Source: Flavivirga spongiicola
GTDB lineage: Bacteria > Bacteroidota > Bacteroidia > Flavobacteriales > Flavobacteriaceae
DNA length: 64,000 nt
Direction of reading: 5' to 3'
Assembly: GCF_030540825.1 (NCBI RefSeq)
Contig: NZ_JAUOEO010000001.1
Span: 1,833,001-1,897,000 of the forward strand
Part shown: one piece after another, positions 1 through 64,000 of the stretch
Position numbering within the stretch: position 1 is the stretch's first letter
Layout of the letters: every line of letters begins with the position of its first letter
Position numbers and translations under genes: made by a program
Notes under the pieces: generated by a model
Seen by the model: the letters and a program-made list of their open reading frames with translations, nothing else
Told to the model about the DNA's origin: nothing
Database searches by the model: none

Positions 1-496
1 GCAATCTTGTCCGCTGAATTGCAGTTCCGATTAATTCACTAATGGTGTTAAGAATGGCCAATTCCTTTTCGTTTAGTTCTCGCGTTTCTTTACTAAGTAA
101 GTTCATGAGTCCTACCTTTTGGCGGTTGATTATTATAGGAATTATTGCATGAAATTTTAAACCTTTCGTACCAGTGCTAATATCCTTTAACCTTGAGCAT
201 GTAATCTCACTGATATTCATTGCCTGGTCAATATCATCAGCCAAGTATTGTTTTATACAATAGCACCAACCAGATAATCGTTCAGGGTGATTACTTAAAG
301 CAGGAGGTAAATTATAGGAAGCAGCTAGATAAACCGATTTATTATCTGGTTCTGTAAGCCAGAACCAGCCCGTTTCTATATCTAGGATTTCCACAGTCTT
401 CTCTAAAGATTTGCGAAGTGCAGAATGTAGAGAGAATTCCTTATTTAGGTGACTCGCTATTTCATATAAATGGGAAAAATAATCTTTATCGTTCAT
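1..496 (-). CDS. GAF-domain sensor protein, probably a histidine kinase (3' end outside window)
   Basis: The reading frame runs unbroken from an ATG at 496 to the left edge, giving about 165 residues. Residues 15-160 read as one GAF domain (ETGWFWLTEPDNKSVYLA, LSGWCYCIKQYL, then HAIIPIIINRQKVGLMNLLS and a closing helix ELAILNTISELIGTAIQR). In Bacteroidota such N-terminal GAF domains usually precede a LytS/NarX-type histidine kinase; the kinase part is beyond the window, so that is inferred. The gene lies downstream of the cassette array on the same strand and is probably the chromosomal flank. Confidence 0.75.
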   Translation of the reverse strand, partial: MNDKDYFSHLYEIASHLNKEFSLHSALRKSLEKTVEILDIETGWFWLTEPDNKSVYLAASYNLPPALSNHPERLSGWCYCIKQYLADDIDQAMNISEITCSRLKDISTGTKGLKFHAIIPIIINRQKVGLMNLLSKETRELNEKELAILNTISELIGTAIQRTRL

Positions 497-596
497 TATT
501 GTAAACTAAATATATAAAAAAGAGTTTAACACAACTATTAATTACATTTTTATGGTATTGTATTACTCATATAAATAAAAGGTTATTAAATGTTTG

Positions 597-732
597 TCAA
601 CGTGTTTCCTTAAGGTTTGTTGCGTGTTTTAAGCACCTAATTTAGCAAATACAACCGAATAGAAAATCCGAGCGGGGTTTCGTAAATAGGCTAGGGTTAG
701 CAATAAATTAATAGGATACGGTGTTGGCAACT
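597..732 (-). repeat. Cassette-boundary palindromic site without the conserved insert
   Basis: On the minus strand this begins GCCAACACCG and ends with an ACGTTGACA core. It shares the CTAGCCTATTTACGAAA, GATTTTCTATTCGG and TTTGCTAAATTAGG blocks with the solitary site at 55310-55437, so the two are copies of one site family. The arms are imperfect inverted repeats. It marks the downstream end of the array, just before the GAF gene. Confidence 0.7.
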
Positions 733-734
733 GG

Positions 735-874
735 CGAGTAATCTCAATAGAATTGCGTTTATTTTTTATATATGAATCAAATATAAAAAATATCTTTCGA
801 GATTGAATACTGTTCTATTTTGCCCAATATTTTCCCTGTTCGGTTTTATAGCACTCGTTACAAACGAGCGCTAG
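735..874 (+). repeat. Conserved 140-bp array repeat, copy 1
   Basis: Starts GAGTAATCTCAATAGAATTG, contains the core ATCTTTCGAGATTGAATAC at 792, and ends with the stem-loop CACTCGTTACAAACGAGCG followed by CTAG. The minus strand carries TTATATTTG (Bacteroidota -7 box TANNTTTG). It sits directly beside the palindromic site at 597-732. Eight further copies occur in the same orientation across the next 20 kb. Confidence 0.85.
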
Positions 875-898
875 GTGGCGAAACAGCTTTTCCTCCGT

Positions 899-1393
899 TT
901 AGTTTGGGGAATTTAAACCAAGTTTATTTCCTTCCGTATCTAAAAACAAAGCAAAAAACCCACTTTCATCTGCGTGAGCCGTTTTTGGAACAATGATTTT
1001 TCCTCCATTTTTTTCGACCTTATCTAGAATGGTTTGAAGATTGTCTCCACCATTAAGATAAATGGTTACTCCATCAGCCGAAGGTTTGTACCCTTCGCCT
1101 TTCATTATAACTCCTGTAACCATTTGTCCTTCGTACGGAAATATTCCCATTTCCATTCCTGGCATTTCCATTTTTTCAATGTTAATGTCCAAAATTACTT
1201 GATAAAAACTGACTGCTCGTGAAATATCCGTTGCTGGAATTTCAAAAAGGGAAATAAAACTTTTCATATCATTAGGTATTTGCTCTCGACTAGAATCTAC
1301 TTTTTGCACTTCTGAATTAGATTTATTTTGATTATCACAAGCCATAAGGCTAAAAGCAAGTATTACAGTAGCACTTAGTAAAACTCTTTTCAT
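899..1393 (-). CDS. VOC (glyoxalase/bleomycin-resistance fold) lipoprotein
   Basis: 164 residues. A lipoprotein signal peptide ends in SLMAC (Cys19), so the product is probably membrane anchored. Residues 45-162 form a VOC domain: FEIPATDISRAVSFYQVIL at the first beta-alpha unit and GFFALFLDTEGNKLGL near the C-terminus. VOC proteins bind small molecules or act as metal-dependent enzymes; the substrate is not deducible. It follows an AraC-type regulator with 74 bp between and no cassette site, so both form one unit. A second AraC-VOC unit lies at 5.9-7.3 kb. Confidence 0.8.
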   Translation of the reverse strand: MKRVLLSATVILAFSLMACDNQNKSNSEVQKVDSSREQIPNDMKSFISLFEIPATDISRAVSFYQVILDINIEKMEMPGMEMGIFPYEGQMVTGVIMKGEGYKPSADGVTIYLNGGDNLQTILDKVEKNGGKIIVPKTAHADESGFFALFLDTEGNKLGLNSPN

Positions 1394-1444
1394 TTTTTCT
1401 GTTTAAATTAATGATACGAAATTAGATTATTTGGGAAGGTTAAA

Positions 1445-1462
1445 ATTGTAAAAATGCGACAC
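1445..1462 (-). promoter_or_regulatory. Shared spacer motif ATTGTAAAAATGCGACA between AraC and VOC genes
   Basis: A nearly identical motif (ATTGTAAAAATCGGACA) occurs at 6427-6444 in the same place of the second AraC-VOC unit, although the surrounding sequences differ. It may be an operator for the adjacent regulators; this is inference from conservation of two copies only. Confidence 0.4.
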
Positions 1463-1467
1463 TCAAT

Positions 1468-2283
1468 CTATTTGTAGAAAAGGGTAGAAAGGGTCATATT
1501 TTCATTTTCTAAAAACTCTTTTGGGTTCGTTCCCGTGAACTCCTTAAAGTCTTTAATAAAGTGTGCTTGGTCGTAATATTCACTTTCGTAAGCGATATTA
1601 GTTAGGCTTTCTGCTTCTTTGTTAAGCAACATTTTTAATGCGGTTTGTAGTCGAATTAATTTACCTAATTGTTTTGGGCTCACTCCAATTTGTTTTGCAA
1701 ACTTTCTCTCAAGTTGTCTTCTTTTGGTCAAGTCATCTTTAAGAATCGTTTTTATCGGTGCGTTTCCGTTTGTTGATAAAAGTACGTTAACGGTTGTTTT
1801 TACAATATTCTCGACGGTTGATTTGTCGTTTAACCTTTCTAAGAGAAATTTTTCTATGATCTCTATTCTTTGTTTAACGTCTTTCGCTAGGATTATTTTT
1901 TGTTCTAGTTCCTTGGCGATTTTTTCCTCAAACAATAATTCTAATGGTGTTTCTTTATTAGCTAAGTTTTTAATTGGTTCAGCTACAAAATTGGCAAATC
2001 CGTATGGGTAAAATCGGATTGCGAATGTATTCACGTATCCTGTTGGTTCGATATAAAATGGCTCAATGGTTTGTCCAAGCACCATTGCACGAGGTTGTAG
2101 GATAAATTCATCTTCTGAAGTATATCGCTTTATATCGTCCCCAAGAATAAAAGCCATTTCAATACAACCGTCGGGAACAATCCGTTGTTTTTTCGAATCA
2201 TTATCAGCAGGAACTTCTAAAGTCCAATAACAGTTAATAAGCGATTCTAAATCTGGATGAGGCTGAAATGTCTGATAATTCAT
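1468..2283 (-). CDS. AraC family transcriptional regulator (DUF6597-type N-terminus)
   Basis: 271 residues. The N-terminal half begins FQPHPDLESLINCYWTLEVP, typical of the DUF6597 sensor region of AraC proteins, and contains VPDGCIEMAFILGD. Residues about 185-262 hold two helix-turn-helix motifs (RRQLERKFAKQIGVSPKQLG; IAYESEYYDQAHFIKDFKEF) with the NPKEF ending. It probably controls the VOC gene 74 bp downstream. The unit begins right after the palindromic site at 2310-2440. Confidence 0.88.
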   Translation of the reverse strand: MNYQTFQPHPDLESLINCYWTLEVPADNDSKKQRIVPDGCIEMAFILGDDIKRYTSEDEFILQPRAMVLGQTIEPFYIEPTGYVNTFAIRFYPYGFANFVAEPIKNLANKETPLELLFEEKIAKELEQKIILAKDVKQRIEIIEKFLLERLNDKSTVENIVKTTVNVLLSTNGNAPIKTILKDDLTKRRQLERKFAKQIGVSPKQLGKLIRLQTALKMLLNKEAESLTNIAYESEYYDQAHFIKDFKEFTGTNPKEFLENENMTLSTLFYK

Positions 2284-2309
2284 TAACAGTTCGTTTTTTT
2301 CTTAGTGAC

Positions 2310-2440
2310 GCACAACGGTCTATAACCGTCAGTTACGGGTTTTAAGTTACTATTTTTCGGTTAAGCGTTGCTTTTAGAATTCCGAATGGATTCTGATGTA
2401 GTCGAATCCGTCGTAATTCCGGTTATATATTGTTGGCAAC
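2310..2440 (-). repeat. Cassette-boundary palindromic site
   Basis: Plus strand starts GCACAACGGTCTATAACCG and ends CGGTTATATATTGTTGGCAAC; the arms pair over TATAACCG and TTACG with an additional central inverted repeat (GAATTCCGAATGGATTC region). Ends GCCAAC and GTTGTGC resemble integron attC R cores. This copy lacks the 140-bp conserved insert. Confidence 0.7.
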
Positions 2441-2445
2441 TGGCA

Positions 2446-3435
2446 TTATTCCATTATTTCTGTTAATTTTTGTTTCAACTTTTCTCCTCTTAAATCTCTT
2501 CCAATTATTGTTCCGTTTTCGGCAATTAGAAAATTGTCAGGAATTCCATTAATTCCATAAATTAATGAAGCTTCGTTTGCTTGTCCTTTTAAATCACTTA
2601 CATGGAGCCAATTTAAACTGTCTTTTTCGATAGCACTAATCCAACTTTTCTTATCCTCGTCCAAAGAAACTGCAATTATTTCAAATCCTTTGGGTTTGAA
2701 TTTCTCATAAGTTTTTACAAGATTCGGGTTTTCCTTTCGACAAGGACCACACCACGAAGACCAAAATTCAAGAAGAACGGTTTTTCCTTTAATGTCAGAC
2801 AGTTTTATAGAATTGCCATTGGGGTCTGCCATTTCAAAATCAGCAAATTGTTCTCCAATTTTTGGATCTTTATTTAGCTCAATATACCTTGCGATTTTTT
2901 GACCATAGTTTGATTCTCTAATTTCTTTTGGAAAACGATTGAATAGATTGGTGGTTTTTTCTTTTCCCCAAGTTGTCGAATAAACGGAAAGTATTTGTGC
3001 ACTAACTATGCTATTGGGATTGTCCTTTACAAAATTCATTTCCATTTTCAAACTTTCTTGTCTAGGAATAGTGTCGGAAATAGGATATAAGGTTTGGCTT
3101 AAATTCTCTGATTCCGAACCTAAAACTTTTGCATTTATAAAACTCGTTTTAGATGCATCGAAAGTCATTGCCGAATTTTCTAGCCACAGAACTCTACGCT
3201 CAAACCAATCAGGTGTTCGTAATGTCCCTATAGTCGGTGTTTTTGATAACTTGGTTTTAAAATAAAAGGTATTATCCTTAACCATACTAGAATCAATAAC
3301 CTCATCAGTCATCAAAAAGAGATAAGTGCCATTTTCTATTCCATTTGTTTTTCCGCTTAATGAGAATTCCGCTGTTTGTTTTTCATTGCAAGAAATGACT
3401 AATAATGCTATTATGCCTAGAATTATTCTTTTCAT
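2446..3435 (-). CDS. TlpA-like thiol-disulfide lipoprotein with DUF4369 N-terminal domain
   Basis: The reading frame opens at 3462, but the ATG at 3435 gives a proper lipoprotein signal (MKRIILGIIALLVISC) and is preferred: 329 residues. An N-terminal DUF4369-like region (AEFSLSGKTNGIENGTYLFL) is followed by an AhpC/TSA-thioredoxin domain with the active site SSWCGPCRKEN near residue 225. Family members reduce disulfides or support cytochrome c maturation and stress tolerance in the envelope. The gene is a one-gene cassette between sites at 2310-2440 and 3455-3598. Confidence 0.88.
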   Translation of the reverse strand: MKRIILGIIALLVISCNEKQTAEFSLSGKTNGIENGTYLFLMTDEVIDSSMVKDNTFYFKTKLSKTPTIGTLRTPDWFERRVLWLENSAMTFDASKTSFINAKVLGSESENLSQTLYPISDTIPRQESLKMEMNFVKDNPNSIVSAQILSVYSTTWGKEKTTNLFNRFPKEIRESNYGQKIARYIELNKDPKIGEQFADFEMADPNGNSIKLSDIKGKTVLLEFWSSWCGPCRKENPNLVKTYEKFKPKGFEIIAVSLDEDKKSWISAIEKDSLNWLHVSDLKGQANEASLIYGINGIPDNFLIAENGTIIGRDLRGEKLKQKLTEIME

Positions 3436-3454
3436 CTGTTGTTTGTCTTTGCTT

Positions 3455-3598
3455 GTTGCCAACTATTATATACACATCTTATTTAGAGGAGTAATCTCAG
3501 TAGAGCTGCGTTTATTTTATATATGAATCAAATATAAAAAATATCTTTCGAGATTGAATACTGTACTATTTTACCTAATAGTTACAAACTAGCACTAG
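3455..3598 (+). repeat. Cassette-boundary site with conserved repeat, copy 2 (internally deleted)
   Basis: Opens GTTGCCAACTATTATATAC next to the TlpA gene, then GAGTAATCTCAGTAGAG, the core at 3542, and a shortened end lacking the TTTTCCTTGTTCGG block found in other copies. AAATATAA (minus-strand TTATATTT box) is kept. The distal palindromic arm is not evident. Confidence 0.75.
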
Positions 3599-3613
3599 GA
3601 GATACCAGCTGAC

Positions 3614-4813
3614 TTATAATTTAATTTCATATTCTTCTAACTTTCTCCATATATCAACAAACTCCTTTATTCCCTCTTTTTTAAGTTCCGTATTAATTAT
3701 CAAAAGTTTTCCGATTTTAGTTTTTGTATTGAAAAACATATGTGTTACTATTCCTGGGTCTCCACCAGTATGGCCCATTTGTCCATGCGAAGACATTCCC
3801 ATAAAAACACCCATATTGTATTCATCGTTATAAATACTTTCATTTCTTTCGATATAATTTGTATCAGTCAACTGAGTCTTAAATAGCTCCATATAACTTT
3901 GTTTACTTAATATTTTACCAGTTCCACTATAACCTCTAATTAATTCAACTAAATACGTTCCTAAATCAGTTGATGAAGTAATTAAACCTCCATCTGGATA
4001 ATTGACCAATTGATAAAATGCGAATTCGGTTTCTTTGTTAAGATATAGTTTAGAGTGTTTTGAAAAGTCTATCTCAGTAAAGGACCAACCAGAATTGGAC
4101 ATTCCCAAAGGTGTAAGAATATGTTCGTTGGTAAATTGGTTAAATGGTTGGTTTGTAGCATTTTCAATTATCAAAGCGGCCAACCCTGAAGCAATGTTTG
4201 AGTATTTAAATATTGCTCCTGGTTTTGTCTTTAAAAAACTATTTTTTTTATACCATTTCCCCTCTTCACTTAGAATACTTTCTAAAAACACATTCAGTTT
4301 CATCATTTCATCTGGTGAACGAAAATTGCTATTTACCTTAGCTCTACCATTATTGCTTTTCATCAAAACATACCCGTTCTTTTCATTTCTTGATTTTACC
4401 TTAATACTTGAAGTATGAGTTGCTAGATGTCGTATTGTAATTTGCTCATTGGGAAAATATGGATTATTTACATTGAAGGGCAAGTGTTTGTTTATAGGGT
4501 CGTCTAAGTTCAGTTTTCCCAGTTCCTGAGCTTTTAGCAATGCTATGCCAATAAAAGTTTTAGAAATGGATGCTATGCTTTGAATTGTATTCTCAGTGTA
4601 TTTTTTGTTTGCCTTAACATCAGCATATCCAAGTCCTTTTTTATATAATATTCCATCCTGGTTTACAATAGCTACTGAGAATCCGTTGATATATCCTCTT
4701 GAACATATTTTCTCAAGTTCTGTAGTCAGTTTTCCTGAGATAGAATCATTTGTTTGACAGTAGACTGAGCTTACAAGAATATTCAAGATTAATATTATAA
4801 TTAAATTCTTCAT
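3614..4813 (-). CDS. Class C beta-lactamase-like serine hydrolase, secreted
   Basis: 399 residues with a cleavable signal peptide (about 1-19). The catalytic SxxK is in SIASISKTFIG (near residue 80), the YxN motif is FKYSNIASG (near 205) and the third box is HTGGDPG (near 350). This is the PF00144 fold of esterases, D-aminopeptidases and penicillin-binding-like enzymes; the substrate cannot be told. Single gene between two copies of the array repeat. Confidence 0.88.
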   Translation of the reverse strand: MKNLIIILILNILVSSVYCQTNDSISGKLTTELEKICSRGYINGFSVAIVNQDGILYKKGLGYADVKANKKYTENTIQSIASISKTFIGIALLKAQELGKLNLDDPINKHLPFNVNNPYFPNEQITIRHLATHTSSIKVKSRNEKNGYVLMKSNNGRAKVNSNFRSPDEMMKLNVFLESILSEEGKWYKKNSFLKTKPGAIFKYSNIASGLAALIIENATNQPFNQFTNEHILTPLGMSNSGWSFTEIDFSKHSKLYLNKETEFAFYQLVNYPDGGLITSSTDLGTYLVELIRGYSGTGKILSKQSYMELFKTQLTDTNYIERNESIYNDEYNMGVFMGMSSHGQMGHTGGDPGIVTHMFFNTKTKIGKLLIINTELKKEGIKEFVDIWRKLEEYEIKL

Positions 4814-4836
4814 TTACACTGTGGGTTTTGCTTGCT

Positions 4837-5037
4837 GCTAACTTTTGAATAAACACCATGTTGCGTTTATTTTTTACACACGAATCAAATATAAGAAATA
4901 TCTTTCGAGATTGAATACTGTATTATTTTGCCCAATATTTTCCTTGTTCGGTTTTATAACACTCGTTACAAACGAGCGCTAGCAGGGGAATAGCGACTTG
5001 AGTTAAATTCTAAGTCGCTATTACTTATATACGTTGC
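4837..5037 (+). repeat. Cassette-boundary site with conserved repeat, copy 3
   Basis: From GCTAAC at 4837 through AATAAACACCATGTTGCG, core at 4900, stem-loop CTCGTTACAAACGAG, and then a strong hairpin (AATAGCGACTTGAG pairing with CTAAGTCGCTATT) ending ACTTATATACGTTGC. It shows the composite build: the conserved segment on the side of the next gene start and a variable palindromic arm on the side of the previous gene stop. Confidence 0.8.
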
Positions 5038-5051
5038 AAAACATTTTTTAT

Positions 5052-5399
5052 TCAATTCTTCTTTCTAAATACTTTTCCAATTAATTCAATTAGAGAGTAT
5101 TTACTTTTTATATTCTGATTCTTTTTAGTTTGCCCATTTTTAGAATAAACAAGTATATTATCATCTCCGTTATTCGAGCCAAATCTGCCAGCGTCAAAGT
5201 CCAAATGAATCGCTCCACATTCACAATTCCAATAATCATTATGTGATGCTATCATTTCACTTCCACATTCTACACATTTGTATATTATATTTTCACTTCT
5301 ACTCCAACCAAGTCCATTTCCTGAAGCCTTTGGACCTCTTCCAAGGAATTTCATTCCTTTAATTTCTAAATCAAACTTCGGTTGGATTAATTTACTCAT
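5052..5399 (-). CDS. Small protein with zinc-ribbon-like cysteines
   Basis: 115 residues, not recognised as a named family. Four cysteines are arranged CVEC (about residue 45) and CEC (about 62) around SEMIASHNDYWN, suggesting a small zinc ribbon. The rest is charged and soluble, with no signal peptide. It is the second gene of a pair, 44 bp after the 86-residue gene, in a unit that starts at the TATGCGTACC palindrome. Confidence 0.6.
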   Translation of the reverse strand: MSKLIQPKFDLEIKGMKFLGRGPKASGNGLGWSRSENIIYKCVECGSEMIASHNDYWNCECGAIHLDFDAGRFGSNNGDDNILVYSKNGQTKKNQNIKSKYSLIELIGKVFRKKN

Positions 5400-5443
5400 A
5401 TTTTAATTTTTCCTAATGTTTTGAAATTTTTGTGATAATTATT

Positions 5444-5704
5444 TTATGCAAGATGTTTTATCTTTTCTTTGAAGTGAATTTTGTCATCGGTTGATTTTGC
5501 TTGAAGCCAATATAATGGCTTTTTAGAGAATGAAAAGTCAGGATGATTTATTACTTCATCATAATTCATAACGGTCAAATCCTTTTTCTTTAAAATAACT
5601 TCTATAAATTCATTTGGGTCTAGAAAAAAATCTGCATTCAGACTATAAGTTACAGTTTCCTTGTCCTCTTTTATTTTAATTGCTTTGTAATGGAAAGCTG
5701 TCAT
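5444..5704 (-). CDS. Hypothetical small soluble protein
   Basis: 86 residues, unknown. Predominantly beta-rich and charged (MTAFHYKAIKIKEDKETV start), no signal peptide or membrane segment. Its ATG lies 21 bp after the GGTTGTAAAAC end of the palindrome at 5725-5760, which is the position of a first cassette gene. Co-transcription with the zinc-ribbon-like gene is likely. Confidence 0.6.
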   Translation of the reverse strand: MTAFHYKAIKIKEDKETVTYSLNADFFLDPNEFIEVILKKKDLTVMNYDEVINHPDFSFSKKPLYWLQAKSTDDKIHFKEKIKHLA

Positions 5705-5724
5705 TGCTCAAATGTTTTACAACC

Positions 5725-5760
5725 AATGGATATATGCGTACCGGTACGCATATATCCATT
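5725..5760. repeat. Perfect 36-bp palindrome, possible attI-like or recombinase site
   Basis: A perfect inverted repeat centred on TATGCGTACCGGTACGCATA, extended by ATCCATT arms. On the minus strand it lies between the remnant recombinase end (5773-5815) and GGTTGTAAAAC just before the next gene. A diverged copy is at 14918-14939 in exactly the same context. Confidence 0.8.
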
Positions 5761-5772
5761 TTATTGGGACTA

Positions 5773-5815
5773 CTAATCTAGTTGATTTTTAATTATTTTG
5801 AAAGTGTTTATTGCA
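5773..5815 (-). pseudogene. Short remnant of tyrosine recombinase 3' end, copy 2
   Basis: Minus strand reads F-Q-N then, after one extra base, I-K-N-Q-L-D-stop. The same nine residues, with the same extra base, end the longer remnant at 14959-15098. NIKxPLD is the usual last motif of flavobacterial XerC/IntI-like recombinases. Upstream sequence to 5880 is further decayed. A hairpin CTAGGAAAACCTAG follows at 5907-5920. Confidence 0.5.
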
Positions 5816-5928
5816 ACATAATTAAATGTAAGGAACCTAGAAAAGTTTCTACATATCTGTAAAAGCTTTTTATTTTTTTACTCTTCCCTGCCGACTCGGA
5901 GCGCCACTAGGAAAACCTAGCGGGGGCT

Positions 5929-6378
5929 TTATTCTTCGGGTTTTGTATAAGTCACTATGTCAATTCCAATTCCATTTGGGTCTTTGATTGCAAAATGTCT
6001 GTCTCCCCAAGGTTCGTCTCGGATTTCAATTTCGATTGGAATACCTTTGTCTTTTAGCTGTTTGTAAACTTCATCTACGTTCTCAACTTCAATAGTTAAA
6101 TAAACACCTTTTCCATTAAATGCTGACTTAAAAATAGGTTTTTGGCTTGGATGGTTCGGTTGCAGAAAACTGATTTCAGCCGAATTGTGAGGTGTGTGAA
6201 GTAATAGATAAAATTCGTTTTCAAAACTTACTCCAAAATCCAGAACTTCCCCATAGAATTTCTTGGTTTCCTGTAATTTTTCTGTAATTATTCCTGCGTT
6301 AAGTTTCATTTTGTTTATTGTTTGTGCATTAGTCCAACCTACTGTTAGAACAAATGCGGTTAATAATAATGCTTTCAT
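5929..6378 (-). CDS. VOC-family protein with signal peptide
   Basis: The frame is open from 6444, but ATG at 6378 gives a signal peptide (MKALLLTAFVLTVGWTNAQ) and is chosen: 149 residues. One VOC domain spans residues 25-145 (AGIITEKLQETKKFYGEVLD; WGDRHFAIKDPNGIGIDIV). Likely secreted or periplasmic; ligand unknown. It follows an AraC regulator, mirroring the unit at 0.9-2.3 kb, but the two VOC proteins are only distantly alike. Confidence 0.82.
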   Translation of the reverse strand: MKALLLTAFVLTVGWTNAQTINKMKLNAGIITEKLQETKKFYGEVLDFGVSFENEFYLLLHTPHNSAEISFLQPNHPSQKPIFKSAFNGKGVYLTIEVENVDEVYKQLKDKGIPIEIEIRDEPWGDRHFAIKDPNGIGIDIVTYTKPEE

Positions 6379-6426
6379 TGTGAATGTATTTGTTGCTACA
6401 AATTTAAATTGACAATAAACCGAGGC

Positions 6427-6444
6427 ATTGTAAAAATCGGACAA
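6427..6444 (-). promoter_or_regulatory. Shared spacer motif ATTGTAAAAATCGGACA, second copy
   Basis: Located between the AraC stop and the VOC start, matching the motif at 1445-1462 in all but two or three positions. Candidate operator; inferred only from this pairwise conservation. Confidence 0.4.
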
Positions 6445-6446
6445 AC

Positions 6447-7259
6447 TTAATGGAAGGCCTCTGAAGGTGTTATCCCGTAATATGTTTTGAAATTTTTAAT
6501 GAAGTGAGCTTGGTCAAAAAATCCAACATCAAAGTACAGTTTGTTTTCTTTTAGACTTTGTTTTGAAGGTTTTGCATTTAAAATATGCTGAAAACGTACA
6601 ACATTACTAAACGATTTTGTTGTTGTGCCGATATAAAAGTTGAAAATTCTGCGAAGTTGTCTTGGGCTTAATCCTGTATTAATATCTTTTTCAATATCCA
6701 AATATCCGTTTTTTTGGAATATCAGATTTAGAGCATCTAAAAAACGGTGGTCGTGACGAATATTTTGATTTTTTGAAAACCCGATTATTTTCTCGTTCAG
6801 AGTTTTTGTAATTGTATTAAATGAATCCGAAGGTTTGATTACTGAATTAATCCACTCGGAAAAGTTGGGTAAAATTTTGTTTAGTTCTTGAGATTGATTA
6901 CTCAAAGTTTTGGCATCTACATTGAACAAGATTGGAAACGCAGAAGGCAAAAACCGAATTCCGATATAGTCAAATTCTTTTCCAAGCGGGAATTGAGTGT
7001 ACTTTCTGAAAAATCCCATTACAAAGTTCTCATTCGGTTGTTTATGGTCAAAAAATATATCGATACAGCCATCAGATACCACTCGGTAATTGTAATCTTG
7101 GTTTAAAGGTTGTTGTGTTTTAAGTTGCCAAAAGCAGTAAATATAGTTTTCAATTTCTTTATTTGGTAGGGTTTCTTGATAGCTTATTTCGTTATCGTTA
7201 GCCGAAACTGCTGGTTGAATTGGTTTGTAATATTCTCTTATGATTTTCAGTTCATCCAC
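6447..7259 (-). CDS. AraC family transcriptional regulator
   Basis: 270 residues. The N-terminal sensor half contains NKEIENYIYCFWQLKTQQP and VVSDGCIDIFFD, the same fold as in the regulator at 1468-2283. The C-terminal HTH_18 region includes GLSPRQLRRIFNFYIGTTTK and VGFFDQAHFIKNFKTYYGIT. Presumably regulates the VOC gene 68 bp downstream. The start lies 20 bp from the GCACAAC core of the next site. Confidence 0.87.
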   Translation of the reverse strand: MDELKIIREYYKPIQPAVSANDNEISYQETLPNKEIENYIYCFWQLKTQQPLNQDYNYRVVSDGCIDIFFDHKQPNENFVMGFFRKYTQFPLGKEFDYIGIRFLPSAFPILFNVDAKTLSNQSQELNKILPNFSEWINSVIKPSDSFNTITKTLNEKIIGFSKNQNIRHDHRFLDALNLIFQKNGYLDIEKDINTGLSPRQLRRIFNFYIGTTTKSFSNVVRFQHILNAKPSKQSLKENKLYFDVGFFDQAHFIKNFKTYYGITPSEAFH

Positions 7260-7278
7260 TGCAATTTTTTCGCATTAT

Positions 7279-7518
7279 GCACAACTATTGAATAAACACA
7301 ATCTTGTGTTTATTACCCTAAATCGGCTGAGTAAACGCAACCCTATTGCCTTTATTTTTTATATACACTAACAAATATAAAAATATCTTTCGAGATTGAA
7401 TACTGTACTATTTTGCCTAATATTTTCCTTGTGGTTTTATTGCACTCGTAACAAACGAGCGCTAGCCTTTAGGTTAACACTTACCATGCTCAAGCAATCA
7501 CTTATAGTATTGTTGTAC
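7279..7518 (+). repeat. Cassette-boundary site with conserved repeat, copy 4 (full length)
   Basis: Runs from GCACAACTATTGAATAAAC through two internal palindromes (AATAAACACAATCTTGTGTTTATT type; GAGTAAACGCAACCC type), the core at 7384, the CTCGTAACAAACGAG stem-loop, and a variable arm CAATCACTTATAGTATTGTTGTAC. Outer ends pair GCACAACTAT with ATAGTattGTTGTAC. About 240 bp. Confidence 0.85.
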
Positions 7519-7525
7519 ATAGTAT

Positions 7526-8308
7526 TTATTTCGCTAATTCTATTTGAAATTTTGTAGCATCAAATGCCATTTTTAATCCTCTAAGGTTAGGCTCACCTTT
7601 ATTGGTTTCAAATAATTCATTTAGATATTCGGTTTGCTTAGTTACATTCTCATTATCTTTTTGGAAAATTTGATATTTTAATAGAAGTAAATTAGCCATA
7701 ATCTTATCTGACGCACTTAAATCACTTTCATTTATAATTTCATCTAATGTACTTTTTATCAGAGTATCATTTTCGGATAGTTCATCGAACAGATATGCAT
7801 TGGCCAAGTCGGATTTATTCATACTTGAATAATCATTCTGATTAGACATATCTTTTCTGTAGGTCATTTTGTTTCCATTTAGAAAATACCACCTCGTGTA
7901 AGAGTCATTTTCTATTTTAATTTCCTTTTCAAACTCCTTTTTCTTTACACTCCAGTTTGTGAAAGCAATTAAAAGCTCGGTTCCATCATCTTTCTTTAAA
8001 ATTGCAAATCGGATTAAGTAATTTCTTTTTCCGGGTTTTTCAATTTCAATGTCTAATTTGTTATTTACTGAAACATATTTTTTAAGAGCTTTTAGAACTA
8101 AGGAAACATCTTCAGAATTTGCTTCAGGAAACAGATTTTCTCTTAAAAACAAGTCGATGTATAAATAATGAGTTAAATAAAAATCATCCATTTTCAGATA
8201 ATTAGACTCACTTAAATTGTCTGATTTAATATTTATTTTTTCAGATTGAGCATATCCAAAATTTGTGAATATTGCTAAAAGTAAAAGTGTGATTATTTTT
8301 CTTTTCAT
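7526..8308 (-). CDS. Secreted hypothetical protein
   Basis: 260 residues with a signal peptide (MKRKIITLLLLAIFTNFGYAQ). The mature part is charged, alpha/beta, without recognisable motifs; a C-terminal helical stretch (LLLLKYQIFQKDNENVTKQT) resembles a helical hairpin. No family recognised. A single-gene cassette between the site at 7279-7518 and that at 8325-8457. Confidence 0.65.
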   Translation of the reverse strand: MKRKIITLLLLAIFTNFGYAQSEKINIKSDNLSESNYLKMDDFYLTHYLYIDLFLRENLFPEANSEDVSLVLKALKKYVSVNNKLDIEIEKPGKRNYLIRFAILKKDDGTELLIAFTNWSVKKKEFEKEIKIENDSYTRWYFLNGNKMTYRKDMSNQNDYSSMNKSDLANAYLFDELSENDTLIKSTLDEIINESDLSASDKIMANLLLLKYQIFQKDNENVTKQTEYLNELFETNKGEPNLRGLKMAFDATKFQIELAK

Positions 8309-8324
8309 TCTATTGGTTTATATT

Positions 8325-8457
8325 GTGTACAATGGTCTGAGGTATGAGTAGTTGCATGGTTTAACACTTAACTTAGCAAGTACACAACGAACAGAAAATC
8401 TGCGAGGGTTTTCAGAAGTAGGCGAGAACAAACAATTACTTATAGTCATAGTTGTGC
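8325..8457 (-). repeat. Cassette-boundary palindromic site without the conserved insert
   Basis: Minus strand begins GCACAACTATGACTATAAG and ends CATACCTCAGACCATTGTAC. Interior blocks CTCGCCTACTTCTGAAAA, CAGATTTTCTGTTCG and CTTGCTAAGTTAAG match the sites at 597-732 and 55310-55437. It is the best template for what the composite sites look like before the 140-bp segment is present. Confidence 0.75.
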
Positions 8458-8467
8458 GTTCCTTTTT

Positions 8468-9442
8468 TTACATTACTTCAATCAATTTGTCGGTCAATTC
8501 ATTAATCTGATTTTCGTCTTCCGCAATTTTATTAATCAAAGTCGAATATTTTTCTTCAAGTTCTACTGTCGAAAATGTTAATTCATCATTTTTATATTCC
8601 CATTTTCCTTGATTGTCTTGAAGAAATTCAACTATCTCTAACAAATCATTACTGTAATCAATATGTGACTTGATAAAAGGTTCAAATATTGGTTTTTGGG
8701 TTGAATCTTTTTTGTTTATTCCAGTCATAACTCCTTTGAGTGTTAAATTTTCTTTTGGAATATTTTTATTTAAGTCCGCAAGTATTGATTTTCTATTCTC
8801 AAAATGATTTTTATACAACTCTGATTGGTTTTTATAATATTTTAATACTCCAATTTGATATTTAAACTCTGGTTGATTGTTTAAAAGTGAATAATCCAAA
8901 ATCCTTTCTTGAGCAATTGAATCAACTGACTTTTGCCAATCCATCATAACGGCACTATTAATGGAAGTGAATTTTTGAAGGTTTCTATACACTTCTTGTT
9001 CATTTCCAGTACTATTTCTAATCATTTTGGATATTCCGTCATCTACATTTGCCATATGTTTTTGGTATGCATCAATTCCATCTTCTTCGTTGTTTATCTT
9101 ATCCTTATATTCCGAAACAGATTTTGTAATCGCCTCAACGCTATCGGTTTTTTCTTTGCTTATAGCTCCAAGCTCTTTTATCATTCCAAAACACATAAGA
9201 ACCAGAACTATATTAAATGTGTATGTTCCAGCATATGGTTTCTTTCCCTTTATTAGCCAAACAATAAAAGCAAAGAACAAAGGAATTATCGCTGATGTTA
9301 CAATTGAACCAAAAAGGTATCCAAGACTAAATCCGTTTATTCCATCTCTTCTTAAAAAAATTAATGCTGAAATTCCGATTACGATTAAAGCTAAAATCCA
9401 ATTAACTTTCGATAATCTAAATCCAATTTTCTTTTCTTCCAT
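8468..9442 (-). CDS. Membrane protein with three N-terminal helices and a coiled-coil-like domain
   Basis: Start at ATG 9442 (MEEKKIGFRLSKV) is preferred to 9463, because the first seven codons of the longer frame lie in the conserved repeat; 324 residues. Three membrane segments fall within residues 10-95 (ILALIVIGISALIFL; IIPLFFAFIVWLI; FNIVLVLMCFGMI). The remainder is a long charged helical region. No family recognised. Confidence 0.65.
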   Translation of the reverse strand: MEEKKIGFRLSKVNWILALIVIGISALIFLRRDGINGFSLGYLFGSIVTSAIIPLFFAFIVWLIKGKKPYAGTYTFNIVLVLMCFGMIKELGAISKEKTDSVEAITKSVSEYKDKINNEEDGIDAYQKHMANVDDGISKMIRNSTGNEQEVYRNLQKFTSINSAVMMDWQKSVDSIAQERILDYSLLNNQPEFKYQIGVLKYYKNQSELYKNHFENRKSILADLNKNIPKENLTLKGVMTGINKKDSTQKPIFEPFIKSHIDYSNDLLEIVEFLQDNQGKWEYKNDELTFSTVELEEKYSTLINKIAEDENQINELTDKLIEVM

Positions 9443-9460
9443 AGGTTTGTTTAAATGATG

Positions 9461-9640
9461 CACAACTATTGAATAAACACAATAGAGTTGTGTTTATTTT
9501 TTATATGCGTTAACAAATATAAGAGATATCTTTCGAGATTGAATGTTTTACTATTTTGTCCAATATTTCCCTTGTTCGGTTTTATAACACTCGTTACAAA
9601 CGAGCGCTTGCGGGGCAATGGACTATACTCGTTGTTAGCT
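9461..9640 (+). repeat. Cassette-boundary site with conserved repeat, copy 5
   Basis: GCACAACTATTGAATAAACA, one palindrome instead of two, core at 9529 (ATCTTTCGAGATTGAATG), stem-loop CTCGTTACAAACGAG, then a short arm ending CGTTGTTAGC. Overlaps spurious open frames and the N-terminal extension of the gene to its left. Confidence 0.82.
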
Positions 9641-9689
9641 GTCGTACTTTCCGATTTCAAATAGTCTTTTAGATTCATTAAAAATACTG

Positions 9690-10949
9690 TCAATTCAGTT
9701 TTTTCTTTCCATACAATCGGTAGTAATACCATGCAGATATACTACCTATAAAAGAAAATATTGTCAACATCCAAAAAACATGTTGATGTCCTTTTAAACC
9801 GGGCGAATTTTCTAAGAGATATCCCATCGCTGGCCCTGCGAATATATCTGGCGTATAGCCGATAATGGATATAAGACCAACCGCAGTTCCTGTAAGAATC
9901 AAAGGAATTTGTCCTCTCTCCATTACTGCAAAGTACAGAGAACGAGCGGCATATACCCCAGTCGCCACGATTAATATCGATATAAAAAACAAAGTCGTTG
10001 CCGAATCTGGAATCAGACCTAGTGCAAACAATAATGCTCCAAAGAATGAAACAATAAATCCAACAACTAACCATAAAGTGGTTTGTGAGCGATCTGCCAA
10101 TATTCCGATTAAAATTCCAATTACAGGACGGATAAACAGCAAAAAAGTTCCAACCTGAGCGGATTGTATTTGGTCAAATAGCATCACATCCCGAGCATAC
10201 AACGAAAACACATCTGTGATTTTGTAGCCGACATATGCACATAGAATAATGATCATCAATAACCATACAGAAGGTAATCGTAATACATCTAGAATTTGTG
10301 TTTTCGTTATTTTTTCTAGGATAATCTCTTTTTCTATTTCATGATCCAATTTCAAAAAGAACCATACCAATAGACCAACAAGAATTACTATAAATGAAGA
10401 CACTAGAATAACCTGATTGAACGCCGTCCTACTTTCAGAGATTGTTAGCTCAGAAACTTCTGAAGTAATAAAAACTGAAAAAATTAGAACACCCATAGCT
10501 CCAAATAATGCCCCTACTAACCCTCGTCCACCATCTAAAAAGCCAAAAGCCTTACCTTGTGAAGTAGATCCACCCCAAATACGAGTGGCCTTAATCATTG
10601 GCGCCCAGAATAAAAAAATAGTTGTAAATCCCCAATATCCATAAAGCATTTTTAATACTGAATAGCTAGGAAAAGTAGAATATGCAAATCCTCCTAAAGC
10701 GGTCATCCATAGTGCAACTGCAATCAATTTTCTTGGAGGGAACTTGTCGGCTAAGGGGCCTCCGAAGATATAAGATAACAAGGCTACAATGCCATATATC
10801 GAAAAACACAAACCTAACTGAAGGTTGTCAAGGCCAAATACTTCAAGTACCGTAGGCCTAAAGACACGTGAAAGAACAAATGGAAGAATAAATACTGACT
10901 CTCCGGCCAAAATAAGTAGTAAAAGAAAGTGCCAAGGGATTTTTTTCAT
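9690..10949 (-). CDS. Major facilitator superfamily transporter
   Basis: 419 residues with about 12 hydrophobic segments. The loop 2-3 region GGPLADKFPPRKLIAVALW matches the MFS signature GxLaDrxGrrk, repeated in the second half as IGILADRSQT. Residues GFLDGGRGLVGALFGAMGVL resemble the sugar-phosphate/YihN-type MFS antiporters (OPA-like), so an organic-anion substrate is possible but not shown. Single-gene cassette between sites at 9461-9640 and 11000-11188. Confidence 0.85.
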   Translation of the reverse strand: MKKIPWHFLLLLILAGESVFILPFVLSRVFRPTVLEVFGLDNLQLGLCFSIYGIVALLSYIFGGPLADKFPPRKLIAVALWMTALGGFAYSTFPSYSVLKMLYGYWGFTTIFLFWAPMIKATRIWGGSTSQGKAFGFLDGGRGLVGALFGAMGVLIFSVFITSEVSELTISESRTAFNQVILVSSFIVILVGLLVWFFLKLDHEIEKEIILEKITKTQILDVLRLPSVWLLMIIILCAYVGYKITDVFSLYARDVMLFDQIQSAQVGTFLLFIRPVIGILIGILADRSQTTLWLVVGFIVSFFGALLFALGLIPDSATTLFFISILIVATGVYAARSLYFAVMERGQIPLILTGTAVGLISIIGYTPDIFAGPAMGYLLENSPGLKGHQHVFWMLTIFSFIGSISAWYYYRLYGKKKLN

Positions 10950-10999
10950 GAGATAGTATGCTTCCTTTTAAATAAATACAAACAATTTCTAGTATGACA

Positions 11000-11188
11000 G
11001 CTAACGTCTCGGTTATGTTTAGTACAGGAATTAAAAGTAATAAACTTTCGATTAAGCACTTACCAAAACTTTTTATTTTGTTTTATCTTTTTTGTTCTAA
11101 ATCTAAAGATTTGGCAGACTTGGTTAAAAGCTCTGATTTTAGGATCAAGCATTAACCTCGTACGTATTAACTATAGCATTTGTTGTAT
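11000..11188 (-). repeat. Diverged cassette-boundary site
   Basis: Plus strand begins GCTAACGTCTCGGTTATG and ends TTAACCTCGTACG...GCATTTGTTGTAT. Inner TAAGCACTTACC and AGCTCTGATTTTAGG stretches are only weakly like the other sites. Placement between two unrelated genes and the terminal cores support the assignment. Confidence 0.45.
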
Positions 11189-11196
11189 GTTCGTTT

Positions 11197-12021
11197 TTAT
11201 TTTAATTTAATCTTTTTTGACTTTCCTCTTTTTAGCTCTTTTAATATATCTAATTTGTGAACTTTTGAATTATCCAGTTTATAAACTAAAACGAGTTTCA
11301 TTTCGGTTACGTCAATGAATGTTGTGTAAAGAGTGCCTCCGACTTTGCCAGTTACATCTGCTTGCGGTGTTTGAACCACTTTTGCCATTACTTTTCCAAC
11401 GTCTTTTAACGTAACAGTATCTTTTATTTCTCTTGCATCTAAATCGTTTAATCCGTTTTGGATTATTGGATACCTCCAACAAGTCATGTTGGTTTGCTCA
11501 GTATCAGAAAGATTAAAATTTGTAGCTACAAGTCGATTGTCTTTTATTTCAACAATATTTTTAACTCCATTTACCCATTCTACAATTACTGCTTTGCCAT
11601 TTTTGTCACCCAGTAAGATATGGGCATTTTTTAGAGCCACTTTTTTATCTTCTAAATATTGTACAGCTTCATATACTGTTTGACATTGTGCTAATAATTC
11701 ATCAGTAATATTGCCTTTTGGAGAGGAGTAGCCATTAGGTATAATTTGTTCTGGTGTTACGGCTCCATCAATAACTAATCCTTTTTCATTAATACCGCCC
11801 TGACCAAAATCCTTCCAACCATACCAAATCCTACCTAACTTACCTTTTGAACTCGGCTTTATTTGTATGTATGGTTTTACATCATAAAAATAATCCTCAT
11901 TGTTTACAAAATATATTTTACCATTTTTTTTATCTACGTAGTAAATTATAGAGCAAGCAAATGCTTTCCCGCAAAATGAAAGAAGCATTACAATTAATAT
12001 TAGGTATTTGATTTTCTTCAT
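11197..12021 (-). CDS. Linear amide C-N hydrolase of the Ntn (choloylglycine hydrolase-like) family
   Basis: 274 residues. The signal peptide ends KAFA and is followed directly by CSIIYYV, placing the catalytic nucleophile Cys at the mature N-terminus, as in penicillin V acylase and bile-salt hydrolase relatives. Other family marks are NNEDYF, FGQGGINEKGLVIDGA and ATNFNLSD. Secreted or periplasmic amidase; physiological substrate unknown (N-acyl amides or homoserine lactones are possibilities for the family). Basic C-terminal tail (KELKRGKSKKIKLK). Confidence 0.85.
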   Translation of the reverse strand: MKKIKYLILIVMLLSFCGKAFACSIIYYVDKKNGKIYFVNNEDYFYDVKPYIQIKPSSKGKLGRIWYGWKDFGQGGINEKGLVIDGAVTPEQIIPNGYSSPKGNITDELLAQCQTVYEAVQYLEDKKVALKNAHILLGDKNGKAVIVEWVNGVKNIVEIKDNRLVATNFNLSDTEQTNMTCWRYPIIQNGLNDLDAREIKDTVTLKDVGKVMAKVVQTPQADVTGKVGGTLYTTFIDVTEMKLVLVYKLDNSKVHKLDILKELKRGKSKKIKLK

Positions 12022-12077
12022 TTCAAGAGTAATGTTTAAAATTATGTAGCCTTTATTCAGGACGGGGCATCATTACC

Positions 12078-12151
12078 GCCAACGTATTTGTATATGGTTT
12101 GTTGCGTGGTTAAGCACCTAATTTAGCATTGTTTTTAGCATTGTTACAAAC
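12078..12151 (-). repeat. Truncated cassette-boundary site
   Basis: GCCAACGTATTTGTATATGG then TTTGTTGCGTG, TAAGCACCTAATTTAGCA, identical in parts to the left half of the site at 597-732; the other half is missing or replaced by GCATTGTTACAAAC. Confidence 0.55.
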
Positions 12152-12156
12152 TGTTT

Positions 12157-12738
12157 TTACAAATAATATCCAAAAGATAATTTAAAAAGCCCGTTTCTAG
12201 CACTCCCTTTATATTGGGAAATTGGATAATTAAATAAATCAGTAAATCCCTGATAAGCTCCAAATTCAATGAAAAAGTCATTGAATTTTGTTCCAAACCC
12301 AACATTAAAACCAATGTCAATGTCAGTTTTTGTGAAAATGAAATTATTACTAAGTTTTTTTTCGTTAATCAAAAACCCAATTTGAGGCCCAGTAATCAAG
12401 TAAACTTTATTCCCGAATTTAAAATCTAAGGGAATATTTATGTAACTTAATTCGAAGTCCGTTTGGTTTATTTCGAAACAATTACAACTTATTTGTTCAG
12501 TTTTTTTATCACCTTGCTGCGAAAAAAGTAGTTTTGGCCTAAAGTCAATTTTATCGGTTAACCTTATTTCGTATAACATTCCTAATTGAATTCCCATAGA
12601 GTTCTCTAAACTGACATTTTTTATAGTGCCGTTAGTAAAATAAGAATAATTTGCTCCTCCAAAAATGCCAATTTTATTTTGCGAAAATGAAAATAGAGGT
12701 AAAGATGCTATTAATCCAATCAGTAAAGTTCTTTTCAT
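12157..12738 (-). CDS. Porin-like outer-membrane beta-barrel protein (PF13568 type)
   Basis: 193 residues with a signal peptide (MKRTLLIGLIASLPLFSFSQ). Alternating beta-strand pattern (KIGIFGGANYSYF, GMLYEIRLTDKIDFRPKLLF, INIPLDFKFGNKVYLITGPQ, LFKLSFGYYL) and terminal aromatic residues are typical of the small 8-strand barrel family of Bacteroidota. A cysteine pair, CNC, in the middle is unusual. Single-gene cassette. Confidence 0.8.
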   Translation of the reverse strand: MKRTLLIGLIASLPLFSFSQNKIGIFGGANYSYFTNGTIKNVSLENSMGIQLGMLYEIRLTDKIDFRPKLLFSQQGDKKTEQISCNCFEINQTDFELSYINIPLDFKFGNKVYLITGPQIGFLINEKKLSNNFIFTKTDIDIGFNVGFGTKFNDFFIEFGAYQGFTDLFNYPISQYKGSARNGLFKLSFGYYL

Positions 12739-12762
12739 GCTATAAAGTTTCTTTTAAATTGT

Positions 12763-12895
12763 TTGTAACGGTCCCCTTGTATAAAAATAGTGGCGGTTTT
12801 ATGACCACAAACTTTTCAGTCTAGACCAGATTTTTTATTATTACTATCTTTTATTTCAGCAGTATTCCCGCCATTATTTTTATACCTTGTTGGAC
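12763..12895 (-). repeat. Cassette-boundary site with long clean outer stem
   Basis: TTGTATAAAAATAGTGGCGG at the left pairs with CCGCCATTATTTTTATACC at the right almost without mismatch, flanked by GTAACGG and TTGTTGGAC cores. A clear single-strand hairpin as expected for an attC-like site. Confidence 0.75.
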
Positions 12896-12912
12896 AAACA
12901 ACATTTATATAC

Positions 12913-13123
12913 TTAATCATTTGGCGTATTATTTGAAAGTAGTTTTTTCCCTTTCGTTATCCATAAAATTGGTCCAATAAATCCAATCATGGATGGATAT
13001 TAGAATCCATGTTGATTTTGAACCATTAAACTCTTTAGTTAGTATGAGGAATATTGCTCTAAAAGTTGTTATTACAGACCAAAAACACAGGATGATGAAT
13101 GTAATTATAAGTATCTGCTTCAT
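12913..13123 (-). pseudogene. Frameshifted small membrane protein (PLDc_N-like)
   Basis: The ATG at 13123 opens MKQILIITFIILCFWSVITT, then FNGSKSTWILIS. A tandem four-base duplication (ATCCATCC) at about 12989 shifts the frame; removing it restores MIGFIGPILWITKGKKLLSN to a stop at 12913. The pattern, hydrophobic helix, KSTWI, then IGFIGPILW-xxGKK, is that of PLDc_N/short two-helix membrane proteins. As written, the frame gives a 64-residue product with an implausible tail. Confidence 0.6.
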
Positions 13124-13146
13124 TTATTTTTATCAGATTTGGAATT

Positions 13147-13161
13147 GTTGCCAACGTTGTG
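13147..13161 (-). repeat. Minimal junction: two cores back to back
   Basis: GTTGCCAACGTTGTG joins a GCCAAC end directly to a GTTGTG end with no palindromic middle. It separates two unrelated genes exactly where a full site is expected, so it is probably a deletion of the site interior. Confidence 0.45.
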
Positions 13162-13171
13162 TTTAGTTATT

Positions 13172-13585
13172 TTATTCAGCTTTTCTTATTTCAGTTGGAA
13201 TGTATTTTTCAGTCATTCCATTCTGGTCAATAAAAGTCCAATTCAGATTGGTTTTAGTCTTTATTCCATAAGTCGGGATTTCAGAGTCTATATAAAATCG
13301 AGCATATTCAATTGACAGAACCTTTATAATTGTGTCAATTTTTATTTTATTAATTTCTCGGACTTTAGCTCTAGGATTTTTTGAAATTTCTTTTAGAATT
13401 TCTTCTTTAGAAATATTCTCGAATATAAAATCAGGGAAATATTTTAGGACTGTTTCATAATCAGATTCATTATGCACTTTAATTGAGTTTTTAATATCAT
13501 TTCTCAAGTTGTCATACGCTTTGTTTTGTTGTGCGTAAACTAGGATTGAATTTAAGAATAAGATGTAAATCAGTAATTTTTTCAT
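13172..13585 (-). CDS. Secreted hypothetical protein, NTF2-like size
   Basis: 137 residues with a signal peptide (MKKLLIYILFLNSILVYAQQ). The mature part begins with a helix-rich stretch and ends in strands (ARFYIDSEIPTYG, NLNWTFIDQNGMTEKYIP), compatible with a small NTF2-like or similar alpha+beta fold, but no family is recognised. Start is 5 bp from the conserved repeat copy 6. Confidence 0.6.
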   Translation of the reverse strand: MKKLLIYILFLNSILVYAQQNKAYDNLRNDIKNSIKVHNESDYETVLKYFPDFIFENISKEEILKEISKNPRAKVREINKIKIDTIIKVLSIEYARFYIDSEIPTYGIKTKTNLNWTFIDQNGMTEKYIPTEIRKAE

Positions 13586-13589
13586 AATT

Positions 13590-13740
13590 CAACTATTGAG
13601 TAAACACAATATTGTGTTTATTCCCCTAAATCGGCTGAGTAAACGCAATAGGGTTTCGTTATTTTTATATACGTTAACAAATATAAGAGATCTCTTTCGA
13701 TATTGAATACTGTACTATTTTGCCCAATATTTTTCTCTTT
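13590..13740 (+). repeat. Conserved array repeat, copy 6 (3' truncated)
   Basis: CAACTATTGAGTAAACACAA, both internal palindromes, core at 13692 (ATCTCTTTCGATATTGAATAC), TTTTGCCCAATATTTTTC; the CTCGTTACAAACGAG stem-loop is absent and the sequence continues into unrelated DNA. Confidence 0.8.
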
Positions 13741-13835
13741 ATTAGGCTCTTCGAAATTTACCACAGAATACAGATCAGCTTCGAACTAATGAAAAGTAAC
13801 GAGCAATAATAAAATACCAGAATCAAAGAACTCTG

Positions 13836-13925
13836 CTAGTTTTCAAAACTAGTAGCGGTAAGCGTGCACAAATGTCAATGAAAATAATCTAGAAAAGCTT
13901 CTGCTTTTCTGTAAAAACTTTTCTT
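13836..13925 (-). repeat. 90-bp repeat upstream of recombinase remnant, copy a
   Basis: Starts with the palindrome CTAGTTTTCAAAACTAG, then GCGGTAAGCGTGCACAAATG, TCAATGAAAATAATCTAG and the hairpin AAAAGCTTCTGCTTTTCT. About 90 percent identical by eye to 15085-15174. The two copies flank three small genes as direct repeats. Confidence 0.75.
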
Positions 13926-13927
13926 TT

Positions 13928-14143
13928 TTATTTAAATATTAAAATGATTCCGAAAACAAATGCGATTACTATTAATGCCCAAGAGTTAATTAAAGCATTC
14001 CAGCTTGCAATATTATAATTTCCCTTTTTTAAAGATTTCTTTTTTTTAATTTTATAGGTCAAAGAAATAACTCCGATAATCAAAAATAAGCATCCACAGT
14101 AAAAAGGGTAGTCTGAAATTAATTCAATTATTTTTGTTTTCAT
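13928..14143 (-). CDS. Small two-helix membrane protein
   Basis: 71 residues with two membrane segments (YPFYCGCLFLIIGVISLTY; WALIVIAFVFGIILIF) joined by a very basic loop (KIKKKKSLKKGN). Unknown function. Its ATG overlaps the stop of the upstream 98-residue gene by one base (TAATG), implying translational coupling. Confidence 0.6.
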   Translation of the reverse strand: MKTKIIELISDYPFYCGCLFLIIGVISLTYKIKKKKSLKKGNYNIASWNALINSWALIVIAFVFGIILIFK

Positions 14144-14439
14144 TAAAAAATATTACTTCTACTTTTTAATAAGTCATTTACTAATTTTTTTAATTCAGAG
14201 TGTGAGTCAAAAAAAGGTTTCATTATCTCGTTGTACTTATCCAGATTCCATAATTTTTTTTCCTTTAAAGCAGGCAAATTGTCAAATCCGTTCAAGTAAA
14301 ACATTGCAACAGGTTTTAATTCAGAGATTCCGTTAGAGAATTCCCAATAAATTTCATACAGCAAAGCAATATGGTCAACCCTTTCATCCGCTGGACTTTG
14401 TTTCAAAAGAATCAATTTTCTAATTACTTCCTCTGTCAT
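14143..14439 (-). CDS. Hypothetical soluble protein
   Basis: 98 residues, mainly helical, no signal peptide (EVIRKLILLKQSPADERVDH near the start). No family recognised. Coupled to the small membrane protein downstream; the pair may act together, for example as a small soluble/membrane module, but nothing shows a function. Confidence 0.6.
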   Translation of the reverse strand: MTEEVIRKLILLKQSPADERVDHIALLYEIYWEFSNGISELKPVAMFYLNGFDNLPALKEKKLWNLDKYNEIMKPFFDSHSELKKLVNDLLKSRSNIF

Positions 14440-14448
14440 TTCTCAAAT

Positions 14449-14520
14449 GTTACAACGTTTATATAGTAAGATTAGTTACGTGCTTAAACCCACTAGGAAA
14501 TCCTAACGGTAGCTGGGGGT
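14449..14520 (-). repeat. Degenerate boundary with CTAGG-type hairpin
   Basis: GTTACAACG core next to the gene start, then CCCACTAGGAAATCCTAACGG and GCTGGGGGTTTTT. A related CACTAGGAAAACCTAGCGGG hairpin is at 5904-5924. Both lie just after a cassette gene stop on the minus strand and could act as terminators or as the arm of a boundary site. Confidence 0.45.
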
Positions 14521-14522
14521 TT

Positions 14523-14894
14523 TTATTTGTTTTCATACCAATATTTTCTTTTCTCGTATTTGTCAAATTCCTCGTTGTTCATATTCAACAATATTTTTGA
14601 AAAATTCCGATATTCATTGGGTTCAGCTTTTTCGAGAAATTCCGTAATTAAAAAGTAAACAAAATCGTGTTTTAAATCCTCTAATTTTAATTTCAAGTAT
14701 CGTTTCCTTGATTTCGGATATTGTTTCCAAAATCGTTTGTAGTCAGCGTAAACTTTCTCCGTTACTTTTCCATTTATTTCAGTCAGCAATTTATTCGGAA
14801 TTCTGTTCTCACAAATTCCAATATAGTATTCCTCAATTTCTGCGTAGAAATTTTTCTTTGATTCAATACTGTTTTTAGTTTTCCAGAATGTCAT
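14523..14894 (-). CDS. Hypothetical soluble protein
   Basis: 123 residues, helical and highly charged (KRFWKQYPKSRKRYLKLKLE), no signal peptide or membrane segment. No family recognised. It is the first gene after the recombinase remnant and palindrome at 14918-15098, in the same relative position as the gene at 5444-5704. Confidence 0.6.
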   Translation of the reverse strand: MTFWKTKNSIESKKNFYAEIEEYYIGICENRIPNKLLTEINGKVTEKVYADYKRFWKQYPKSRKRYLKLKLEDLKHDFVYFLITEFLEKAEPNEYRNFSKILLNMNNEEFDKYEKRKYWYENK

Positions 14895-14917
14895 TCTTAA
14901 TTGCTTACAACAATTGT

Positions 14918-14939
14918 ATATGCGTACCAGTATGCATAT
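14918..14939. repeat. Palindrome related to 5725-5760
   Basis: TATGCGTACCAGTATGCATA, a one-mismatch palindrome sharing the TATGCGTACC half with the perfect copy. On the minus strand it is followed by ACAATTGTTGTAAGC and the ATG of the next gene. Confidence 0.7.
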
Positions 14940-14958
14940 TTCTTATTTGCTGAGTCCA

Positions 14959-15098
14959 CTAATCTAGTGGGTTTTTAATTATTTTGAAAGCGTTTGCTTC
15001 TACATGAGTATATAATTTCTGTTGTTTTACTAGAACCATGACCTAAAAGTACTTGTATTTGCCTTAAACCTATCTCTACTACCTCTAGTTTTTATAAC
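14959..15098 (-). pseudogene. Decayed C-terminus of a tyrosine recombinase (XerC/IntI-like)
   Basis: Minus strand reads GLRQIQVLLGHGSSKTTE, the conserved box of tyrosine recombinases around the catalytic LGH histidine, followed by I-I-Y-S-C-R-S-K. Small indels disturb what was evidently YTHVS, with the catalytic Tyr codon TAC still visible. It ends FQN, one extra base, then IKNPLD-stop. Upstream codons still suggest HHLL before the box but contain stops. Not functional. The gene ran in the same direction as the cassettes. Confidence 0.8.
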
Positions 15099-15174
15099 TA
15101 GTGGTGGTAAGCGTCTACAAATATCAATGAAAATAATCTAGAAAAGCTTCTGCTTTTCTGTAAGAACTTTTTTA
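15085..15174 (-). repeat. 90-bp repeat upstream of recombinase remnant, copy b
   Basis: CTAGTTTTTATAACTAG, GTGGTAAGCGTCTACAAAT, TCAATGAAAATAATCTAG, hairpin AAAAGCTTCTGCTTTTCT. Near-identical to 13836-13925. It overlaps the start of the recombinase remnant, so it may derive from the same lost gene. Confidence 0.75.
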
Positions 15175-15195
15175 GGACGAGACACAAGCCATGAT

Positions 15196-15245
15196 ATTTA
15201 GTAAAATCGCCATTACTTGTACAAAATGTTATGTGTTCGTGCATT
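15196..15245 (-). repeat. Half of a cassette-boundary site
   Basis: Minus strand CATTTTGTACAAGTAATGGC resembles the arm AAAATGTATAAGTAATAGCC of the site at 19348-19417. No matching opposite arm was found; the recombinase-remnant region follows instead. Confidence 0.4.
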
Positions 15246-15267
15246 CTTCATTTTACCATCGAAGTTT

Positions 15268-16254
15268 TCACCTATCAACAAATTTAATATCATCCAAATA
15301 AATAACACATCCATTTTGATTCCAAGCTCTATCTGTTACCCAACAAAATCCACCAATCATTGAGGTTAAATTATCTTCATTTGTAAAATCAATTCTATAT
15401 TCTTGCCAGTCGTCTGTAAGTACGATTAATCCAGTTGTTCTAGGAGGATTAATACTGTCACTGTATTTCCCAGTAACACCTCCTACCTTGAATTCTGCCT
15501 TCTCTCCACCATTTTCTCCCTTTGCCATGAATACTAAACTTTTTGCACAAGAAAAATCGTATTTAATTGGGTCTGGTTTTATGTTTCCCCAATTACACCC
15601 AACACAGAACCAGTAGATACCTGCTCCTATCCAACCATCGCTTCGACATGATTTATTTGTCATTGCGGAATAGTTGATTTTTATACACTTACTTCCCGAG
15701 AATGGAGATTCACTACATCTTGTATTTAATTCAACATCATTTGTGTTACACATAAATCCATTTGGAACAAAATATTCTTCTACATTTATAACATAAGGAG
15801 ATGGGCAAGGAGGTATTTCAACTGTAATAAAAAAATCTGATGAATGAGCTAAACCATTTTCACCTGTTCCAATTAATGTAAACTTATATTTTCCAGGCTT
15901 AACACTTCTACCAACTTGTATGAGTACCTTACTATCATAATTTGGTAAAGTAGGAGCATCAGGGCTAAAAATGAACTTAATATCTTGTTGTGTCTTCTGT
16001 ACTTCGAGATTTACAGGCTCTTTGTAATCTATTCGAAGAATAGAAGCATTGGTTATAGAAGCAGTGGTTTCACTTTTGCTCCCTTGAAAAATGTTTATTT
16101 CTAATGGTTTAATTCGAACCTCAAAATGAGGTTTGCAAACAGAATAAATTCCATTACCGAAAAATATTGCAATAATTGCGATAATAGTACCAATAATAAA
16201 CCGCCAATCTTTCCAAAATGGATTTTTGTTTATAGTTTTTTTCTTTCGAGCCAT
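15268..16254 (-). CDS. Membrane-anchored protein with carbohydrate-binding-like C-terminal domain
   Basis: 328 residues. Basic N-terminus (MARKKKTINKNPF), one membrane helix (FIIGTIIAIIAIFFGNGIYS), then an Ig-like region (residues 45-150) and a cysteine-rich beta-sandwich (residues 160-327) with GSKCIKINYSA, SLVFMAKGENGGEKAEF, DDWQEYRIDF and CVIYLDDIKFV. The last motifs are typical of CBM11/galactose-binding-like jelly-rolls. Function unknown; probably binds a surface or extracellular ligand. Confidence 0.7.
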   Translation of the reverse strand: MARKKKTINKNPFWKDWRFIIGTIIAIIAIFFGNGIYSVCKPHFEVRIKPLEINIFQGSKSETTASITNASILRIDYKEPVNLEVQKTQQDIKFIFSPDAPTLPNYDSKVLIQVGRSVKPGKYKFTLIGTGENGLAHSSDFFITVEIPPCPSPYVINVEEYFVPNGFMCNTNDVELNTRCSESPFSGSKCIKINYSAMTNKSCRSDGWIGAGIYWFCVGCNWGNIKPDPIKYDFSCAKSLVFMAKGENGGEKAEFKVGGVTGKYSDSINPPRTTGLIVLTDDWQEYRIDFTNEDNLTSMIGGFCWVTDRAWNQNGCVIYLDDIKFVDR

Positions 16255-16322
16255 GATTAATATTTTAATTAATTATAGTTCTTTTAAATTAGTTGAAATC
16301 TTTCAATAGCACTCTGAATGAC

Positions 16323-16554
16323 GCATAACTATTGATTTGTTTATTCCCCTAATTCGGACGAGTATACGCAATAGGATTGCGTTTATTTTTTATATATGAA
16401 TCAAATATAAGAAATATCTTTCGAGATTAAATACTGTACTATTTTACCCAATATTCTCCTTGTTCGGTTTTATAGCACTCGTTACAAACGAGCGCTAGCG
16501 GGGGTTTTCAGAAGTAGGCGAGAACGAGCAATTACTTATAGTCATTATTGTAAC
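16323..16554 (+). repeat. Cassette-boundary site with conserved repeat, copy 7
   Basis: GCATAACTATTGATTTG, second palindrome, core at 16416, stem-loop CTCGTTACAAACGAG at 16478-16492, then GGGGTTTTCAGAAGTAGGCG and CAATTACTTATAGTC ending ATTGTAACC. The right arm equals that of the simple site at 8325-8457, proving that the conserved segment replaces one half of a simple site. Confidence 0.87.
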
Positions 16555-16575
16555 CAGTTTTTTATTTATTAATGT

Positions 16576-17199
16576 TTATTTTAATTTTATGTCTGCAATT
16601 TTCGTGTATCCATAATAAAGTGTAGCATTTTTTGTGCTTTTTAGCATTGGAAAATACAAGTTTATATTTCTCTTTCTTAAATCTTTAGGCTCAAAATAGG
16701 ATTCATGACATTCCTTATCTGGATTTTTAAAACTTATTTTGTATTCATCATATGCTTCATAGTTTATAGGTATCGTTAAATTAGTAATTCCCTCAAATTC
16801 ATAATCTAAAAATGTATCTTTAATATCTGGTTTATATCTCTTTTCTAAAGATTTATACTTGGGTTTATTCTTAATTAATTGAATAAAATACCATTTATCT
16901 GTCAAATTTGTATATGCCACGCTAAGTGGTCTTAGCCTCATTTTATCTTGGTAATCTATTAGTGAAAATTTATTAGCATCAAAGGGTCTTATCTTATTGT
17001 CAATCATCTCAATTCTGACTTTTACGTTGTATTGAACTATCTCTTTTGATTTTGTCCTAACATTAGTCACAGCACCTATTAATTGACTCGCCTTTTTTGT
17101 TTTTACATATTCAACAGTAAGGTTATCCTCCTGAATCTTAATTTGAGAATAAAATATTTGCGTGGATAGAATTGTTAGTATTATCAATATTGTTTTCAT
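16576..17199 (-). CDS. Secreted hypothetical protein
   Basis: 207 residues with a signal peptide (MKTILIILTILSTQIFYSQ). Beta-rich mature domain (VKVRIEMIDNKIRPFDANKF, LTDKWYFIQLIKNKPKYKSL, ATLYYGYTKIADIKL). A two-cysteine-free, lysine-rich composition; only one Cys (DKECHES). No family recognised. Single-gene cassette. Confidence 0.65.
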   Translation of the reverse strand: MKTILIILTILSTQIFYSQIKIQEDNLTVEYVKTKKASQLIGAVTNVRTKSKEIVQYNVKVRIEMIDNKIRPFDANKFSLIDYQDKMRLRPLSVAYTNLTDKWYFIQLIKNKPKYKSLEKRYKPDIKDTFLDYEFEGITNLTIPINYEAYDEYKISFKNPDKECHESYFEPKDLRKRNINLYFPMLKSTKNATLYYGYTKIADIKLK

Positions 17200-17287
17200 A
17201 TAAGTTCACTTAATAATAAATGTTTTTTCTGAATTTCACTTGTTTCAGGAGCTTAAATATCAATTCGGTTCGTTTTTTTCACATTAA

Positions 17288-17577
17288 CCACAACTATTGA
17301 ATAAACACAATATTGTGTTTATTTTTTATATACATTAACAAATATAAGAGATCTCTTTCGAGATTGAATACTGTACTATTTTGCCCAATATTTTCCTTGC
17401 CTTTTATAACACTCGCTACAAACAAGCGCTAGCCTTTAGATTAGCATAATAAATGTTTTATGATTAAATTTTAACAAAAATATTTGTTTTAACCATAGAA
17501 TACAGGAGACTTGGCAAATACACACAAACCTTCTGGTTAAGCCCTTTTTGTCCTATTTTTTTTATACATTGTTAGGC
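17288..17577 (+). repeat. Cassette-boundary site with conserved repeat, copy 8
   Basis: CCACAACTATTGAATAAACA, one palindrome, core near 17351, CTCGCTACAAACAAGCG, then a long variable arm ending TTTATACATTGTTAGGC. The last seven bases GTTAGGC fit the integron R' consensus GTTRRRY. The stop codon of the next gene lies inside the arm. Confidence 0.85.
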
Positions 17578-19310
17578 ACTGGCATTTCTTTCTCGTTAAG
17601 CAATATTTCTTTCAATTTAGCCTTAATTTTTTCGGTTCGATATTTGTCAAACTCACTTATTTTATTCCACTCTAAATTAAACTCAGGTTTAATATAGTTC
17701 CTTTCTTTATAGGATTTTACTTGTTCTTTATTTGAAGAATAATATTCGTTTAGCCATAATTCAGGGTCTTTAGCCTTTTTTGCGATATTTTCTTCTCCTT
17801 GAAGTAATTGTAGATTATATAAAAAATTTGCTTCGCTAACATAATCTTGGTCTAACTCTACGTTTTTTACTTTAAATTTTGACTTTGGATAAATGTGGTC
17901 AATATGGAATGTAGAATTTTTATAATCTAAATTTGGATATAATATTTGTAAAATTGGAAGTATTGCAGGATTTCCATATTGATAATGAATGAATCCTTCA
18001 ATATCTTCGCTTGATATTTTTAAAGGCTGAACTTTACTTGATGCTAATTTGTTATTAATTTCCTCAAAATTTTCTGAACTTCTTAAAATCTTTGCTACAA
18101 CTTCTAATTTACCATCTAAAGATGTTGTAAAGTAACTCGTTATTTGCGCATTTCTAACAAAGCTTAATAATTGTATTTTATCTTCGTTAGTAATATTATC
18201 TTTTTTGAATAAATAGTATGCTACAATTGATAAAATATAACCTGAAGAAAGTCCATTTGCATAACCAAACTCTTTTAAAAGTTTAATTGCTTTAAAAATT
18301 GTATCTGTTATTTTAACCCAATTTTCTTCTATCTTGTTTATATTACTCTTACTAAAATTTTTGAGCTGAAAAATATGATTACTTTCAGTTAATAATAGAC
18401 AGGTTTTTAAAACTTGGTCACGACCCATAACTTTAAATCCTTTATCTTTTACAGAATCAATAAATTTATTCATTAAATCTCTAATGTCAGTCGAAAAGTT
18501 TGCTGTGAGAATAGACATTAAAAGGTCAGAATATGATAATTGAGTTCCTCCACTATTTACTCTGATAAATATTTTTAAAACTTTGTCAAGGTTTTTTTCT
18601 GTTTCTTCAAAATATGAAATCAGCATATCTTGACAAAAAGCACTTTTTAATTTCAATAATACTTTTGTAGCTGAATTATCTAATTCGTTTTCTGTTTGAT
18701 ATTCAAGAATTTCTTCTATTTTAAAGTTTAAAATATCTCCAACACGGAACCAGTAATTTGATTTGTCAGTCTTTGGAACACTATCTTTTTTTATAAATTC
18801 AAACTTGTAATTATCATCTGGGTTTTCTTCATTCGGAATATATTTTAAATTGAGAAAAAGTTGTTTTTCTTCATAAGCATTTGGATTGTCGACCCAACCA
18901 TAAGGTCTTCTTAATGTTCTAGTGCCTTTTAAACCAATATAAAGAGATGTTAAACGTTGTTGACCATCAAGAACAATTGATAAATCGTTTGAATTGATTT
19001 GTTCAATGTTTACTTTTTCATTATGTGTTTTTCTTTCATCATAATTTTCTATAAACTTATATAATTGAAAATTTAATTTGTCAGAATCCTCCTTTGCATC
19101 CTTGTTAGTTTCAATATCGTCTTTTTTAAGTTTCCAAAAAAGAAATGAACCAATTGGATATCCACGAACAATTGAATCAAAAAGTTGTTCAATTTTCTTT
19201 TCTTTTGCTTTTTTTAGCCAAACAAATTCTCTTTGTATATCTGGTAAAAAATAGCTTTGATTTAATTCTTCTATTACAGTTTGGATTGAAATATCTTTAA
19301 ATTGCCCCAT
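17562..19310 (-). CDS. DUF262/GmrSD-type protein with C-terminal HNH-like motif (possible defence nuclease)
   Basis: 582 residues. The N-terminal DUF262 domain shows PDIQREFVW, IVRGYPIGSFLFWKL and the ParB-like nucleotide-binding DGQQRLTSLY (near 115) and FIRVNSGGTQLSYSDLLMS. The C-terminal part has HIDHIYPKSKF (near 472) and NFLYNLQLLQGEENIAKKAK, the His-Me/HNH catalytic segment of GmrS-D and related enzymes. Such proteins restrict modified phage DNA, usually with NTP use. The last codons NNV-stop fall in the boundary site. Restriction role is by family analogy. Confidence 0.82.
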   Translation of the reverse strand: MGQFKDISIQTVIEELNQSYFLPDIQREFVWLKKAKEKKIEQLFDSIVRGYPIGSFLFWKLKKDDIETNKDAKEDSDKLNFQLYKFIENYDERKTHNEKVNIEQINSNDLSIVLDGQQRLTSLYIGLKGTRTLRRPYGWVDNPNAYEEKQLFLNLKYIPNEENPDDNYKFEFIKKDSVPKTDKSNYWFRVGDILNFKIEEILEYQTENELDNSATKVLLKLKSAFCQDMLISYFEETEKNLDKVLKIFIRVNSGGTQLSYSDLLMSILTANFSTDIRDLMNKFIDSVKDKGFKVMGRDQVLKTCLLLTESNHIFQLKNFSKSNINKIEENWVKITDTIFKAIKLLKEFGYANGLSSGYILSIVAYYLFKKDNITNEDKIQLLSFVRNAQITSYFTTSLDGKLEVVAKILRSSENFEEINNKLASSKVQPLKISSEDIEGFIHYQYGNPAILPILQILYPNLDYKNSTFHIDHIYPKSKFKVKNVELDQDYVSEANFLYNLQLLQGEENIAKKAKDPELWLNEYYSSNKEQVKSYKERNYIKPEFNLEWNKISEFDKYRTEKIKAKLKEILLNEKEMPVPNNV

Positions 19311-19347
19311 ATTTTGTTCAAATGTTTCTTGGTTGGTTTTTGCTTGT

Positions 19348-19417
19348 GCCTAACAGATTATGTATGAGTAGTGGCCTACCGACAGGCGGCTATTACTTAT
19401 ACATTTTGTTGTAGGCC
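19348..19417 (-). repeat. Short attC-like boundary site
   Basis: GCCTAAC (fits R'' RYYYAAC), TTATGTATGAGTAGTGGCC, loop with CTACCGACAGGC, GGCTATTACTTATACA, ending GTTGTAGGCC. Only 70 bp and closest of all to a classical attC. It lies between the DUF262 and OLD-like genes; the C-terminal codons of the latter (TAYNKMYK-stop) are inside it. Confidence 0.75.
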
Positions 19418-20892
19418 GTTTCTATTTTCTTTTTTATCAGTTTATTAAATTTTTCAACTTCGGCCTTATTTTCTAATTTCCAATAGTTAATTAAAGTCCT
19501 ACCATTGACACCCCAATATGGAACTTGCTTTTTCCACCAATCTTTCATTTTTTCTCTATCAGATATTTCTTTTAAATCACGGAAGCATACAGTTTTGGTA
19601 TATCCACCTAGTCCCTTAAAAATAGGATGAGATTCGTCAAGACTTTGAAGGAACCTAAACATTATTTTCTCTGGGCTGTCATTACCTGGCAGAACTATTA
19701 CGTTTGGAGGATTTGGTTTAGACACTTTTGGTTGTTTATCTCCATCAAGAACTATTACACTTTTCTTAAATGCTGGAATCCTTTTATTTGCTAACTGCAA
19801 AAGCTGTTCGGCACCAAAAGTTTCTTTTATTAAATTAATTTTTTTCTTTAAATCGGGAGTTAATAGAGCTCTTAGGAATTGGTCAGCTTCTTTATCCTCA
19901 ATGTAAATATCTATTTTGGTGTCTTTAGTTTTTTCTATTAATACTTCCGCTTTTAAATCCGCTATTATCTCTGCTAAATTTGAGCTTTCAGCCTTTTTAA
20001 CAGGGCCTTCAGCTTTATGAAAATAACATACTTGAGATTGATGTTTGTATTTAGTGGTCAAGAGAATTTCAAGAATTTCAATTGAGTGAGTTGTGAAAAC
20101 AATTTGTAAATCTAGTTTTGAAGAATGTTTAAAAAGGAATTCTATCAATTTTTGTTGTGCCGCAGGAAACATACTGGCATCCAATTCATCTATTAAAAGA
20201 ATCCCGCCATTATAATTATCACCTAGTTGGTTTTTGAGTCTTTGAAAAGATAGAATAGATGTTATTATTTGTCCTATATTATCTTGACCTGCTGAGTTTC
20301 CTATTGCATCATATTTATCCGATTTCGCGGCTAAGAAGTGTTTTGAAGTTGATTTTACTTCTTCAGAACTAATGTTATCATAAAGCAGGAGTATTTCATT
20401 ATGAGCTTTCGTGTAAAAGTCCAATTCTCCCTGTGTTAAACTATGAACTTGAGAATCAACTTTTCTCTCTTGGGCTAAAGGAATTAACCTTTTTAATCCT
20501 AAAAAGATTACTGGAAAATCAATTTTACCACCTTCTTTTGTGCTTTGTCCTACACGAAGTCTTAAAGTTTCTTTTTTGCTTTTCTCTTTTCGAGCATATG
20601 AAGAGACTTGTGTTGAAATACCATTTGTAAAACTGACTTCATATAAATGCTCTTTTGGTTTGTCAAAATCGGGGAATGAGAATTTGAAAATTTCAGAATA
20701 TTCAGTTTCAAAAAGTTTTCCATCAAATGTTCTTGCTTTTGATTTCTCTTTACAAACGTGTCCGAGGAGACCCAGAACCGTAGATTTTCCAGTTCCATTT
20801 TGTCCAGCTATTGCGGTTAGTCTATCACCTAATTTAATCTTAATATCATTTAGGTGTCGAAACTTTGTTATTTGGAGTTCTGATATATTCAC
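19393..20892 (-). CDS. OLD-like AAA ATPase with TOPRIM-type C-terminal domain
   Basis: 499 residues. ABC-type ATPase: ISKFRHLNDIKIKLG-like start, Walker A GQNGTGKST (31-39), signature region before LLIDELDASMFPAAQQKL (Walker B near 225) and the switch FTTHSIEIL (near 265). After residue 325, IYIEDKEADQFL and VIVLDGD are the acidic motifs of a TOPRIM nuclease as in OLD/GajA proteins. Family members act in phage defence or DNA processing. It may be a stand-alone defence gene; no GajB-like helicase is adjacent. Confidence 0.82.
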   Translation of the reverse strand: MNISELQITKFRHLNDIKIKLGDRLTAIAGQNGTGKSTVLGLLGHVCKEKSKARTFDGKLFETEYSEIFKFSFPDFDKPKEHLYEVSFTNGISTQVSSYARKEKSKKETLRLRVGQSTKEGGKIDFPVIFLGLKRLIPLAQERKVDSQVHSLTQGELDFYTKAHNEILLLYDNISSEEVKSTSKHFLAAKSDKYDAIGNSAGQDNIGQIITSILSFQRLKNQLGDNYNGGILLIDELDASMFPAAQQKLIEFLFKHSSKLDLQIVFTTHSIEILEILLTTKYKHQSQVCYFHKAEGPVKKAESSNLAEIIADLKAEVLIEKTKDTKIDIYIEDKEADQFLRALLTPDLKKKINLIKETFGAEQLLQLANKRIPAFKKSVIVLDGDKQPKVSKPNPPNVIVLPGNDSPEKIMFRFLQSLDESHPIFKGLGGYTKTVCFRDLKEISDREKMKDWWKKQVPYWGVNGRTLINYWKLENKAEVEKFNKLIKKKIETAYNKMYK

Positions 20893-20907
20893 ATTTGTTT
20901 TTTTATG

Positions 20908-21064
20908 GCCTACAACTATTGAATAAACGCAATATTGTGTTTATTCCCCCAATATTTCTGGATAAACACAATAAAGTTGCGTTTATTTTTATTATACACA
21001 AACCAAATATAAGAAATATCTTTCATGACTGAGTGCTTTACTATTTTACATAATATTTTTCTTT
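20908..21064 (+). repeat. Conserved array repeat, copy 9 (most diverged, upstream end of array)
   Basis: GCCTACAACTATTGAATAAACG, two palindromes, CAAATATAAG, diverged core ATCTTTCATGACTGAG at 21017, then TTTACTATTTTACATAATATT and loss of the terminal stem-loop. The following 140 bp hold nothing recognised. Confidence 0.78.
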
Positions 21065-21203
21065 TTACTAAGCTCTCAGCTCTTTAAGCTTTACAATGTC
21101 AAACCAATAAAAGTAATGAAGAATATAAAGTAAAATTAGATGTAGTTTTTTATTTATATACAGTTTTGAGAAGTTTAAAGCTTCACATAAACAAACACAT
21201 GAT

Positions 21204-21503
21204 TTATTTACTATTTTTTCTCGCTTCTTTCTGTTTAAGAAATTTTTGAATTTCTTTTGAGCCTATTTTATCAACTTTTTTGAAGAAATCTACAACTGAA
21301 ATATTAAAGTATTTACAGTAGATATGCAGAGTTTCCATTGTAAAGTTACCATCAACTTCATTTCTGCCCATATTATGAGAAAAACCCGTTTTTTCAAGTA
21401 TGTCAGTGTTAACGTCGGCTTGCGAAACATTTTTTTGTCTACGAAGCTCTTTTAATACTAAAATTATAGACGTTTTGAAAAAAAGTAACTGATCATCTTT
21501 CAT
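21204..21503 (-). CDS. XRE-type helix-turn-helix protein
   Basis: 99 residues. A Cro/C1-like domain covers residues 10-75: VLKELRRQKNVSQADVNTDI (first helices), then TMETLHIYCKYFNISVVDFF. Lysine-rich tail (KFLKQKEARKNSK). Target unknown. The start is followed upstream by a 110-bp hairpin (21659-21768), which may lie in its control region. Confidence 0.78.
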   Translation of the reverse strand: MKDDQLLFFKTSIILVLKELRRQKNVSQADVNTDILEKTGFSHNMGRNEVDGNFTMETLHIYCKYFNISVVDFFKKVDKIGSKEIQKFLKQKEARKNSK

Positions 21504-21658
21504 GATATGTAAAAAAAATGATAAAAAACCATCTTTTTAACTACTTAAAAGTCGTTATTATTTATATATTTGTATCCATACAGAGTATTTTTAATAGAAA
21601 AAGATCTGTAAATTTGCGATTCTTCAAATAAAATATATGAAGCATTCGCTTTGAATCT

Positions 21659-21768
21659 CGTATCAGAAAACTGGTAATTTTTATAGGAACGAGAAGATAA
21701 GTAAGATGCTCACGTCTTTGGGCGTGGGCTCGCTTGTTGTTCCTCGGTATACCAGTACCTCTGATACG
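21659..21768. ncRNA. Long stem-loop, candidate structured RNA or DNA element
   Basis: Nested arms: CGTATCAGA pairs with TCTGATACG, CTGGTA with TACCAG, GGAAC with GTTCC, and an apical hairpin GCTCACG/CGTGGGC around TCTTTGGG. The arms are symmetric over 110 bp and contain GC-rich segments unlike their surroundings. An 80-residue frame crosses it on the minus strand but reads through palindromic DNA and is not believed. Strand of any transcript is unknown. Confidence 0.55.
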
Positions 21769-21919
21769 ATAAGTTGAGTTCCACGCCTTTTTGTTTCCAT
21801 ACATTATAGGCTTTAATGGGGTTTTATCCTAATACTGAATTCGTTTCAGCATCTGGCGAAACAGCTTCAACTTACAATTTTAAGTTTCACTAATAAGGAA
21901 AAAACGTAAAATCTAATCC

Positions 21920-22246
21920 ATGGAAAAAACAGAAACCTATACATTGCCAGATAGTTTTATACTGCCACACTATGCCCTTATAGCCACATTGATAGTGTTA
22001 CTGGATAAGTCTGACTTAACAGATGTCGTTAAAGAACACTGTAAAACAGGGTTAAAGGTTATTGGTATTATTCATGCCGATGAGAGTTACAGTAGCGGAA
22101 CAAATCTTTTATCAAGAAAAGAATTTGATGGCTTCTTTACATTATTCCCCGAAATATACTTTAACAACAGAGCATTGATTCCGGCACGTATGATTATTGA
22201 AAATATAGAATGCTGCGTTAAAGCAAATGATATAGCATATGAATGA
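21920..22246 (+). CDS. Hypothetical small protein coupled to a sigma-like gene
   Basis: 108 residues, soluble, no signal peptide; contains LPHYALIATLIVLLDKSDLT and IPARMIIENIECCVKAND. Not recognised. It overlaps the sigma-like gene by 8 bp (ATGAATGA), so the two are translationally coupled. It follows the long hairpin and is the first plus-strand gene next to the array. Confidence 0.65.
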   Translation: MEKTETYTLPDSFILPHYALIATLIVLLDKSDLTDVVKEHCKTGLKVIGIIHADESYSSGTNLLSRKEFDGFFTLFPEIYFNNRALIPARMIIENIECCVKANDIAYE

Positions 22247-22496
22247 ATTTACACTAAAGGATTATAAAAAACTTTTTGAGAATTTATATCCACAACTAAG
22301 TGCGTTTGCATACAAGTACCTCAACGATTGGGAATTCTCAAAAGGTGTTGTTGAGGAAGTATTTGTTAAAGTATGGGAAGATAAAATCACTTTTCAAAAC
22401 AAAGACCATGCAACAGGATTTTTTTATAAGACGGTAAAAAATGAATGCCTTCATTTTTTAAAAGTCACAGAGCATTATGAATCCCCGCACAAATAA
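22239..22496 (+). CDS. Truncated ECF sigma factor (region 2 only)
   Basis: 85 residues that match only region 2 of an ECF/sigma-70 factor: KKLFENLYPQLSAFAYKYLN, then VVEEVFVKVWEDK and FFYKTVKNECLHFLK. Full-length family members are about 180-200 residues with a DNA-binding region 4, which is absent in every frame downstream. Either a decayed gene or a sigma-domain-only regulator. The next 650 bp hold no gene. Confidence 0.65.
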   Translation: MNEFTLKDYKKLFENLYPQLSAFAYKYLNDWEFSKGVVEEVFVKVWEDKITFQNKDHATGFFYKTVKNECLHFLKVTEHYESPHK

Positions 22497-22689
22497 AATC
22501 AGTATGTAAGTGATTCCCTTTTGTTCTTTAATATAGAATGTTGTAACCTCTCTTTATAATGTTTTATAGCCTGGAAAAGTTAATCTCTCTGTTTGCTTTG
22601 AAAAAGCAATAATATCTCCAACTAACATTTTTCTGGCAAAAGGGAACCTTATATAAATTTTTATTTTAATATTCAGGCTATAGGCTGTA

Positions 22690-22862
22690 AAGATTCTTCA
22701 GTTGTTCCTCCTTCTGAATGACATTCCCTTAAAGAATAGGAAGCCGCTTTGTCATTCAGAGCAAAGCGAAGAATCTCATTATTGTTATGCCAAATAAAAC
22801 AATCCAAGATTCTTCAGTCGTGCCTCCCTGTCTGCCGACAGGCAGGCTTCTGAATGACATGA
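22690..22862. repeat. REP-like palindromes (TCATTCAGA...GAAGAATC type)
   Basis: Blocks AGATTCTTCAGT...TCTGAATGACA occur twice facing GTCATTCAGAGCAAAGCGAA, with an extra CTGTCTGCCGACAGGCAG hairpin. The 22497-23154 gap otherwise contains only AT-rich sequence and the next repeat block. The same repeat family recurs at 37388-37455 and 58624-58735. Confidence 0.75.
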
Positions 22863-22919
22863 CGACTTCTTTTTGTTTTGTATAAATTGTAAATATTAAT
22901 AAAGAGATAAAAAGTTAAT

Positions 22920-23095
22920 AACAAACAGATTGTCACGTCTCTAGCTCCTCACAATGCGGTTCAAATTATACTATAAACAACAAACACACCGTTATTGTGA
23001 GGGAGTGTCAGTCTGAGATCAATCAATTCAAAGACAAACACCGTGGCAACCTGTTTAATTTTAGGATCCAATTCGAAAGATTCCTGCCTTACTGA
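22920..23095. repeat. REP-like palindromes (AACAGATTGCCACG type), degenerate
   Basis: AACAAACAGATTGTCACGTC ... CTCACAATGCGG and AAACACCGTGGCAACCTGTT resemble the repeats at 39003-39136 and 50588-50702. Copies are incomplete and run into one another. Confidence 0.6.
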
Positions 23096-23154
23096 AGCAT
23101 TTACCCTGAATTTAGTCCAGGAAGTTCAGCATGTCACAGGAATGGTAGTAACTA

Positions 23155-24366
23155 TCAAAAATACTTTGACAAACTAAATCTTAAAAAACTATCTTCTTTA
23201 AAATTTGATAGTATAAATTCGTTTGCATCAATAGAACTAAAAACTCTTGCTTCTACCTCAGCGGTCCAACTACTTCCAAAACGTCTGGAAGCCTCTATGC
23301 TAAAGATCTTACTGCTCGATTCTAAATCTGAAATACCTCCTATTAAAATAGACGTATCCTGAGTATCGTTAAAAGCAATTCGGCTTCCAAAAAACACATC
23401 GTTTTGTAAAGCATTTAAGGCTAGTTCATCGCGCTCGTCATAAAGATATTCTCCAAGCAATCCAATGTCTAACCCGTTACCATCAATATTACTAAAGGTA
23501 AACTCTAAACCTGCAACCATGGCGAAAAAATCCTGTGCTTTAGACGATCTGTAAATAGACTCCAGTTTCCATAGAAAGGCATTATGGGTAATCTGTAAAT
23601 CTAATCCTGTTTGATTAATTACTGGATAAAATGCGTTAACATTGCCTGATGGATCAAAAGTAAACAAAGGCTCTCTTCCGTTTCCATAAAAGTGAGTCAG
23701 CCCCACATCAAAAGCGCCAAAATAATGCTTCCATCTAAAGGCTACATCCTGACGCCATTCTTCGGCACTGCTTTCATATTGCAGATCGTCTTTATCTATA
23801 ACTACTGGAAATCTCAGGCGTCCTTTTACTCCTGAAAATGTTTGTTTTCTGTGATAGGGCAAATAAAAGAAATCAAAGCTACCTAGCTTCTTGGTTGTAT
23901 AAGTAAACTGAACCATAGGTTGCCCTAATTTATCTTCGCCATCAAAAGATTCGACCGCATCCGTTTGGTTTATAATATCTACCAAATGATTACTCTCTGC
24001 CACACCCCAATATACTTTTTTAAGACCTATGCTTAATTCCCATGATTTTTTTGCTTTCTGATAATACAATTCTCTGATGTCCCAATGGGTTCGTTCATCA
24101 TCAACATCTAATCTAAAAAATCCGGTAAAATTAAACTGCTCGTAACCTTTATTCCAATCTAATGAATATTCCGGTGTAAAAGCTATGGAAGGGAAATGTT
24201 GTTTTTGACTATTAAATGCTGCATCATCATAAAAGTATCTATATTCTGCTTCGATTTCTAACTCGAAATCCTGATTTATTTTATTTTCTTCATTTTGAGC
24301 ATGCAACATATCAATGCTCATAAAAAGAATTAAAATAATGGTATTAAATATTATTTTTTGATTCAT
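23155..24366 (-). CDS. Outer-membrane beta-barrel protein linked to RND exporter
   Basis: 403 residues with a signal peptide (through DMLHAQNEE). Repeated amphipathic strands with aromatic girdles (ELEIEAEYRYFYDD, QFNFTGFFRLDVDD, SWELSIGLKKVYWGVAE) and a C-terminal Phe (RFSLSKYF), as in outer-membrane barrels. KKVYWGVAESNHLVDIINQTD resembles DUF1302-type proteins that accompany MMPL exporters and LolA-like proteins. Third gene of the minus-strand group under the TetR regulator. Confidence 0.75.
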   Translation of the reverse strand: MNQKIIFNTIILILFMSIDMLHAQNEENKINQDFELEIEAEYRYFYDDAAFNSQKQHFPSIAFTPEYSLDWNKGYEQFNFTGFFRLDVDDERTHWDIRELYYQKAKKSWELSIGLKKVYWGVAESNHLVDIINQTDAVESFDGEDKLGQPMVQFTYTTKKLGSFDFFYLPYHRKQTFSGVKGRLRFPVVIDKDDLQYESSAEEWRQDVAFRWKHYFGAFDVGLTHFYGNGREPLFTFDPSGNVNAFYPVINQTGLDLQITHNAFLWKLESIYRSSKAQDFFAMVAGLEFTFSNIDGNGLDIGLLGEYLYDERDELALNALQNDVFFGSRIAFNDTQDTSILIGGISDLESSSKIFSIEASRRFGSSWTAEVEARVFSSIDANEFILSNFKEDSFLRFSLSKYF

Positions 24367-24476
24367 TCTATTTTATATTAAACTCATTTAATCTTTTTTA
24401 ATTGGCTAAAAAATCTAAACGCGTTCTTTTAAAAAGCAACACCAAAAGACTATTACGGATCTTTTTAACCCACATT

Positions 24477-24637
24477 ATACATTAGAAAATCTATTACGCC
24501 TTGAAACTACTTCAAAACCTAGTGCTTCGCTATACTTTTTGATTTAACCATAACCATGCTATGCTGAAATCAAGAAAGTATTAGGTTTTATTGTATTTAC
24601 AAGTCTCATGACGAAGTTCTAATGCATAATGCGGGTT
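24477..24637. repeat. 160-bp imperfect inverted repeat in the intergenic gap
   Basis: AACCCACATTATACATTAGAA pairs with TTCTAATGCATAATGCGGGT, and the inner AAAACCTAGTGCTTCG...TTTTTGATTT pairs with AAATCAAGAAAGTATTAGG. Resembles the long palindromes at 33642-33805 and 53276-53438. Rest of the 376-bp gap holds a second small hairpin (24692-24729). Confidence 0.65.
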
Positions 24638-24691
24638 TAACCAAAAACAAAGAACATTTATAAGAACCGTTCTAGTCTATGGCATTGCATT

Positions 24692-24729
24692 ATACCAATT
24701 AACAAATAAAATAACTTAATAATTGGTAT
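24692..24729 (-). terminator. Hairpin after the LolA-like gene
   Basis: ATACCAATTA and TAATTGGTAT arms with an AT-rich loop, 13 bp past the LolA-like stop. No long U-run follows, so termination is only probable. Confidence 0.4.
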
Positions 24730-24742
24730 TACTTGAGTTAGT

Positions 24743-25516
24743 CTAACCTCCGATTCTTTTTAGTGCGACCTGAGTGAAATCTTCATCAGAAAGATTTATA
24801 CCAAAATTATAGTCGCTAAACTTTAATATAGTTTCTTTATTACTTTGGTGATTTTTCATAGTAAACGTGCCTGCTCTCCAAAATTTGTTTTTATATAGTT
24901 TATAATCACTATAAACCAATGTTTTTAAAAGTGCATTCTTTCTATCATAAAACTCTACTTTTTCAAAACGATATCCTTTATCTTTATTATACGTTACTAA
25001 ACGTCTTGTGTATCCGGACTTTGGATCTACCGGATCTTGCTCGACAACGACAAGACTTCCTTTTTCTTCAACAAACTTGTACGCATATTTTTCAACTTCT
25101 TGCGATGATAGATCTTCATAAGCAAATTCACTTCCCACAAAAGGTCCCGATTTATTATTAGATGAAATTCTTTTTACACGCTTAATGGATGGTAAGAACA
25201 ACCATTGGTCGTCTGCTCCAATTTTATGTGTAAATGTTAATGTGGATGTTCCTTTAACATCTTTAGGGCTATTAAAAAGAATAAGGGATTTATCACCATC
25301 TTCTGTAAGCTCTAATGTTTTTGTGGTAAGCGAACGCTCACTGGTTTGACCATTTTTGTTTTTTAAGATCATCTTTAAGTTAACTGAAGAACTATTAAAT
25401 CCTAAATCGGCTTGTTCTGCTGCTTTAGCAATCTCTAAACCGCGTTCTTCTGGTGTTTGAGCATTTACAATACCTAAGATTGCAAATGCTATTGCTGATA
25501 ACATTATTTTTTTCAT
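24743..25516 (-). CDS. Outer-membrane lipoprotein-sorting (LolA-like, PF17131) protein
   Basis: 257 residues, signal peptide MKKIMLSAIAFAILGIVNAQ. Motifs SLILFNSPKDVKGTSTLTF, WLFLPSIKRVKRISSNNKSG and GSEFAYEDLSSQEVEKYAYK are characteristic of the periplasmic LolA-like partners of MMPL/RND exporters. It probably carries a lipid or hydrophobic substrate between the inner-membrane exporter and the outer membrane. It starts 22 bp after the exporter stop. Confidence 0.86.
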   Translation of the reverse strand: MKKIMLSAIAFAILGIVNAQTPEERGLEIAKAAEQADLGFNSSSVNLKMILKNKNGQTSERSLTTKTLELTEDGDKSLILFNSPKDVKGTSTLTFTHKIGADDQWLFLPSIKRVKRISSNNKSGPFVGSEFAYEDLSSQEVEKYAYKFVEEKGSLVVVEQDPVDPKSGYTRRLVTYNKDKGYRFEKVEFYDRKNALLKTLVYSDYKLYKNKFWRAGTFTMKNHQSNKETILKFSDYNFGINLSDEDFTQVALKRIGG

Positions 25517-25538
25517 TTTTTTTATTATTAATATTGAA

Positions 25539-27920
25539 TTATTTATCTAGTATTATTTTGTTTAATGGCGTTCTATCTGCAACCGTTTGCACCTCTTTTT
25601 TACTTGTTAAAATCAGTAAGGATGGCAGCAGTATAAAATCTATTATTAATGCCGATAGTATAATGATTACCGAAATTCTAGCCATATAACTATTTAAAGC
25701 AAAGGATGAAGTTGAAAGCACTGCAAAGCCAGCTATCAACACAATGGTTGTTGTTACTAATGCTCTTCCAACAGTTTCAAAAGCGTAGACTACGGCTTGT
25801 TTTGCATCATAACCTAATTCGCGCTGTGCTCTTAAAAACTTACTCATAAAGTGAACCGTATCGTCAACAATAATTCCTAAGGTCATTCCAAAAACGATCA
25901 CCATTCCTGTATTTATTTGTGCTTTGTAAAGTGCCCATATTCCAAAACCAACAAGTACCGGCGCCACATTTGGAATAATACTTAACAGTCCAAGTTTAAA
26001 GTTTCTTAAAGCTAACATGAGTACTATAGAAATTAAAATAAGGGCAATAATGTTTCCTTTAAACATGCTGTCTGCCTGTCTAAACCCAAGTTTAGAGAAC
26101 ATAAGCATAGGGCTTACTGCTATAGCATGCATTTCCTTAGGTGTATGGTCTCTAAGCCACTGCTCTGCTTTTTCAGAAAAAGCAATCATTTCCGGGCTAT
26201 CGAGGTTTTTTAAGGTGACAGTAACACGAGATTCCGATTTATCAACATTAATTTGATTGTTAAGATCTAAACCAAAAGGCAATGACAACTCGTAAAGTAA
26301 TAAGTATTGTGCAGCCTCTTCGCGATTGTCAGGCACTTTATAGAAACTTTCATCATCGCCATGCATAGAACGGTTAACACGTCTAGCTACTTCGCTAAAT
26401 GCATTCACGTGAATAACTTCAGGTTGTTCATTTAACCAATCTTCGAAAGCATTTAAGTTTTTTAAATAGTCAGGATTGTTAATACCTCCGCTATCTCCGC
26501 TTCCAACAGAAAACTCTATATTATAGATGCCGGTTAAATTATCACTTATATAATCTGTGTCTGTTCTAAACGTAACACTTTCATCAAAATAATTAATAAA
26601 CTCATCATTAAAAGTGTTTCTATTTGCCAAATAAGTCATTCCGCCAATAATTAAAAGCGAAATAACCGTTAGCTTGACCGGTTGCTTAACAACGAAATTG
26701 CCAAAACTTGAATACCAATTTTTGCGAACTTTTTGCTGTTCTTTTCTAACTTTTACTTTTAAAGGTAAAATGGCCATGAAAGCGGGCAGCAATGTTGTTG
26801 AGAATAAGAAAGCCATGGTCATACCAAAAGCAGTAATATTTCCTAAATCCCAAAACGGAGGCACATCACCAAAATTCATGGTTAAAAAACCAATAACGGT
26901 TGTTAAACTTGTTATGAATACCGGCATGAAATTTAAACGCATGGACTCTACTAAAGCATCCGTTTTACTTAATCCGTCATGACGCATTTTTTGGAGCATT
27001 GTAATTAAGATATGAATACTATCTGCCACCGCGAGTGTTAAAATCATTGTTGGAAAAACTGCTGAGGGTGGGGTTAACTTAATGCCCATTAAACCAACAA
27101 ATCCAACAGCACTTACTATAGAAAATACTACCACAAATAATGTTACTATGGTGCTATAAATGCTTCTGGTTAATATAAGCGTTGTTATAATAACAATAAT
27201 TAGCATCAACATCGTTAAGGCCATATCGGCCATGGAAGATTCAAAAAACGCCGTATTTAATGGTACTAACCCAGAGGTATGAACTTCAAAGTTAGGATGT
27301 TTTTCTTTAAAATCTTCAATCATACTTCTAACAAAAAGAGTGACTTCCGGAATTTCTTTTGAGCTATCTACACCAGGTAACCTTACCGTAATATTAATGG
27401 CAGTTACACTCCCTTTTTCATTAAGAATTCTATTAACCAATAAAGGTTCTTTAAGTGCTTTTTCTTTAATTACTGCAATTTCAGAGTCATTTTTTAATGC
27501 CGATTCATACGATAAATCATCCACATATAAATCATCTCCCTGCGCACTTGTGTGTTGAAAATTAGTAATAGCATCAACTCTGGAGGAGTATGGTGTATTC
27601 CAGGACTCGGCTGTTAAATCTTCAATAGCAGTTAAATTTTCCTTTGTAAAAATGTTTCCGTTAGATGGTGAAAGCACCAAAATAACGTTATCATCTTTGG
27701 TATACTTTTCCTGTAACGCATCAAAGGCTTCCAATTCTGGATTCGATTTACTGAAGAAGACATGGTAGTCTCCATCAAACTCCATATTTCCCTGAGAACC
27801 TAATCCCAGAGCTAATACAAAAGAAGCTATTAATACTGGCCATTTAAATTTTATTACGAAGTTGGCCCAACTTTTCGCAAAAGCATTAGCGGCATTTCTA
27901 GCCTTTTTAATTGCATTCAT
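25539..27920 (-). CDS. RND-superfamily (MMPL-type) exporter
   Basis: The frame opens with a TTG at 27950, but that codon lies in the operator TTGACCGGTCAA; the ATG at 27920 (MNAIKKARNAANAFAKSW) is the likelier start, 793 residues. Two halves each have a membrane helix, a large periplasmic loop and five more helices; conserved segments are LTLAVADSIHILI and FGMTLGIIVDDTVHFMSKFL with paired acidic residues for proton coupling. Family members export lipids or hopanoid-like molecules. Repressed presumably by the adjacent TetR. Confidence 0.88.
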   Translation of the reverse strand: MNAIKKARNAANAFAKSWANFVIKFKWPVLIASFVLALGLGSQGNMEFDGDYHVFFSKSNPELEAFDALQEKYTKDDNVILVLSPSNGNIFTKENLTAIEDLTAESWNTPYSSRVDAITNFQHTSAQGDDLYVDDLSYESALKNDSEIAVIKEKALKEPLLVNRILNEKGSVTAINITVRLPGVDSSKEIPEVTLFVRSMIEDFKEKHPNFEVHTSGLVPLNTAFFESSMADMALTMLMLIIVIITTLILTRSIYSTIVTLFVVVFSIVSAVGFVGLMGIKLTPPSAVFPTMILTLAVADSIHILITMLQKMRHDGLSKTDALVESMRLNFMPVFITSLTTVIGFLTMNFGDVPPFWDLGNITAFGMTMAFLFSTTLLPAFMAILPLKVKVRKEQQKVRKNWYSSFGNFVVKQPVKLTVISLLIIGGMTYLANRNTFNDEFINYFDESVTFRTDTDYISDNLTGIYNIEFSVGSGDSGGINNPDYLKNLNAFEDWLNEQPEVIHVNAFSEVARRVNRSMHGDDESFYKVPDNREEAAQYLLLYELSLPFGLDLNNQINVDKSESRVTVTLKNLDSPEMIAFSEKAEQWLRDHTPKEMHAIAVSPMLMFSKLGFRQADSMFKGNIIALILISIVLMLALRNFKLGLLSIIPNVAPVLVGFGIWALYKAQINTGMVIVFGMTLGIIVDDTVHFMSKFLRAQRELGYDAKQAVVYAFETVGRALVTTTIVLIAGFAVLSTSSFALNSYMARISVIIILSALIIDFILLPSLLILTSKKEVQTVADRTPLNKIILDK

Positions 27921-27938
27921 TTTAGTGGTTTTAAAAAA

Positions 27939-27950
27939 TTGACCGGTCAA
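27939..27950. promoter_or_regulatory. TetR operator 1
   Basis: Perfect palindrome TTGACCGGTCAA, 19 bp upstream of the exporter ATG. The half-site TGACCNNTCA recurs at 28055-28064. Confidence 0.7.
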
Positions 27951-28054
27951 CTATACTTTAAATATACCTAACCGATATGGTTAATAATTAATGTTTATTT
28001 ATAAGACGTTTTATAAATCGATAACAAGGACAAAAAATTTATATTTTTAATAGA

Positions 28055-28064
28055 TGACTGGTCA
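28055..28064. promoter_or_regulatory. TetR operator 2
   Basis: TGACTGGTCA followed by ACTA, as at the first operator (GGTCAACTA). It lies between the TetR stop and the exporter. A weaker half-site (TATGACCACTCGTC) is just upstream of the tetR start near 28710. Confidence 0.65.
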
Positions 28065-28090
28065 ACTATTAGTATGGTTAAAAAAAATTG

Positions 28091-28684
28091 TTACAAAAGG
28101 ATCTCTTTAACCATCGTCATAAAATTATCAATAGGTACCGCACTTTTCATTTCTTTCATACTAATCATAGACCCTTTTCCTGCATCCTCAATAAAAGCAG
28201 CAATAACTTCTGCTTTCATAGTTTTCTTTATTTCTCCTAATTCTTGAGCTTCTTGAATAACCCCAGTAATTAATGATAAAACAACTTGTTCTTTTACCAA
28301 AATAGCAGTTCTTATCTTCTCATTATGCTCTGCCATTTCACTTGCAAGGTTACAAGCCATACAACCTAGTTTACAGCCCATCTCATCTTTTAACATACGC
28401 GCTCTAAATTCATAAAAATCTAAAAGTCGTTGTTTTGGCGCTATAGATTTATCTTCTAATATGTCTTTTGAAGGCGCAAAATGCGCATTAAAATACTTTT
28501 CTATAGCCTTTATTGTAAAATCTTCTTTAGACTCGAAATAAAAATAAAAAGAACCTTTAGGTACATCGGCCGCCTTTACTATATCATTAACACTCGTGCC
28601 ATTGTATCCTTTACTCCACAGGATCTCTATTCCCTTCTCTAAAAGGAAATTCGCTTTGGCATCATGTTTAACAGTTTTAAGCAT
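28091..28684 (-). CDS. TetR/AcrR family repressor
   Basis: 197 residues. N-terminal HTH: FLLEKGIEILWSKGYNGTS, VNDIVKAADVPKGSFYFYF. The C-terminal domain carries a CKLGCMACNLASEM cysteine cluster common in YxaF/AcrR relatives. The upstream position to the exporter and matching TGACC-type operators indicate control of the RND operon and perhaps autoregulation. Confidence 0.9.
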   Translation of the reverse strand: MLKTVKHDAKANFLLEKGIEILWSKGYNGTSVNDIVKAADVPKGSFYFYFESKEDFTIKAIEKYFNAHFAPSKDILEDKSIAPKQRLLDFYEFRARMLKDEMGCKLGCMACNLASEMAEHNEKIRTAILVKEQVVLSLITGVIQEAQELGEIKKTMKAEVIAAFIEDAGKGSMISMKEMKSAVPIDNFMTMVKEILL

Positions 28685-28761
28685 AAATTAAAATTCGATG
28701 CAAAAATATGACCACTCGTCTAGTAAATCCAAATTTTAAATGTTAAAATTTTTATAAACAC

Positions 28762-28790
28762 AAAAAAGGTTACCTAAATAGGCAACCTTC
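28762..28790 (-). terminator. Rho-independent terminator for the cupredoxin-like gene
   Basis: Minus strand AAGGTTGCCTATTTAGGTAA-CC stem followed by TTTTTTG; 45 bp beyond the stop of the 126-residue gene. Confidence 0.7.
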
Positions 28791-28834
28791 TTTTACTACT
28801 AATTAATCAAAAACTACTTACTTAACTGACTCAC

Positions 28835-29215
28835 TTACTTAACTGTAAGCGTGTATTGCGGTGTTGGATTTAACGGACAGAAATAAACGTATTCTCCTTT
28901 TGTTAACTTAGTAACATTCGTTTTTTCAACCTTACCTTCTTTAACAACTGCCGTTACATATGCTGTTTTAATATGGTTTTCTGGTTTACTGGCATCTTTA
29001 CCTTTAGGCACTAGCACTAAACCTACTTCCTTAGCCGCGTGGTTGTTTGCCACTTCGAAAACATAAGATCCTTCACTTAATGTTAATGCTTTTTGGGTAA
29101 ACTCTCCTTTAGTTTGCTCTAAGGATACTGTTTTTACATTGTTCATGGCATCTTGTGCATGAGTGTTTAATGTGAATGCTAATGCGATTACTAAAATTGA
29201 AATTACTTTTTTCAT
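28835..29215 (-). CDS. Cupredoxin-like secreted protein
   Basis: 126 residues, signal peptide MKKVISILVIALAFTLNTHAQ. Beta-strands SYVFEVANNHAAKEVGLVLV and KGEYVYFCPLNPTPQYTLTV resemble plastocyanin-like domains with a single Cys near the C-terminus; a His (NNHAAKE) is present but the full copper ligand set is not obvious. Last gene of a group headed by an AraC regulator, CMD and SnoaL-like genes. Confidence 0.65.
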   Translation of the reverse strand: MKKVISILVIALAFTLNTHAQDAMNNVKTVSLEQTKGEFTQKALTLSEGSYVFEVANNHAAKEVGLVLVPKGKDASKPENHIKTAYVTAVVKEGKVEKTNVTKLTKGEYVYFCPLNPTPQYTLTVK

Positions 29216-29255
29216 TGTTTTTGTTTTTAAAAATTTTTATTATTTGTGTTATTTA

Positions 29256-29609
29256 TTATGCGTGGTAATAGCGTTCATTAACTATTTTACCGTTTTCCCA
29301 CTGTGTTCTATTTACTTGTTCAAATTTATGATGTTGACCATCATTGGTTTTAAATTCCATTATCGCTTCGTAGTATGATGTATTACCAGATATGGCTACA
29401 TTATTAATATCATATCTAATAAACTCTTCAACAGTAGCTAACAATTCTTTTTCAGCAGCAATACAAACATCTTTTCCTATTTTTGGAACTCCGTTAGCTT
29501 CTTGCAAAACCACATCGTCAGCCAGATATTTATCCATGGCTTCTAAAAACTGTCCTTGTCCTAAAAGACCTTTAAGATCTATCAAAGCATTTTCTATAAT
29601 TGCACTCAT
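29256..29609 (-). CDS. SnoaL-like NTF2-fold protein
   Basis: 117 residues. ALIDLKGLLGQGQFLEAMDK-YLADDVVLQE, KDVCIAAEKELLATVEEF, SYYEAIMEF and a C-terminal strand fit the SnoaL-like/NTF2 cone fold. No catalytic function can be named. Lies 28 bp after the CMD-family gene, likely the same operon. Confidence 0.75.
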   Translation of the reverse strand: MSAIIENALIDLKGLLGQGQFLEAMDKYLADDVVLQEANGVPKIGKDVCIAAEKELLATVEEFIRYDINNVAISGNTSYYEAIMEFKTNDGQHHKFEQVNRTQWENGKIVNERYYHA

Positions 29610-29637
29610 TTCTTTAGTTATTTTAGTTTATAAATAA

Positions 29638-30186
29638 TTATGCTGTTACAGATTCTAATGGATGTGCCACTGGAAAATCTACAGGCACCTGTGTTGTTTG
29701 GTGTATGTAATTAGAAATTGTTTTGTCTCCTACTAAAGAAATAGCATCAATTAAATTACCTTTAGTATATCCTTCGTTGAAGAAGTTTCGCAAAACAATT
29801 TCATCTGTTTTTCCTCTGTTTTCTGTTATGTTTTTAGCTAATTGTGCTAAAGCGTTTAATTTAGAATCGAATGAAGCATGACCTGCTCTTAATTCAAAGA
29901 TTTGTTCATCTGTAAAACCATTCATTTTTCCAATAGCAGTATGTGCAGATAAACAGTAAACACAAGCATTAACTTCGCTTACAGCTAAATTAACAACCTC
30001 TTTTTCTTTTGCTGTTAATGATGTTTTTGCATTCGAAAAGTTTAAATAGTTTTCTAACGCTGTATCACTGTGTGCATAGGTTGCATATAAGTTTGGTACA
30101 AAACCTAAAGCTTTGTTTAAATTGTCGAAAATAGCTTGATTGTTTTCGCTTACGTCTTCTCTTGTTGGTACATTAAATGTGCTCAT
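29638..30186 (-). CDS. Carboxymuconolactone decarboxylase (AhpD-like) family protein
   Basis: 182 residues. The AhpD core NLAVSEVNACVYCLSAHTAI has the CxxC active cysteines and the following His seen in alkylhydroperoxidase-type members. N-terminal helix FVPNLYATYAHSDTALE is typical. Probably a thiol-dependent peroxidase-type enzyme in oxidative or electrophile stress, by family. Confidence 0.86.
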   Translation of the reverse strand: MSTFNVPTREDVSENNQAIFDNLNKALGFVPNLYATYAHSDTALENYLNFSNAKTSLTAKEKEVVNLAVSEVNACVYCLSAHTAIGKMNGFTDEQIFELRAGHASFDSKLNALAQLAKNITENRGKTDEIVLRNFFNEGYTKGNLIDAISLVGDKTISNYIHQTTQVPVDFPVAHPLESVTA

Positions 30187-30313
30187 AACTTTAATTTTTT
30201 AAATATTTATTATTCTTAAATTTTATTGTTTTTAATTCTGGTACAAAGGTGCAACCATATAAAAGGTTATACCATGTAAGTTCTTCCTTAATGATTGTCA
30301 ATTTTTCCCTTTT

Positions 30314-30487
30314 CTACTTTGAAGGCAAAATATTAGCATCTACATAGGGTCTCTCAGCGTCACAATAAAAATCGTGAATGTGTTTTTGCTCGCAATGCGT
30401 TTTTGGGCTGATGGTATTAAGTGCTTTTTTTCTATTATGCCCGAATATTGTTATTAAATTGAAAATGGAGATGTGTTTTAAGTTCAT
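30314..30487 (-). CDS. 57-residue hypothetical protein
   Basis: A short frame from ATG 30487: MNLKHISIFNLITIFGHNRK, then ALNTISPKTHCEQKHIHDFY and CDAERPYVDANILPSK-stop. The two Cys and three His after residue 30 suggest possible metal binding. It fills most of the otherwise empty 392-bp gap between the CMD and AraC genes, on their strand. Not recognised; could be chance. Confidence 0.45.
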   Translation of the reverse strand: MNLKHISIFNLITIFGHNRKKALNTISPKTHCEQKHIHDFYCDAERPYVDANILPSK

Positions 30488-30578
30488 AACTTTTACTGTT
30501 TAAATTATACAGTACAAAAGTGCGTTACAACAAGATGTTATAAAATGAATGAATTTCCCTAAAACTTGTCAATTTTTC

Positions 30579-31430
30579 CTAAGAAGCAGACTTAAGCTGT
30601 TTTTTAAAATCTGAAGGAGATAACGACGTATGTTTTTTAAACAATCTGCTTAAATGTGAAGCGTCTTCAAAGCCAATTTCAAAAGCTATTTCTTTGGCTG
30701 TTTTGTCTGTATAAACGAGTAATCGCTTTGATTCAAGAACAAGTCGTTCGTGAATTATTTTTAACGGACTGGTATTTAATTTGGCAAATGTATTCGATAA
30801 GGTTTTTGGTGATTTAAAAAGTTTATCTGCATAAAAACTTACGCTGTGTTCTTGTCTAAAATGGGATTCTACCAACACATTAAAGCTTCTTAATAAGTCT
30901 ATTTTAGAATCTGTAGTACCGAATGTCTTCTCTTCTATATGATCTTTGGCCTTAAGTATACGCGTGCTCTTTATAATAAATCTAGCCATAAGCATACGCA
31001 GCATTTCTGCCTGAATGTTATCCTTGGTCTCTAGCTCATCTACAAATACCTCATGAAGTGTGTTAAATTTATCCTGCTCTTTTTCATCTAAATGAATAAG
31101 GGGCAAGTGTTCATTTCCAAAAAAAAGCAATCCTGCACAACCTACTTCCTGATCATGGTCCTTAATGCAATAAAATTCTCTGTTAAATTGATATACAATT
31201 AAATCTTCTCCCTCAATGAATTGAAAATATTGAATATTAGTTAATGCTAAAACGCTATGAGGCTCGATGGTAAAAGGAATACTATCTACAATAATTTCTG
31301 CTTTTGAATCTTTTGTTCTTATAAACATAAATAATGCTACTTGCTTAGATTGTTTATACGATTCTAAAAGCGACTCATTACCAACTTTTAAAACAGCATC
31401 TGTAGAAAATTCAGAGAATAAATGTGTCAT
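30579..31430 (-). CDS. AraC family transcriptional regulator
   Basis: 283 residues. An N-terminal cupin-like part (IVDSIPFTIEPHSVLALTNI) is followed by a C-terminal HTH_18: FFYADKLFKSP-type first helix (VSFYADKLFKSPKTLSNTFA) and TAKEIAFEIGFEDASHLSRL, ending FKKHTSLSPSDFK. Likely controls the downstream small operon (CMD, SnoaL-like, cupredoxin-like). Confidence 0.85.
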   Translation of the reverse strand: MTHLFSEFSTDAVLKVGNESLLESYKQSKQVALFMFIRTKDSKAEIIVDSIPFTIEPHSVLALTNIQYFQFIEGEDLIVYQFNREFYCIKDHDQEVGCAGLLFFGNEHLPLIHLDEKEQDKFNTLHEVFVDELETKDNIQAEMLRMLMARFIIKSTRILKAKDHIEEKTFGTTDSKIDLLRSFNVLVESHFRQEHSVSFYADKLFKSPKTLSNTFAKLNTSPLKIIHERLVLESKRLLVYTDKTAKEIAFEIGFEDASHLSRLFKKHTSLSPSDFKKQLKSAS

Positions 31431-31494
31431 GCTTACTAGGTCTGAAAGAAATCAATAACATTACAAACTGAGCTATAAATAATTATAATTGGTA

Positions 31495-33621
31495 TTACTT
31501 ATGTAATTTTAATTGAATACGCTTTCGCGGAATATCAACCTCTAACACTTTTACTATAATTTGTTGATGCAAACTTACGTGCTCATTAACGTCTTTAACA
31601 AAGGCATCCGACAGATTTGATACATGAATCAAGCCACTTTCTTTAATACCAACATCTACAAAACAGCCAAAATTGGTAATGTTATTAACGATTCCAGGGA
31701 GCAATTGACCTTCTCTTAAATCTGATATCGTTTTTATATTTTGATTAAACGTGAATACTTTTGCTTGTTCCCGAATATCTAACCCCGGTTTTTCAAGCTC
31801 TTTAATAATGTCCTGAAGCGTTAACAATCCAACAGATTCTGTACAATACTTTTTTAAATCTATTTTTTTAAGAAGGTCTGCATTCCCAATAAGATCCTGA
31901 ATACTTTTTCCTAAATCTTTAGCCATTTTAGTAATCACAGTATAACTTTCGGGATGCACCGCAGAATCGTCTAACGGGTTTTTGGCATCTTTAATTCTTA
32001 AAAAAGCAGCGCCTTGCTCAAAAGCCTTGCCACCTAGACGCGGTACTTTTTTAATATCGTTTCGCGATGTAAACACGCCATTTTCATTACGGAAATTAAA
32101 GATATTTTCTGCTAATTTTGGACCAATCCCAGATACATAACTTAATAAACTTTTGCTCGCTGTATTTATGTTTACACCAACTGAATTCACACAATGTTCT
32201 ACGACAACATCCAGTGATTTTTGAAGTTTAGTTTGGTCTACATCATGTTGATACTGCCCTACACCAATAGACTTTGCATCAATTTTAACCAATTCTGCTA
32301 AGGGATCTTGTAAGCGACGACCAATAGACACCGAGCCTCTTACCGTAACATCGTAATTCGGGAATTCTTCGCGTGCAATTTTGGATGCTGAGTAAATACT
32401 TGCTCCCGCTTCACTTACTACAAAAACCTGAATATCATTTTTAAAATGAATCTTTCTAATTAATGCTTCTGTTTCTCTTGATGCTGTCCCATTACCAATA
32501 GCAATAGCCTCAATTTTATAAGCATCTGCCAACGAGCTTATTTTTTTCATGGCACCCGTTGCATCATTTTTTGGTGGATGCGGATAAATGGTTTCATTAT
32601 ATTTTAATTGTCCCTGAGCATCTAAACACACCACTTTACAGCCTGTTCTAAACCCGGGGTCAATAGCCAATATTCGTTTTTCGCCCAATGGCGATCCTAG
32701 TAATAACTGTTTTAAATTTTTTGTAAACACATTAATAGCAGATTCGTCTGCTTTGTCTTTAGCTATTTGTAAAGCTTCATTGCTTAACGATGGCAACAAC
32801 AAACGCTTGTAAGCATCTTTAATGGCTAGTTCTATTTGGTCTGCACATTCATTATTACTACGAATCATTTTACTTTCGATTTTATCTAAAGCGTTTTCTT
32901 TATCAATTTCTATTTTAACACGAATAAAGCCTTCGTTTTCTGCTCTTAAAATAGCCAATAATCTATGTGACGGGATTCTACCCAAACTCTCGGACCAATC
33001 AAAATAGTCTCTAAATTTTTGGGCCGCTTCATCATCAACTTTTGTTTTTACCACTTTCGTGGAAATCATAGCAAAACGTTCTAATTGATAGCGAATATTA
33101 TTTCTAACATCGGTACGCTCGTTCACCCATTCTGCAATAATATGTCTTGCGCCCTCTAAAGCGGCTTCAACCGAATTAATATCGCCTTTTACATATTTAA
33201 ACGCAATCGATTCCACATCATTTGCGTTCTGGCTCATGATGATTTTTGCTAAAGGTTCCAATCCATTTTTACGAGCTGTTTCTGCCTTCGTTTTTCTGCT
33301 TTTCTTGTATGGTAAATAGATGTCTTCAAGCGTCATTAAATCTTGAGCAGATTCAATTTTTTGTTTTAATTCGGGCGTTAAAACAGCTTGCTCTTCTAAA
33401 GCTTTTAAAATCGCTTTTTTTCGTTTTTCTAAAGCTTCAAATTGTTCTTTATACTTTACAATCTCACCTATTTGAACCTCATCCAAATTGCCTGTTCTTT
33501 CCTTTCGGTAACGCGAAATAAACGGAATGGTACAATCTTCATTGAGTAATTCAATGGTGTTTTTTACAGATTGCTCTGGAAGTTGGGTTTGGGAAGTTAT
33601 AAACTTTAAAATATCAATCAT
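31495..33621 (-). CDS. tex: Tex-family RNA-binding transcription accessory protein
   Basis: 708 residues, the usual length in Bacteroidota. Order of domains: helical N-terminus with FISRYRKERTGNLDE, YqgF-like RNase H fold (RILAIDPGFRTGCKVVCLD), helix-hairpin-helix (LSYVSGIGPKLAENIFNFRN), and a C-terminal S1 domain (GQLLPGIVNNITNFGCFVDV ... ESGLIHVSNLSD). Binds nucleic acids and affects transcription/stress responses. Monocistronic, with a palindromic repeat upstream. Confidence 0.93.
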   Translation of the reverse strand: MIDILKFITSQTQLPEQSVKNTIELLNEDCTIPFISRYRKERTGNLDEVQIGEIVKYKEQFEALEKRKKAILKALEEQAVLTPELKQKIESAQDLMTLEDIYLPYKKSRKTKAETARKNGLEPLAKIIMSQNANDVESIAFKYVKGDINSVEAALEGARHIIAEWVNERTDVRNNIRYQLERFAMISTKVVKTKVDDEAAQKFRDYFDWSESLGRIPSHRLLAILRAENEGFIRVKIEIDKENALDKIESKMIRSNNECADQIELAIKDAYKRLLLPSLSNEALQIAKDKADESAINVFTKNLKQLLLGSPLGEKRILAIDPGFRTGCKVVCLDAQGQLKYNETIYPHPPKNDATGAMKKISSLADAYKIEAIAIGNGTASRETEALIRKIHFKNDIQVFVVSEAGASIYSASKIAREEFPNYDVTVRGSVSIGRRLQDPLAELVKIDAKSIGVGQYQHDVDQTKLQKSLDVVVEHCVNSVGVNINTASKSLLSYVSGIGPKLAENIFNFRNENGVFTSRNDIKKVPRLGGKAFEQGAAFLRIKDAKNPLDDSAVHPESYTVITKMAKDLGKSIQDLIGNADLLKKIDLKKYCTESVGLLTLQDIIKELEKPGLDIREQAKVFTFNQNIKTISDLREGQLLPGIVNNITNFGCFVDVGIKESGLIHVSNLSDAFVKDVNEHVSLHQQIIVKVLEVDIPRKRIQLKLHK

Positions 33622-33641
33622 CTATTTGTTCGAATTAATTA

Positions 33642-33805
33642 ATACCAATTTAACTTTGAAATAACACATAAAATCGTTTCTTTTTTGCTTACCCTACGTT
33701 AAAAAATAGAACCGTAGCTACTGCTATGCTTATATTTTTCGCCTTGTTTAAGCAAAAAATAATTCGATTTTACTCATGCGCAATTTCAAAGTTAAATTAG
33801 TATAA
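33642..33805. repeat. 164-bp imperfect palindrome (ATACCA...TAGTAT type), copy 1
   Basis: Outer arms ACCAATTTAACTTTGAAAT and ATTTCAAAGTTAAATTAGTA; inner arms AAAATCGTTTCTTTTTTGC and GCAAAAAATAATTCGATTTT; centre AACCGTAGCTACTGCTATGC. Shares the centre and layout with 53276-53438. Confidence 0.75.
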
Positions 33806-33811
33806 GAGCTC

Positions 33812-33854
33812 AAAAAAAATCTCGTTTTCAAAAATAACATTGAAAACGAGATTT
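33812..33854 (-). terminator. Strong terminator after the OmpA-like gene
   Basis: AATCTCGTTTTCA and TGAAAACGAGATT form a 13-bp stem; on the minus strand it ends in a run of eight T. Located 20 bp past the stop. Confidence 0.85.
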
Positions 33855-33874
33855 ATGCAAGTTTAATTATAATT

Positions 33875-34579
33875 TTAATTATTCGCTTTGGCTTTCGCTT
33901 CGTTAACCATTTTTTCATTAGGTAAGATAGCGATATTAACACGGCGGTTCTTTGCTCTACCTGCCACGGTTGAATTATCATGCTTCGGTTGATTTTCTCC
34001 AAACCAATTGGTAGTAAACCTTCCTGAGCTAAGCCCTTTATTTTTAAAATAGCCAGTAACTGCATAAGCTCTATTTTTAGATAAAGTCATATTATAGTTA
34101 GCGTCACCTGAACTATCAGTATGTCCTACAACTAAAATATTAGTATCTGGATATTCTTTAAAAACACCTACTAATTTATTTAATGTTGTTTGAGAAGCTG
34201 CATTAATATTATACTTGTTGGTATCAAAATAAACGCCACTACCTTCATCAAATGTTATTACAATACCATCATCTACACGTTCAACCTCTGCTCCAGGAAT
34301 TTCTTCTTCTATTTTTTGAGCCTGTTTATCCATTTTATTTCCGATAAGCACCCCGGCTGTTCCTCCAACAACGCCACCAATAACAGCACCTAATTCTCCA
34401 TTACCGCCTTTACCTATGTTATTGCCAATAATTGCACCTAAAATAGCACCTCCAGTGGCTCCTATTACTGCCCCTTTTTGTTTGTTGTTCGCATTTTGTA
34501 CGGCTTTACAATTAGTTAAACTCGCAGTTAAAACAAGTGCTAAAAAGGTTAATCCGATTTTATTTAAAAGTGTCTTCAT
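33875..34579 (-). CDS. OmpA-family lipoprotein with glycine zipper
   Basis: 234 residues. Lipoprotein signal with Cys near LTASLTNC. Residues 35-85 form glycine zippers (GAVIGATGGAILGAIIGNNI; GAVIGGVVGGTAGVLIGNKM). The C-terminal OmpA domain binds peptidoglycan: VVGHTDSSGDANYNMTLSKN-RA, NRRVNIAI. Links outer membrane and cell wall. Followed by a strong terminator; preceded 3 bp by a lipocalin-like gene, so co-transcribed. Confidence 0.9.
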   Translation of the reverse strand: MKTLLNKIGLTFLALVLTASLTNCKAVQNANNKQKGAVIGATGGAILGAIIGNNIGKGGNGELGAVIGGVVGGTAGVLIGNKMDKQAQKIEEEIPGAEVERVDDGIVITFDEGSGVYFDTNKYNINAASQTTLNKLVGVFKEYPDTNILVVGHTDSSGDANYNMTLSKNRAYAVTGYFKNKGLSSGRFTTNWFGENQPKHDNSTVAGRAKNRRVNIAILPNEKMVNEAKAKANN

Positions 34580-34582
34580 TAT

Positions 34583-35053
34583 TTATTGTTTATTAAAGTT
34601 CATTGTAATTGTAAAAGGCTTACCATCAACCCTCACTGTTTGTTCCCATTCCATTGCCACATCAGACAGTGCCGTTAAATTTAATCGAAAACCTTGATTG
34701 GTATCAGATTTATATTTCTCATTGGTTGGCTTAAGTAGAAAATCGTAAAGTCCTGTTTGTGAATCAATTTCTTGAATTGTAAAAACAAAATTGCGAGCTC
34801 CACTTGAACAACCTACATTACTAATGTTATAAGTCCCCGTGTTATTGTTAGGAACAAATTGCCATAGACTCCCCTCAAAACAATCTTTCGAATCGTCATT
34901 AAGCAAGTTAACATTATACGTTCCTTTTTCACTATAAGTTATTGAGTTTAGCACCCAATTTCCTTTAATTACTTTCTTTGAAGTCCTTACGGTTTTTGAT
35001 GTTCCGCAAGAGATTAAACTAATTGCAATTAAAAAAAGAAGTGTGTTTTTCAT
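34583..35053 (-). CDS. Lipocalin-like lipoprotein
   Basis: 156 residues with a lipobox (ISLISCGTSK). Residues 28-156 look like a small beta-barrel: IKGNWVLNSITYSEKGTYNV, DCFEGSLWQFVPNNNTGTYN and C-terminal strand FTITMNF. This is the lipocalin-like domain family found widely next to OmpA-like genes in Flavobacteriaceae. Ligand unknown. Confidence 0.78.
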   Translation of the reverse strand: MKNTLLFLIAISLISCGTSKTVRTSKKVIKGNWVLNSITYSEKGTYNVNLLNDDSKDCFEGSLWQFVPNNNTGTYNISNVGCSSGARNFVFTIQEIDSQTGLYDFLLKPTNEKYKSDTNQGFRLNLTALSDVAMEWEQTVRVDGKPFTITMNFNKQ

Positions 35054-35336
35054 AGAATTAAAATTTAATAATGTTTAAAGTATTTACGAATTCCTCTTGT
35101 CTTCAGATGTTTTTTTATGTGATTTTTCTGAAAATATTTTCAGTTATTATTTAGACACCGATTAATTAAATGAGTCACTTGTTAGCTACAATCTCTTAGA
35201 AAATAATAACGAACTTAAAAGATGTAAATTATTAACGAAGCTTCAAAAATTTGGGTTCAGGCAGTTATAAATGTAATTAATCGTCTGATATTCCGTTAAC
35301 AATAAACCACTTATATAAACAACAAATATCAATACT

Positions 35337-35672
35337 ATGAAAAATTTGTTTTGTTTACTTTTAATTTTCCTGATTTATAATACTTCTTTTTGTCAGGAAA
35401 AAACAAATAATGTTAATTTACTTAATGATGATTTAAAGGCTTCTATATTTAAGTTTCATCCTAACCCGGTAGACAATCAACTGTTCATTATAGGTACTGT
35501 TAAAATAAAACGTATTGAAATCATAGATATTCTAGGAAAGAATGTTGCCACTTACTTTTTTAATAAGAGTATTATAAAAATAGACGTTTCACAGTTAAGA
35601 AGCGGGCTCTATCTTATAGAGATAAGAAATGAAAATGATAAACTGGAAATTAAAAAATTAATTAAAAAATAA
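35337..35672 (+). CDS. Mini-protein: signal peptide plus T9SS type A sorting domain
   Basis: 111 residues. A signal peptide (MKNLFCLLLIFLIYNTSFCQ) is followed by only about 20 residues before a full type A C-terminal sorting domain (FHPNPVDNQLFIIGTVKIKR, IDILGKNVATYF, LRSGLYLIEI, KLIKK). The usual cargo domain is missing. It would be sent through the type IX system as little more than a tag. Either the remnant of a larger secreted protein or a small secreted product. Confidence 0.8.
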   Translation: MKNLFCLLLIFLIYNTSFCQEKTNNVNLLNDDLKASIFKFHPNPVDNQLFIIGTVKIKRIEIIDILGKNVATYFFNKSIIKIDVSQLRSGLYLIEIRNENDKLEIKKLIKK

Positions 35673-35673
35673 G

Positions 35674-35835
35674 TTAAGCCACTTTTTTAAGCAAATCGAA
35701 ACAAGGGCATTTTTTACAACGCTTATTCTCACCTTTTTTAAATTTTTTACAACAACTGGTTTTCACCTTATCGGTAGTAATAATACCTATCTCTTGTAAT
35801 TTTTTTATAGCTTTTTTCTTCTTCTTTTTACCCAA
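35674..35835 (-). CDS. 53-residue basic cysteine-rich protein
   Basis: Minus-strand frame from a TTG at 35835: GKKKKKKAIKKLQEIGIITT, DKVKTSCCKKFKKGENKRCK, KCPCFDLLKKVA-stop. Five cysteines (CC...CKKCPC) and 20 lysines suggest a small metal- or nucleic-acid-binding protein. No ATG is available (an in-frame TAA precedes by 21 bp), so the start is uncertain. It converges with the T9SS mini-protein, one base between stops. Confidence 0.6.
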   Translation of the reverse strand: MGKKKKKKAIKKLQEIGIITTDKVKTSCCKKFKKGENKRCKKCPCFDLLKKVA

Positions 35836-35910
35836 AACAGAATCTAAAATTTAGATAACTCGGCAAAAATAGTTATTTTTATTAAATCTAAATAAAGATA
35901 ATTGTTAAAA

Positions 35911-36429
35911 TTACTGTGGTGTATTGGTCGCTGCTGTTGTTACTGTTAAATTTTCAATATCTCTATCAAATAAATACAGGCCTCCTTTGTCGTCTCCAAT
36001 CATATTAATTTTATCAAGAATGGTACGAGCCACCGCTTCTTCTTCTATTTGTTCAGCAACATACCATTGTAAAAAATTATGTGTCGCATAATCTTTTTCC
36101 TGAAGACTAATATGTACTAATTCATTAATACTTTGAGACACATATACTTCATGCTCAAATAATTTCTCAAACATTTCTTTGAAAGACTTGAATGTAACGT
36201 TTGGTGCTGCCAACTGAGAAATTTTTGCATGACCTCCTCGTTCGTTGACGAATTTCACCAATTTTAGCATGTGTTCGCGCTCTTCATCAGATTGCGCATA
36301 CATGAAATTAGACACTCCCTCCAGACCTTTTACCTCGGCCCAACACGCCATAGCTAAATAAATCTGTGAAGACTCAGCTTCAATTCTTATTTGATTATTT
36401 AATGCTTCTTCTATGGTTTTTGATAACAT
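35911..36429 (-). CDS. ftnA: Bacterial non-heme ferritin
   Basis: 172 residues, the normal length. Ferroxidase ligands are in IEAESSQIYLAMACWAE (Glu17, Tyr24), EEREHMLKLVKF (Glu50, His53) and EQIEEEAVARTILDKI (Glu127-130 region). Forms a 24-mer that oxidises and stores iron. The C-terminal tail (TVTTAATNTPQ) is Thr-rich. Gene symbol follows the general family name. Confidence 0.92.
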   Translation of the reverse strand: MLSKTIEEALNNQIRIEAESSQIYLAMACWAEVKGLEGVSNFMYAQSDEEREHMLKLVKFVNERGGHAKISQLAAPNVTFKSFKEMFEKLFEHEVYVSQSINELVHISLQEKDYATHNFLQWYVAEQIEEEAVARTILDKINMIGDDKGGLYLFDRDIENLTVTTAATNTPQ

Positions 36430-36505
36430 GATATTTCTTTTTATGTAAAGTTAAATAATTCTTTAATTCCTAAAATAATATTAAGATTAAATTAAGCAAG
36501 TAAAT

Positions 36506-36880
36506 TTAACCAGCGAAATAATTTTTAAGCATAAATTCTGCAGAGGCATATTTACCTTTAATATCTCGGATAGTGTTCAATGCTTTCTGCGATCTTCTTT
36601 TCTCATTATATAGAGCTACTCCTCCAAAAAAGGAGCTTATTAAAATTATGATTATAGCTATAAGACCTGTTTTAGTTTCGACCTCTTCAATATTCAAATC
36701 AGGAATTTCTCGAACATATTTCAAAATAAAACCATCATCAATATTAGATATTAAGTACTCTTTGATTTCATCATTATATTGAGCGAATTGTCCAATTTCA
36801 ACCATATCAGCTTGTGTTTTTATTAAACGTTCAGCTTGTGCTTGAATATCTACAATTTGCCTAATGATGTTTCTATTCAT
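36506..36880 (-). CDS. Small single-span membrane protein downstream of metG
   Basis: 124 residues: helical N-terminal part (IVDIQAQAERLIKTQADM), one membrane helix (GLIAIIIILISSFFGGVALY) and a basic C-terminal helix. Unknown. Starts three bases after the metG stop, so it is almost certainly in the same transcript. Confidence 0.65.
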   Translation of the reverse strand: MNRNIIRQIVDIQAQAERLIKTQADMVEIGQFAQYNDEIKEYLISNIDDGFILKYVREIPDLNIEEVETKTGLIAIIIILISSFFGGVALYNEKRRSQKALNTIRDIKGKYASAEFMLKNYFAG

Positions 36881-36883
36881 AAA

Positions 36884-38983
36884 CTAACTTATCTGCAACC
36901 CGTTTGTTACAGCTGTATCATCCGGATTCACAAATACCAACTTCCCTTCAGGTGTCTCCGTCATTAAAATCATTCCTTCACTTTCAACGCCTCTTAACGC
37001 CCTCGGTGCTAGATTCACTAAAACGGTTACGCGTTTCCCTACCACTTCTTCAGGCGTAAAACTTTCGGCAATGCCCGAAACTATGGTTCGTACATCAATA
37101 CCTGTATCGACTTTTAAAACTAATAATTTTTTAGTTTTTGGCATTTTTTCAGCTTCCAAAATAGTCCCAACACGGATATCCAACTTAGTGAAATCGTCAA
37201 ATGTAATGGTGTCTTTTTGTGGTTCTACAACAGCATTAGCTATGTCGTTTGCTTTTTTACTAGCTTCTAATTTATCAAGTTGTGCTTGTATGGTTGCGTC
37301 TTCGATTTTAGAGAACAACAATTCAGCTTTCCCTATTTGGTGACCAGATGGAAGTAATACTTCTTTGGTACTTACTTCGTTCCAATGAGATGCTTCGACA
37401 AGCTCAGCATGACCCTCATCATCTTTTTTGTCATTCAGAGTGAAACGAAGAATCTTTTTTAATTTTTCAGAAGTAAATGGCAAAAATGGTTCACACAACG
37501 TAGCTAATGCCGATGCTATTTGAAGTGCTACATACATAATGGTTTGTGTACGTACCTCATCTACTTTAATCACTTTCCAAGGTTCTTCATCTGCTAAGTA
37601 CTTATTACCCAGTCGCGCTAAATTCATAAGTTCTTGTTGTGCTTCTCTAAAACGGTAGCGTTCAATAGAGCTAGAAATCACATCGGGATAGGCTTTTACT
37701 GCGGCTAATGTTTCTTCATCTACTTGAGATAATGCATTAGCAGTAGGCGTCACGCCATCATAATACTTATTCGTTAGTACCACAACACGATTAATGAAGT
37801 TCCCGAAAATGGCTACTAACTCATTATTATTTCTCGCTTGAAAATCTTTCCAGGTGAAATCGTTATCCTTAGTCTCTGGGGCATTAGATGTTAAAGCGTA
37901 ACGTAATACATCTTGCTGACCTGGGAATTCTTTTAAATATTCTGGCAACCAAACAGCCCAATTTTTTGAGGTTGACAATTTATTGCCTTCTAAATTTAAA
38001 AACTCATTGGCAGGCACATTTTCTGGTAAAATATAAGAACCTTCGGCTTTTAACATAGCTGGAAAAATGATACAATGAAATACAATATTATCTTTTCCAA
38101 TAAAATGAACCAATTTAGTATCTTGATCTTTCCAATACGGCTCCCAATCCTTTCCTTCTCGTTCTGCCCATTCTATGGTAGATGATATATAACCTATCGG
38201 GGCATCAAACCAAACATAAAGCACTTTCCCTTCACCACCTTCTGCAGGCACAGGAATTCCCCAATCTAAATCTCTGGTTACGGCACGTGGACGTAAGCCA
38301 TCATCAATCCAAGATTTACATTGCCCATAAACATTAGGTTTCCAATCTTTTTTATGCCCTTCAAGAATCCATTCTTTTAAAAAAGCTTCATGCTTATCTA
38401 ATGGTAAAAACCAGTGTTTTGTTTGTTTTAAAGTAGGCGTATTTCCTGTTAAAGCTGACTTCGGATTTATTAAATCGGTAGCATTATGGCTTGTTCCACA
38501 GTTTTCACATTGGTCACCATAGCTTTCTTCATTTCCACATTTAGGGCAAGTCCCCACCACAAATCGATCTGCTAAAAACTGATTTGCTTCGGCATCATAT
38601 AATTGCTCTGTCACTTCTTCAATAAACTCACCTTTATCATTTAAAGTCGTAAAAAATTCTGAAGCTGTTTTATGGTGAACCTCGGCTGAAGTGCGTGAAT
38701 AATTATCAAAAGTAATCCCAAAATCTTTAAACGATTTTTTAATAATCGCATGGTATTTATCTACAACATCTTGTGGTGTGACCCCTTCATTTTTTGCTTT
38801 AATCGTAATGGGCACGCCATGTTCATCACTTCCCCCAATTAATATAACGTCGTTTCCTGTTAATCGTAAATAACGCGCATATATATCTGCCGGAACATAA
38901 ACCCCTGCCAAATGTCCAATATGAATAGGTCCATTTGTATAAGGAAGTGCTGTGGTAATTGTATATCGTTTTGGTTTGTTCAT
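36884..38983 (-). CDS. metG: Methionyl-tRNA synthetase with C-terminal tRNA-binding domain
   Basis: 699 residues. Class I signatures: [12 protein letters not shown] (HIGH) and NKLSTSKNW (KMSKS form); zinc knuckle [17 protein letters not shown] (146-163). The C-terminal Trbp111-like domain starts at about 590 ([20 protein letters not shown]). Between LKKIL and WNEVSTKE, residues about 512-533 ([20 protein letters not shown]) are encoded by an inserted REP-like element and are foreign to the family. Confidence 0.96.
37388..37455. repeat. REP-like element inserted in frame inside metG
   Basis: GATGCTTCGACAAGCTCAGC-ATGAC and GTCATTCAGAGTGAAACGAA-GAATC are the two facing halves of the intergenic REP family also seen at 22690-22862 and 58624-58735. 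The insertion keeps the reading frame and encodes about 22 residues. Confidence 0.85.
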
Positions 38984-39002
38984 GATGAAATTTCAATTAT
39001 AG

Positions 39003-39136
39003 TGTCATTGCGAAATTTTTGATAAAAAATTGTGGCAATCTGTTAAATTTGGAAAGATTACCACACTTCGACTTTTTAGCTTATACTAAGCGAAGTCGAA
39101 GTACTCAATGCAAGCTATTTCAATCCTCGTAATGAC
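39003..39136. repeat. REP-like palindrome pair between divergent genes
   Basis: GTGTCATTGCGAAATTTTTG, GTGGCAATCTGTTAAATTTG and CGTAATGACG blocks; inside lies CTTCGACTTTTTAGC / AAGCGAAGTCGAAG. Member of the same family as 50588-50702. Confidence 0.75.
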
Positions 39137-39206
39137 GTTTAGTTTTCTAAAGCCACAAAAGTAATCAATTAGACTACGATTTAGAAAAAAAATGTACATT
39201 TACATT

Positions 39207-40223
39207 ATGTCAAAAATCTCATTATTTACTGTATTATGTTGTATTGTTTTTTTCTTTGGGAAAAAACACCTTTCAGCTCAAAATGCGGCATCACCAAAAA
39301 CAAATATATTGATACAACCACCATACTTAAAAGCAGGAGATACAGTTGCCATAGTGGCGCCTTCGGGAGTTCTAAAAAACCGAACTAAAGAAGTGGAACA
39401 AGCCAAGAGGCTTTTAAAAAGTTGGGGATTACATGCCATCGTAGGCAAACATGTATTTAGTCAGGCCAATCATTTTGCCGGAACGGATGATGAACGTTGT
39501 GAAGATTTTCAAAATGCTTTAGATAATCCCAAAATAAGTGCTATCTGGTGTGCCCGTGGTGGTTACGGAACTGTTAGAATTTTAGATAAATTAGATTACA
39601 CCAAATTTAAACAAAACCCAAAATGGCTTATTGGTTATTCTGATATTACGGCACTTCATAATCAAGTTCATAACCAAGATATACAATCTATTCATGCTAT
39701 GATGTGCACGAGCTTACAAGACGATTTTGGAACGATTAAAGAGACACTTTCAACATTTAAAGATGCCATTTTTGGAAAGTCTTTAAACTATACTTTAACA
39801 GGTTCTAAATACAATAAAACTGGGAACGCGTCTGCCCCAATTGTTGGTGGTAATTTAACGATGTTACATACCATGCTAGGCTCTAAAACAAGTATTGATA
39901 CTTCTGGTAAAATTCTGTTTATTGAAGAAATTGGCGAATATAAATATCATATAGACCGTATGTTACAAAGTTTAAAACGTGCTGGCTATTTTGAAAACTG
40001 CAAAGGTGTTATTGTTGGCGATATGACCAAACTTAGAAAAAACACCACACTTTGGGGTACTTCCATAGAACAACTTATTTTAGATGCTTTATCCGATTAT
40101 AGTTTTCCTATAGCATTTAATATGCCTGCCGGGCACGAAAAGGACAATCGCGCTATGATTTTGGGCAGACGGATTGAGTTGACAGTAGGTAAAGGTCAAT
40201 CTACAGTTGTTTTTCAAAACTAA
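39207..40223 (+). CDS. LD-carboxypeptidase (peptidase S66), secreted
   Basis: The frame opens at 39192; ATG 39207 (MSKISLFTVLCCIVFFFGKK) starts the signal peptide and is preferred, 338 residues. S66 motifs: DTVAIVAPSG, ARGGYGTVRIL, IGYSDITALH (catalytic Ser), KILFIEEIGEY (catalytic Glu), PAGHEKDNRAM (catalytic His). Cleaves the terminal D-Ala of murein tetrapeptides during cell-wall recycling; here exported to the periplasm. Ends four bases into the convergent WD40 gene. Confidence 0.9.
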   Translation: MSKISLFTVLCCIVFFFGKKHLSAQNAASPKTNILIQPPYLKAGDTVAIVAPSGVLKNRTKEVEQAKRLLKSWGLHAIVGKHVFSQANHFAGTDDERCEDFQNALDNPKISAIWCARGGYGTVRILDKLDYTKFKQNPKWLIGYSDITALHNQVHNQDIQSIHAMMCTSLQDDFGTIKETLSTFKDAIFGKSLNYTLTGSKYNKTGNASAPIVGGNLTMLHTMLGSKTSIDTSGKILFIEEIGEYKYHIDRMLQSLKRAGYFENCKGVIVGDMTKLRKNTTLWGTSIEQLILDALSDYSFPIAFNMPAGHEKDNRAMILGRRIELTVGKGQSTVVFQN

Positions 40224-41176
40224 TAGTCCAGTTCTTTAATTTTATTAGCATTCGAGTCCCAAATTACTATTTTGCCTTTACTACTTGAGGTAATAATAAA
40301 CTTGCCATCTGGACTCCAATCTATACCCCATAAATAATCTTCTGAAGATTTTGATTCTGCTAACAGTTCCCCTTTTTTAGTCCAAATTCTTAAAGCATCA
40401 CTTGCTGTGGCTAATGTACTTCCGGCACCGTTCCAACGTATATTCCTGTACTCTCCTAAACTTCCTGAAATTTCATTTAATTTCTCTCCTTCAATATTCC
40501 AAAACTGCACCAATTTATTATCCGCTTTTTCAAGATCCCCATAGTCTCCAACAGCAAAAAAATTTCCAGATTTATGCCATTCTACACTAAGTAAAAATGT
40601 TTCTTTCGCTCTTGGTTCAAATACTTTAATGATATCTCCCAAATAGTTATAAATTCCTATTTGTGCACCTACTGTTGTTAGAATATTTTTAAATGGGTGC
40701 CAATCTAACCCTGCAACACCCTTTGGGTCGGCCATAAATCTACTAATTCGTTTTCCTTCAAGATTAAATATTGACACGTTTCTTTCAAGCTCAGAAACAG
40801 CAAGCATATCGCCTTTATAATTCCAATCCAATCCTCGGAAACCAGATTCTAAACCTTGTAAATCTATCCATGTATCTTTTTCAAAATCAAGCATTCTAGC
40901 CTTAACCGTTTTACTTTGAGTTACAATAGCTAAAATATTCTTAGTAGGGTGCCATTTTATTCGGCTTATGGTAACACCCCTTACCGGGTAAGTTTTTATG
41001 AGTTTAAAGGTCTTCGCTTCGTATATTTTAAGGTTGTCCTGATTACCACCTGTAGCTATATATTCTCCACTTGGACTCCATGCCACAGTCCATAATGTTT
41101 TATTGACCTGTTTTTGATTCGGCAAGCAAGCAATAATACTGATAGTATATAAAATGCCTATAAGTATGTCCTTCAT
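40220..41176 (-). CDS. WD40-repeat beta-propeller protein
   Basis: 318 residues with a short hydrophobic start (ILIGILYTISIIACLPNQKQ; possible lipobox LPN not fulfilled, Cys18). About seven WD-like repeats: LWTVAWSPSGEYIATGGNQD, RGLDWNYKGDMLAVS, GLDWHPFKNILTTVG, NIRWNGAGSTLATAS, GIDWSPDGKFIITSSSKGKI. Scaffolding or binding role likely; partners unknown. Stop overlaps the stop of the S66 gene; starts 5 bp after the YceI-like gene. Confidence 0.82.
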   Translation of the reverse strand: MKDILIGILYTISIIACLPNQKQVNKTLWTVAWSPSGEYIATGGNQDNLKIYEAKTFKLIKTYPVRGVTISRIKWHPTKNILAIVTQSKTVKARMLDFEKDTWIDLQGLESGFRGLDWNYKGDMLAVSELERNVSIFNLEGKRISRFMADPKGVAGLDWHPFKNILTTVGAQIGIYNYLGDIIKVFEPRAKETFLLSVEWHKSGNFFAVGDYGDLEKADNKLVQFWNIEGEKLNEISGSLGEYRNIRWNGAGSTLATASDALRIWTKKGELLAESKSSEDYLWGIDWSPDGKFIITSSSKGKIVIWDSNANKIKELDY

Positions 41177-41181
41177 TTCTT

Positions 41182-41757
41182 TTAATTAAATATCAAAACA
41201 ACTTCAAATTCAATAGCATCAGAAATAATACCATCTTTAACACTTCCAAACATACCTTTCGACTCATAGTTAACACCCCATCTGGTTCTATCCATAATAA
41301 ATTTTGAATTCATTTCATATTTACCATCCACAACTTTAAATTTTATATTAAAATCAATGGCATTGGTAACATTCTTAATCGTTAGGTTCGCTTTTACCTT
41401 AATGGTATTTACATTTTTATGAACAACTTCGATAAACTTTATTATAGCTCTTGGATGTTTTTCAACATCAAAAAAATCTTGGTTTTTTAAATGCCCTACC
41501 AACATCTCATTATATTTTCCATCGGTATTTGCAATAGAGTTCATATCAATTTCGAAATAACCTCCAAGTATAACATCATTCGATTTAATAATATGTCCAC
41601 TTATAAATTTTACAGTGCCAAAATGCTTATTATATTTAAATAAATTCGATCCTGTCCATTTCACAACACTCTTAGTTGTATCAATTTCTATATTCTTTTG
41701 AGCATTTGTAATGCTTGTAAAGCAAATAATTATTACCAATAAAATAATTTTTTTCAT
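41182..41757 (-). CDS. YceI family secreted protein
   Basis: 191 residues, signal peptide MKKIILLVIIICFTSITNAQ. YceI motifs: SVVKWTGSNLFKYNKHFGTV, GGYFEIDMNSI, HLKNQDFFDVEKHPRAIIKF, MDRTRWGVNYESKG. These lipocalin-like barrels bind polyisoprenoids. Divergent from the ToxR-like regulator and followed by the WD40 gene. Confidence 0.9.
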   Translation of the reverse strand: MKKIILLVIIICFTSITNAQKNIEIDTTKSVVKWTGSNLFKYNKHFGTVKFISGHIIKSNDVILGGYFEIDMNSIANTDGKYNEMLVGHLKNQDFFDVEKHPRAIIKFIEVVHKNVNTIKVKANLTIKNVTNAIDFNIKFKVVDGKYEMNSKFIMDRTRWGVNYESKGMFGSVKDGIISDAIEFEVVLIFN

Positions 41758-41974
41758 GTGTATGTATTTATTGTCTTTTATTTGTCACATGTAGCATCCA
41801 TCTAATCATTGTCCTTGGGTATCGAAACTTTTAGTTATGAATGTTTCATGATTCATATTTTTTAGTAAAACTAGAAGCATTGTTTACCATTTTTGTAAAA
41901 AAAATGTGAAAGAAGTGTGAAACGGATGCAAAAAGTTGAAAATTTTCATTTATTTAACTGTTTTAAACATAACG

Positions 41975-42826
41975 ATGAATAAGCTCATTTTCTCTTTATT
42001 GTTGATACTGCCCTTTACACTCTCGGGATGCATAGATGATACGTCCCAGAATCATTTTTCTGAAACGGTAAAAGTAGCCTTGCGAGATGCTGGCCATGCA
42101 CTTTTAATCACTAATAACGATTCTACATCATTGATCCTACCTATCACTAAATTAAATGAGAACACATACGAACTAGCATTTCAAAATAAACTATCTATAA
42201 CTCCAGATAGCTTGGTGAATGTTATAAGTAACAGTTTAAAAACTGCTAACCTCCCAAAACAATATATTGTTGAGGTTATTAATTGCAATAACGATGAAGT
42301 GTTTTACAGTTTTCAAATCAAAGGAACTACAGAAAGTAATATTGTTCCTTGTTTAGGCAGAAACCTACCCGCTGATTGTTATACGATCCAGATACTATTT
42401 CTTGAAAAGAACTCGAGGTTAACTACTAAAATGTACATAACACTTTTTATTCTTTTTACCTGCATATTAATTTCTGGTTTTTTCTATCTTAAAAAAAGAA
42501 AAATAAAGACCCCTACTGGGGAGGTCATTCCCTATTCAAAAATTGGTGATTATAAATTTTATAAAGATCAAAACAAGTTAATTAAAGAAGCTGTTGAAAT
42601 AAAGCTATCTGCTAAAGAATGTGAACTCATGTCTATGCTTAGTGCAAATCTAAATCAAGTTGTAAAACGCGAAACCCTTGTAAAAGAAATATGGGAAGAC
42701 CACGGTGTTTTTGTCGACAGAAGCTTAGATACTTTTATATCAAAACTTAGAAAAAAGTTTAAAAATGACAACACTATAAACATTATTAATGTTCATGGTG
42801 TTGGCTATAAACTGGAAGTCCTTTAA
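41975..42826 (+). CDS. Membrane-anchored winged-helix (OmpR/ToxR-like) transcription factor
   Basis: Start at 41975 (MNKLIFSLLLILPFTLSGCI) is preferred over 41936 because it begins the signal/anchor; 283 residues. Lipobox-like LSGC, periplasmic domain (20-150), a membrane helix (YITLFILFTCILISGFFYLK), and a cytoplasmic winged helix (200-283: VEIKLSAKECELMSMLSANL, SLDTFISKLRKKF, INVHGVGYKLEVL). Topology is inverted relative to ToxR: sensing domain first, DNA-binding domain last. Probably regulates the divergent YceI gene; inferred. Confidence 0.82.
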   Translation: MNKLIFSLLLILPFTLSGCIDDTSQNHFSETVKVALRDAGHALLITNNDSTSLILPITKLNENTYELAFQNKLSITPDSLVNVISNSLKTANLPKQYIVEVINCNNDEVFYSFQIKGTTESNIVPCLGRNLPADCYTIQILFLEKNSRLTTKMYITLFILFTCILISGFFYLKKRKIKTPTGEVIPYSKIGDYKFYKDQNKLIKEAVEIKLSAKECELMSMLSANLNQVVKRETLVKEIWEDHGVFVDRSLDTFISKLRKKFKNDNTINIINVHGVGYKLEVL

Positions 42827-42835
42827 AAAGTGTTG

Positions 42836-43288
42836 TTATACTCCAAACTGATTTAGATGATGATCTATGTGCTTGTAAAACATATTATTCCATTCTTGCT
42901 CAGATAATTTCCCAAATGAATGCGACTCTCTATTATCAAAATAGACGCCTCCTAAGTCTTGTGTTTTCTTTAAGTAATTGATTAAACGCTCTTTTTCTGT
43001 TTCAAAATTTTTGGAATCAGTTATTAAAAATTCAGGTGCTGTTCTACTATTTTTCTTGTATGGTTTTTCGTTTACTACTAAAGGTTTTACAAATAGCTTT
43101 AATAGTGCTTTTTTAAAACCATTTGGTTTAGGGTGTATATTTTCAAGTGCCAACTCATAAGTCACATTGCAATGCGCCAACATTTTATCGACACTCATTT
43201 TCCCCCATAATTGTGGTGTTGAAGATTCTAATTTATTAATTCTGGCAATAACTGTATTTGTTTCGTTTAAATCGAAGATATTTTTCAT
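42836..43288 (-). CDS. DUF1569 (DinB-like) protein
   Basis: 150 residues. TPQLWGKMSVDKMLAHCNVT and EQEWNNMFYKHIDHHLNQFG give the spaced His residues of the DinB/YfiT-like four-helix family, DUF1569 branch. Possible thiol-dependent metalloenzyme; substrate unknown. Converges with the ToxR-like gene, 9 bp apart. Confidence 0.82.
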   Translation of the reverse strand: MKNIFDLNETNTVIARINKLESSTPQLWGKMSVDKMLAHCNVTYELALENIHPKPNGFKKALLKLFVKPLVVNEKPYKKNSRTAPEFLITDSKNFETEKERLINYLKKTQDLGGVYFDNRESHSFGKLSEQEWNNMFYKHIDHHLNQFGV

Positions 43289-43458
43289 CTGTTTATTTTT
43301 ATTGCTTTTTAATGGTCATATGCAACCTTTGATGATTAAAATAATCTTTAAGCACATAGAGTAATGATTATTTTAATCATGTCGGTTTCATCGTTTTTAA
43401 TTAATATATTAAAACTCATGCAATTTATTTCTTTTATTTTTATCTTAAAACTATATAT

Positions 43459-44224
43459 ATGGGGTTTTATGACTTAAATAAAGGAGCTCGTGTCCTTTTG
43501 GTTGAAAAAATCAACCAAAAAATAGCTTTTAATTTAACTTCTAATAAAACCGAAAGTATTATTAAATACTTTTCAGATGAAGACACTTACATTCGAAAAA
43601 CAGGTTATTTAGCTATCGGCAAAATCTTTTATTCTAAACCAGAATTGCAAAAAACGATTCTTTCTGCTTTAAAAGATTTATTAAAATCAGACTCTGAAAA
43701 AGTACGCCAAACAGTAGTAAATGCTGCAGGTGAAATTGGTAAATTTCATTTTGATAAAGTTAAGACTTTTTTGATATTGGATTGTTTGACAAACACCATT
43801 CTGTTAGAAATGCGGTGATAGGTTCTGTAAAAAAATGGGGGAGAAGAACCCTGTTCCTGTTCTAGATTGGGCAAAAACCTACTTAGAACACCCTGATAAA
43901 GAAATTAGACGAGAGATTTGTCATGGTATTGAATTACGAGGTCGCACGCATCCTCAAGATATTTTACCATTATTAAAAACCCTGGAGTTTGACGAAACCA
44001 AACGTGTCTCGAATACTTTAATTCATGTTTTAGGACAAATTGCTTATAAAAATGGTTGCTTAAAAACGGTTGTTGTGCATCTTAATACCTGGGAAAACAA
44101 ACCCCTTGTTGAAAAAGCACTCGACGAAATTGTTGATGTTCATGATCGTTATAAAAAGTTTGCTGTTTTAACTCAGCAGGAGGCTATTGATTATATTGAT
44201 GGGAATTATAATCCAAAAAACTAA
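43459..44224 (+). pseudogene. HEAT-repeat protein with two homopolymer frameshifts
   Basis: Frame 1 runs MGFYDLNKGARVLLVEKINQ to HFDKVKTF; in the next frame follow FDIGLFDKHHSVRNAVIGSV-KKWG; in the third EKNPVPVLDWAKTYLEHPDK to the end. The breaks are at a T6 (43768) and a G5 (43850); one base added at each restores a single product of about 255 residues with HEAT-like repeats (KEIRREICHGIELRGRTHPQ). Sequencing error is as likely as true decay because both sites are homopolymers. Confidence 0.75.
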
Positions 44225-44243
44225 GTTTATTCAAAATTGTTAT

Positions 44244-45482
44244 CTAAGACAAAAATTCATCTGCTTCTTTAGATAGGTGAATTCTATCATCTTTTTTATA
44301 CAATAAAGATAAACCATACGCTATAACTCCAAATACCAGAAGAATAAAAACACTAATTAAAAAGATAGTATTATAGCTTATTTCATTACTGTACTCTGTT
44401 ATTATTCCAGAAATCTTATTGAATAGCATAGAAGGAATTGTTATTAAAGATAAAATAATGGCTAAATATTTAGGGTTACTGAATTTAGTTGTTACAGAAT
44501 ATAAAATTGGAGAGATAAGCATTTCTCCTGCAGAAAGTAGAAAAGCAGAGAATATAAAAATTGTTAAACTTAAAGAATTTGGGGTTTCTGGAATAAACAA
44601 TAAAATTATAAAAGATAATGCAGAAACTATTAATCCTAAAAAAATCTTAAAAAATGAATTTGTATAAACGTAAGTCCAAACTAAAGTTAAAATTGAGATA
44701 ATAATTATTCCAAAAAAAGAGCCAAGTCCAGTTTTTAAATAAACTTCTGGAATTACATCAATACCGTCAAAAACTTTTTCTTGAATTGTATAAACATCAA
44801 AGTATGTACTCTCATAAACCATCAAAAAAATACCAGAAGTAATTATTACTGTAATAATGTATAGTAACCTTTTATCTATGTTTATGTTTTTATAATTAGA
44901 TGATGAAATGCCTTGATTATTGTTTGTAAATAATATAAAAACTGTAGCCAACATTGTTAATACCCCAGTTACTATAAATCCATAGTTGAAATTTGACTCA
45001 GCCATATAACCTGTAACTACAACCCCAATAAATGAGCCTATACTAATAGCTAGATGAAACAATGTAAAACCTGCATCTAATAATTTTGGATTATTTATTA
45101 AATACTGCTTACCAAATTGTGCAATTGTGTTAGATGTAAATAATCCAGAACCTAAAATTATTAACCCAAAACCAATATATAAAGAACCCAGAGATTGAAT
45201 ACACAATATAAAACAACCTAAAGTTTGTAAAGTTCCACCAACAAGTATCCCTTTTTTATTGCCCACTAATAAATCTCCCAAAAGTGCTCCTAAGACATTG
45301 GAAAAAACAATAAACAAAGAAAACCATCCATAGGTTGCTACCGCCTCTTGATTAGACATTTGTAATGTTTCGCCAACCATATAAAGCACAATGATCGTCC
45401 TTATCCCGTAATATGATGCTCTTTCAAAACTATACGCTATAGCATAAATTAATGCTGGTTTTGAATGACTAATGTTTTGCAT
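44244..45482 (-). CDS. POT-family MFS transporter
   Basis: 412 residues, about 12 membrane segments. N-terminal POT signature FERASYYGIRTIIVLYM (ExxER-like region) and GALLGDLLVGNKKGILVGGT between helices 2 and 3. Proton-coupled oligopeptide transporters import di- and tripeptides; this one is shorter than most and lacks the large insert. Last gene of a minus-strand trio with DksA-like and DnaJ-domain genes. Confidence 0.82.
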   Translation of the reverse strand: MQNISHSKPALIYAIAYSFERASYYGIRTIIVLYMVGETLQMSNQEAVATYGWFSLFIVFSNVLGALLGDLLVGNKKGILVGGTLQTLGCFILCIQSLGSLYIGFGLIILGSGLFTSNTIAQFGKQYLINNPKLLDAGFTLFHLAISIGSFIGVVVTGYMAESNFNYGFIVTGVLTMLATVFILFTNNNQGISSSNYKNINIDKRLLYIITVIITSGIFLMVYESTYFDVYTIQEKVFDGIDVIPEVYLKTGLGSFFGIIIISILTLVWTYVYTNSFFKIFLGLIVSALSFIILLFIPETPNSLSLTIFIFSAFLLSAGEMLISPILYSVTTKFSNPKYLAIILSLITIPSMLFNKISGIITEYSNEISYNTIFLISVFILLVFGVIAYGLSLLYKKDDRIHLSKEADEFLS

Positions 45483-45499
45483 AGTACTAGTTTATTATT

Positions 45500-45823
45500 C
45501 TAACTCGCACAATTAACACACAATAAACTTTGAGGACGAATTAAGATCCTACCTACTGGAATAGCTTGTTTACATTTTAAACAAATGCCAAAATCGTCAG
45601 TTCCGAATCTATCCAGAACCCGCTTAAGATTTCCTAGCTTAATTTCGGCTTGACGTAAGGATGCCTCATTAACACTTTTATTATTTATAGCATCCATTCT
45701 GCTTACCCTACCAATAGAAACATCTGGAGCTATAGGTTTTGTTAATTCTTTATAGTCTAAAATTGCTTTTTCGGTTTTCGAAATTTCTTCTAATATTTTT
45801 ATTTTAACCTCCTCTTGATTCAT
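45500..45823 (-). CDS. TraR/DksA-like zinc-finger protein
   Basis: 107 residues: helical hairpin (residues 5-65) and a C4 zinc finger CLKCKQAIPVGRILIRPQSL-LCVNC at the C-terminus. DksA-type proteins modulate RNA polymerase; the acidic tip residues are not clear here. Starts 9 bp after the DnaJ-domain gene. Confidence 0.85.
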   Translation of the reverse strand: MNQEEVKIKILEEISKTEKAILDYKELTKPIAPDVSIGRVSRMDAINNKSVNEASLRQAEIKLGNLKRVLDRFGTDDFGICLKCKQAIPVGRILIRPQSLLCVNCAS

Positions 45824-45832
45824 TAAAAATTA

Positions 45833-46612
45833 TTAAAATCGCCGTTCCTTCTGCAAATGCTCGTAAGCCGTTTGCACTTGTCTAAACTTTTCTTCAGCTC
45901 CTACCTGATGTTCTTTCCCTAAGTGAATGACTTTATCCGGATGATACTTTTTAGCCATTTTTCGATACGCTTTTTTAATATCATCGACCGTAGCACCTTT
46001 ATCTATTTCCAGAATTTTATAAGCATTATCACTACTGTTATAAAACATGGCTTTAATACTATCATAATCACGTGAACTAATCCCTAAATATCCTGCAATC
46101 GTATAAATTTGTCTCTCCTCATCTTCTGTTACCGTTCCATCAGCCTTTGCAATACCAAACAAGAAATGCATAAGTTGTAAACGTGATGGATGATCCATCA
46201 TCTGTTTAATCTGCAAACAAACTTGCCTGGTTGAAATATTACTTTGATTGCTAATATTTTTGAATAGTTTGAATGCATGATTGGCTCGTTCTTTACCATA
46301 CATACTTACAAACTGCTGACGTACAAAATCCAATTCTCTTTGATCTTGTACACCATCCGCTTTTATAACGATTGACGCTAATATGAGTAAGCTCACTTCA
46401 AAATCACCTGATTGTGTTTGCGGACGCTGTCTGGTTTGTGTTCTATAAGTAGTTCCTCTACCTTGTTGCGGTTGTCCTTGTTCTAAAAAAGGACTACTTT
46501 TCCCGTTTGATAAGGAATCAACAATCCCTCCTAATGCTACCCCAATAATAGCACCTATAGGGCCACCAAAAGACCAGCCTAAAGCGCCACCTATCCATTT
46601 TGAAAAACTCAT
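45833..46612 (-). CDS. TerB and J-domain protein (DjlA-like)
   Basis: 259 residues. Glycine-rich N-terminal membrane region ([20 protein letters not shown]), a TerB-like helical domain (75-185: [40 protein letters not shown]), and a C-terminal J domain (195-259) with the HPD motif [12 protein letters not shown]. Recruits and stimulates DnaK at the membrane, by analogy with DjlA. Confidence 0.88.
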
Positions 46613-46825
46613 GTAAGTTATAGATTTTAATTATGACCAAACCTACATATAAATTCATTCTTTTAAAAGAAGAAGTTATATTAAGATAGGTTCGCTCTGA
46701 CCTATTTTTTTTAAAATAAAGATTATCAGAGTAAATATAATATTTGTTAGTTGATTGATTCTCAATTTTGTTACACAATTGGTATCTTTGCACTATAAAA
46801 TAGTTAATTATAAAAATTTAAAAAT

Positions 46826-47236
46826 ATGTATCCAGCAGAATTAGTAAAACCAATGCGCGAAGATTTAACAAAAGTTGGTTTTGAAGAATTACATACTTCT
46901 GAAGCTGTTGATGCTGCTTTAGCAAAAGAAGGAACAACTTTAGTGGTTGTAAATTCAGTTTGCGGTTGTGCAGCAGCGAATGCACGCCCAGGAGCAAGCA
47001 TGAGTTTAGAAAATGAAAAGCGTCCTACAAATATTGTAACCGTTTTTGCAGGTGTAGATAAAGAAGCCGTCGATACCGCTCGTGGTTATATGGTCCCATT
47101 TCCTCCAAGCTCTCCAAGTATGGCATTATTTAAAGATGGTGAGTTAGTACATATGCTAGAACGTCATCATATTGAAGGTCGTCCGGCAGAGCTTATAGCA
47201 GAAAACTTAGTGGACGCCTATAACGAGCATTGTTAA
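46826..47236 (+). CDS. BrxA/BrxB family bacilliredoxin
   Basis: 136 residues. MYPAELVKPMREDLTKVGFE and VNSVCGCAAANARPGASM carry the CGC active site of YphP/YqiW bacilliredoxins, followed by FPPSSPSMALFKDGELVHML and RHHIEGRPA. Reduces mixed disulfides; in this phylum the low-molecular-weight thiol partner is uncertain. Confidence 0.92.
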   Translation: MYPAELVKPMREDLTKVGFEELHTSEAVDAALAKEGTTLVVVNSVCGCAAANARPGASMSLENEKRPTNIVTVFAGVDKEAVDTARGYMVPFPPSSPSMALFKDGELVHMLERHHIEGRPAELIAENLVDAYNEHC

Positions 47237-47242
47237 AATAGA

Positions 47243-47348
47243 GCATTGCGAGGAATAAATAGCCTGCACTGAGCGCAATCGAAGTGTAGTTGTCTCTTTT
47301 CAGACAAACTAAAAATTTTATAGGTTCTTACGCTTTGCTCAGAATGAC
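47243..47348. repeat. REP-like repeat
   Basis: GCATTGCGAGGAATAAATAG, ACTGAGCGCAATCGAAGTG and TTACGCTTTGCTCAGAATGA are typical halves of the local REP family, between the bacilliredoxin gene and its terminator. Confidence 0.65.
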
Positions 47349-47358
47349 AATTAAAATT

Positions 47359-47394
47359 AAACCACGGATCCTCGGATTATCGTGGTTTTTTTTT
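47359..47394 (+). terminator. Terminator after the bacilliredoxin gene
   Basis: AACCACG/CGTGGTT stem with an inner GATCC/GGATT pairing, followed by nine T. Located about 125 bp past the stop. Confidence 0.8.
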
Positions 47395-47447
47395 ATACAG
47401 ATTACGCAACCTATTTACCAATTTCCCATCTTATAAAAAAAAGACTT

Positions 47448-47849
47448 ATGAATCTGTATTTAAGAACTACATTGGTTTTTACCTATCTTATTTTATTAGT
47501 TATCGTCGGTTGTTCATCTAACGATAATGACGCACCTACTTATGAAAACGAATTAGAACAGCTTAGTTTATTAAAGGCAGATATTGAAGCATTGGCTAAA
47601 GCTTCAGTCTGCAATGATACTACCGAGTGTAAATTTATTGCATTAGGAAGCAAACCTTGTGGAGGGCCATGGTCTTATTTACTATATACAACTTCTATTG
47701 ATGTTGAACAATTAGAAGCTGCCGTTGAAACTTACAACCAAAAAGAAGCTGCCTTTAATATAAAATGGGGCATCGCTTCAGATTGTGCACTCGCTTTACG
47801 ACCAGTAAGTGCAAGTTGCGAAAATAACACCTGTGTTCTTATGTATTAA
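47448..47849 (+). CDS. Hypothetical lipoprotein with conserved cysteines
   Basis: ATG 47448 (MNLYLRTTLVFTYLILLVIV-GC) gives the lipobox; the frame upstream to 47382 is not used. 133 residues. Several mature cysteines (SVCNDTTECKFIALGSKPCG, SDCALALRPVSASCENNTC) imply disulfides. A pattern of CxxxxxCK...GSKPCGGP is shared by small secreted proteins of Flavobacteriaceae; function unknown. Confidence 0.72.
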   Translation: MNLYLRTTLVFTYLILLVIVGCSSNDNDAPTYENELEQLSLLKADIEALAKASVCNDTTECKFIALGSKPCGGPWSYLLYTTSIDVEQLEAAVETYNQKEAAFNIKWGIASDCALALRPVSASCENNTCVLMY

Positions 47850-47875
47850 AACTTAGTTTTTACTTATTTTTGCGC

Positions 47876-48613
47876 ATGCAAAAATTGTTGTCGTACCCAT
47901 TAACCATTATTTATTTCCTCTGTTTTTTAATAACATTGCTCATATTCCATCCCATCCAATGGATAGGTCTTAACGCTTTTGGTTATAAAGGACATAAAAA
48001 AAGTGCTGATTTAATGAACATGTGTTTAATGCGATGCCTTCATATTCTAGGCACTCGATTTACATTTAATAATGCACATCATATTGAAACAAATCAGCCA
48101 CTTATTGTCGTTTGCAATCATCAAAGTATGTATGACATCTCACCTTTGTCTGTTTTTTTAAGAAAATATCACCCTAAATTTATTAGTAAAATAGAATTGG
48201 GTAAAGGCATTCCCAGTGTGTCCTATAATTTACGTCATGGAGGATCTGTTTTAATCGATAGAAAAAACCCACGACAATCTTTGCCTGCTATTATGAAATT
48301 TGGTGAATATATTGAAAAAAATAATCGGGCAGCGGTTATTTTCCCGGAGGGAACAAGAAGTAAAGATGGTCATCCAAAACCATTTCAAACAAAAGGCTTA
48401 GAAATTCTATTTAAAAAAGCACCATCGGCTTTAGTCGTTCCCATTTCTATAAATAATTCCTGGAAAACAGTTCGTTACGGAAAATTCCCTATGGGATTAG
48501 GAACTCATATCACTTTTACTGTACACAAGCCTTTAAAAGTTAGTACCTTTGCCAATAAGCAAGAGCTTATAAATAGTATTGAAACTACTATTAAAGAACA
48601 TATACACCCTTAA
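47876..48613 (+). CDS. plsC: 1-acyl-sn-glycerol-3-phosphate acyltransferase
   Basis: 245 residues from ATG 47876 (47870 is possible). A hydrophobic N-terminal helix, then the acyltransferase boxes VVCNHQSMYDISP (HX4D), RHGGSVLIDRKNPRQS and IFPEGTRSKDGHPKPF. Makes phosphatidic acid in the inner membrane. 10 bp before the acyl-ACP desaturase gene, suggesting coordinated membrane-lipid synthesis. Confidence 0.92.
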   Translation: MQKLLSYPLTIIYFLCFLITLLIFHPIQWIGLNAFGYKGHKKSADLMNMCLMRCLHILGTRFTFNNAHHIETNQPLIVVCNHQSMYDISPLSVFLRKYHPKFISKIELGKGIPSVSYNLRHGGSVLIDRKNPRQSLPAIMKFGEYIEKNNRAAVIFPEGTRSKDGHPKPFQTKGLEILFKKAPSALVVPISINNSWKTVRYGKFPMGLGTHITFTVHKPLKVSTFANKQELINSIETTIKEHIHP

Positions 48614-48623
48614 AAAATTATAG

Positions 48624-49616
48624 ATGTCGTTAAAGAATGTTAGATTAGAAGTGATGAAGTTTTTGGAAAAAGACGTTGAATCTTTAATTGAAAAATATTT
48701 AATTCCTATTGAAAAAATTTGGCAGCCAACCGATTTTTTACCAAATTCTGAAGGAGATACTTTTTTTGAAGAAGTACGTGAAATAAGAGAACTTTCTAAA
48801 GAACTACCATATGATTTTTGGGTGGTTTTAGTCGGTGATATGATTACTGAAGAAGCCTTACCAACTTACGAATCCTGGCTAATGGATGTGGAAGGTGTTG
48901 ATCAAGTAGACAGAGAAAATGCCTGGGGAAAATGGGTACGCCATTGGACAGGTGAAGAGAATCGTCATGGCGATGTACTTAACAAATACTTATATCTTTC
49001 CGGACGTGTAAATATGCGTGAAATTGAGAAAACCACACAATATCTTATTGCTGATGGTTTTGATATTGGAACTGATAGAGATCCATACAAAAACTTTGTT
49101 TATACTAGTTTTCAAGAGTTAGCAACCTACGTTTCTCACAATCGTGTTGCTAAAATTGCAAGAGAGAAAGGTAACAAACAGCTTGCTAAAATGTGTAAAA
49201 TTATTTCTGGAGACGAAATGAGACATCATCACGCTTATTCTGAATTTGTTGAACGTATTTTTAAAGTGGATCCTAGTCAAATGATGATGGCATTTCATTA
49301 TATGATGAAACAAAAAATAACGATGCCTGCTGTTTTTTTAAGAGAATCTGGAAATAAAATCAGCACCGCTTTTGATGAGTTTTCTAATACCGCGCAGCGT
49401 ATTGGCGTTTACACATCGAATGATTATGTGGAAATTTTAGAGAAATTAATTGCCCGTTGGGAAATTGATAAAATCACAAACCTTACCGACGAAGCTGAAA
49501 AGGCCAGAGATTACCTTATGAAACTTCCTGCCAGAATGTATCGTTTAGCAGATCGTATTAAAATCCCGGAAAATTCATTTCAATTTAAATGGGTTGAGCC
49601 TGCCATTATAAAATAG
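48624..49616 (+). CDS. Acyl-[acyl-carrier-protein] desaturase
   Basis: 330 residues. Di-iron ligands: EENRHGDVLNKYLYLSGRVN (first ExxH) and SGDEMRHHHAYSEFVERIF (second ExxH). Similar to plant stearoyl-ACP desaturases (FAB2/DesA). Introduces a double bond into acyl-ACP, adapting membrane fluidity. In an apparent operon with plsC. Confidence 0.92.
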   Translation: MSLKNVRLEVMKFLEKDVESLIEKYLIPIEKIWQPTDFLPNSEGDTFFEEVREIRELSKELPYDFWVVLVGDMITEEALPTYESWLMDVEGVDQVDRENAWGKWVRHWTGEENRHGDVLNKYLYLSGRVNMREIEKTTQYLIADGFDIGTDRDPYKNFVYTSFQELATYVSHNRVAKIAREKGNKQLAKMCKIISGDEMRHHHAYSEFVERIFKVDPSQMMMAFHYMMKQKITMPAVFLRESGNKISTAFDEFSNTAQRIGVYTSNDYVEILEKLIARWEIDKITNLTDEAEKARDYLMKLPARMYRLADRIKIPENSFQFKWVEPAIIK

Positions 49617-49639
49617 CTAAAAATCATTTCACACAAATA

Positions 49640-50560
49640 TTGATTTCTAAAGATGACATAGAAAAAGATTATATCAGTCGGGTTAATTTGACTTTAAAAT
49701 ATATAGACCATAATCTTGATTCTGAATTATCATTAGAGTCTCTTTCTAATATAGCATTATATTCACCATTTCATTTTCATAGAATTTTTAAAGCTCTAAT
49801 TGGGGAAACACTCCATGCTTATATCATTAGAAAACGTATTGAAAAAACAGCCTCAGTATTAATACACAAAAGACACATAAGTATTACAGCCCTTTCGTTA
49901 CAATATGGTTTTAGCAGCAACTCTTCTTTTACTCGTGCCTTTAAAAAATTTTATGGCGTAAGCCCTTCTCTATTTCGAAAAGAAAACCCATATAAATATA
50001 GCAAGATAAGTCAAGTTGAAAGCAAGAATGGGCAAGAAAGTCTGATTCTTGAAAAATACATTTGCAACATTAATAATCATTTAAATTGGATTAAAATGAA
50101 TGCAAACATTGAAATTAAAGAAGTTCCTGAATTAAAATTTGCCTGCATGACTCATTTTGGAGTACACGGTATTGAAAACGTATTTGACAGATTAATAAAA
50201 TGGGCGAAAGTAAAAGATTTGATGGGAAACTCTGAAACTAAAATGGCAAGAATTTTTCATGATAGCTTTAAAATAACTGATCCGGACAAGGTTCGTATGA
50301 GTATTTGTGTACTAACGAATAAACCACTTGTTTTAGAAGGAGACATAGATTCAGGGATCATAAGAAAAAGTAAATGCATTGTTGGTCGTTTTGAAATCAC
50401 GCCTGTTGATTTTGAAAAATCATGGAGCAGCCTATTCATTTGGATGAATGAAAATGGATATAAAAAAGCTGAAGAGAATCCTTTTGAAATATATCATAAT
50501 GACTTTCGGGAACATCCTGAAAATAAATGTATAGTTGATTTACATATTCCCATTGAATAA
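49640..50560 (+). CDS. AraC-type regulator with GyrI-like effector domain
   Basis: 306 residues from a TTG at 49640 (no closer ATG). AraC HTH at the N-terminus (ISRVNLTLKYIDHNLDSELS, SSFTRAFKKFYGVSPSLF), C-terminal GyrI-like domain (155-306: EIKEVPELKFACMTHFGVHG, PFEIYHNDFREHPENKCIVD). Same architecture as MarA/Rob-like small-molecule sensors. Directly follows the desaturase gene. Confidence 0.88.
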   Translation: MISKDDIEKDYISRVNLTLKYIDHNLDSELSLESLSNIALYSPFHFHRIFKALIGETLHAYIIRKRIEKTASVLIHKRHISITALSLQYGFSSNSSFTRAFKKFYGVSPSLFRKENPYKYSKISQVESKNGQESLILEKYICNINNHLNWIKMNANIEIKEVPELKFACMTHFGVHGIENVFDRLIKWAKVKDLMGNSETKMARIFHDSFKITDPDKVRMSICVLTNKPLVLEGDIDSGIIRKSKCIVGRFEITPVDFEKSWSSLFIWMNENGYKKAEENPFEIYHNDFREHPENKCIVDLHIPIE

Positions 50561-50587
50561 AAAATTGATTTGTAAATTAGTGACCGC

Positions 50588-50702
50588 CTAAAAAGTTTAA
50601 ATAGGCTGTCATTACGAGGAGAGAATCGACGTGGTAATCTTTTGAATTGAATCTAAAATTAAACAGATTGCCACGACTTTTGCAAAGTCTCGCAATGACA
50701 CT
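50588..50702. repeat. REP-like palindrome pair
   Basis: CTGTCATTACGAGGAGAGAA, CGTGGTAATCTTTTGAATTG, TTAAACAGATTGCCACGACT and CTCGCAATGACAC. Same family as 39003-39136. Confidence 0.75.
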
Positions 50703-50743
50703 GAATGGCATTTTTTAGACAAAATTTTTATTTTTAACCCATT

Positions 50744-51397
50744 ATGAGTTCAGAAAAAATTATACAAAAAACCATCACTTTTGTAAAAGAGCAATTAATT
50801 GATGCCGAAGGAGGGCACGACTGGTTTCATATAGAGCGTGTTTATAAAAATGCCTTGCTAATTTCTAAAAGTGAAAATGTAGATACTTTTATTGTAGCTC
50901 TTGGCGCTTTATTACATGATATTGCCGATAGTAAATTCCATAAAGGTGATGAAACTATTGGTCCTAAAATAGCTCGAGAGTTTTTATTTAAACTGAATGT
51001 AGACTCTACAGTCATTGAGCATGTTATAAATATTATTGAAAATATTTCTTTTAAAGGTGGAAATGAAGCACAAAAATTTCGTTCACCAGAATTAGATGTC
51101 GTGCAAGATGCCGATAGACTAGATGCTATTGGAGCCATAGGTATAGCACGTTGTTTTAATTATGGGGGCTTTAAAAACAGAGCCCTTTATAACCCTGACA
51201 TTAAGCCAAACTTTAACATGAGTAAAGCAGCGTATAAAGCATCAACGGCTCCAACTATTAATCATTTTTATGAAAAATTACTGCTTTTAAAAGATAAAAT
51301 GAATACCAAAACAGGAAAAAAAATAGCTTTAAACAGGCACACATTTATGGAGCTGTATCTTAAACAGTTTTATAATGAGTGGGATGGAAATGCTTAA
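50744..51397 (+). CDS. HD-domain phosphohydrolase
   Basis: 217 residues. HD ligands: GGHDWFHIERVYKNALLIS, LGALLHDIADSKFHKGDE, DVVQDADRLDAIGAIG. Matches the YpgQ/YedJ-like HD hydrolases that act on nucleotides. Monocistronic. Confidence 0.88.
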   Translation: MSSEKIIQKTITFVKEQLIDAEGGHDWFHIERVYKNALLISKSENVDTFIVALGALLHDIADSKFHKGDETIGPKIAREFLFKLNVDSTVIEHVINIIENISFKGGNEAQKFRSPELDVVQDADRLDAIGAIGIARCFNYGGFKNRALYNPDIKPNFNMSKAAYKASTAPTINHFYEKLLLLKDKMNTKTGKKIALNRHTFMELYLKQFYNEWDGNA

Positions 51398-51506
51398 AGC
51401 ATTGTCGGGTCGGGCCTTTCGTCTCCGCTCAGTACTCGAGGAGACACACCCTTAAATTTCAGATGATTATCAGTAATAAAGTGATTGCTTACGTCAAGTT
51501 AATCTA

Positions 51507-52379
51507 CTATTGGATAATATGTTTTATCTCTTTTCTGTATTGCGATGCACTTTTACCTGTTATTTCATTAAACTGTTTATTAAAATGTGAAAAATTATTA
51601 AACCCACATTCAAAACAAACATCCGCAATACTCATTTGACTTTCGTTTAATAGTTTTGTCGCATGCACTACTCTATATTCATTAACCAATTTAGTAAATG
51701 TCTTACCTGTAATACGTTTAAAATATCTACAAAACGCAGGGACCGTCATGCTTACTTTATCAGCTATTTCATCTAAGCTAATGTGATTTTGAAAGTTTCT
51801 GTTAATATACTTATAGATCAAACCAATTTTACCACTGTCTTGTGGTTCTGCTTCAAAAGCAAAACCGTCAGCATTTAAAATAATATAGTCATCTGTTTTT
51901 GCTAAATGATTTAATATCTCTAAAAATTTTAAAACCCTATCCAAGCCTTCATAATTTAGAAGCCTATCAATTTTAGGTCCAATTATTTTTTTCGTTTCTG
52001 CATTAAACCGAATACCCTTTTTTGCTCTATCAAATAAGGATATTATTAATGACATCTCAGGAATATTAACAAAATCATTTCCTAAAAAATTAGATTTAAA
52101 CTGAACGGTTGTTTCTGTACCATTTGCTGTTAATCGATCTGTAAAACCATTGTGCGGCAAATTAGATCCTATTAATATAAGTTGACTATTATTAAAATAA
52201 GATAAGTGGGTACCTATATGAGTTTTTCCTTGGCCTTTATTTACATAAACCAATTCTAGTTCTGGATGAAAATGCCAAAAAGCATTATACTTATCAACCT
52301 TAACCATATGTTGTTTAACTAATATAGAACTTCCAAAACTAGGGCTAAGTTTTTCTAAAGTAGGTTTTTTATTAATCAT
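51507..52379 (-). CDS. AraC family transcriptional regulator with cupin N-terminus
   Basis: 290 residues. Cupin part: HMVKVDKYNAFWHFHPELEL, GTHLSYFNNSQLILIGSNLP. HTH_18: ISLDEIADKVSMTVPAFCRY, MSIADVCFECGFNNFSHFNK. Often controls sugar metabolism in Bacteroidota; target unknown. Divergent from the secreted 199-residue gene. Confidence 0.88.
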   Translation of the reverse strand: MINKKPTLEKLSPSFGSSILVKQHMVKVDKYNAFWHFHPELELVYVNKGQGKTHIGTHLSYFNNSQLILIGSNLPHNGFTDRLTANGTETTVQFKSNFLGNDFVNIPEMSLIISLFDRAKKGIRFNAETKKIIGPKIDRLLNYEGLDRVLKFLEILNHLAKTDDYIILNADGFAFEAEPQDSGKIGLIYKYINRNFQNHISLDEIADKVSMTVPAFCRYFKRITGKTFTKLVNEYRVVHATKLLNESQMSIADVCFECGFNNFSHFNKQFNEITGKSASQYRKEIKHIIQ

Positions 52380-52584
52380 AAATGGAGCAATTAAGTAACA
52401 AAAATACTACATATTATCTTTAAAAATCTATATACAATTATCATGATTATATGCTATTTTAACTTTACACAGATTTAACATTCATTTAACAGATAAAATA
52501 GCATACAAACTGGTCAAATTTGATGTTTTGCAACACCTTATTCCAATATACCTTTGTCTTGTTAAACGATGTAAAATCCAAATC

Positions 52585-53184
52585 ATGAAAAACGCAATTA
52601 AAAAAATCAAAAAAAGCCTATTATTAGTAACAATGATGCTTACTGTAATAATAGGTAACGCTAGTGAAATTTCTTCTTTCAAAATTGAAGGGGATCTTAA
52701 AGGGACTGCATTAACAATTGATAATGTAAAAGAAGGCGACCTTCTATCTATTAAAAATTACAAGGGTATTATTATATATAAAGAACTTATTCAATCATCT
52801 GGTACGTACAATAAAGGTTTTGATTTAACTGAATTACCAAACGGAAATTATTTTTTCGAGATAGATAAAGATCTAGAAATTAAAACAATTCCTTTTGTTG
52901 TAGAAAATAACCAGGTTACTTTCAATAAAGATAAAGAGGCTGTTATTTTTAAGCCTTATCTAAGAGAAAAAGGCAACTTAGTTTATATGACAAAACTTGC
53001 CTTAGACCTTGAACCATTAAAAATAAGGATTTACGAAAATCATAACAACAGTTACCACTTAATATACTCAGAAAAGATTGAAGGCATTCAAATAATAGAA
53101 AAAGTATATAAACTTAAAAAAGGAAATTTTAAAATAGTAATCAATTCAAACAACAAAGAGTATACAAAATTCATCAATCATTAA
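52585..53184 (+). CDS. Secreted hypothetical protein
   Basis: 199 residues from ATG 52585, which begins MKNAIKKIKKSLLLVTMMLT and a signal peptide; the open frame from 52528 is not needed. Two beta-sandwich-like repeats: GTALTIDNVKEGDLLSIKNY and LPNGNYFFEIDKDLEIKTIP resemble the DUF3244/T9SS-like strand pattern without the KxxK tail. Function unknown. Confidence 0.7.
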   Translation: MKNAIKKIKKSLLLVTMMLTVIIGNASEISSFKIEGDLKGTALTIDNVKEGDLLSIKNYKGIIIYKELIQSSGTYNKGFDLTELPNGNYFFEIDKDLEIKTIPFVVENNQVTFNKDKEAVIFKPYLREKGNLVYMTKLALDLEPLKIRIYENHNNSYHLIYSEKIEGIQIIEKVYKLKKGNFKIVINSNNKEYTKFINH

Positions 53185-53230
53185 TTTAGTTAAGAGATCT
53201 TATTTAGTTAGTTTAGTTAGTTTTGTAAGG

Positions 53231-53257
53231 AGTGGGCTGTCATGGTCCACTTTTTTT
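53231..53257 (+). terminator. Terminator after the secreted protein gene
   Basis: AGTGGGC...GGTCCACT stem followed by TTTTTTT, 46 bp past the stop. Confidence 0.7.
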
Positions 53258-53275
53258 GTTTAATAACCCTATATT

Positions 53276-53438
53276 ATACCATCTCTCATCTGAAATGACC
53301 CTAATAAATCGCCCTTTTTTCCTTTCCATTTCAACATAAAAAGAAACCGTAGCTTAGGCTATGCTTTATTTTTCTGCTTTCTATAAAGAAAAAAAATCAT
53401 CAATTTCTTTTACAGTAATTTCAAACAAGAAATGGTAT
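53276..53438. repeat. 163-bp imperfect palindrome, copy 2
   Basis: Arms ATACCATCTCTCATCTGAAA and TTTCAAACAAGAAATGGTAT; centre AAACCGTAGCTTAGGCTATG matches the centre of 33642-33805. Separates a plus and a minus gene end. Confidence 0.75.
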
Positions 53439-53441
53439 TAT

Positions 53442-54515
53442 TTAAAACAATCTTAATTGCCCGTCTTTATATTGTTCATGCAAACTCAGGTTAAGTTTTG
53501 GCATAGCTTTATTTTTAAAATACTTTAGCCTGGCCAGTTTTACAAGATTATTAATTTGTTCTGCAATTTTTCCCTCACCCCGCATTCTGGTTCCGTACCT
53601 AGAATCGTTTAAACGACCTCCGTGACAACTCTCTATTTGATGCAATACTTTTTCGGCACGATCTGGAAGCGTTTTATGAATCCAATCTTTAAAAATCTCG
53701 CCAATAGCACCATTTAGTCTCACAATTGTATGAGCTATCGACAAAGCACCATGTTCTTCTGCTGCTTTTGCTAAAGGTAATATTTCATGACTATTTATAG
53801 ACGGAATAATAGGTGCTAACATCACATTTACCGGAATCCTATTTTCACTTAAAATCTTAACGGTTTCTAAACGTTTTTTAATTGTGGTTGTTCGAGGTTC
53901 TAAAATGCGTCTTGTATTTTCTGACAATGAGGTAATGGACATATTTACACCAATTAAGCTATCTTTTGTCAATGCTTTTAAAAGATCTAAATCCCTAAGA
54001 ATTAATGCATTTTTCGTAATGATAGCTACCGGGTGTTTGTATTTTAAAAACACCTCTAAGCATTGTCTCGTAATTTCAAATTGTTTTTCGGCGGGTTGGT
54101 AACAATCCGTATTTCCGGACATAACGATAGGATGTGTTTTCCAACTTTTCTTTTTTAGTTGTGCTTCCAGTAATTTGGGAGCATCTTTCTTTACCATAAT
54201 ACGCCGTTCAAAATCCAAACCCGCACTATAACCCCAATACTCATGGCTATTGCGTGCGTAACAATAAATGCAACCGTGCTCGCAACCTTGATATGAATTC
54301 ATAGAGTACATCATACCTATATCCGGGCTCTCCACTTTATTGACTATCGTTTTGGGAAATACTTCCAGATATTGTGTTTTATTTTTATCGCTTATTTCAC
54401 CTTCTTTACGACAGAATTCGAGAAAGTCGTCACGCATTTCATGACTTAATTCGAAGAAACGATTGTGTACATTAACTTGTGCACCACGTCCTTTTATGGC
54501 AGTTTTTGGATTCAT
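53442..54515 (-). CDS. PA0069-type radical SAM protein
   Basis: 357 residues. Radical SAM cluster CEHGCIYCYARNSHEYWGYS (CxxxCxxC), preceded by SPDIGMMYSMNSYQG. GNTDCYQPAEK and EPRTTTIKKRLETV are family-specific (spore photoproduct lyase-related COG1533). The reaction is unknown. Ends 4 bp past the palindromic repeat. Confidence 0.88.
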   Translation of the reverse strand: MNPKTAIKGRGAQVNVHNRFFELSHEMRDDFLEFCRKEGEISDKNKTQYLEVFPKTIVNKVESPDIGMMYSMNSYQGCEHGCIYCYARNSHEYWGYSAGLDFERRIMVKKDAPKLLEAQLKKKSWKTHPIVMSGNTDCYQPAEKQFEITRQCLEVFLKYKHPVAIITKNALILRDLDLLKALTKDSLIGVNMSITSLSENTRRILEPRTTTIKKRLETVKILSENRIPVNVMLAPIIPSINSHEILPLAKAAEEHGALSIAHTIVRLNGAIGEIFKDWIHKTLPDRAEKVLHQIESCHGGRLNDSRYGTRMRGEGKIAEQINNLVKLARLKYFKNKAMPKLNLSLHEQYKDGQLRLF

Positions 54516-54763
54516 TGTAGTAAAAATAAAGGTTGAATGTGCTTTGTGTAGCTCTTTAAAATTACTTATAAATTCTATTCAAAAATGTTAAAGTAAAAAC
54601 GGGTTATTAACAAATTCGATAAATCAAGATTCGATTATTAAAAGGCATAAATCACACTTGATTTTGTAAAAAAAATCAACTAACTTCGTTTGACAACCGA
54701 TAAAGTTCATTGAAACGGAACTTTATCTTTACATTACCAGCAATTAAAACCATTCATCAAATA

Positions 54764-55300
54764 ATGAGAACAATTCTAATACTCTTACTAATACTTTTGA
54801 CTTCTTGCCAACAAGAATCAACAGATGAAAAAATAAAAAAATCAAACCTTGAATTAACTTCTCGTTATTTCAATGAAGTATACAATCAAAATAATATTGA
54901 CTTAATTGATGAGTTGTTTGTTGAAAATTATGAACATACATCAACGGAAGGAAGAAAATTTAATAGTCGGGATGAATTAAAATCTGCCGTTAAAAGAATT
55001 GAATCTCTTTTACCAAATTTAAAACTTGAAATTGTAGAGGCAGTAGCTGATAAAGAAAAAGTTATTTTCTTGATTGGAATGGAATCTGATTTACCAAAAA
55101 TGGCTAGTTCAACGACCAAGGCTAATAAAACTGATTTTAACGAAACGTTTATCTTTTGGGTTAAGGATAATAAAATATATAAAGGCAGGTCAATTGGGGC
55201 ACATTTACCTTTTATAAAACAAGTTTCTGGATTTGAAGGAGGGTTAATGGCATTGATTAAAGAGCTATCGAAAAAACAAGATTCATTGGCAACGGAATAA
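54764..55300 (+). CDS. SnoaL-like ester cyclase lipoprotein
   Basis: 178 residues from ATG 54764 (MRTILILLLILLTSCQQ), which gives the lipobox; the 54710 start is too long. SnoaL fold: ELTSRYFNEVYNQNNIDLID, ENYEHTSTEGRKFNSRDELK, FNETFIFWVKDNKIYKGRSI. Substrate unknown. The stop is 9 bp before the solitary cassette-type site, so the gene has the layout of a one-gene cassette placed in ordinary chromosome. Confidence 0.8.
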   Translation: MRTILILLLILLTSCQQESTDEKIKKSNLELTSRYFNEVYNQNNIDLIDELFVENYEHTSTEGRKFNSRDELKSAVKRIESLLPNLKLEIVEAVADKEKVIFLIGMESDLPKMASSTTKANKTDFNETFIFWVKDNKIYKGRSIGAHLPFIKQVSGFEGGLMALIKELSKKQDSLATE

Positions 55301-55309
55301 TAAACAGCT

Positions 55310-55437
55310 GCTAACACCATGTATAATTCATTGCTAATACTCGCCTACTTACGAAAATCCTCGCGGATTTTCTATTCAGTTTGTATTTACTAAATTAGTT
55401 GCTTAATCAACGCAAGCAAATCATAAACACGTTAAAC
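55310..55437 (+). repeat. Solitary cassette-boundary palindromic site
   Basis: GCTAACACCATGTATAATTC ... ACTCGCCTACTTACGAAAAT, CCTCGCGGATTTTCTATTC, TTGTATTTACTAAATTAGTT, ending ACACGTTAAAC (R' consensus GTTRRRY). Same family as 597-732 and 8325-8457, but 34 kb from the array and on the other strand, with the gene on its left also on plus. GCGGATTTTC/GAAAATCCTCGC forms the central hairpin. Confidence 0.85.
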
Positions 55438-55482
55438 GAACACTCCAAAAATAACGTAAAACCTCATTTTAAAGATAAAACT

Positions 55483-56268
55483 CTACCTCCCGGGAAAATC
55501 TGCTTTTCGCTTTTCTAAAAACGCTGTAGTACCTTCTGTAAAATCTTCACTACCAAAACAATTACCAAATTCCTGAATTTCGGTATCGAAACCATTAACA
55601 CCATCTTTAAAATTGGCATTTATAGCTTTAATAGCGGCACTAATAGCCACCGATGAATTACGCGCTATTTTACCAGCTATTTTTTCACAAAAAGGAAGCA
55701 GCTCTTCTAAGGTAACTACATGATTTACCAACCCATCATTTAAAGCTTTATTTGCATCAATCATTCCAGCGGTCATTATAAGTTCCATAGCACGTCCTTT
55801 CCCTACCAATTGTGGTAAACGCTGGGTACCACCATAACCCGGAATAACACCAAGTGAGACTTCTGGCAATCCCATTTTAGCATTAGTACTTGCCACTCTA
55901 AAATGGCACGCCATGGCTAATTCTAGTCCACCACCAAGCGCAAAACCATTTATTGCAGCAATGGTTGGTGTAGATAAATTTTCGATAAAATCAAATAGCA
56001 ATTCTTGCCCTTTAGACGCCAACATTTTACCTTCTTCAATACTGTAATTTGCAAACTCACTAATATCAGCGCCCGCAACAAAAGCTTTTTCTCCACTACC
56101 CGTCACAATAATAACTTTGGTTTTTTTATCTAGATCTGCTTCTTTAAAAGCGGCATGTAACTCCTGAATCGTCTCCTTATTAAGCGCATTTAGCTTCTTT
56201 GGACGATTAATGGTTATGGTAGTAATACCATTATTATTCTCTTCTGATAGTATGTTAGTGTAACTCAT
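55483..56268 (-). CDS. Enoyl-CoA hydratase/isomerase family protein
   Basis: 261 residues. Crotonase fold with VAGADISEFANYSIEEGK, AAINGFALGGGLELAMACHF and GLPEVSLGVIPGYGGTQRLP (oxyanion and catalytic Glu region). Hydrates enoyl-CoA in fatty-acid or amino-acid degradation; specificity unclear. Confidence 0.92.
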   Translation of the reverse strand: MSYTNILSEENNNGITTITINRPKKLNALNKETIQELHAAFKEADLDKKTKVIIVTGSGEKAFVAGADISEFANYSIEEGKMLASKGQELLFDFIENLSTPTIAAINGFALGGGLELAMACHFRVASTNAKMGLPEVSLGVIPGYGGTQRLPQLVGKGRAMELIMTAGMIDANKALNDGLVNHVVTLEELLPFCEKIAGKIARNSSVAISAAIKAINANFKDGVNGFDTEIQEFGNCFGSEDFTEGTTAFLEKRKADFPGR

Positions 56269-56292
56269 AGTATTATTTAAAGTTTATTGAAT

Positions 56293-56455
56293 AGTGTCTG
56301 GTCTGAAACACAACAAAATTAAAAAAGTTTCTTTGTGCAATCTTTGCATTTATTTTTAATCGACTGATGCTAAGGCATCACCTCATAAAAAGTAAATACA
56401 AATCTTATCAAAAATAACTCTTTTTATAAAATTCGTCTGTTTCCGACCAGACACT
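56293..56455. mobile_element. 163-bp MITE-like element
   Basis: Terminal inverted repeats AGTGTCTGGTCTGAAACA and TGTTTCCGACCAGACACT (one mismatch in 18), flanked by T and A, so a TA target is possible. Interior is AT-rich with one GATGC/GCATC hairpin and no frame. The right end forms the stop codon of the next gene. Confidence 0.75.
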
Positions 56456-56891
56456 AAATAGCAATTTCAAAATCATCATATCCCGGAACACAACTAGCAT
56501 CATTACAAGTCATAAATTCAATTTCCCCAGTAATTGTCGTTGCTTTTTTATTTTTTAGTTTAATACGTTGTTTAAAAATCGCAGAATTTTCAAAATATTT
56601 AATGTTTAATTCAAAAACAGGATCAAAAGCAGTATGCCCTTTATCTTCTGTCATGCTTCCAACTAACTCATAATCTTTATTCTCTTCAAAAATAAAAACC
56701 GTTGGTAATGGCCCGCCTTCAGGCACTTTTAACGAATATAAATGATAGTTTGGTTTTATCGTCGCATCTATAATGACATCGTATTCCAAATTAGAAACTT
56801 TTTTTACGCTAGTTGACCACTTAACTGGTTCTAAAATTTGCGAATACCCCATGGAGGTTATTAAAAAGACTAATGCAAGTATTTTTTTCAT
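56454..56891 (-). CDS. Stand-alone DsbD-alpha-like domain protein
   Basis: Start ATG 56891 (MKKILALVFLITSMGYSQ signal), 145 residues. EPVKWSTSVKKVSNLEYDVI, IKPNYHLYSLKVPEGGPLPT and EFMTCNDASCVPGYDDFEI match the N-terminal DsbD domain (PF11412) with its CxxxxC pair. Usually fused to the DsbD membrane and thioredoxin parts, absent here. The TAG stop lies in the MITE end, so a truncation at the C-terminus is possible. Confidence 0.8.
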   Translation of the reverse strand: MKKILALVFLITSMGYSQILEPVKWSTSVKKVSNLEYDVIIDATIKPNYHLYSLKVPEGGPLPTVFIFEENKDYELVGSMTEDKGHTAFDPVFELNIKYFENSAIFKQRIKLKNKKATTITGEIEFMTCNDASCVPGYDDFEIAI

Positions 56892-56983
56892 TTTTATAAA
56901 GTTTATTTTAGTACATAACAAAAATTGAAATAACCACTTTAAGCTGTTAATTATCAATCTTTATACTTTTTATGTTTCTAGAT

Positions 56984-57008
56984 CTGTCAGGTTCTAAAAA
57001 CCTGACAG
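56984..57008. repeat. CTGTCAGGTT hairpin
   Basis: CTGTCAGGTT and AACCTGACAG arms around CTAAA; perfect 10-bp stem between two minus-strand genes. May end the kinase transcript, but no T-run follows. Confidence 0.6.
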
Positions 57009-57078
57009 ACCTCTGTTTCGGTACTATCAACTTCACTTCATCCAAGTCTAAGGTAATTTTTGTCGTGTCCTTAGAAAG

Positions 57079-58536
57079 TTATTCTTTAGGAAAAGTCACA
57101 TTAAACGTAGTGCCTTTATCTTTTTCAGATTTGAACGTTATGGTTCCATCATAGGTTTCTACTATCTTTTTCACCATTGCTAAACCAAGCCCCATACCAC
57201 TTGTTTTTGTCGTAAACTTAGGCTCAAAAACTTTAGCTTCATTCTCTTCTGAAATACCCAAACCGTTATCTGCAACTGAAATAGTGACATCATTGTCCTT
57301 CGTCCCTACATTAATAACGATTCTTGGTGTTTGATTTTCCGGCATGGCCTGAATACCATTTTTCACCAAGTTTGTAACTACTCGAATTAATTGTGTCCTA
57401 TCAAATTTCGCAATAATTTTTTCGGATTCTGCGGTAAAAAAGATATAATCTTCATTAAAAATATCCAATGCCAGTTTTACGATTTTTACAACATTTAAAG
57501 TTTCATTTTGCTGTGCTGGCATCTTTGCAAAGTTTGAAAATGCAGATGCAATAGAACTCATAGTATCTATTTGTTGAATGAGCGTTTTACTGTATTCATC
57601 TAATTTGGAATGAATATTTTCATCATTTGGATCAAATTTACGTTGAAAGTTTTGCACCGTTAAACGCATAGGCGTCAGTGGGTTTTTAATTTCGTGTGCT
57701 ACTTGTTTTGCCATTTCTCTCCAGGCTTGTTCCCTTTCACTTTTGGCTAATTGCACAGCACTTTCTTCAAGTTCGTCAATCATACTATTATACGAATTTA
57801 CCAAAGTGGAAATTTCCTCGCTCGTATCATTGACTTCTATCTTCTTATTACGTTTTTCTAATCTTGTCGTATTAATTTTATCACTAATTGTTTTTAAAGA
57901 CTTTGTGATGTATTTAGATAGTAAAAACGCAATACCAATAGCCATAAGTAAAATAAACATGTAGGCGTATGCTATCCGCCTTAGAAATTCTTCAAGCTCT
58001 TTTGAAAGGAAATCGTCTTTTTCTAAATATGGTAAATTTAATATGGCTATAGGTTTAGATCTTTGATCCGTAAGATAGGTATATGATGATTGATATGTTT
58101 CTCCGTTTTCCTTATGTTTATCTACAAATCTATGTGCCGCAGTATTAGAAATAGCATTTAAAACATCAGCTTCAAGACATTCTGGAGCAGCATTATTTTG
58201 TAATTCTGCTTTAGATGATATTAATAAGGTACCCTCCAAATCATATAAGTTAATTTGAAGTTTATGAATATCTGCTACGTTATATATTTCATTTTTAAAA
58301 ATTAACGGGATATTCTCTGTTTTTACTTCCCAAGTGTTTTGTCTGCCATTTAAAACACGCTTAAGATGGGTTTGAATGTTTTCCTCTTTACGCTCTAAAC
58401 GTCCTATATGATACTCCTGTCGTTCTTCCTTATATTGATAGATCGCTACAGCCGAAATAAGAACTGAGGCTAATAAAACCAGCAATATCATTGCTAAAAA
58501 AATACGGGTACGTAAAGATAGTTTTCTTAGTTTCAT
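57079..58536 (-). CDS. NtrY-like sensor histidine kinase
   Basis: 485 residues. Two membrane helices (MILLVLLASVLISAVAIYQY; YAYMFILLMAIGIAFLLSKY) flank a periplasmic region; HAMP (210-265), HisKA with AKQVAHEIKNPLTPMRL, HATPase with NLVKNGIQAM, VADNGLGI, KTSGMGLGLAM. No response regulator is in the window, so its partner is elsewhere. Signal unknown. Confidence 0.93.
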   Translation of the reverse strand: MKLRKLSLRTRIFLAMILLVLLASVLISAVAIYQYKEERQEYHIGRLERKEENIQTHLKRVLNGRQNTWEVKTENIPLIFKNEIYNVADIHKLQINLYDLEGTLLISSKAELQNNAAPECLEADVLNAISNTAAHRFVDKHKENGETYQSSYTYLTDQRSKPIAILNLPYLEKDDFLSKELEEFLRRIAYAYMFILLMAIGIAFLLSKYITKSLKTISDKINTTRLEKRNKKIEVNDTSEEISTLVNSYNSMIDELEESAVQLAKSEREQAWREMAKQVAHEIKNPLTPMRLTVQNFQRKFDPNDENIHSKLDEYSKTLIQQIDTMSSIASAFSNFAKMPAQQNETLNVVKIVKLALDIFNEDYIFFTAESEKIIAKFDRTQLIRVVTNLVKNGIQAMPENQTPRIVINVGTKDNDVTISVADNGLGISEENEAKVFEPKFTTKTSGMGLGLAMVKKIVETYDGTITFKSEKDKGTTFNVTFPKE

Positions 58537-58623
58537 TAATAATTAGTGTGCCTTTTAAAAGTTCCATAAATATAGCAATAATCGAACCAAATATCTTTTA
58601 TAGATAAAATCAAATCACAAGAG

Positions 58624-58735
58624 GTCTAAAAAGTGTCATTCAGAATGCAATGAAGAATCCCTTAAAAAAAACAATGTGCTGACTTATAATGGTATAAGAT
58701 CCTTCGCTGTGCTCTGGATGACAAAAAATGTTACT
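58624..58735. repeat. REP-like palindrome pair
   Basis: GTGTCATTCAGAATGCAATG-AAGAATCC and GATCCTTCGCTGTGCTCTGG-ATGAC face each other around a short AT-rich centre. Same family as the insertion in metG. Confidence 0.75.
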
Positions 58736-58777
58736 TTTTTAGACCTCTCGTGATTTTGAAAATTGAAGATTTAAGTG

Positions 58778-59326
58778 CTAAGCATCTGGGTTTTTTGCTC
58801 TTATGTTTTTATAAACTTTATACCCTAACATGATAAGAATCCCTAAAACGATGATCCCTATAATACCCCAGATCCAATTGATGGCATTTTTTAAGATCAC
58901 TAAAAAAACCACCGCAAATAGGATAAAAGTAGCACCTTCGTTCCATAGACGCATAAAACTTGACGTTACTGTAACCAAATCGTTTTGAAGGTGCTTGAAA
59001 TACACATGTGTTAAAAGGTGATATATAATTAGCACCCCAACAAAGACTAGTTTTACCTGCATCCAATCTTGATTGAGTAGTGCAGGGTTCAAATAAAACA
59101 AGATTAAACCAAATAACAAAGCTAAAATGGCTGATGGCCATGTAATAATAAACCACAAACGCTTTGCCATAAGCTTAAGCTGTTTGCCTAAGATTTCTTT
59201 ATCTGGTGACGGTTTGTGAAACGCTTCTATTTGGTATACAAATAATCGCGGAATGTAGAATAACCCGGCAAACCAGGTTATAACAAAAATAACATGAAAC
59301 GCTTTTAAATAAAAATAATATGCCAT
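58778..59326 (-). CDS. hemJ: HemJ-type protoporphyrinogen oxidase
   Basis: 182 residues with four membrane segments; KAFHVIFVITWFAGLFYIPR has the conserved heme-ligand His of HemJ/UPF0093. Oxidises protoporphyrinogen IX in the membrane. 2 bp downstream of hemH, so the last two steps of heme synthesis are coupled. Confidence 0.9.
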   Translation of the reverse strand: MAYYFYLKAFHVIFVITWFAGLFYIPRLFVYQIEAFHKPSPDKEILGKQLKLMAKRLWFIITWPSAILALLFGLILFYLNPALLNQDWMQVKLVFVGVLIIYHLLTHVYFKHLQNDLVTVTSSFMRLWNEGATFILFAVVFLVILKNAINWIWGIIGIIVLGILIMLGYKVYKNIRAKNPDA

Positions 59327-59328
59327 AA

Positions 59329-60363
59329 TTAGCTAATTTCAACAGGTGTTTTTATCCATTTCGTAATCCACTTTGAAAGTAGATTAACAAATGCATCATC
59401 GTCATTCAAACAAGGAACGGTTGTAAAATCTTTGCCGCCCATTTCATGAAAAATCTCTTGTCCTTCCATCGCTATTTCTTCAAGGGTTTCTAAACAATCG
59501 CTAACAAATGCAGGTGTTACAATGGCCATGTTTTTTACACCTTGTTTAGCTAAACGCTCAATAGTTCTATCTGTATAAGGAAGTAACCAAGGGTCGAAGC
59601 CTAAACGTGACTGAAAAGATGTGGAGTACATATCGGCTTCAAACTCCAACTTTTTGGCAACCAGTCTGGTCACTTCGTAACATTGATGTCTATAACAATA
59701 TTCATGGGCTTTAGATGGAGTAGCACAACAACTACCGTCTATTTTACAATGCGATTTTGTAACGTCGCTTTTTCTAATATGACGTTCTGGGACACCATGA
59801 TATGAAAACAATAAATGCTCGTAATTTTTGCCTTGCAAATGATTTTTTATTGAGTTAGAAAGTACCTCGATATAATCAGGTTTATTATAAAATGCAGGAA
59901 CAGACTCTATTTTTAAATTCGGAAAATATTGCTGACGTAATTCTTCAACTAATACTGTAATGGTTTCCGTAGTTGCCATAGCAAACTGAGGATACAAGGG
60001 AAACAACAAGACCTCATCAACACCTTTATCTACTAATTCCTGCAGCCCTTTTTTAATGGTCATACTCCCATAACGCATAGCTAACGCAACAGGAACATCT
60101 ACTTGTTTTTGAATTTTATTTTGAAGCCTTTCAGACAATACAATTAAAGGCGAGCCTTCATCCCACCATATTTTTTTATAAGCTGCCGCCGATGCTTTTG
60201 GTCGTGTCTTTAAAATAATGCCTTTAACTAATAATGTTCTGGCAGCGAGCGGAATATCAATAACCCGCTCATCCATTAAAAACTCACCTAAATACTTTTT
60301 TACATCTTTTGGTTCTGGACTATCCGGAGAACCAAGGTTGACTAGTAAAACTCCTTTTTTCAT
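59329..60363 (-). CDS. hemH: Ferrochelatase
   Basis: 344 residues. VNLGSPDSPEPKDVKKYLGE start, LLFSYHGVPERHIRKSD (metal-binding His), SRLGFDPWLLPYTDRTIERL, PAFVSDCLETLEEIAMEGQE. CKIDGSCCATPSKAHEYCYR contains a cysteine cluster that may bind an iron-sulfur cluster as in some other ferrochelatases. Inserts iron into protoporphyrin IX. Confidence 0.95.
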   Translation of the reverse strand: MKKGVLLVNLGSPDSPEPKDVKKYLGEFLMDERVIDIPLAARTLLVKGIILKTRPKASAAAYKKIWWDEGSPLIVLSERLQNKIQKQVDVPVALAMRYGSMTIKKGLQELVDKGVDEVLLFPLYPQFAMATTETITVLVEELRQQYFPNLKIESVPAFYNKPDYIEVLSNSIKNHLQGKNYEHLLFSYHGVPERHIRKSDVTKSHCKIDGSCCATPSKAHEYCYRHQCYEVTRLVAKKLEFEADMYSTSFQSRLGFDPWLLPYTDRTIERLAKQGVKNMAIVTPAFVSDCLETLEEIAMEGQEIFHEMGGKDFTTVPCLNDDDAFVNLLSKWITKWIKTPVEIS

Positions 60364-60378
60364 TAATAGTTTTCTTTT

Positions 60379-61281
60379 TTACGAAGATAATGACATTACA
60401 TATTTTTTAGGCGTTGTACCATATTTCTTTTTAAAAGCTGCTATAAAATGACTAGAAGTGCTATACCCCACTTTAAGTCCCACTTCATTCACATTATTAT
60501 CACCGGATTCTAATAATTTTCTGGCAACTTCCATTTTGTAATCAAATAAAAAACTAAATACTGAATCACCATAAATTTGCTTAAAACCCTCTTTCAGTTT
60601 TTTAAGATTTAACCCTATCTCATCTGCTAACTCCTGTAAACTGGGAGGTTCAGCCATACGAGCAATAACGATTTCTTTGGCTTTTCTAATTTTAATAACA
60701 TTAGCTTCATCTACTAAGAATGGGCATTGTTCAACATCGGCATCTTCACTTCTATTAAAATATAAACTTAAAAGCTCATATGCCTTCCCTTTAAAATAAA
60801 GGTTTTTAATAGATTGATTCAGGTTATAATTTATTAATTGATTTAAGACAATTGCCATAGAAGGTGAAATAACACCATCCTTATAATATTTTTTATCCTT
60901 ATTATCATCACTTAAAAAAGTAATATAACCAGCTTCATCAGAAAATAGCCCGTGAAAATTTTTAATAGATATTAAAATCGAAACCATCCAGGAATTAGGA
61001 TCCATTTGTAAATTTATTGGTAAATCGCGCTGGGGATTGTATAGTAATAATGAATTCTCTTCTAAAATATTCAATGCATATCTTCCTTCATTAAAAACAA
61101 ACCGACTTGTACCCTTTACGCAAAAATGAAATTGAATATAATCGCTATCTATTTCTTTAGCAAGAGATTGCACCTCATTTGATTCATTTTTGAATGTAAG
61201 CACCAAAGCACCATCATCTACCTTTGTTTCATCAAAAGAACTTTGAGCGACACTTTTATTATTGTTAATTTCGTCTTTCAT
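60379..61281 (-). CDS. AraC family regulator beside heme genes
   Basis: The ATG at 61281 (MKDEINNNKSVAQSSFDETK) is chosen; the frame to 61392 is hydrophobic and unlikely. 300 residues. N-terminal cupin-like part with QFHFCVKGTSRFVFNEGRYA and C-terminal HTH (PPSLQELADEIGLNLKKLKE, VNEVGLKVGYSTSSHFIAAF). Lies between hemH and the divergent hemA, so probably controls heme or iron genes; inferred from position. Confidence 0.85.
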   Translation of the reverse strand: MKDEINNNKSVAQSSFDETKVDDGALVLTFKNESNEVQSLAKEIDSDYIQFHFCVKGTSRFVFNEGRYALNILEENSLLLYNPQRDLPINLQMDPNSWMVSILISIKNFHGLFSDEAGYITFLSDDNKDKKYYKDGVISPSMAIVLNQLINYNLNQSIKNLYFKGKAYELLSLYFNRSEDADVEQCPFLVDEANVIKIRKAKEIVIARMAEPPSLQELADEIGLNLKKLKEGFKQIYGDSVFSFLFDYKMEVARKLLESGDNNVNEVGLKVGYSTSSHFIAAFKKKYGTTPKKYVMSLSS

Positions 61282-61470
61282 AATGATTTTATTTAGATTC
61301 GTTCTAAATAAATTAAGCAAAAACAGCCTAATAATTAGCAAAAATATGACATTTATCATATAATTAGAAAAAACAACGTTAAAAAACCACAAACGATATT
61401 AAAAGTTCTTTGAGCGTTGTTTTTTTATAGATATCCATTATACTTTTGCTTTGAAATATCAGGTATCAGC

Positions 61471-62730
61471 ATGCAGAAGTACAATATATCAAGAAGTAAT
61501 TACTTTTATGCCATTGGTTTGAGTTATAAAAAAGCCGATGCAGACATAAGGGGGCGCTTTAGTTTAAGTGATGAGGGCAAATTAGCTTTACTTGATCAAG
61601 CCAAAGAAAATGATATTGAAAGTTTGGTGGTCACATCTACCTGTAACCGAACTGAAATTTATGGTTTTGCGCAACATCCCTTTCAATTAATCCAACTGCT
61701 TTGTGATAATACAAGAGGTACGGTTGAAGAATTTCAGGAAGTAGCATACATATATAAAAATAAAGACGCCATTGCACATATGTTTCGTGTAGGTTCAGGT
61801 TTAGATAGTCAGATTCTTGGAGATTTTGAAATTATTAGCCAATTAAAGATCAGTGCGCGTTCTTCAAAAAAACATGGGTTACTTAATCCTTTTTCGGAAC
61901 GGTTAGTGAACGCTGTAATCCAAGCTAGTAAACGCATAAAGACCGAAACCAATATTTCATCCGGAGCAACTTCGGTCTCTTTTGCATCAGTTCAATATAT
62001 TTTTAATTCGGTTGAAGATGTTTCAAACAAAAACATTTTACTTTTTGGAACGGGAAAAATTGGCAGAAACACTTGTGAAAACCTTGTAAAACATACCGAA
62101 AATGAACAAATCACTTTAATTAACAGAACTAAAGGCAAAGCAGAATTAATTGCCGGAAAGTTTGATTTGATCGTTAAGGATTATGCTAACTTACAGGAAG
62201 AGATTAACAACTCTGATATTTTAATTGTTGCTACAGGAGCTCAACGCCCTACCATTGACAAGCATATTATTCAATCTGAAAGACCGCTTTTAATTTTAGA
62301 TTTGTCGATTCCAAAAAACGTTGACGCCAATGTTGAAGAATTAGACAATGTCACCTTAGTTCATTTAGACGATTTATCTAAAATTACAGATAAAACTTTA
62401 GAAGAAAGGAAAAAGCATATTCCTATTGCAGAATCTATTATAGAAGAAGTAAAAACAGAGTTTAATGGGTGGTTAGAAACCAGAAAGTTTGCCCCAACCA
62501 TTAAAGCCTTAAAACATAAGCTTGCTAATTTTGCTGCCGCCGAATTAGAAACACAGCGCAAAAAAAATGCTGATTTCAATGAAGCACAAGCGGAATTAAT
62601 TAGCAGCAACATCATTCAAAAAATAACCAATCATTTTGCGCATCATTTAAAAGATGACAATATTTCTACTGATGAGAGTCTAGAACTTATAAAAAAAGTG
62701 TTTCAGCTAGAACCAACTACACATGTCTAA
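61471..62730 (+). CDS. hemA: Glutamyl-tRNA reductase
   Basis: Start ATG 61471 (MQKYNISRSNYFYAIGLSYK), 419 residues. Catalytic TSTCNRTEIYGFA with the nucleophilic Cys, RVGSGLDSQILGDFEIISQL, NAD(P)H fold FGTGKIGRNTCENL, and C-terminal dimerisation helices. Produces glutamate-1-semialdehyde from Glu-tRNA. Overlaps hemC by 8 bp. Confidence 0.95.
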   Translation: MQKYNISRSNYFYAIGLSYKKADADIRGRFSLSDEGKLALLDQAKENDIESLVVTSTCNRTEIYGFAQHPFQLIQLLCDNTRGTVEEFQEVAYIYKNKDAIAHMFRVGSGLDSQILGDFEIISQLKISARSSKKHGLLNPFSERLVNAVIQASKRIKTETNISSGATSVSFASVQYIFNSVEDVSNKNILLFGTGKIGRNTCENLVKHTENEQITLINRTKGKAELIAGKFDLIVKDYANLQEEINNSDILIVATGAQRPTIDKHIIQSERPLLILDLSIPKNVDANVEELDNVTLVHLDDLSKITDKTLEERKKHIPIAESIIEEVKTEFNGWLETRKFAPTIKALKHKLANFAAAELETQRKKNADFNEAQAELISSNIIQKITNHFAHHLKDDNISTDESLELIKKVFQLEPTTHV

Positions 62731-64000
62731 AACCATTAGAATTGGTACGCGCGATAGTGAATTAGCACTATGGCAGGCCAAAATAGTACAACAACAACTC
62801 GAAAACCTAGGGTATAAAACACAATTAGTTCCTGTAAAATCTACTGGCGATTTAGTATTAGATAAGCCTTTGTACGAATTAGGAATTACTGGTATTTTTA
62901 CCAGAACCTTAGATATTGCCATGTTAAATCATGACATTGATATTGCAGTTCATTCTCTAAAAGATGTGCCAACCGTTTTACCTAAAGGCATTATACAAGC
63001 AGCCGTATTAAAACGAGGCAATGTAAATGACACATTGGTATTTAAAAACAATGAAGAGTTTTTAGGTTCTAAAGAAGCTATTATAGCAACGGGAAGCCTG
63101 CGCAGGCGTGCCCAATGGCTCAATAGGTTTCCAACACATAAAATTGTTGATTTACGAGGCAATGTGAATTCGCGTTTACAAAAACTAGAAGATAATGCCC
63201 ATTGGAATGGTGCTATTTTTGCAGCTGCTGGTATTGGCCGTATCGGTATAAGACCCGAAGAAGCGATTAATTTAGATTGGATGATTCCTGCTCCAGCTCA
63301 AGGTGCTATTATGATAACAGCTTTAGAGGAAGATGATTTTGTCAAAACTGCCTGTGCTGAATTAAATCATGAAGAAACCGAAATTTGTACCACTATTGAA
63401 CGTGAGTTTTTAAATAAATTAGAAGGCGGTTGCACAGCTCCCATTGGCGCACTCGCTTATATTAAAAACGAAGAAATCAACTTTAAGGGCGTGTTACTAA
63501 GTACAGATGGCACTAAAAGAATTGATGTTACTCGCGTAAAAAAACTAGGCGAACATAATGACGTAGCAGCATTTTGTGCCGATTTCATTATAGAACGAGG
63601 AGGCAAGCGTTTAATGGATAGCATTAAGAAAGCTAATAAAAAAACAAACGTCTATTCAACAAAATCGTTCACAGAAGACCAACGACTTCTCTTTCATGAA
63701 AAAATAACTTCGGAAAGCACCGATTTCATAAAAATAAGCTTAAATAGAATCCATCCCAGGTTCTTGAAAAACGAAATTCGGAATATAATCATCACCAGTA
63801 AAAATGCAGTAGAATCTTTAATTACTAACTATTCTTCAACAGAATTGCAGTTTAAAAATATATATTGTGTTGGTAGACGCACGAAGCGTTTGGTAGAAAA
63901 CAGGATAGGTAAAGTAACGCATTTTGAAAAAAACGCAAAAAAGCTAGCAGAGTACTTAGTTGAGTATATGGAAGGCGCCGAAGTCACTTATTTTTGCAGC
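62723..64000 (+). CDS. hemC: Hydroxymethylbilane synthase fused to uroporphyrinogen-III synthase (3' end outside window)
   Basis: ATG 62723 lies inside the hemA stop region. Residues 1-300: IRIGTRDSELALWQAKIVQQ, VHSLKDVPTVLPKG, GNVNSRLQKLEDN, PAPAQGAIMI and LEGGCTAPIGA with the dipyrromethane-binding Cys. From about 330 a second domain begins (IIITSKNAVESLITNY, NIYCVGRRTKRLVENRIGKV), the HemD fold. The frame is open to the window end (426 codons). HemC-HemD fusions are usual in Bacteroidota. Confidence 0.93.
   Translation, partial: MSKTIRIGTRDSELALWQAKIVQQQLENLGYKTQLVPVKSTGDLVLDKPLYELGITGIFTRTLDIAMLNHDIDIAVHSLKDVPTVLPKGIIQAAVLKRGNVNDTLVFKNNEEFLGSKEAIIATGSLRRRAQWLNRFPTHKIVDLRGNVNSRLQKLEDNAHWNGAIFAAAGIGRIGIRPEEAINLDWMIPAPAQGAIMITALEEDDFVKTACAELNHEETEICTTIEREFLNKLEGGCTAPIGALAYIKNEEINFKGVLLSTDGTKRIDVTRVKKLGEHNDVAAFCADFIIERGGKRLMDSIKKANKKTNVYSTKSFTEDQRLLFHEKITSESTDFIKISLNRIHPRFLKNEIRNIIITSKNAVESLITNYSSTELQFKNIYCVGRRTKRLVENRIGKVTHFEKNAKKLAEYLVEYMEGAEVTYFCS

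Follow-up and report, generated by a model that had tools for sequence, protein, structure and literature searches.

A probable decayed cassette array of an I2-less integron class in Flavivirga spongiicola

We analysed a 64,000-nucleotide stretch of the genome of Flavivirga spongiicola (the window) and conclude that it very probably holds a decayed cassette array of a Bacteroidota integron class whose integrases lack I2, the ~40-residue insertion of IntI. Seen directly from the sequence are the anatomy of the array, the logic by which a cassette's start answers its own end, strand-asymmetric arms, the absence of I2 and one cassette common to two genera. The earlier note's reading, an integron-like array without a functional integrase and with an 'inverse' remnant, is supported by the evidence as a whole.

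Results

Anatomy of the array

The array comprises ~18 cassettes of one or two genes each (the earlier note had put them at ~17), all on one strand. Its 20 main ORFs at 899-20892, all on the minus strand and unrelated in function, and the repeated sites between them agree with the claimed one-strand array of unrelated cassettes. The array does occupy the proposed interval of 500-21500, but its left end does not lie at ~500, since it continues for ~2.4 kb beyond the window edge. Shorter overlapping ORFs are also present on both strands across 899-20892. The spacers contain nine copies of an 87-140 nt repeat family, seven of which open with a short palindrome, and of short attC-like sites. Site lengths of 70-290 bp had been claimed; the repeated sites are real, but the recognisable attC measure ~53-180 nt, and the 'long' ones are composites of half an attC, a promoter-like TATATTTG and an attI-like palindrome. 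TATATTTG, which we take to be the Bacteroidetes -7 motif, is found nine times on the sense strand of the array and once on its antisense strand; the remainder of the window has one copy and none, respectively. The nine promoter-bearing modules, most of them fused to half an attC, may have promoter (Pc) activity. As had been noted, the genes at 17562-19310 and 19393-20892 end inside sites, the AAA gene running through GCCTACAAC into an attC and the GmrSD gene through GCCTAAC. The main features are the following:

20916-21064, minus strand: first Pc-attI-like module, heading the array; TATATTTG at 21004-21011, palindrome, predicted crossover at 20916
19393-20892, minus strand: cassette gene, AAA ATPase (PADLOC HEC-04-like); own ends GTTGTAGGCC and GGCCTACAAC
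19354-19408, minus strand: attC site, 53 nt between cores
17562-19310, minus strand: cassette gene, GmrSD_N protein (PADLOC HEC-05, 797 bits); own ends GTTAGGCAC and GTGCCTAAC
17294-17427, minus strand: composite site, Pc-attI-like module (putative Pc 17339-17346)
16329-16493, minus strand: composite site, Pc-attI-like module (putative Pc 16402-16409); left attC half at ~16494-16547
14911-15085, minus strand: decayed integrase C-terminus, then attI palindrome and GTTGTAAG
13593-13738, minus strand: Pc-attI-like module (putative Pc 13678-13685)
12769-12889, minus strand: attC site, 119 nt
11005-11182, minus strand: attC site, 176 nt, with similar sequence in Maribacter and Tenacibaculum loci
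9690-10949, minus strand: cassette gene, MFS transporter; own ends GTTAGCTGTC and GACAGCTAAC
9466-9605, minus strand: composite site, Pc-attI-like module (putative Pc 9514-9521)
8333-8451, minus strand: attC site, 117 nt; ~85% identity to stretches of Leeuwenhoekiella, Psychroflexus and Maribacter loci
7510-8332, minus strand: cassette, 260-aa protein, common to Aquimarina intermedia
7285-7460, minus strand: composite site, Pc-attI-like module (putative Pc 7372-7379)
5723-5815, minus strand: second decayed integrase 3' end, with 34-nt attI-type palindrome
4842-4977, minus strand: composite site, Pc-attI-like module (putative Pc 4886-4893)
3463-3593, minus strand: Pc-attI-like module (putative Pc 3529-3536)
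2446-3462, minus strand: cassette gene, TlpA-like thioredoxin; own ends GTTGGCAAC and GTTGCCAAC
2316-2432, minus strand: attC site, 115 nt, with similar sequence in one Arenibacter and one MAG locus
595-874, minus strand: attC-like site (598-735) joined to a promoter module that has no palindrome of its own (putative Pc 778-785)

The PADLOC assignments indicate that cassettes can carry candidate phage-defence genes.

The start of each cassette complements its own end

Each cassette opens with the reverse complement of its own final bases, not of those of its neighbour; the cassettes are therefore of the integron type, and the mobile unit is the cassette, with R'' complementary to its own R'. 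In 12 window cassettes, 64 of 84 bases match between own start and own end (shuffled mean 31.6, maximum 56; 0 of 20,000 shuffles reach 64), a count that is biased because the ends were chosen by eye. For 53 consecutive pairs in Flavivirga the mean is 4.98 of 6, with 34 perfect, as compared to 2.09 for same-site and 2.12 for shuffled pairs. A better-preserved second array elsewhere in the same genome (C2) has 23 sites on one strand and none on the opposite one, and 19 of its 22 consecutive pairs are perfect. Moreover, of 36 integrase loci, 25 show their own 9-nt core again downstream (shuffled mean 1.09, maximum 4 in 300), and in the other 11 it was not found; controls in the same loci gave 0 upstream and 2 on the same strand.

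Decayed integrases and their intact relatives

The degenerate recombinase C-terminus that had been reported to point in the cassette direction lies at ~14911-15085, and a second, shorter trace is present at ~5723-5815. A search of the whole genome found no intact homologue: the best of its seven matches are two XerD/XerC-like proteins (our own naming), followed by other tyrosine recombinases and short remnants. A search of relatives for an intact recombinase, as the earlier note had proposed, found it heading such arrays in Flavivirga, Arenibacter, Maribacter, Aquimarina, Leeuwenhoekiella and other Bacteroidota. An intact Flavivirga example is encoded in Flavivirga sp. 57AJ16 (L079:8889-10016). 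In these relatives the integrase points the same way as the cassettes, and so does the window remnant, which is the arrangement of inverse integrons. The translation of the Aquimarina intermedia integrase contains a stop codon.

These integrases lack I2. In 28 of 31 A-type sequences (three are not measurable) box I and HxLRH lie 94-95 residues apart, versus 136 in 10 of 10 IntI, and I2 is missing in all 28 measurable A-type and all six B-type sequences but present in all 10 IntI. An IntI with I2, the mark of a canonical integron, is thus not found here. Aligned to an I2-less integrase, 2a3v falls into two blocks with ~43 extra residues between them. Scores with TIGR02249 (205.7 and 174.8 bits) are below the cut-off of 265, and those with NF040815 are 241.4 and 214.9 (cut-off 220). 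In the tree the I2-less integrases fall on the IntI side (support 99, with long-branch warnings), and the closest solved sequences and folds are those of archaeal XerA and bacterial XerC/XerD.

A palindrome scoring 9 or more is present within 70 bp after the integrase stop codon in 39 of 64 loci (0.9% of shuffles; 2 of 64 controls), and a strong one is missing in 25 of 64. In relatives it is variable in sequence and often follows the stop codon directly. Together with the own-core test (25 of 36), this indicates that in relatives an attI adjoins the integrase.

Site models

Cassette chains up to at least eight long yielded 93 candidate sites from 29 integrases; some were low-scoring, and the 76 sites outside Flavivirga with an arm score of 15 or more were kept for training. 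The model finds 88 sense sites downstream in training loci and 66 in held-out loci, with no antisense site in either, and four sites upstream in 299 kb of the held-out loci. In the window the strict model, trained on other genera, finds four sense-strand sites, one with a misplaced right end, and none on the antisense strand, in the remaining window or in five shuffles. A looser model finds five sites at a score of 14 or more in the window, versus 1.1 expected from shuffles, and five matches in ~115 kb of control strands. The window array on its own is therefore degenerate.

Strand-asymmetric arms and the alternatives

That the sites fold as single strands, a point raised for testing earlier, was borne out by sites from relatives and from other arrays of this genome. 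The bottom strand folds better: in 67 of 76 sites of one set and 55 of 69 of the other it is the more stable strand, with mean z of -3.6 and -3.5, as compared to -2.7 and -2.9 for the top strand. Nearly every arm mismatch is a G·T on the bottom strand (140:1 and 128:2), and positions 4 and 9 of the arm are the ones that form G·T. The extrahelical bases of the R''-L'' arm are not seen, and G·T wobble is found instead: bulged bases are distributed 11/14 between left and right in the 76 sites and 13/10 in the 69. The comparison with canonical arms covers 17 sites from three arrays, which show 23/7 (7/19 on the other strand, 15 sites), the sense not being determined. G·T wobble pairs, rather than extrahelical bases, probably specify strand choice, and attC may well recombine as a single strand; the wobble bias may also come from mutation, namely cytosine deamination on the bottom strand.

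It is unlikely, though of some weight, that the integron-like cassettes are moved as double-stranded DNA in the manner of Xer, the symmetry of attC reflecting paired protein binding sites only. An XerA-like integrase without I2 and a palindromic attI would suit such a mechanism, and passages of PMC7790495 tie I2 to single-strand substrates. However, the mismatches leave the bottom strand paired and disrupt pairing of the top strand, and the 140:1 bias counts against double-stranded recognition because such recognition does not predict it.

Much less probable is an ordinary CALIN, in which a canonical attC array had its classical, I2-containing IntI lost or acting in trans. The Flavivirga genome does contain at least two attC sites without an integrase, as in a CALIN, but these are not canonical attC. 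Arrays lacking an integrase are common, according to passages of PMC9024848, and canonical IntI occurs in 106 of 395 genomes of the phylum; yet one of these 106 is labelled as the same class and none as the same family or order, and the Flavivirga genome has no IntI above the cut-off. Moreover, I2-less integrases head the arrays in many genera, and the site model finds 0 sites in seven of seven canonical IntI loci.

Finally, a reading of the spacers as transcription terminators or as REP/MITE-like repeats among ordinary genes is hardly credible in spite of the nine-copy family and its short palindrome. If the hairpin formed in the sense RNA, G·U pairs should be favoured on that strand, the reverse of what is observed; terminators do not show own-end complementarity across whole genes; and the own-end test holds in independent genomes (the 36 integrase loci and the Flavivirga pairs).

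Cassette content varies between genomes

The earlier note had looked to related strains for variation in cassette content, and this is seen. The chromosomal terB-OMP403 interval measures 32 kb here, as compared to 283 bp and 12.4 kb in two congeners (in the other nine congeners the fetched stretch did not show both flanks), and two congeners carry different cassettes behind an integrase at the same chromosomal place. Vertically conserved gene order in distant genera, the contrary expectation, was not seen: among the fetched loci, a close counterpart was found for only one of the 20 cassette proteins of the window, and it lies in Aquimarina in a different context. This cassette (7510-8332) is 85% identical at the DNA level to the first cassette beside the Aquimarina intermedia integrase, and the match starts at the predicted crossover and stops at the R'' box, with the attC body outside.

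Discussion

In the mechanism that we propose, a tyrosine recombinase encoded just upstream and in the same direction would act on a palindromic attI at most ~60 bp from its stop codon. Circular cassettes would be inserted at attI by a crossover directly before GTT, their attC being recognised, presumably, as a folded bottom strand. The recombinase has no I2, and G·T wobble pairs would take the place of extrahelical bases in strand choice. In this genome the integrase would since have decayed, while the two studied arrays and many Pc-attI-like modules persist. We lean towards a working Bacteroidota integron class that never had, or does not need, I2 and extrahelical bases, in which G·T wobble in the attC hairpin sets strand choice and the attI palindrome is kept in structure more than in sequence.

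I2 is commonly regarded as the part that defines integron integrases, and passages of PMC9668308 describe it as necessary for integron-mediated recombination; one paper states that the insertion is not fully conserved. According to passages of Escudero and colleagues (PMC4792948), I2 and extrahelical bases co-evolved and the acquisition of I2 is a chicken-and-egg paradox. Bacteroidota are named among the integron-bearing phyla in passages of two reviews or surveys (PMC8618304, PMC9668308), and those of IntegronFinder 2.0 (PMC9024848) give one complete Bacteroidota integron, in Salinibacter. In the literature we found no description of such I2-less integrons. A recombinase without a part thought essential to integrons bears on their origins, and natural cassettes with attI and attC but without I2 or the extrahelical pattern would make the I2-acquisition paradox directly testable. 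If our reading is true, the system would stand as an intermediate between the Xer and the canonical integron type of recombination, or cassette recombination on folded single strands would have arisen a second time. The arrays also suggest that marine Bacteroidota commonly capture cassettes.

Like canonical integrons (class 1, the Vibrio superintegron), the system has an attI-adjacent integrase, small cassettes arrayed on one strand, R''-L''-L'-R' sites whose central spacer is unpaired, a crossover before GTT, a more stable bottom-strand hairpin and cassette-specific core pairs. It differs in lacking I2, in its palindromic attI and in arms marked by G·T wobble rather than by a one-arm bulge excess. 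Inverse integrons, an orientation class found in Treponema denticola and others, likewise have integrase and cassettes transcribed the same way, as does one canonical IntI locus (L234); however, the integrase of L234 is an IntI with the insertion (136 residues measured), as is that of Treponema. Arrays without integrase in the Flavivirga genome resemble CALINs, but their attC are of another family and attI-like modules lie within or head the arrays. Delta-attI cassettes of mobile integrons, as described in PMC12901181, also place attI-type sites within a cassette array, whereas here nine promoter-bearing modules share one array, most are fused to half an attC, and they are not class 1 cassettes. 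Finally, XerA and XerC/XerD are closest among solved sequences and folds, but the I2-less integrases lie on the IntI side of the tree and adjoin attI and cassettes.

Gene content and mobility of the array

The window spans C1:1833001-1897000 in a genome of 5.9 Mb. Its ORF listing has 20 main ORFs in 899-20892, all on the minus strand; the spacers were read in the direction of the genes. Products include VOC/AraC pairs, a TlpA-like thioredoxin, a beta-lactamase-family protein, an MFS transporter, an AAT-domain protein, an outer-membrane barrel, a GmrSD_N protein and an AAA ATPase; several have no family. The VOC/AraC-DUF6597 two-gene unit occurs twice, separately (899-2283 and 5929-7259), and the two candidate defence cassettes at 17562-20892 adjoin each other. 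The individual features are:

spacer ~5723-5815, tyrosine recombinase 3' end
spacer ~14911-15085, tyrosine recombinase 3' end
cassette within 17562-20892, HEC-05 candidate defence protein (PADLOC, 797 bits)
cassette within 17562-20892, HEC-04-like AAA ATPase, candidate defence protein (PADLOC, 82 bits)
L040:16454-17446, beyond the window at the array's left end, transposase (presumably IS110-like)

The earlier note had proposed an integron-like cassette array, and cassette content indeed varies among relatives: the interval between the chromosomal flanks terB and OMP403 measures 283 bp in Flavivirga sp. 57AJ16, 12.4 kb in another congener (G009) and 32 kb in the window genome. In the fetched stretches of the other nine congeners, two of which end at contig ends, the two flanks were not seen together. 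Moreover, window 7510-8332 and the first cassette of Aquimarina intermedia share 85% identity across 823 bp. The match runs from the crossover (TTGTACAC) to R'' (TGTACAACAA), and the flanks are unlike.

Cassette starts match their own ends

An integron site in an array is a hybrid, the right end of which is part of the next cassette. The start of a cassette (GTT plus core) and its own end (core plus AAC) should therefore be reverse complements, and no complementarity is expected between the halves of a site. For the 12 window cassettes with both ends recognisable, 64 of 84 bases match, compared to a shuffled mean of 31.6, a result that is biased since the ends were chosen by eye. For a test free of this bias, 69 integrase loci were examined; 50 have a palindrome and GTT, and 36 of these also have 800 bp or more downstream. 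In 25 of the 36, the reverse complement of the 9-nt core that follows attI recurs within 5 kb downstream; shuffled cores gave a mean of 1.09 (maximum 4 in 300 shuffles), upstream DNA 0 and the same strand 2. In addition, 76 sites from other genera were used to train a site model, to which the core was unseen except for AAC and GTT. It recovered 53 consecutive pairs in Flavivirga loci with a mean of 4.98 of 6 matches (34 perfect); shuffled pairs gave 2.12, and the halves of one site 2.09 (n=74).

A lenient search of 14 further loci, accepting any GTT up to 220 bp from the stop, found an own-core match of at least 9 nt in eight and none in three; in three the ORF was unrecognisable. The match in one locus (L245) may be due to chance. 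The eight include three loci (L148, L149 and L248) with shorter, B-type integrases that lack the N-terminal 105 residues, which indicates that this region is dispensable. L148 has 10 sites.

Folding and strand asymmetry of the sites

Site lengths cluster near 54, 118, 180 and 213-258 nt. That the sites fold as single strands, as the proposed array implies, is borne out: both strands beat shuffles, the bottom strand best. Arm mismatches were counted over 14 positions in 122 anchorable sites of 145. They concentrate at positions 4 and 9. In 242 cells the mismatch is A·C on the top strand, which equals G·T on the bottom, compared to 9 cells with top-strand G·T. Aligner counts of bottom versus top G·T are 140 to 1 in 76 sites, and in the 69 Flavivirga sites 128 to 2. 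This disfavours a role as sense RNA, since G·U would then be favoured on the sense strand and the bias is opposite. Attachment-site bodies at window 598-735, 2312-2438, 8324-8453 and 11000-11217 are ~74-86% identical across genera even though the cores of the cassettes differ, as if a few body families were reused.

Integrase relatives and array placement

A search of the whole genome for the integrase family found nothing beyond C-terminal remnants. Intact relatives of ~375 residues are present in four congeners and in loci of named records, some automatically named 'integron integrase'. Of 8000 proteins scored in the protein search, 6232 are relatives at E ≤ 1e-60, of which the closest type is only part; a profile at E ≤ 1e-75 hits 71 of 395 genomes of the phylum, four of them above 500 bits. 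Of 79 fetched integrase loci, 74 carry Bacteroidota titles. The remaining five, from Bacilli, Anaerolineales and a cyanobacterium, show 25-38% identity.

The integrase stop codon is often followed by a palindrome of ~20-28 nt, the sequence of which varies by locus, then NATT^GTTR, then cassettes. Palindrome scores of at least 9 occur in 39 of 64 loci, compared to 0.9% of shuffles and 2 of 64 control stretches. Paired bases vary widely across 32 distinct attI palindromes, a set selected for palindromicity. Chaining gave 93 candidate sites from 29 integrases, low scores among them. Held-out loci (n=42) have 66 sites downstream in sense, none in antisense and four in 299 kb upstream, and of the 23 with a downstream stretch of 1.5 kb or more, 19 have at least one.

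In A. intermedia (L201:8001-9104) the translated integrase match holds one stop codon, therefore this integrase may be broken. L152 (G006:C29:213001-233000, a congener) contains several ~113-aa integrase C-terminal fragments along one stretch, 45-48% identical to the query, perhaps duplicated units of integrase 3' end and attI. At L196:6359-6753, a tmRNA gene precedes the integrase start by ~1.2 kb.

A second array and putative promoter-attI modules

With the site model, one strand of C2:643272-665818 of the same genome (L255, L044, L254) has 23 sites and the other none, and own ends match perfectly in 19 of 22 cassettes. The array starts with TATATTTG, palindrome ATAAAGAACATATGTTCTTTAT and ATT^GTTGTAC, behind a gene that we read as an RsgA-like GTPase; the stretch read upstream contains no integrase. 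This array is well preserved, with its attI-like palindrome and promoter-like motif.

TATATTTG also occurs in a family of 87-140 nt repeats, with nine sense copies and one antisense in the window array and one in the other 42 kb of the window. Several copies terminate in AATAAACAC..GTGTTTATTCAATA^GTTG. Because an integrase 3' end in congener G005 is followed by TATATTTG and AAATAAACACACTAGTGTGTTTATTCAATT^GTTG, we take these repeats to be putative promoter-plus-attI modules. In another Flavivirga species (L141), four attI-type palindromes (4668, 5652, 6965 and 11484) lie beside the same flanking gene. More repeat copies are found in L041:9300-15400 (G000:C1:1.691-1.697 Mb), in longer forms, and in L042, where near 13057 the promoter part is attached to a different attI palindrome.

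Comparison with known integrons

Both the A- and the B-type integrases lack I2, the insertion specific to IntI. The distance from box I to HxLRH is 94-95 residues in 28 A-type rows (3 of 31 rows were not measurable), 94-99 in six B-type rows, and 99 in five XerC-like and 101 in six XerD-like rows; in canonical IntI it is 136 in all 10 rows. L206 was left out by a length filter. A 28-sequence profile aligns to IntI4 (2a3v) in two blocks, with ~43 more residues between them in the IntI4 chain, and to XerA and XerD in a single stretch. Of two proteins, one passes NF040815 (XerA / integron integrase; 241.4 and 214.9, cut-off 220) and neither TIGR02249 (205.7 and 174.8, cut-off 265). A predicted model (pLDDT 83.5, pTM 0.58) matches XerA and IntI4. 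In a quick tree with flagged long branches, a branch (99) parts A-type, B-type and IntI rows from XerC- and XerD-like rows; placing canonical IntI inside or beside the A- and B-types is compatible with it.

Canonical IntI were detected in 106 of 395 genomes of the phylum, a same-class label on only 1 of 106 and a same-family label on none. A related study, presumably by Smyshlyaev and colleagues, notes incomplete conservation of the insertion in its integron-like subgroup (PMC8138268). According to the accessible text of PMC9024848, IntegronFinder 2.0 identifies IntI by its extra domain; the one complete integron that it reports for Bacteroidetes is in Salinibacter. In the literature searched we found no published account of a Bacteroidota integron-like system without the I2 insertion.

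The accessible part of PMC2727003 describes the strand of canonical attC as marked by extrahelical bases, and the word 'wobble' is absent from it. In three canonical IntI arrays (L256, L261, L262; 17 sites, either strand of which may be sense), mismatches are 3 to 0 and bulged bases 23 versus 7 between the arms; on the opposite strand, with 15 sites, they are 0 to 4 and 7 to 19. In this small comparison, the strand would thus be marked by bulges in canonical attC, but by wobble pairs in the sites described here. Finally, several repeat copies are joined to a left attC half, and these putative attI modules fused to half-sites parallel the delta-attI cassettes of mobile integrons, as described in the accessible part of PMC12901181.
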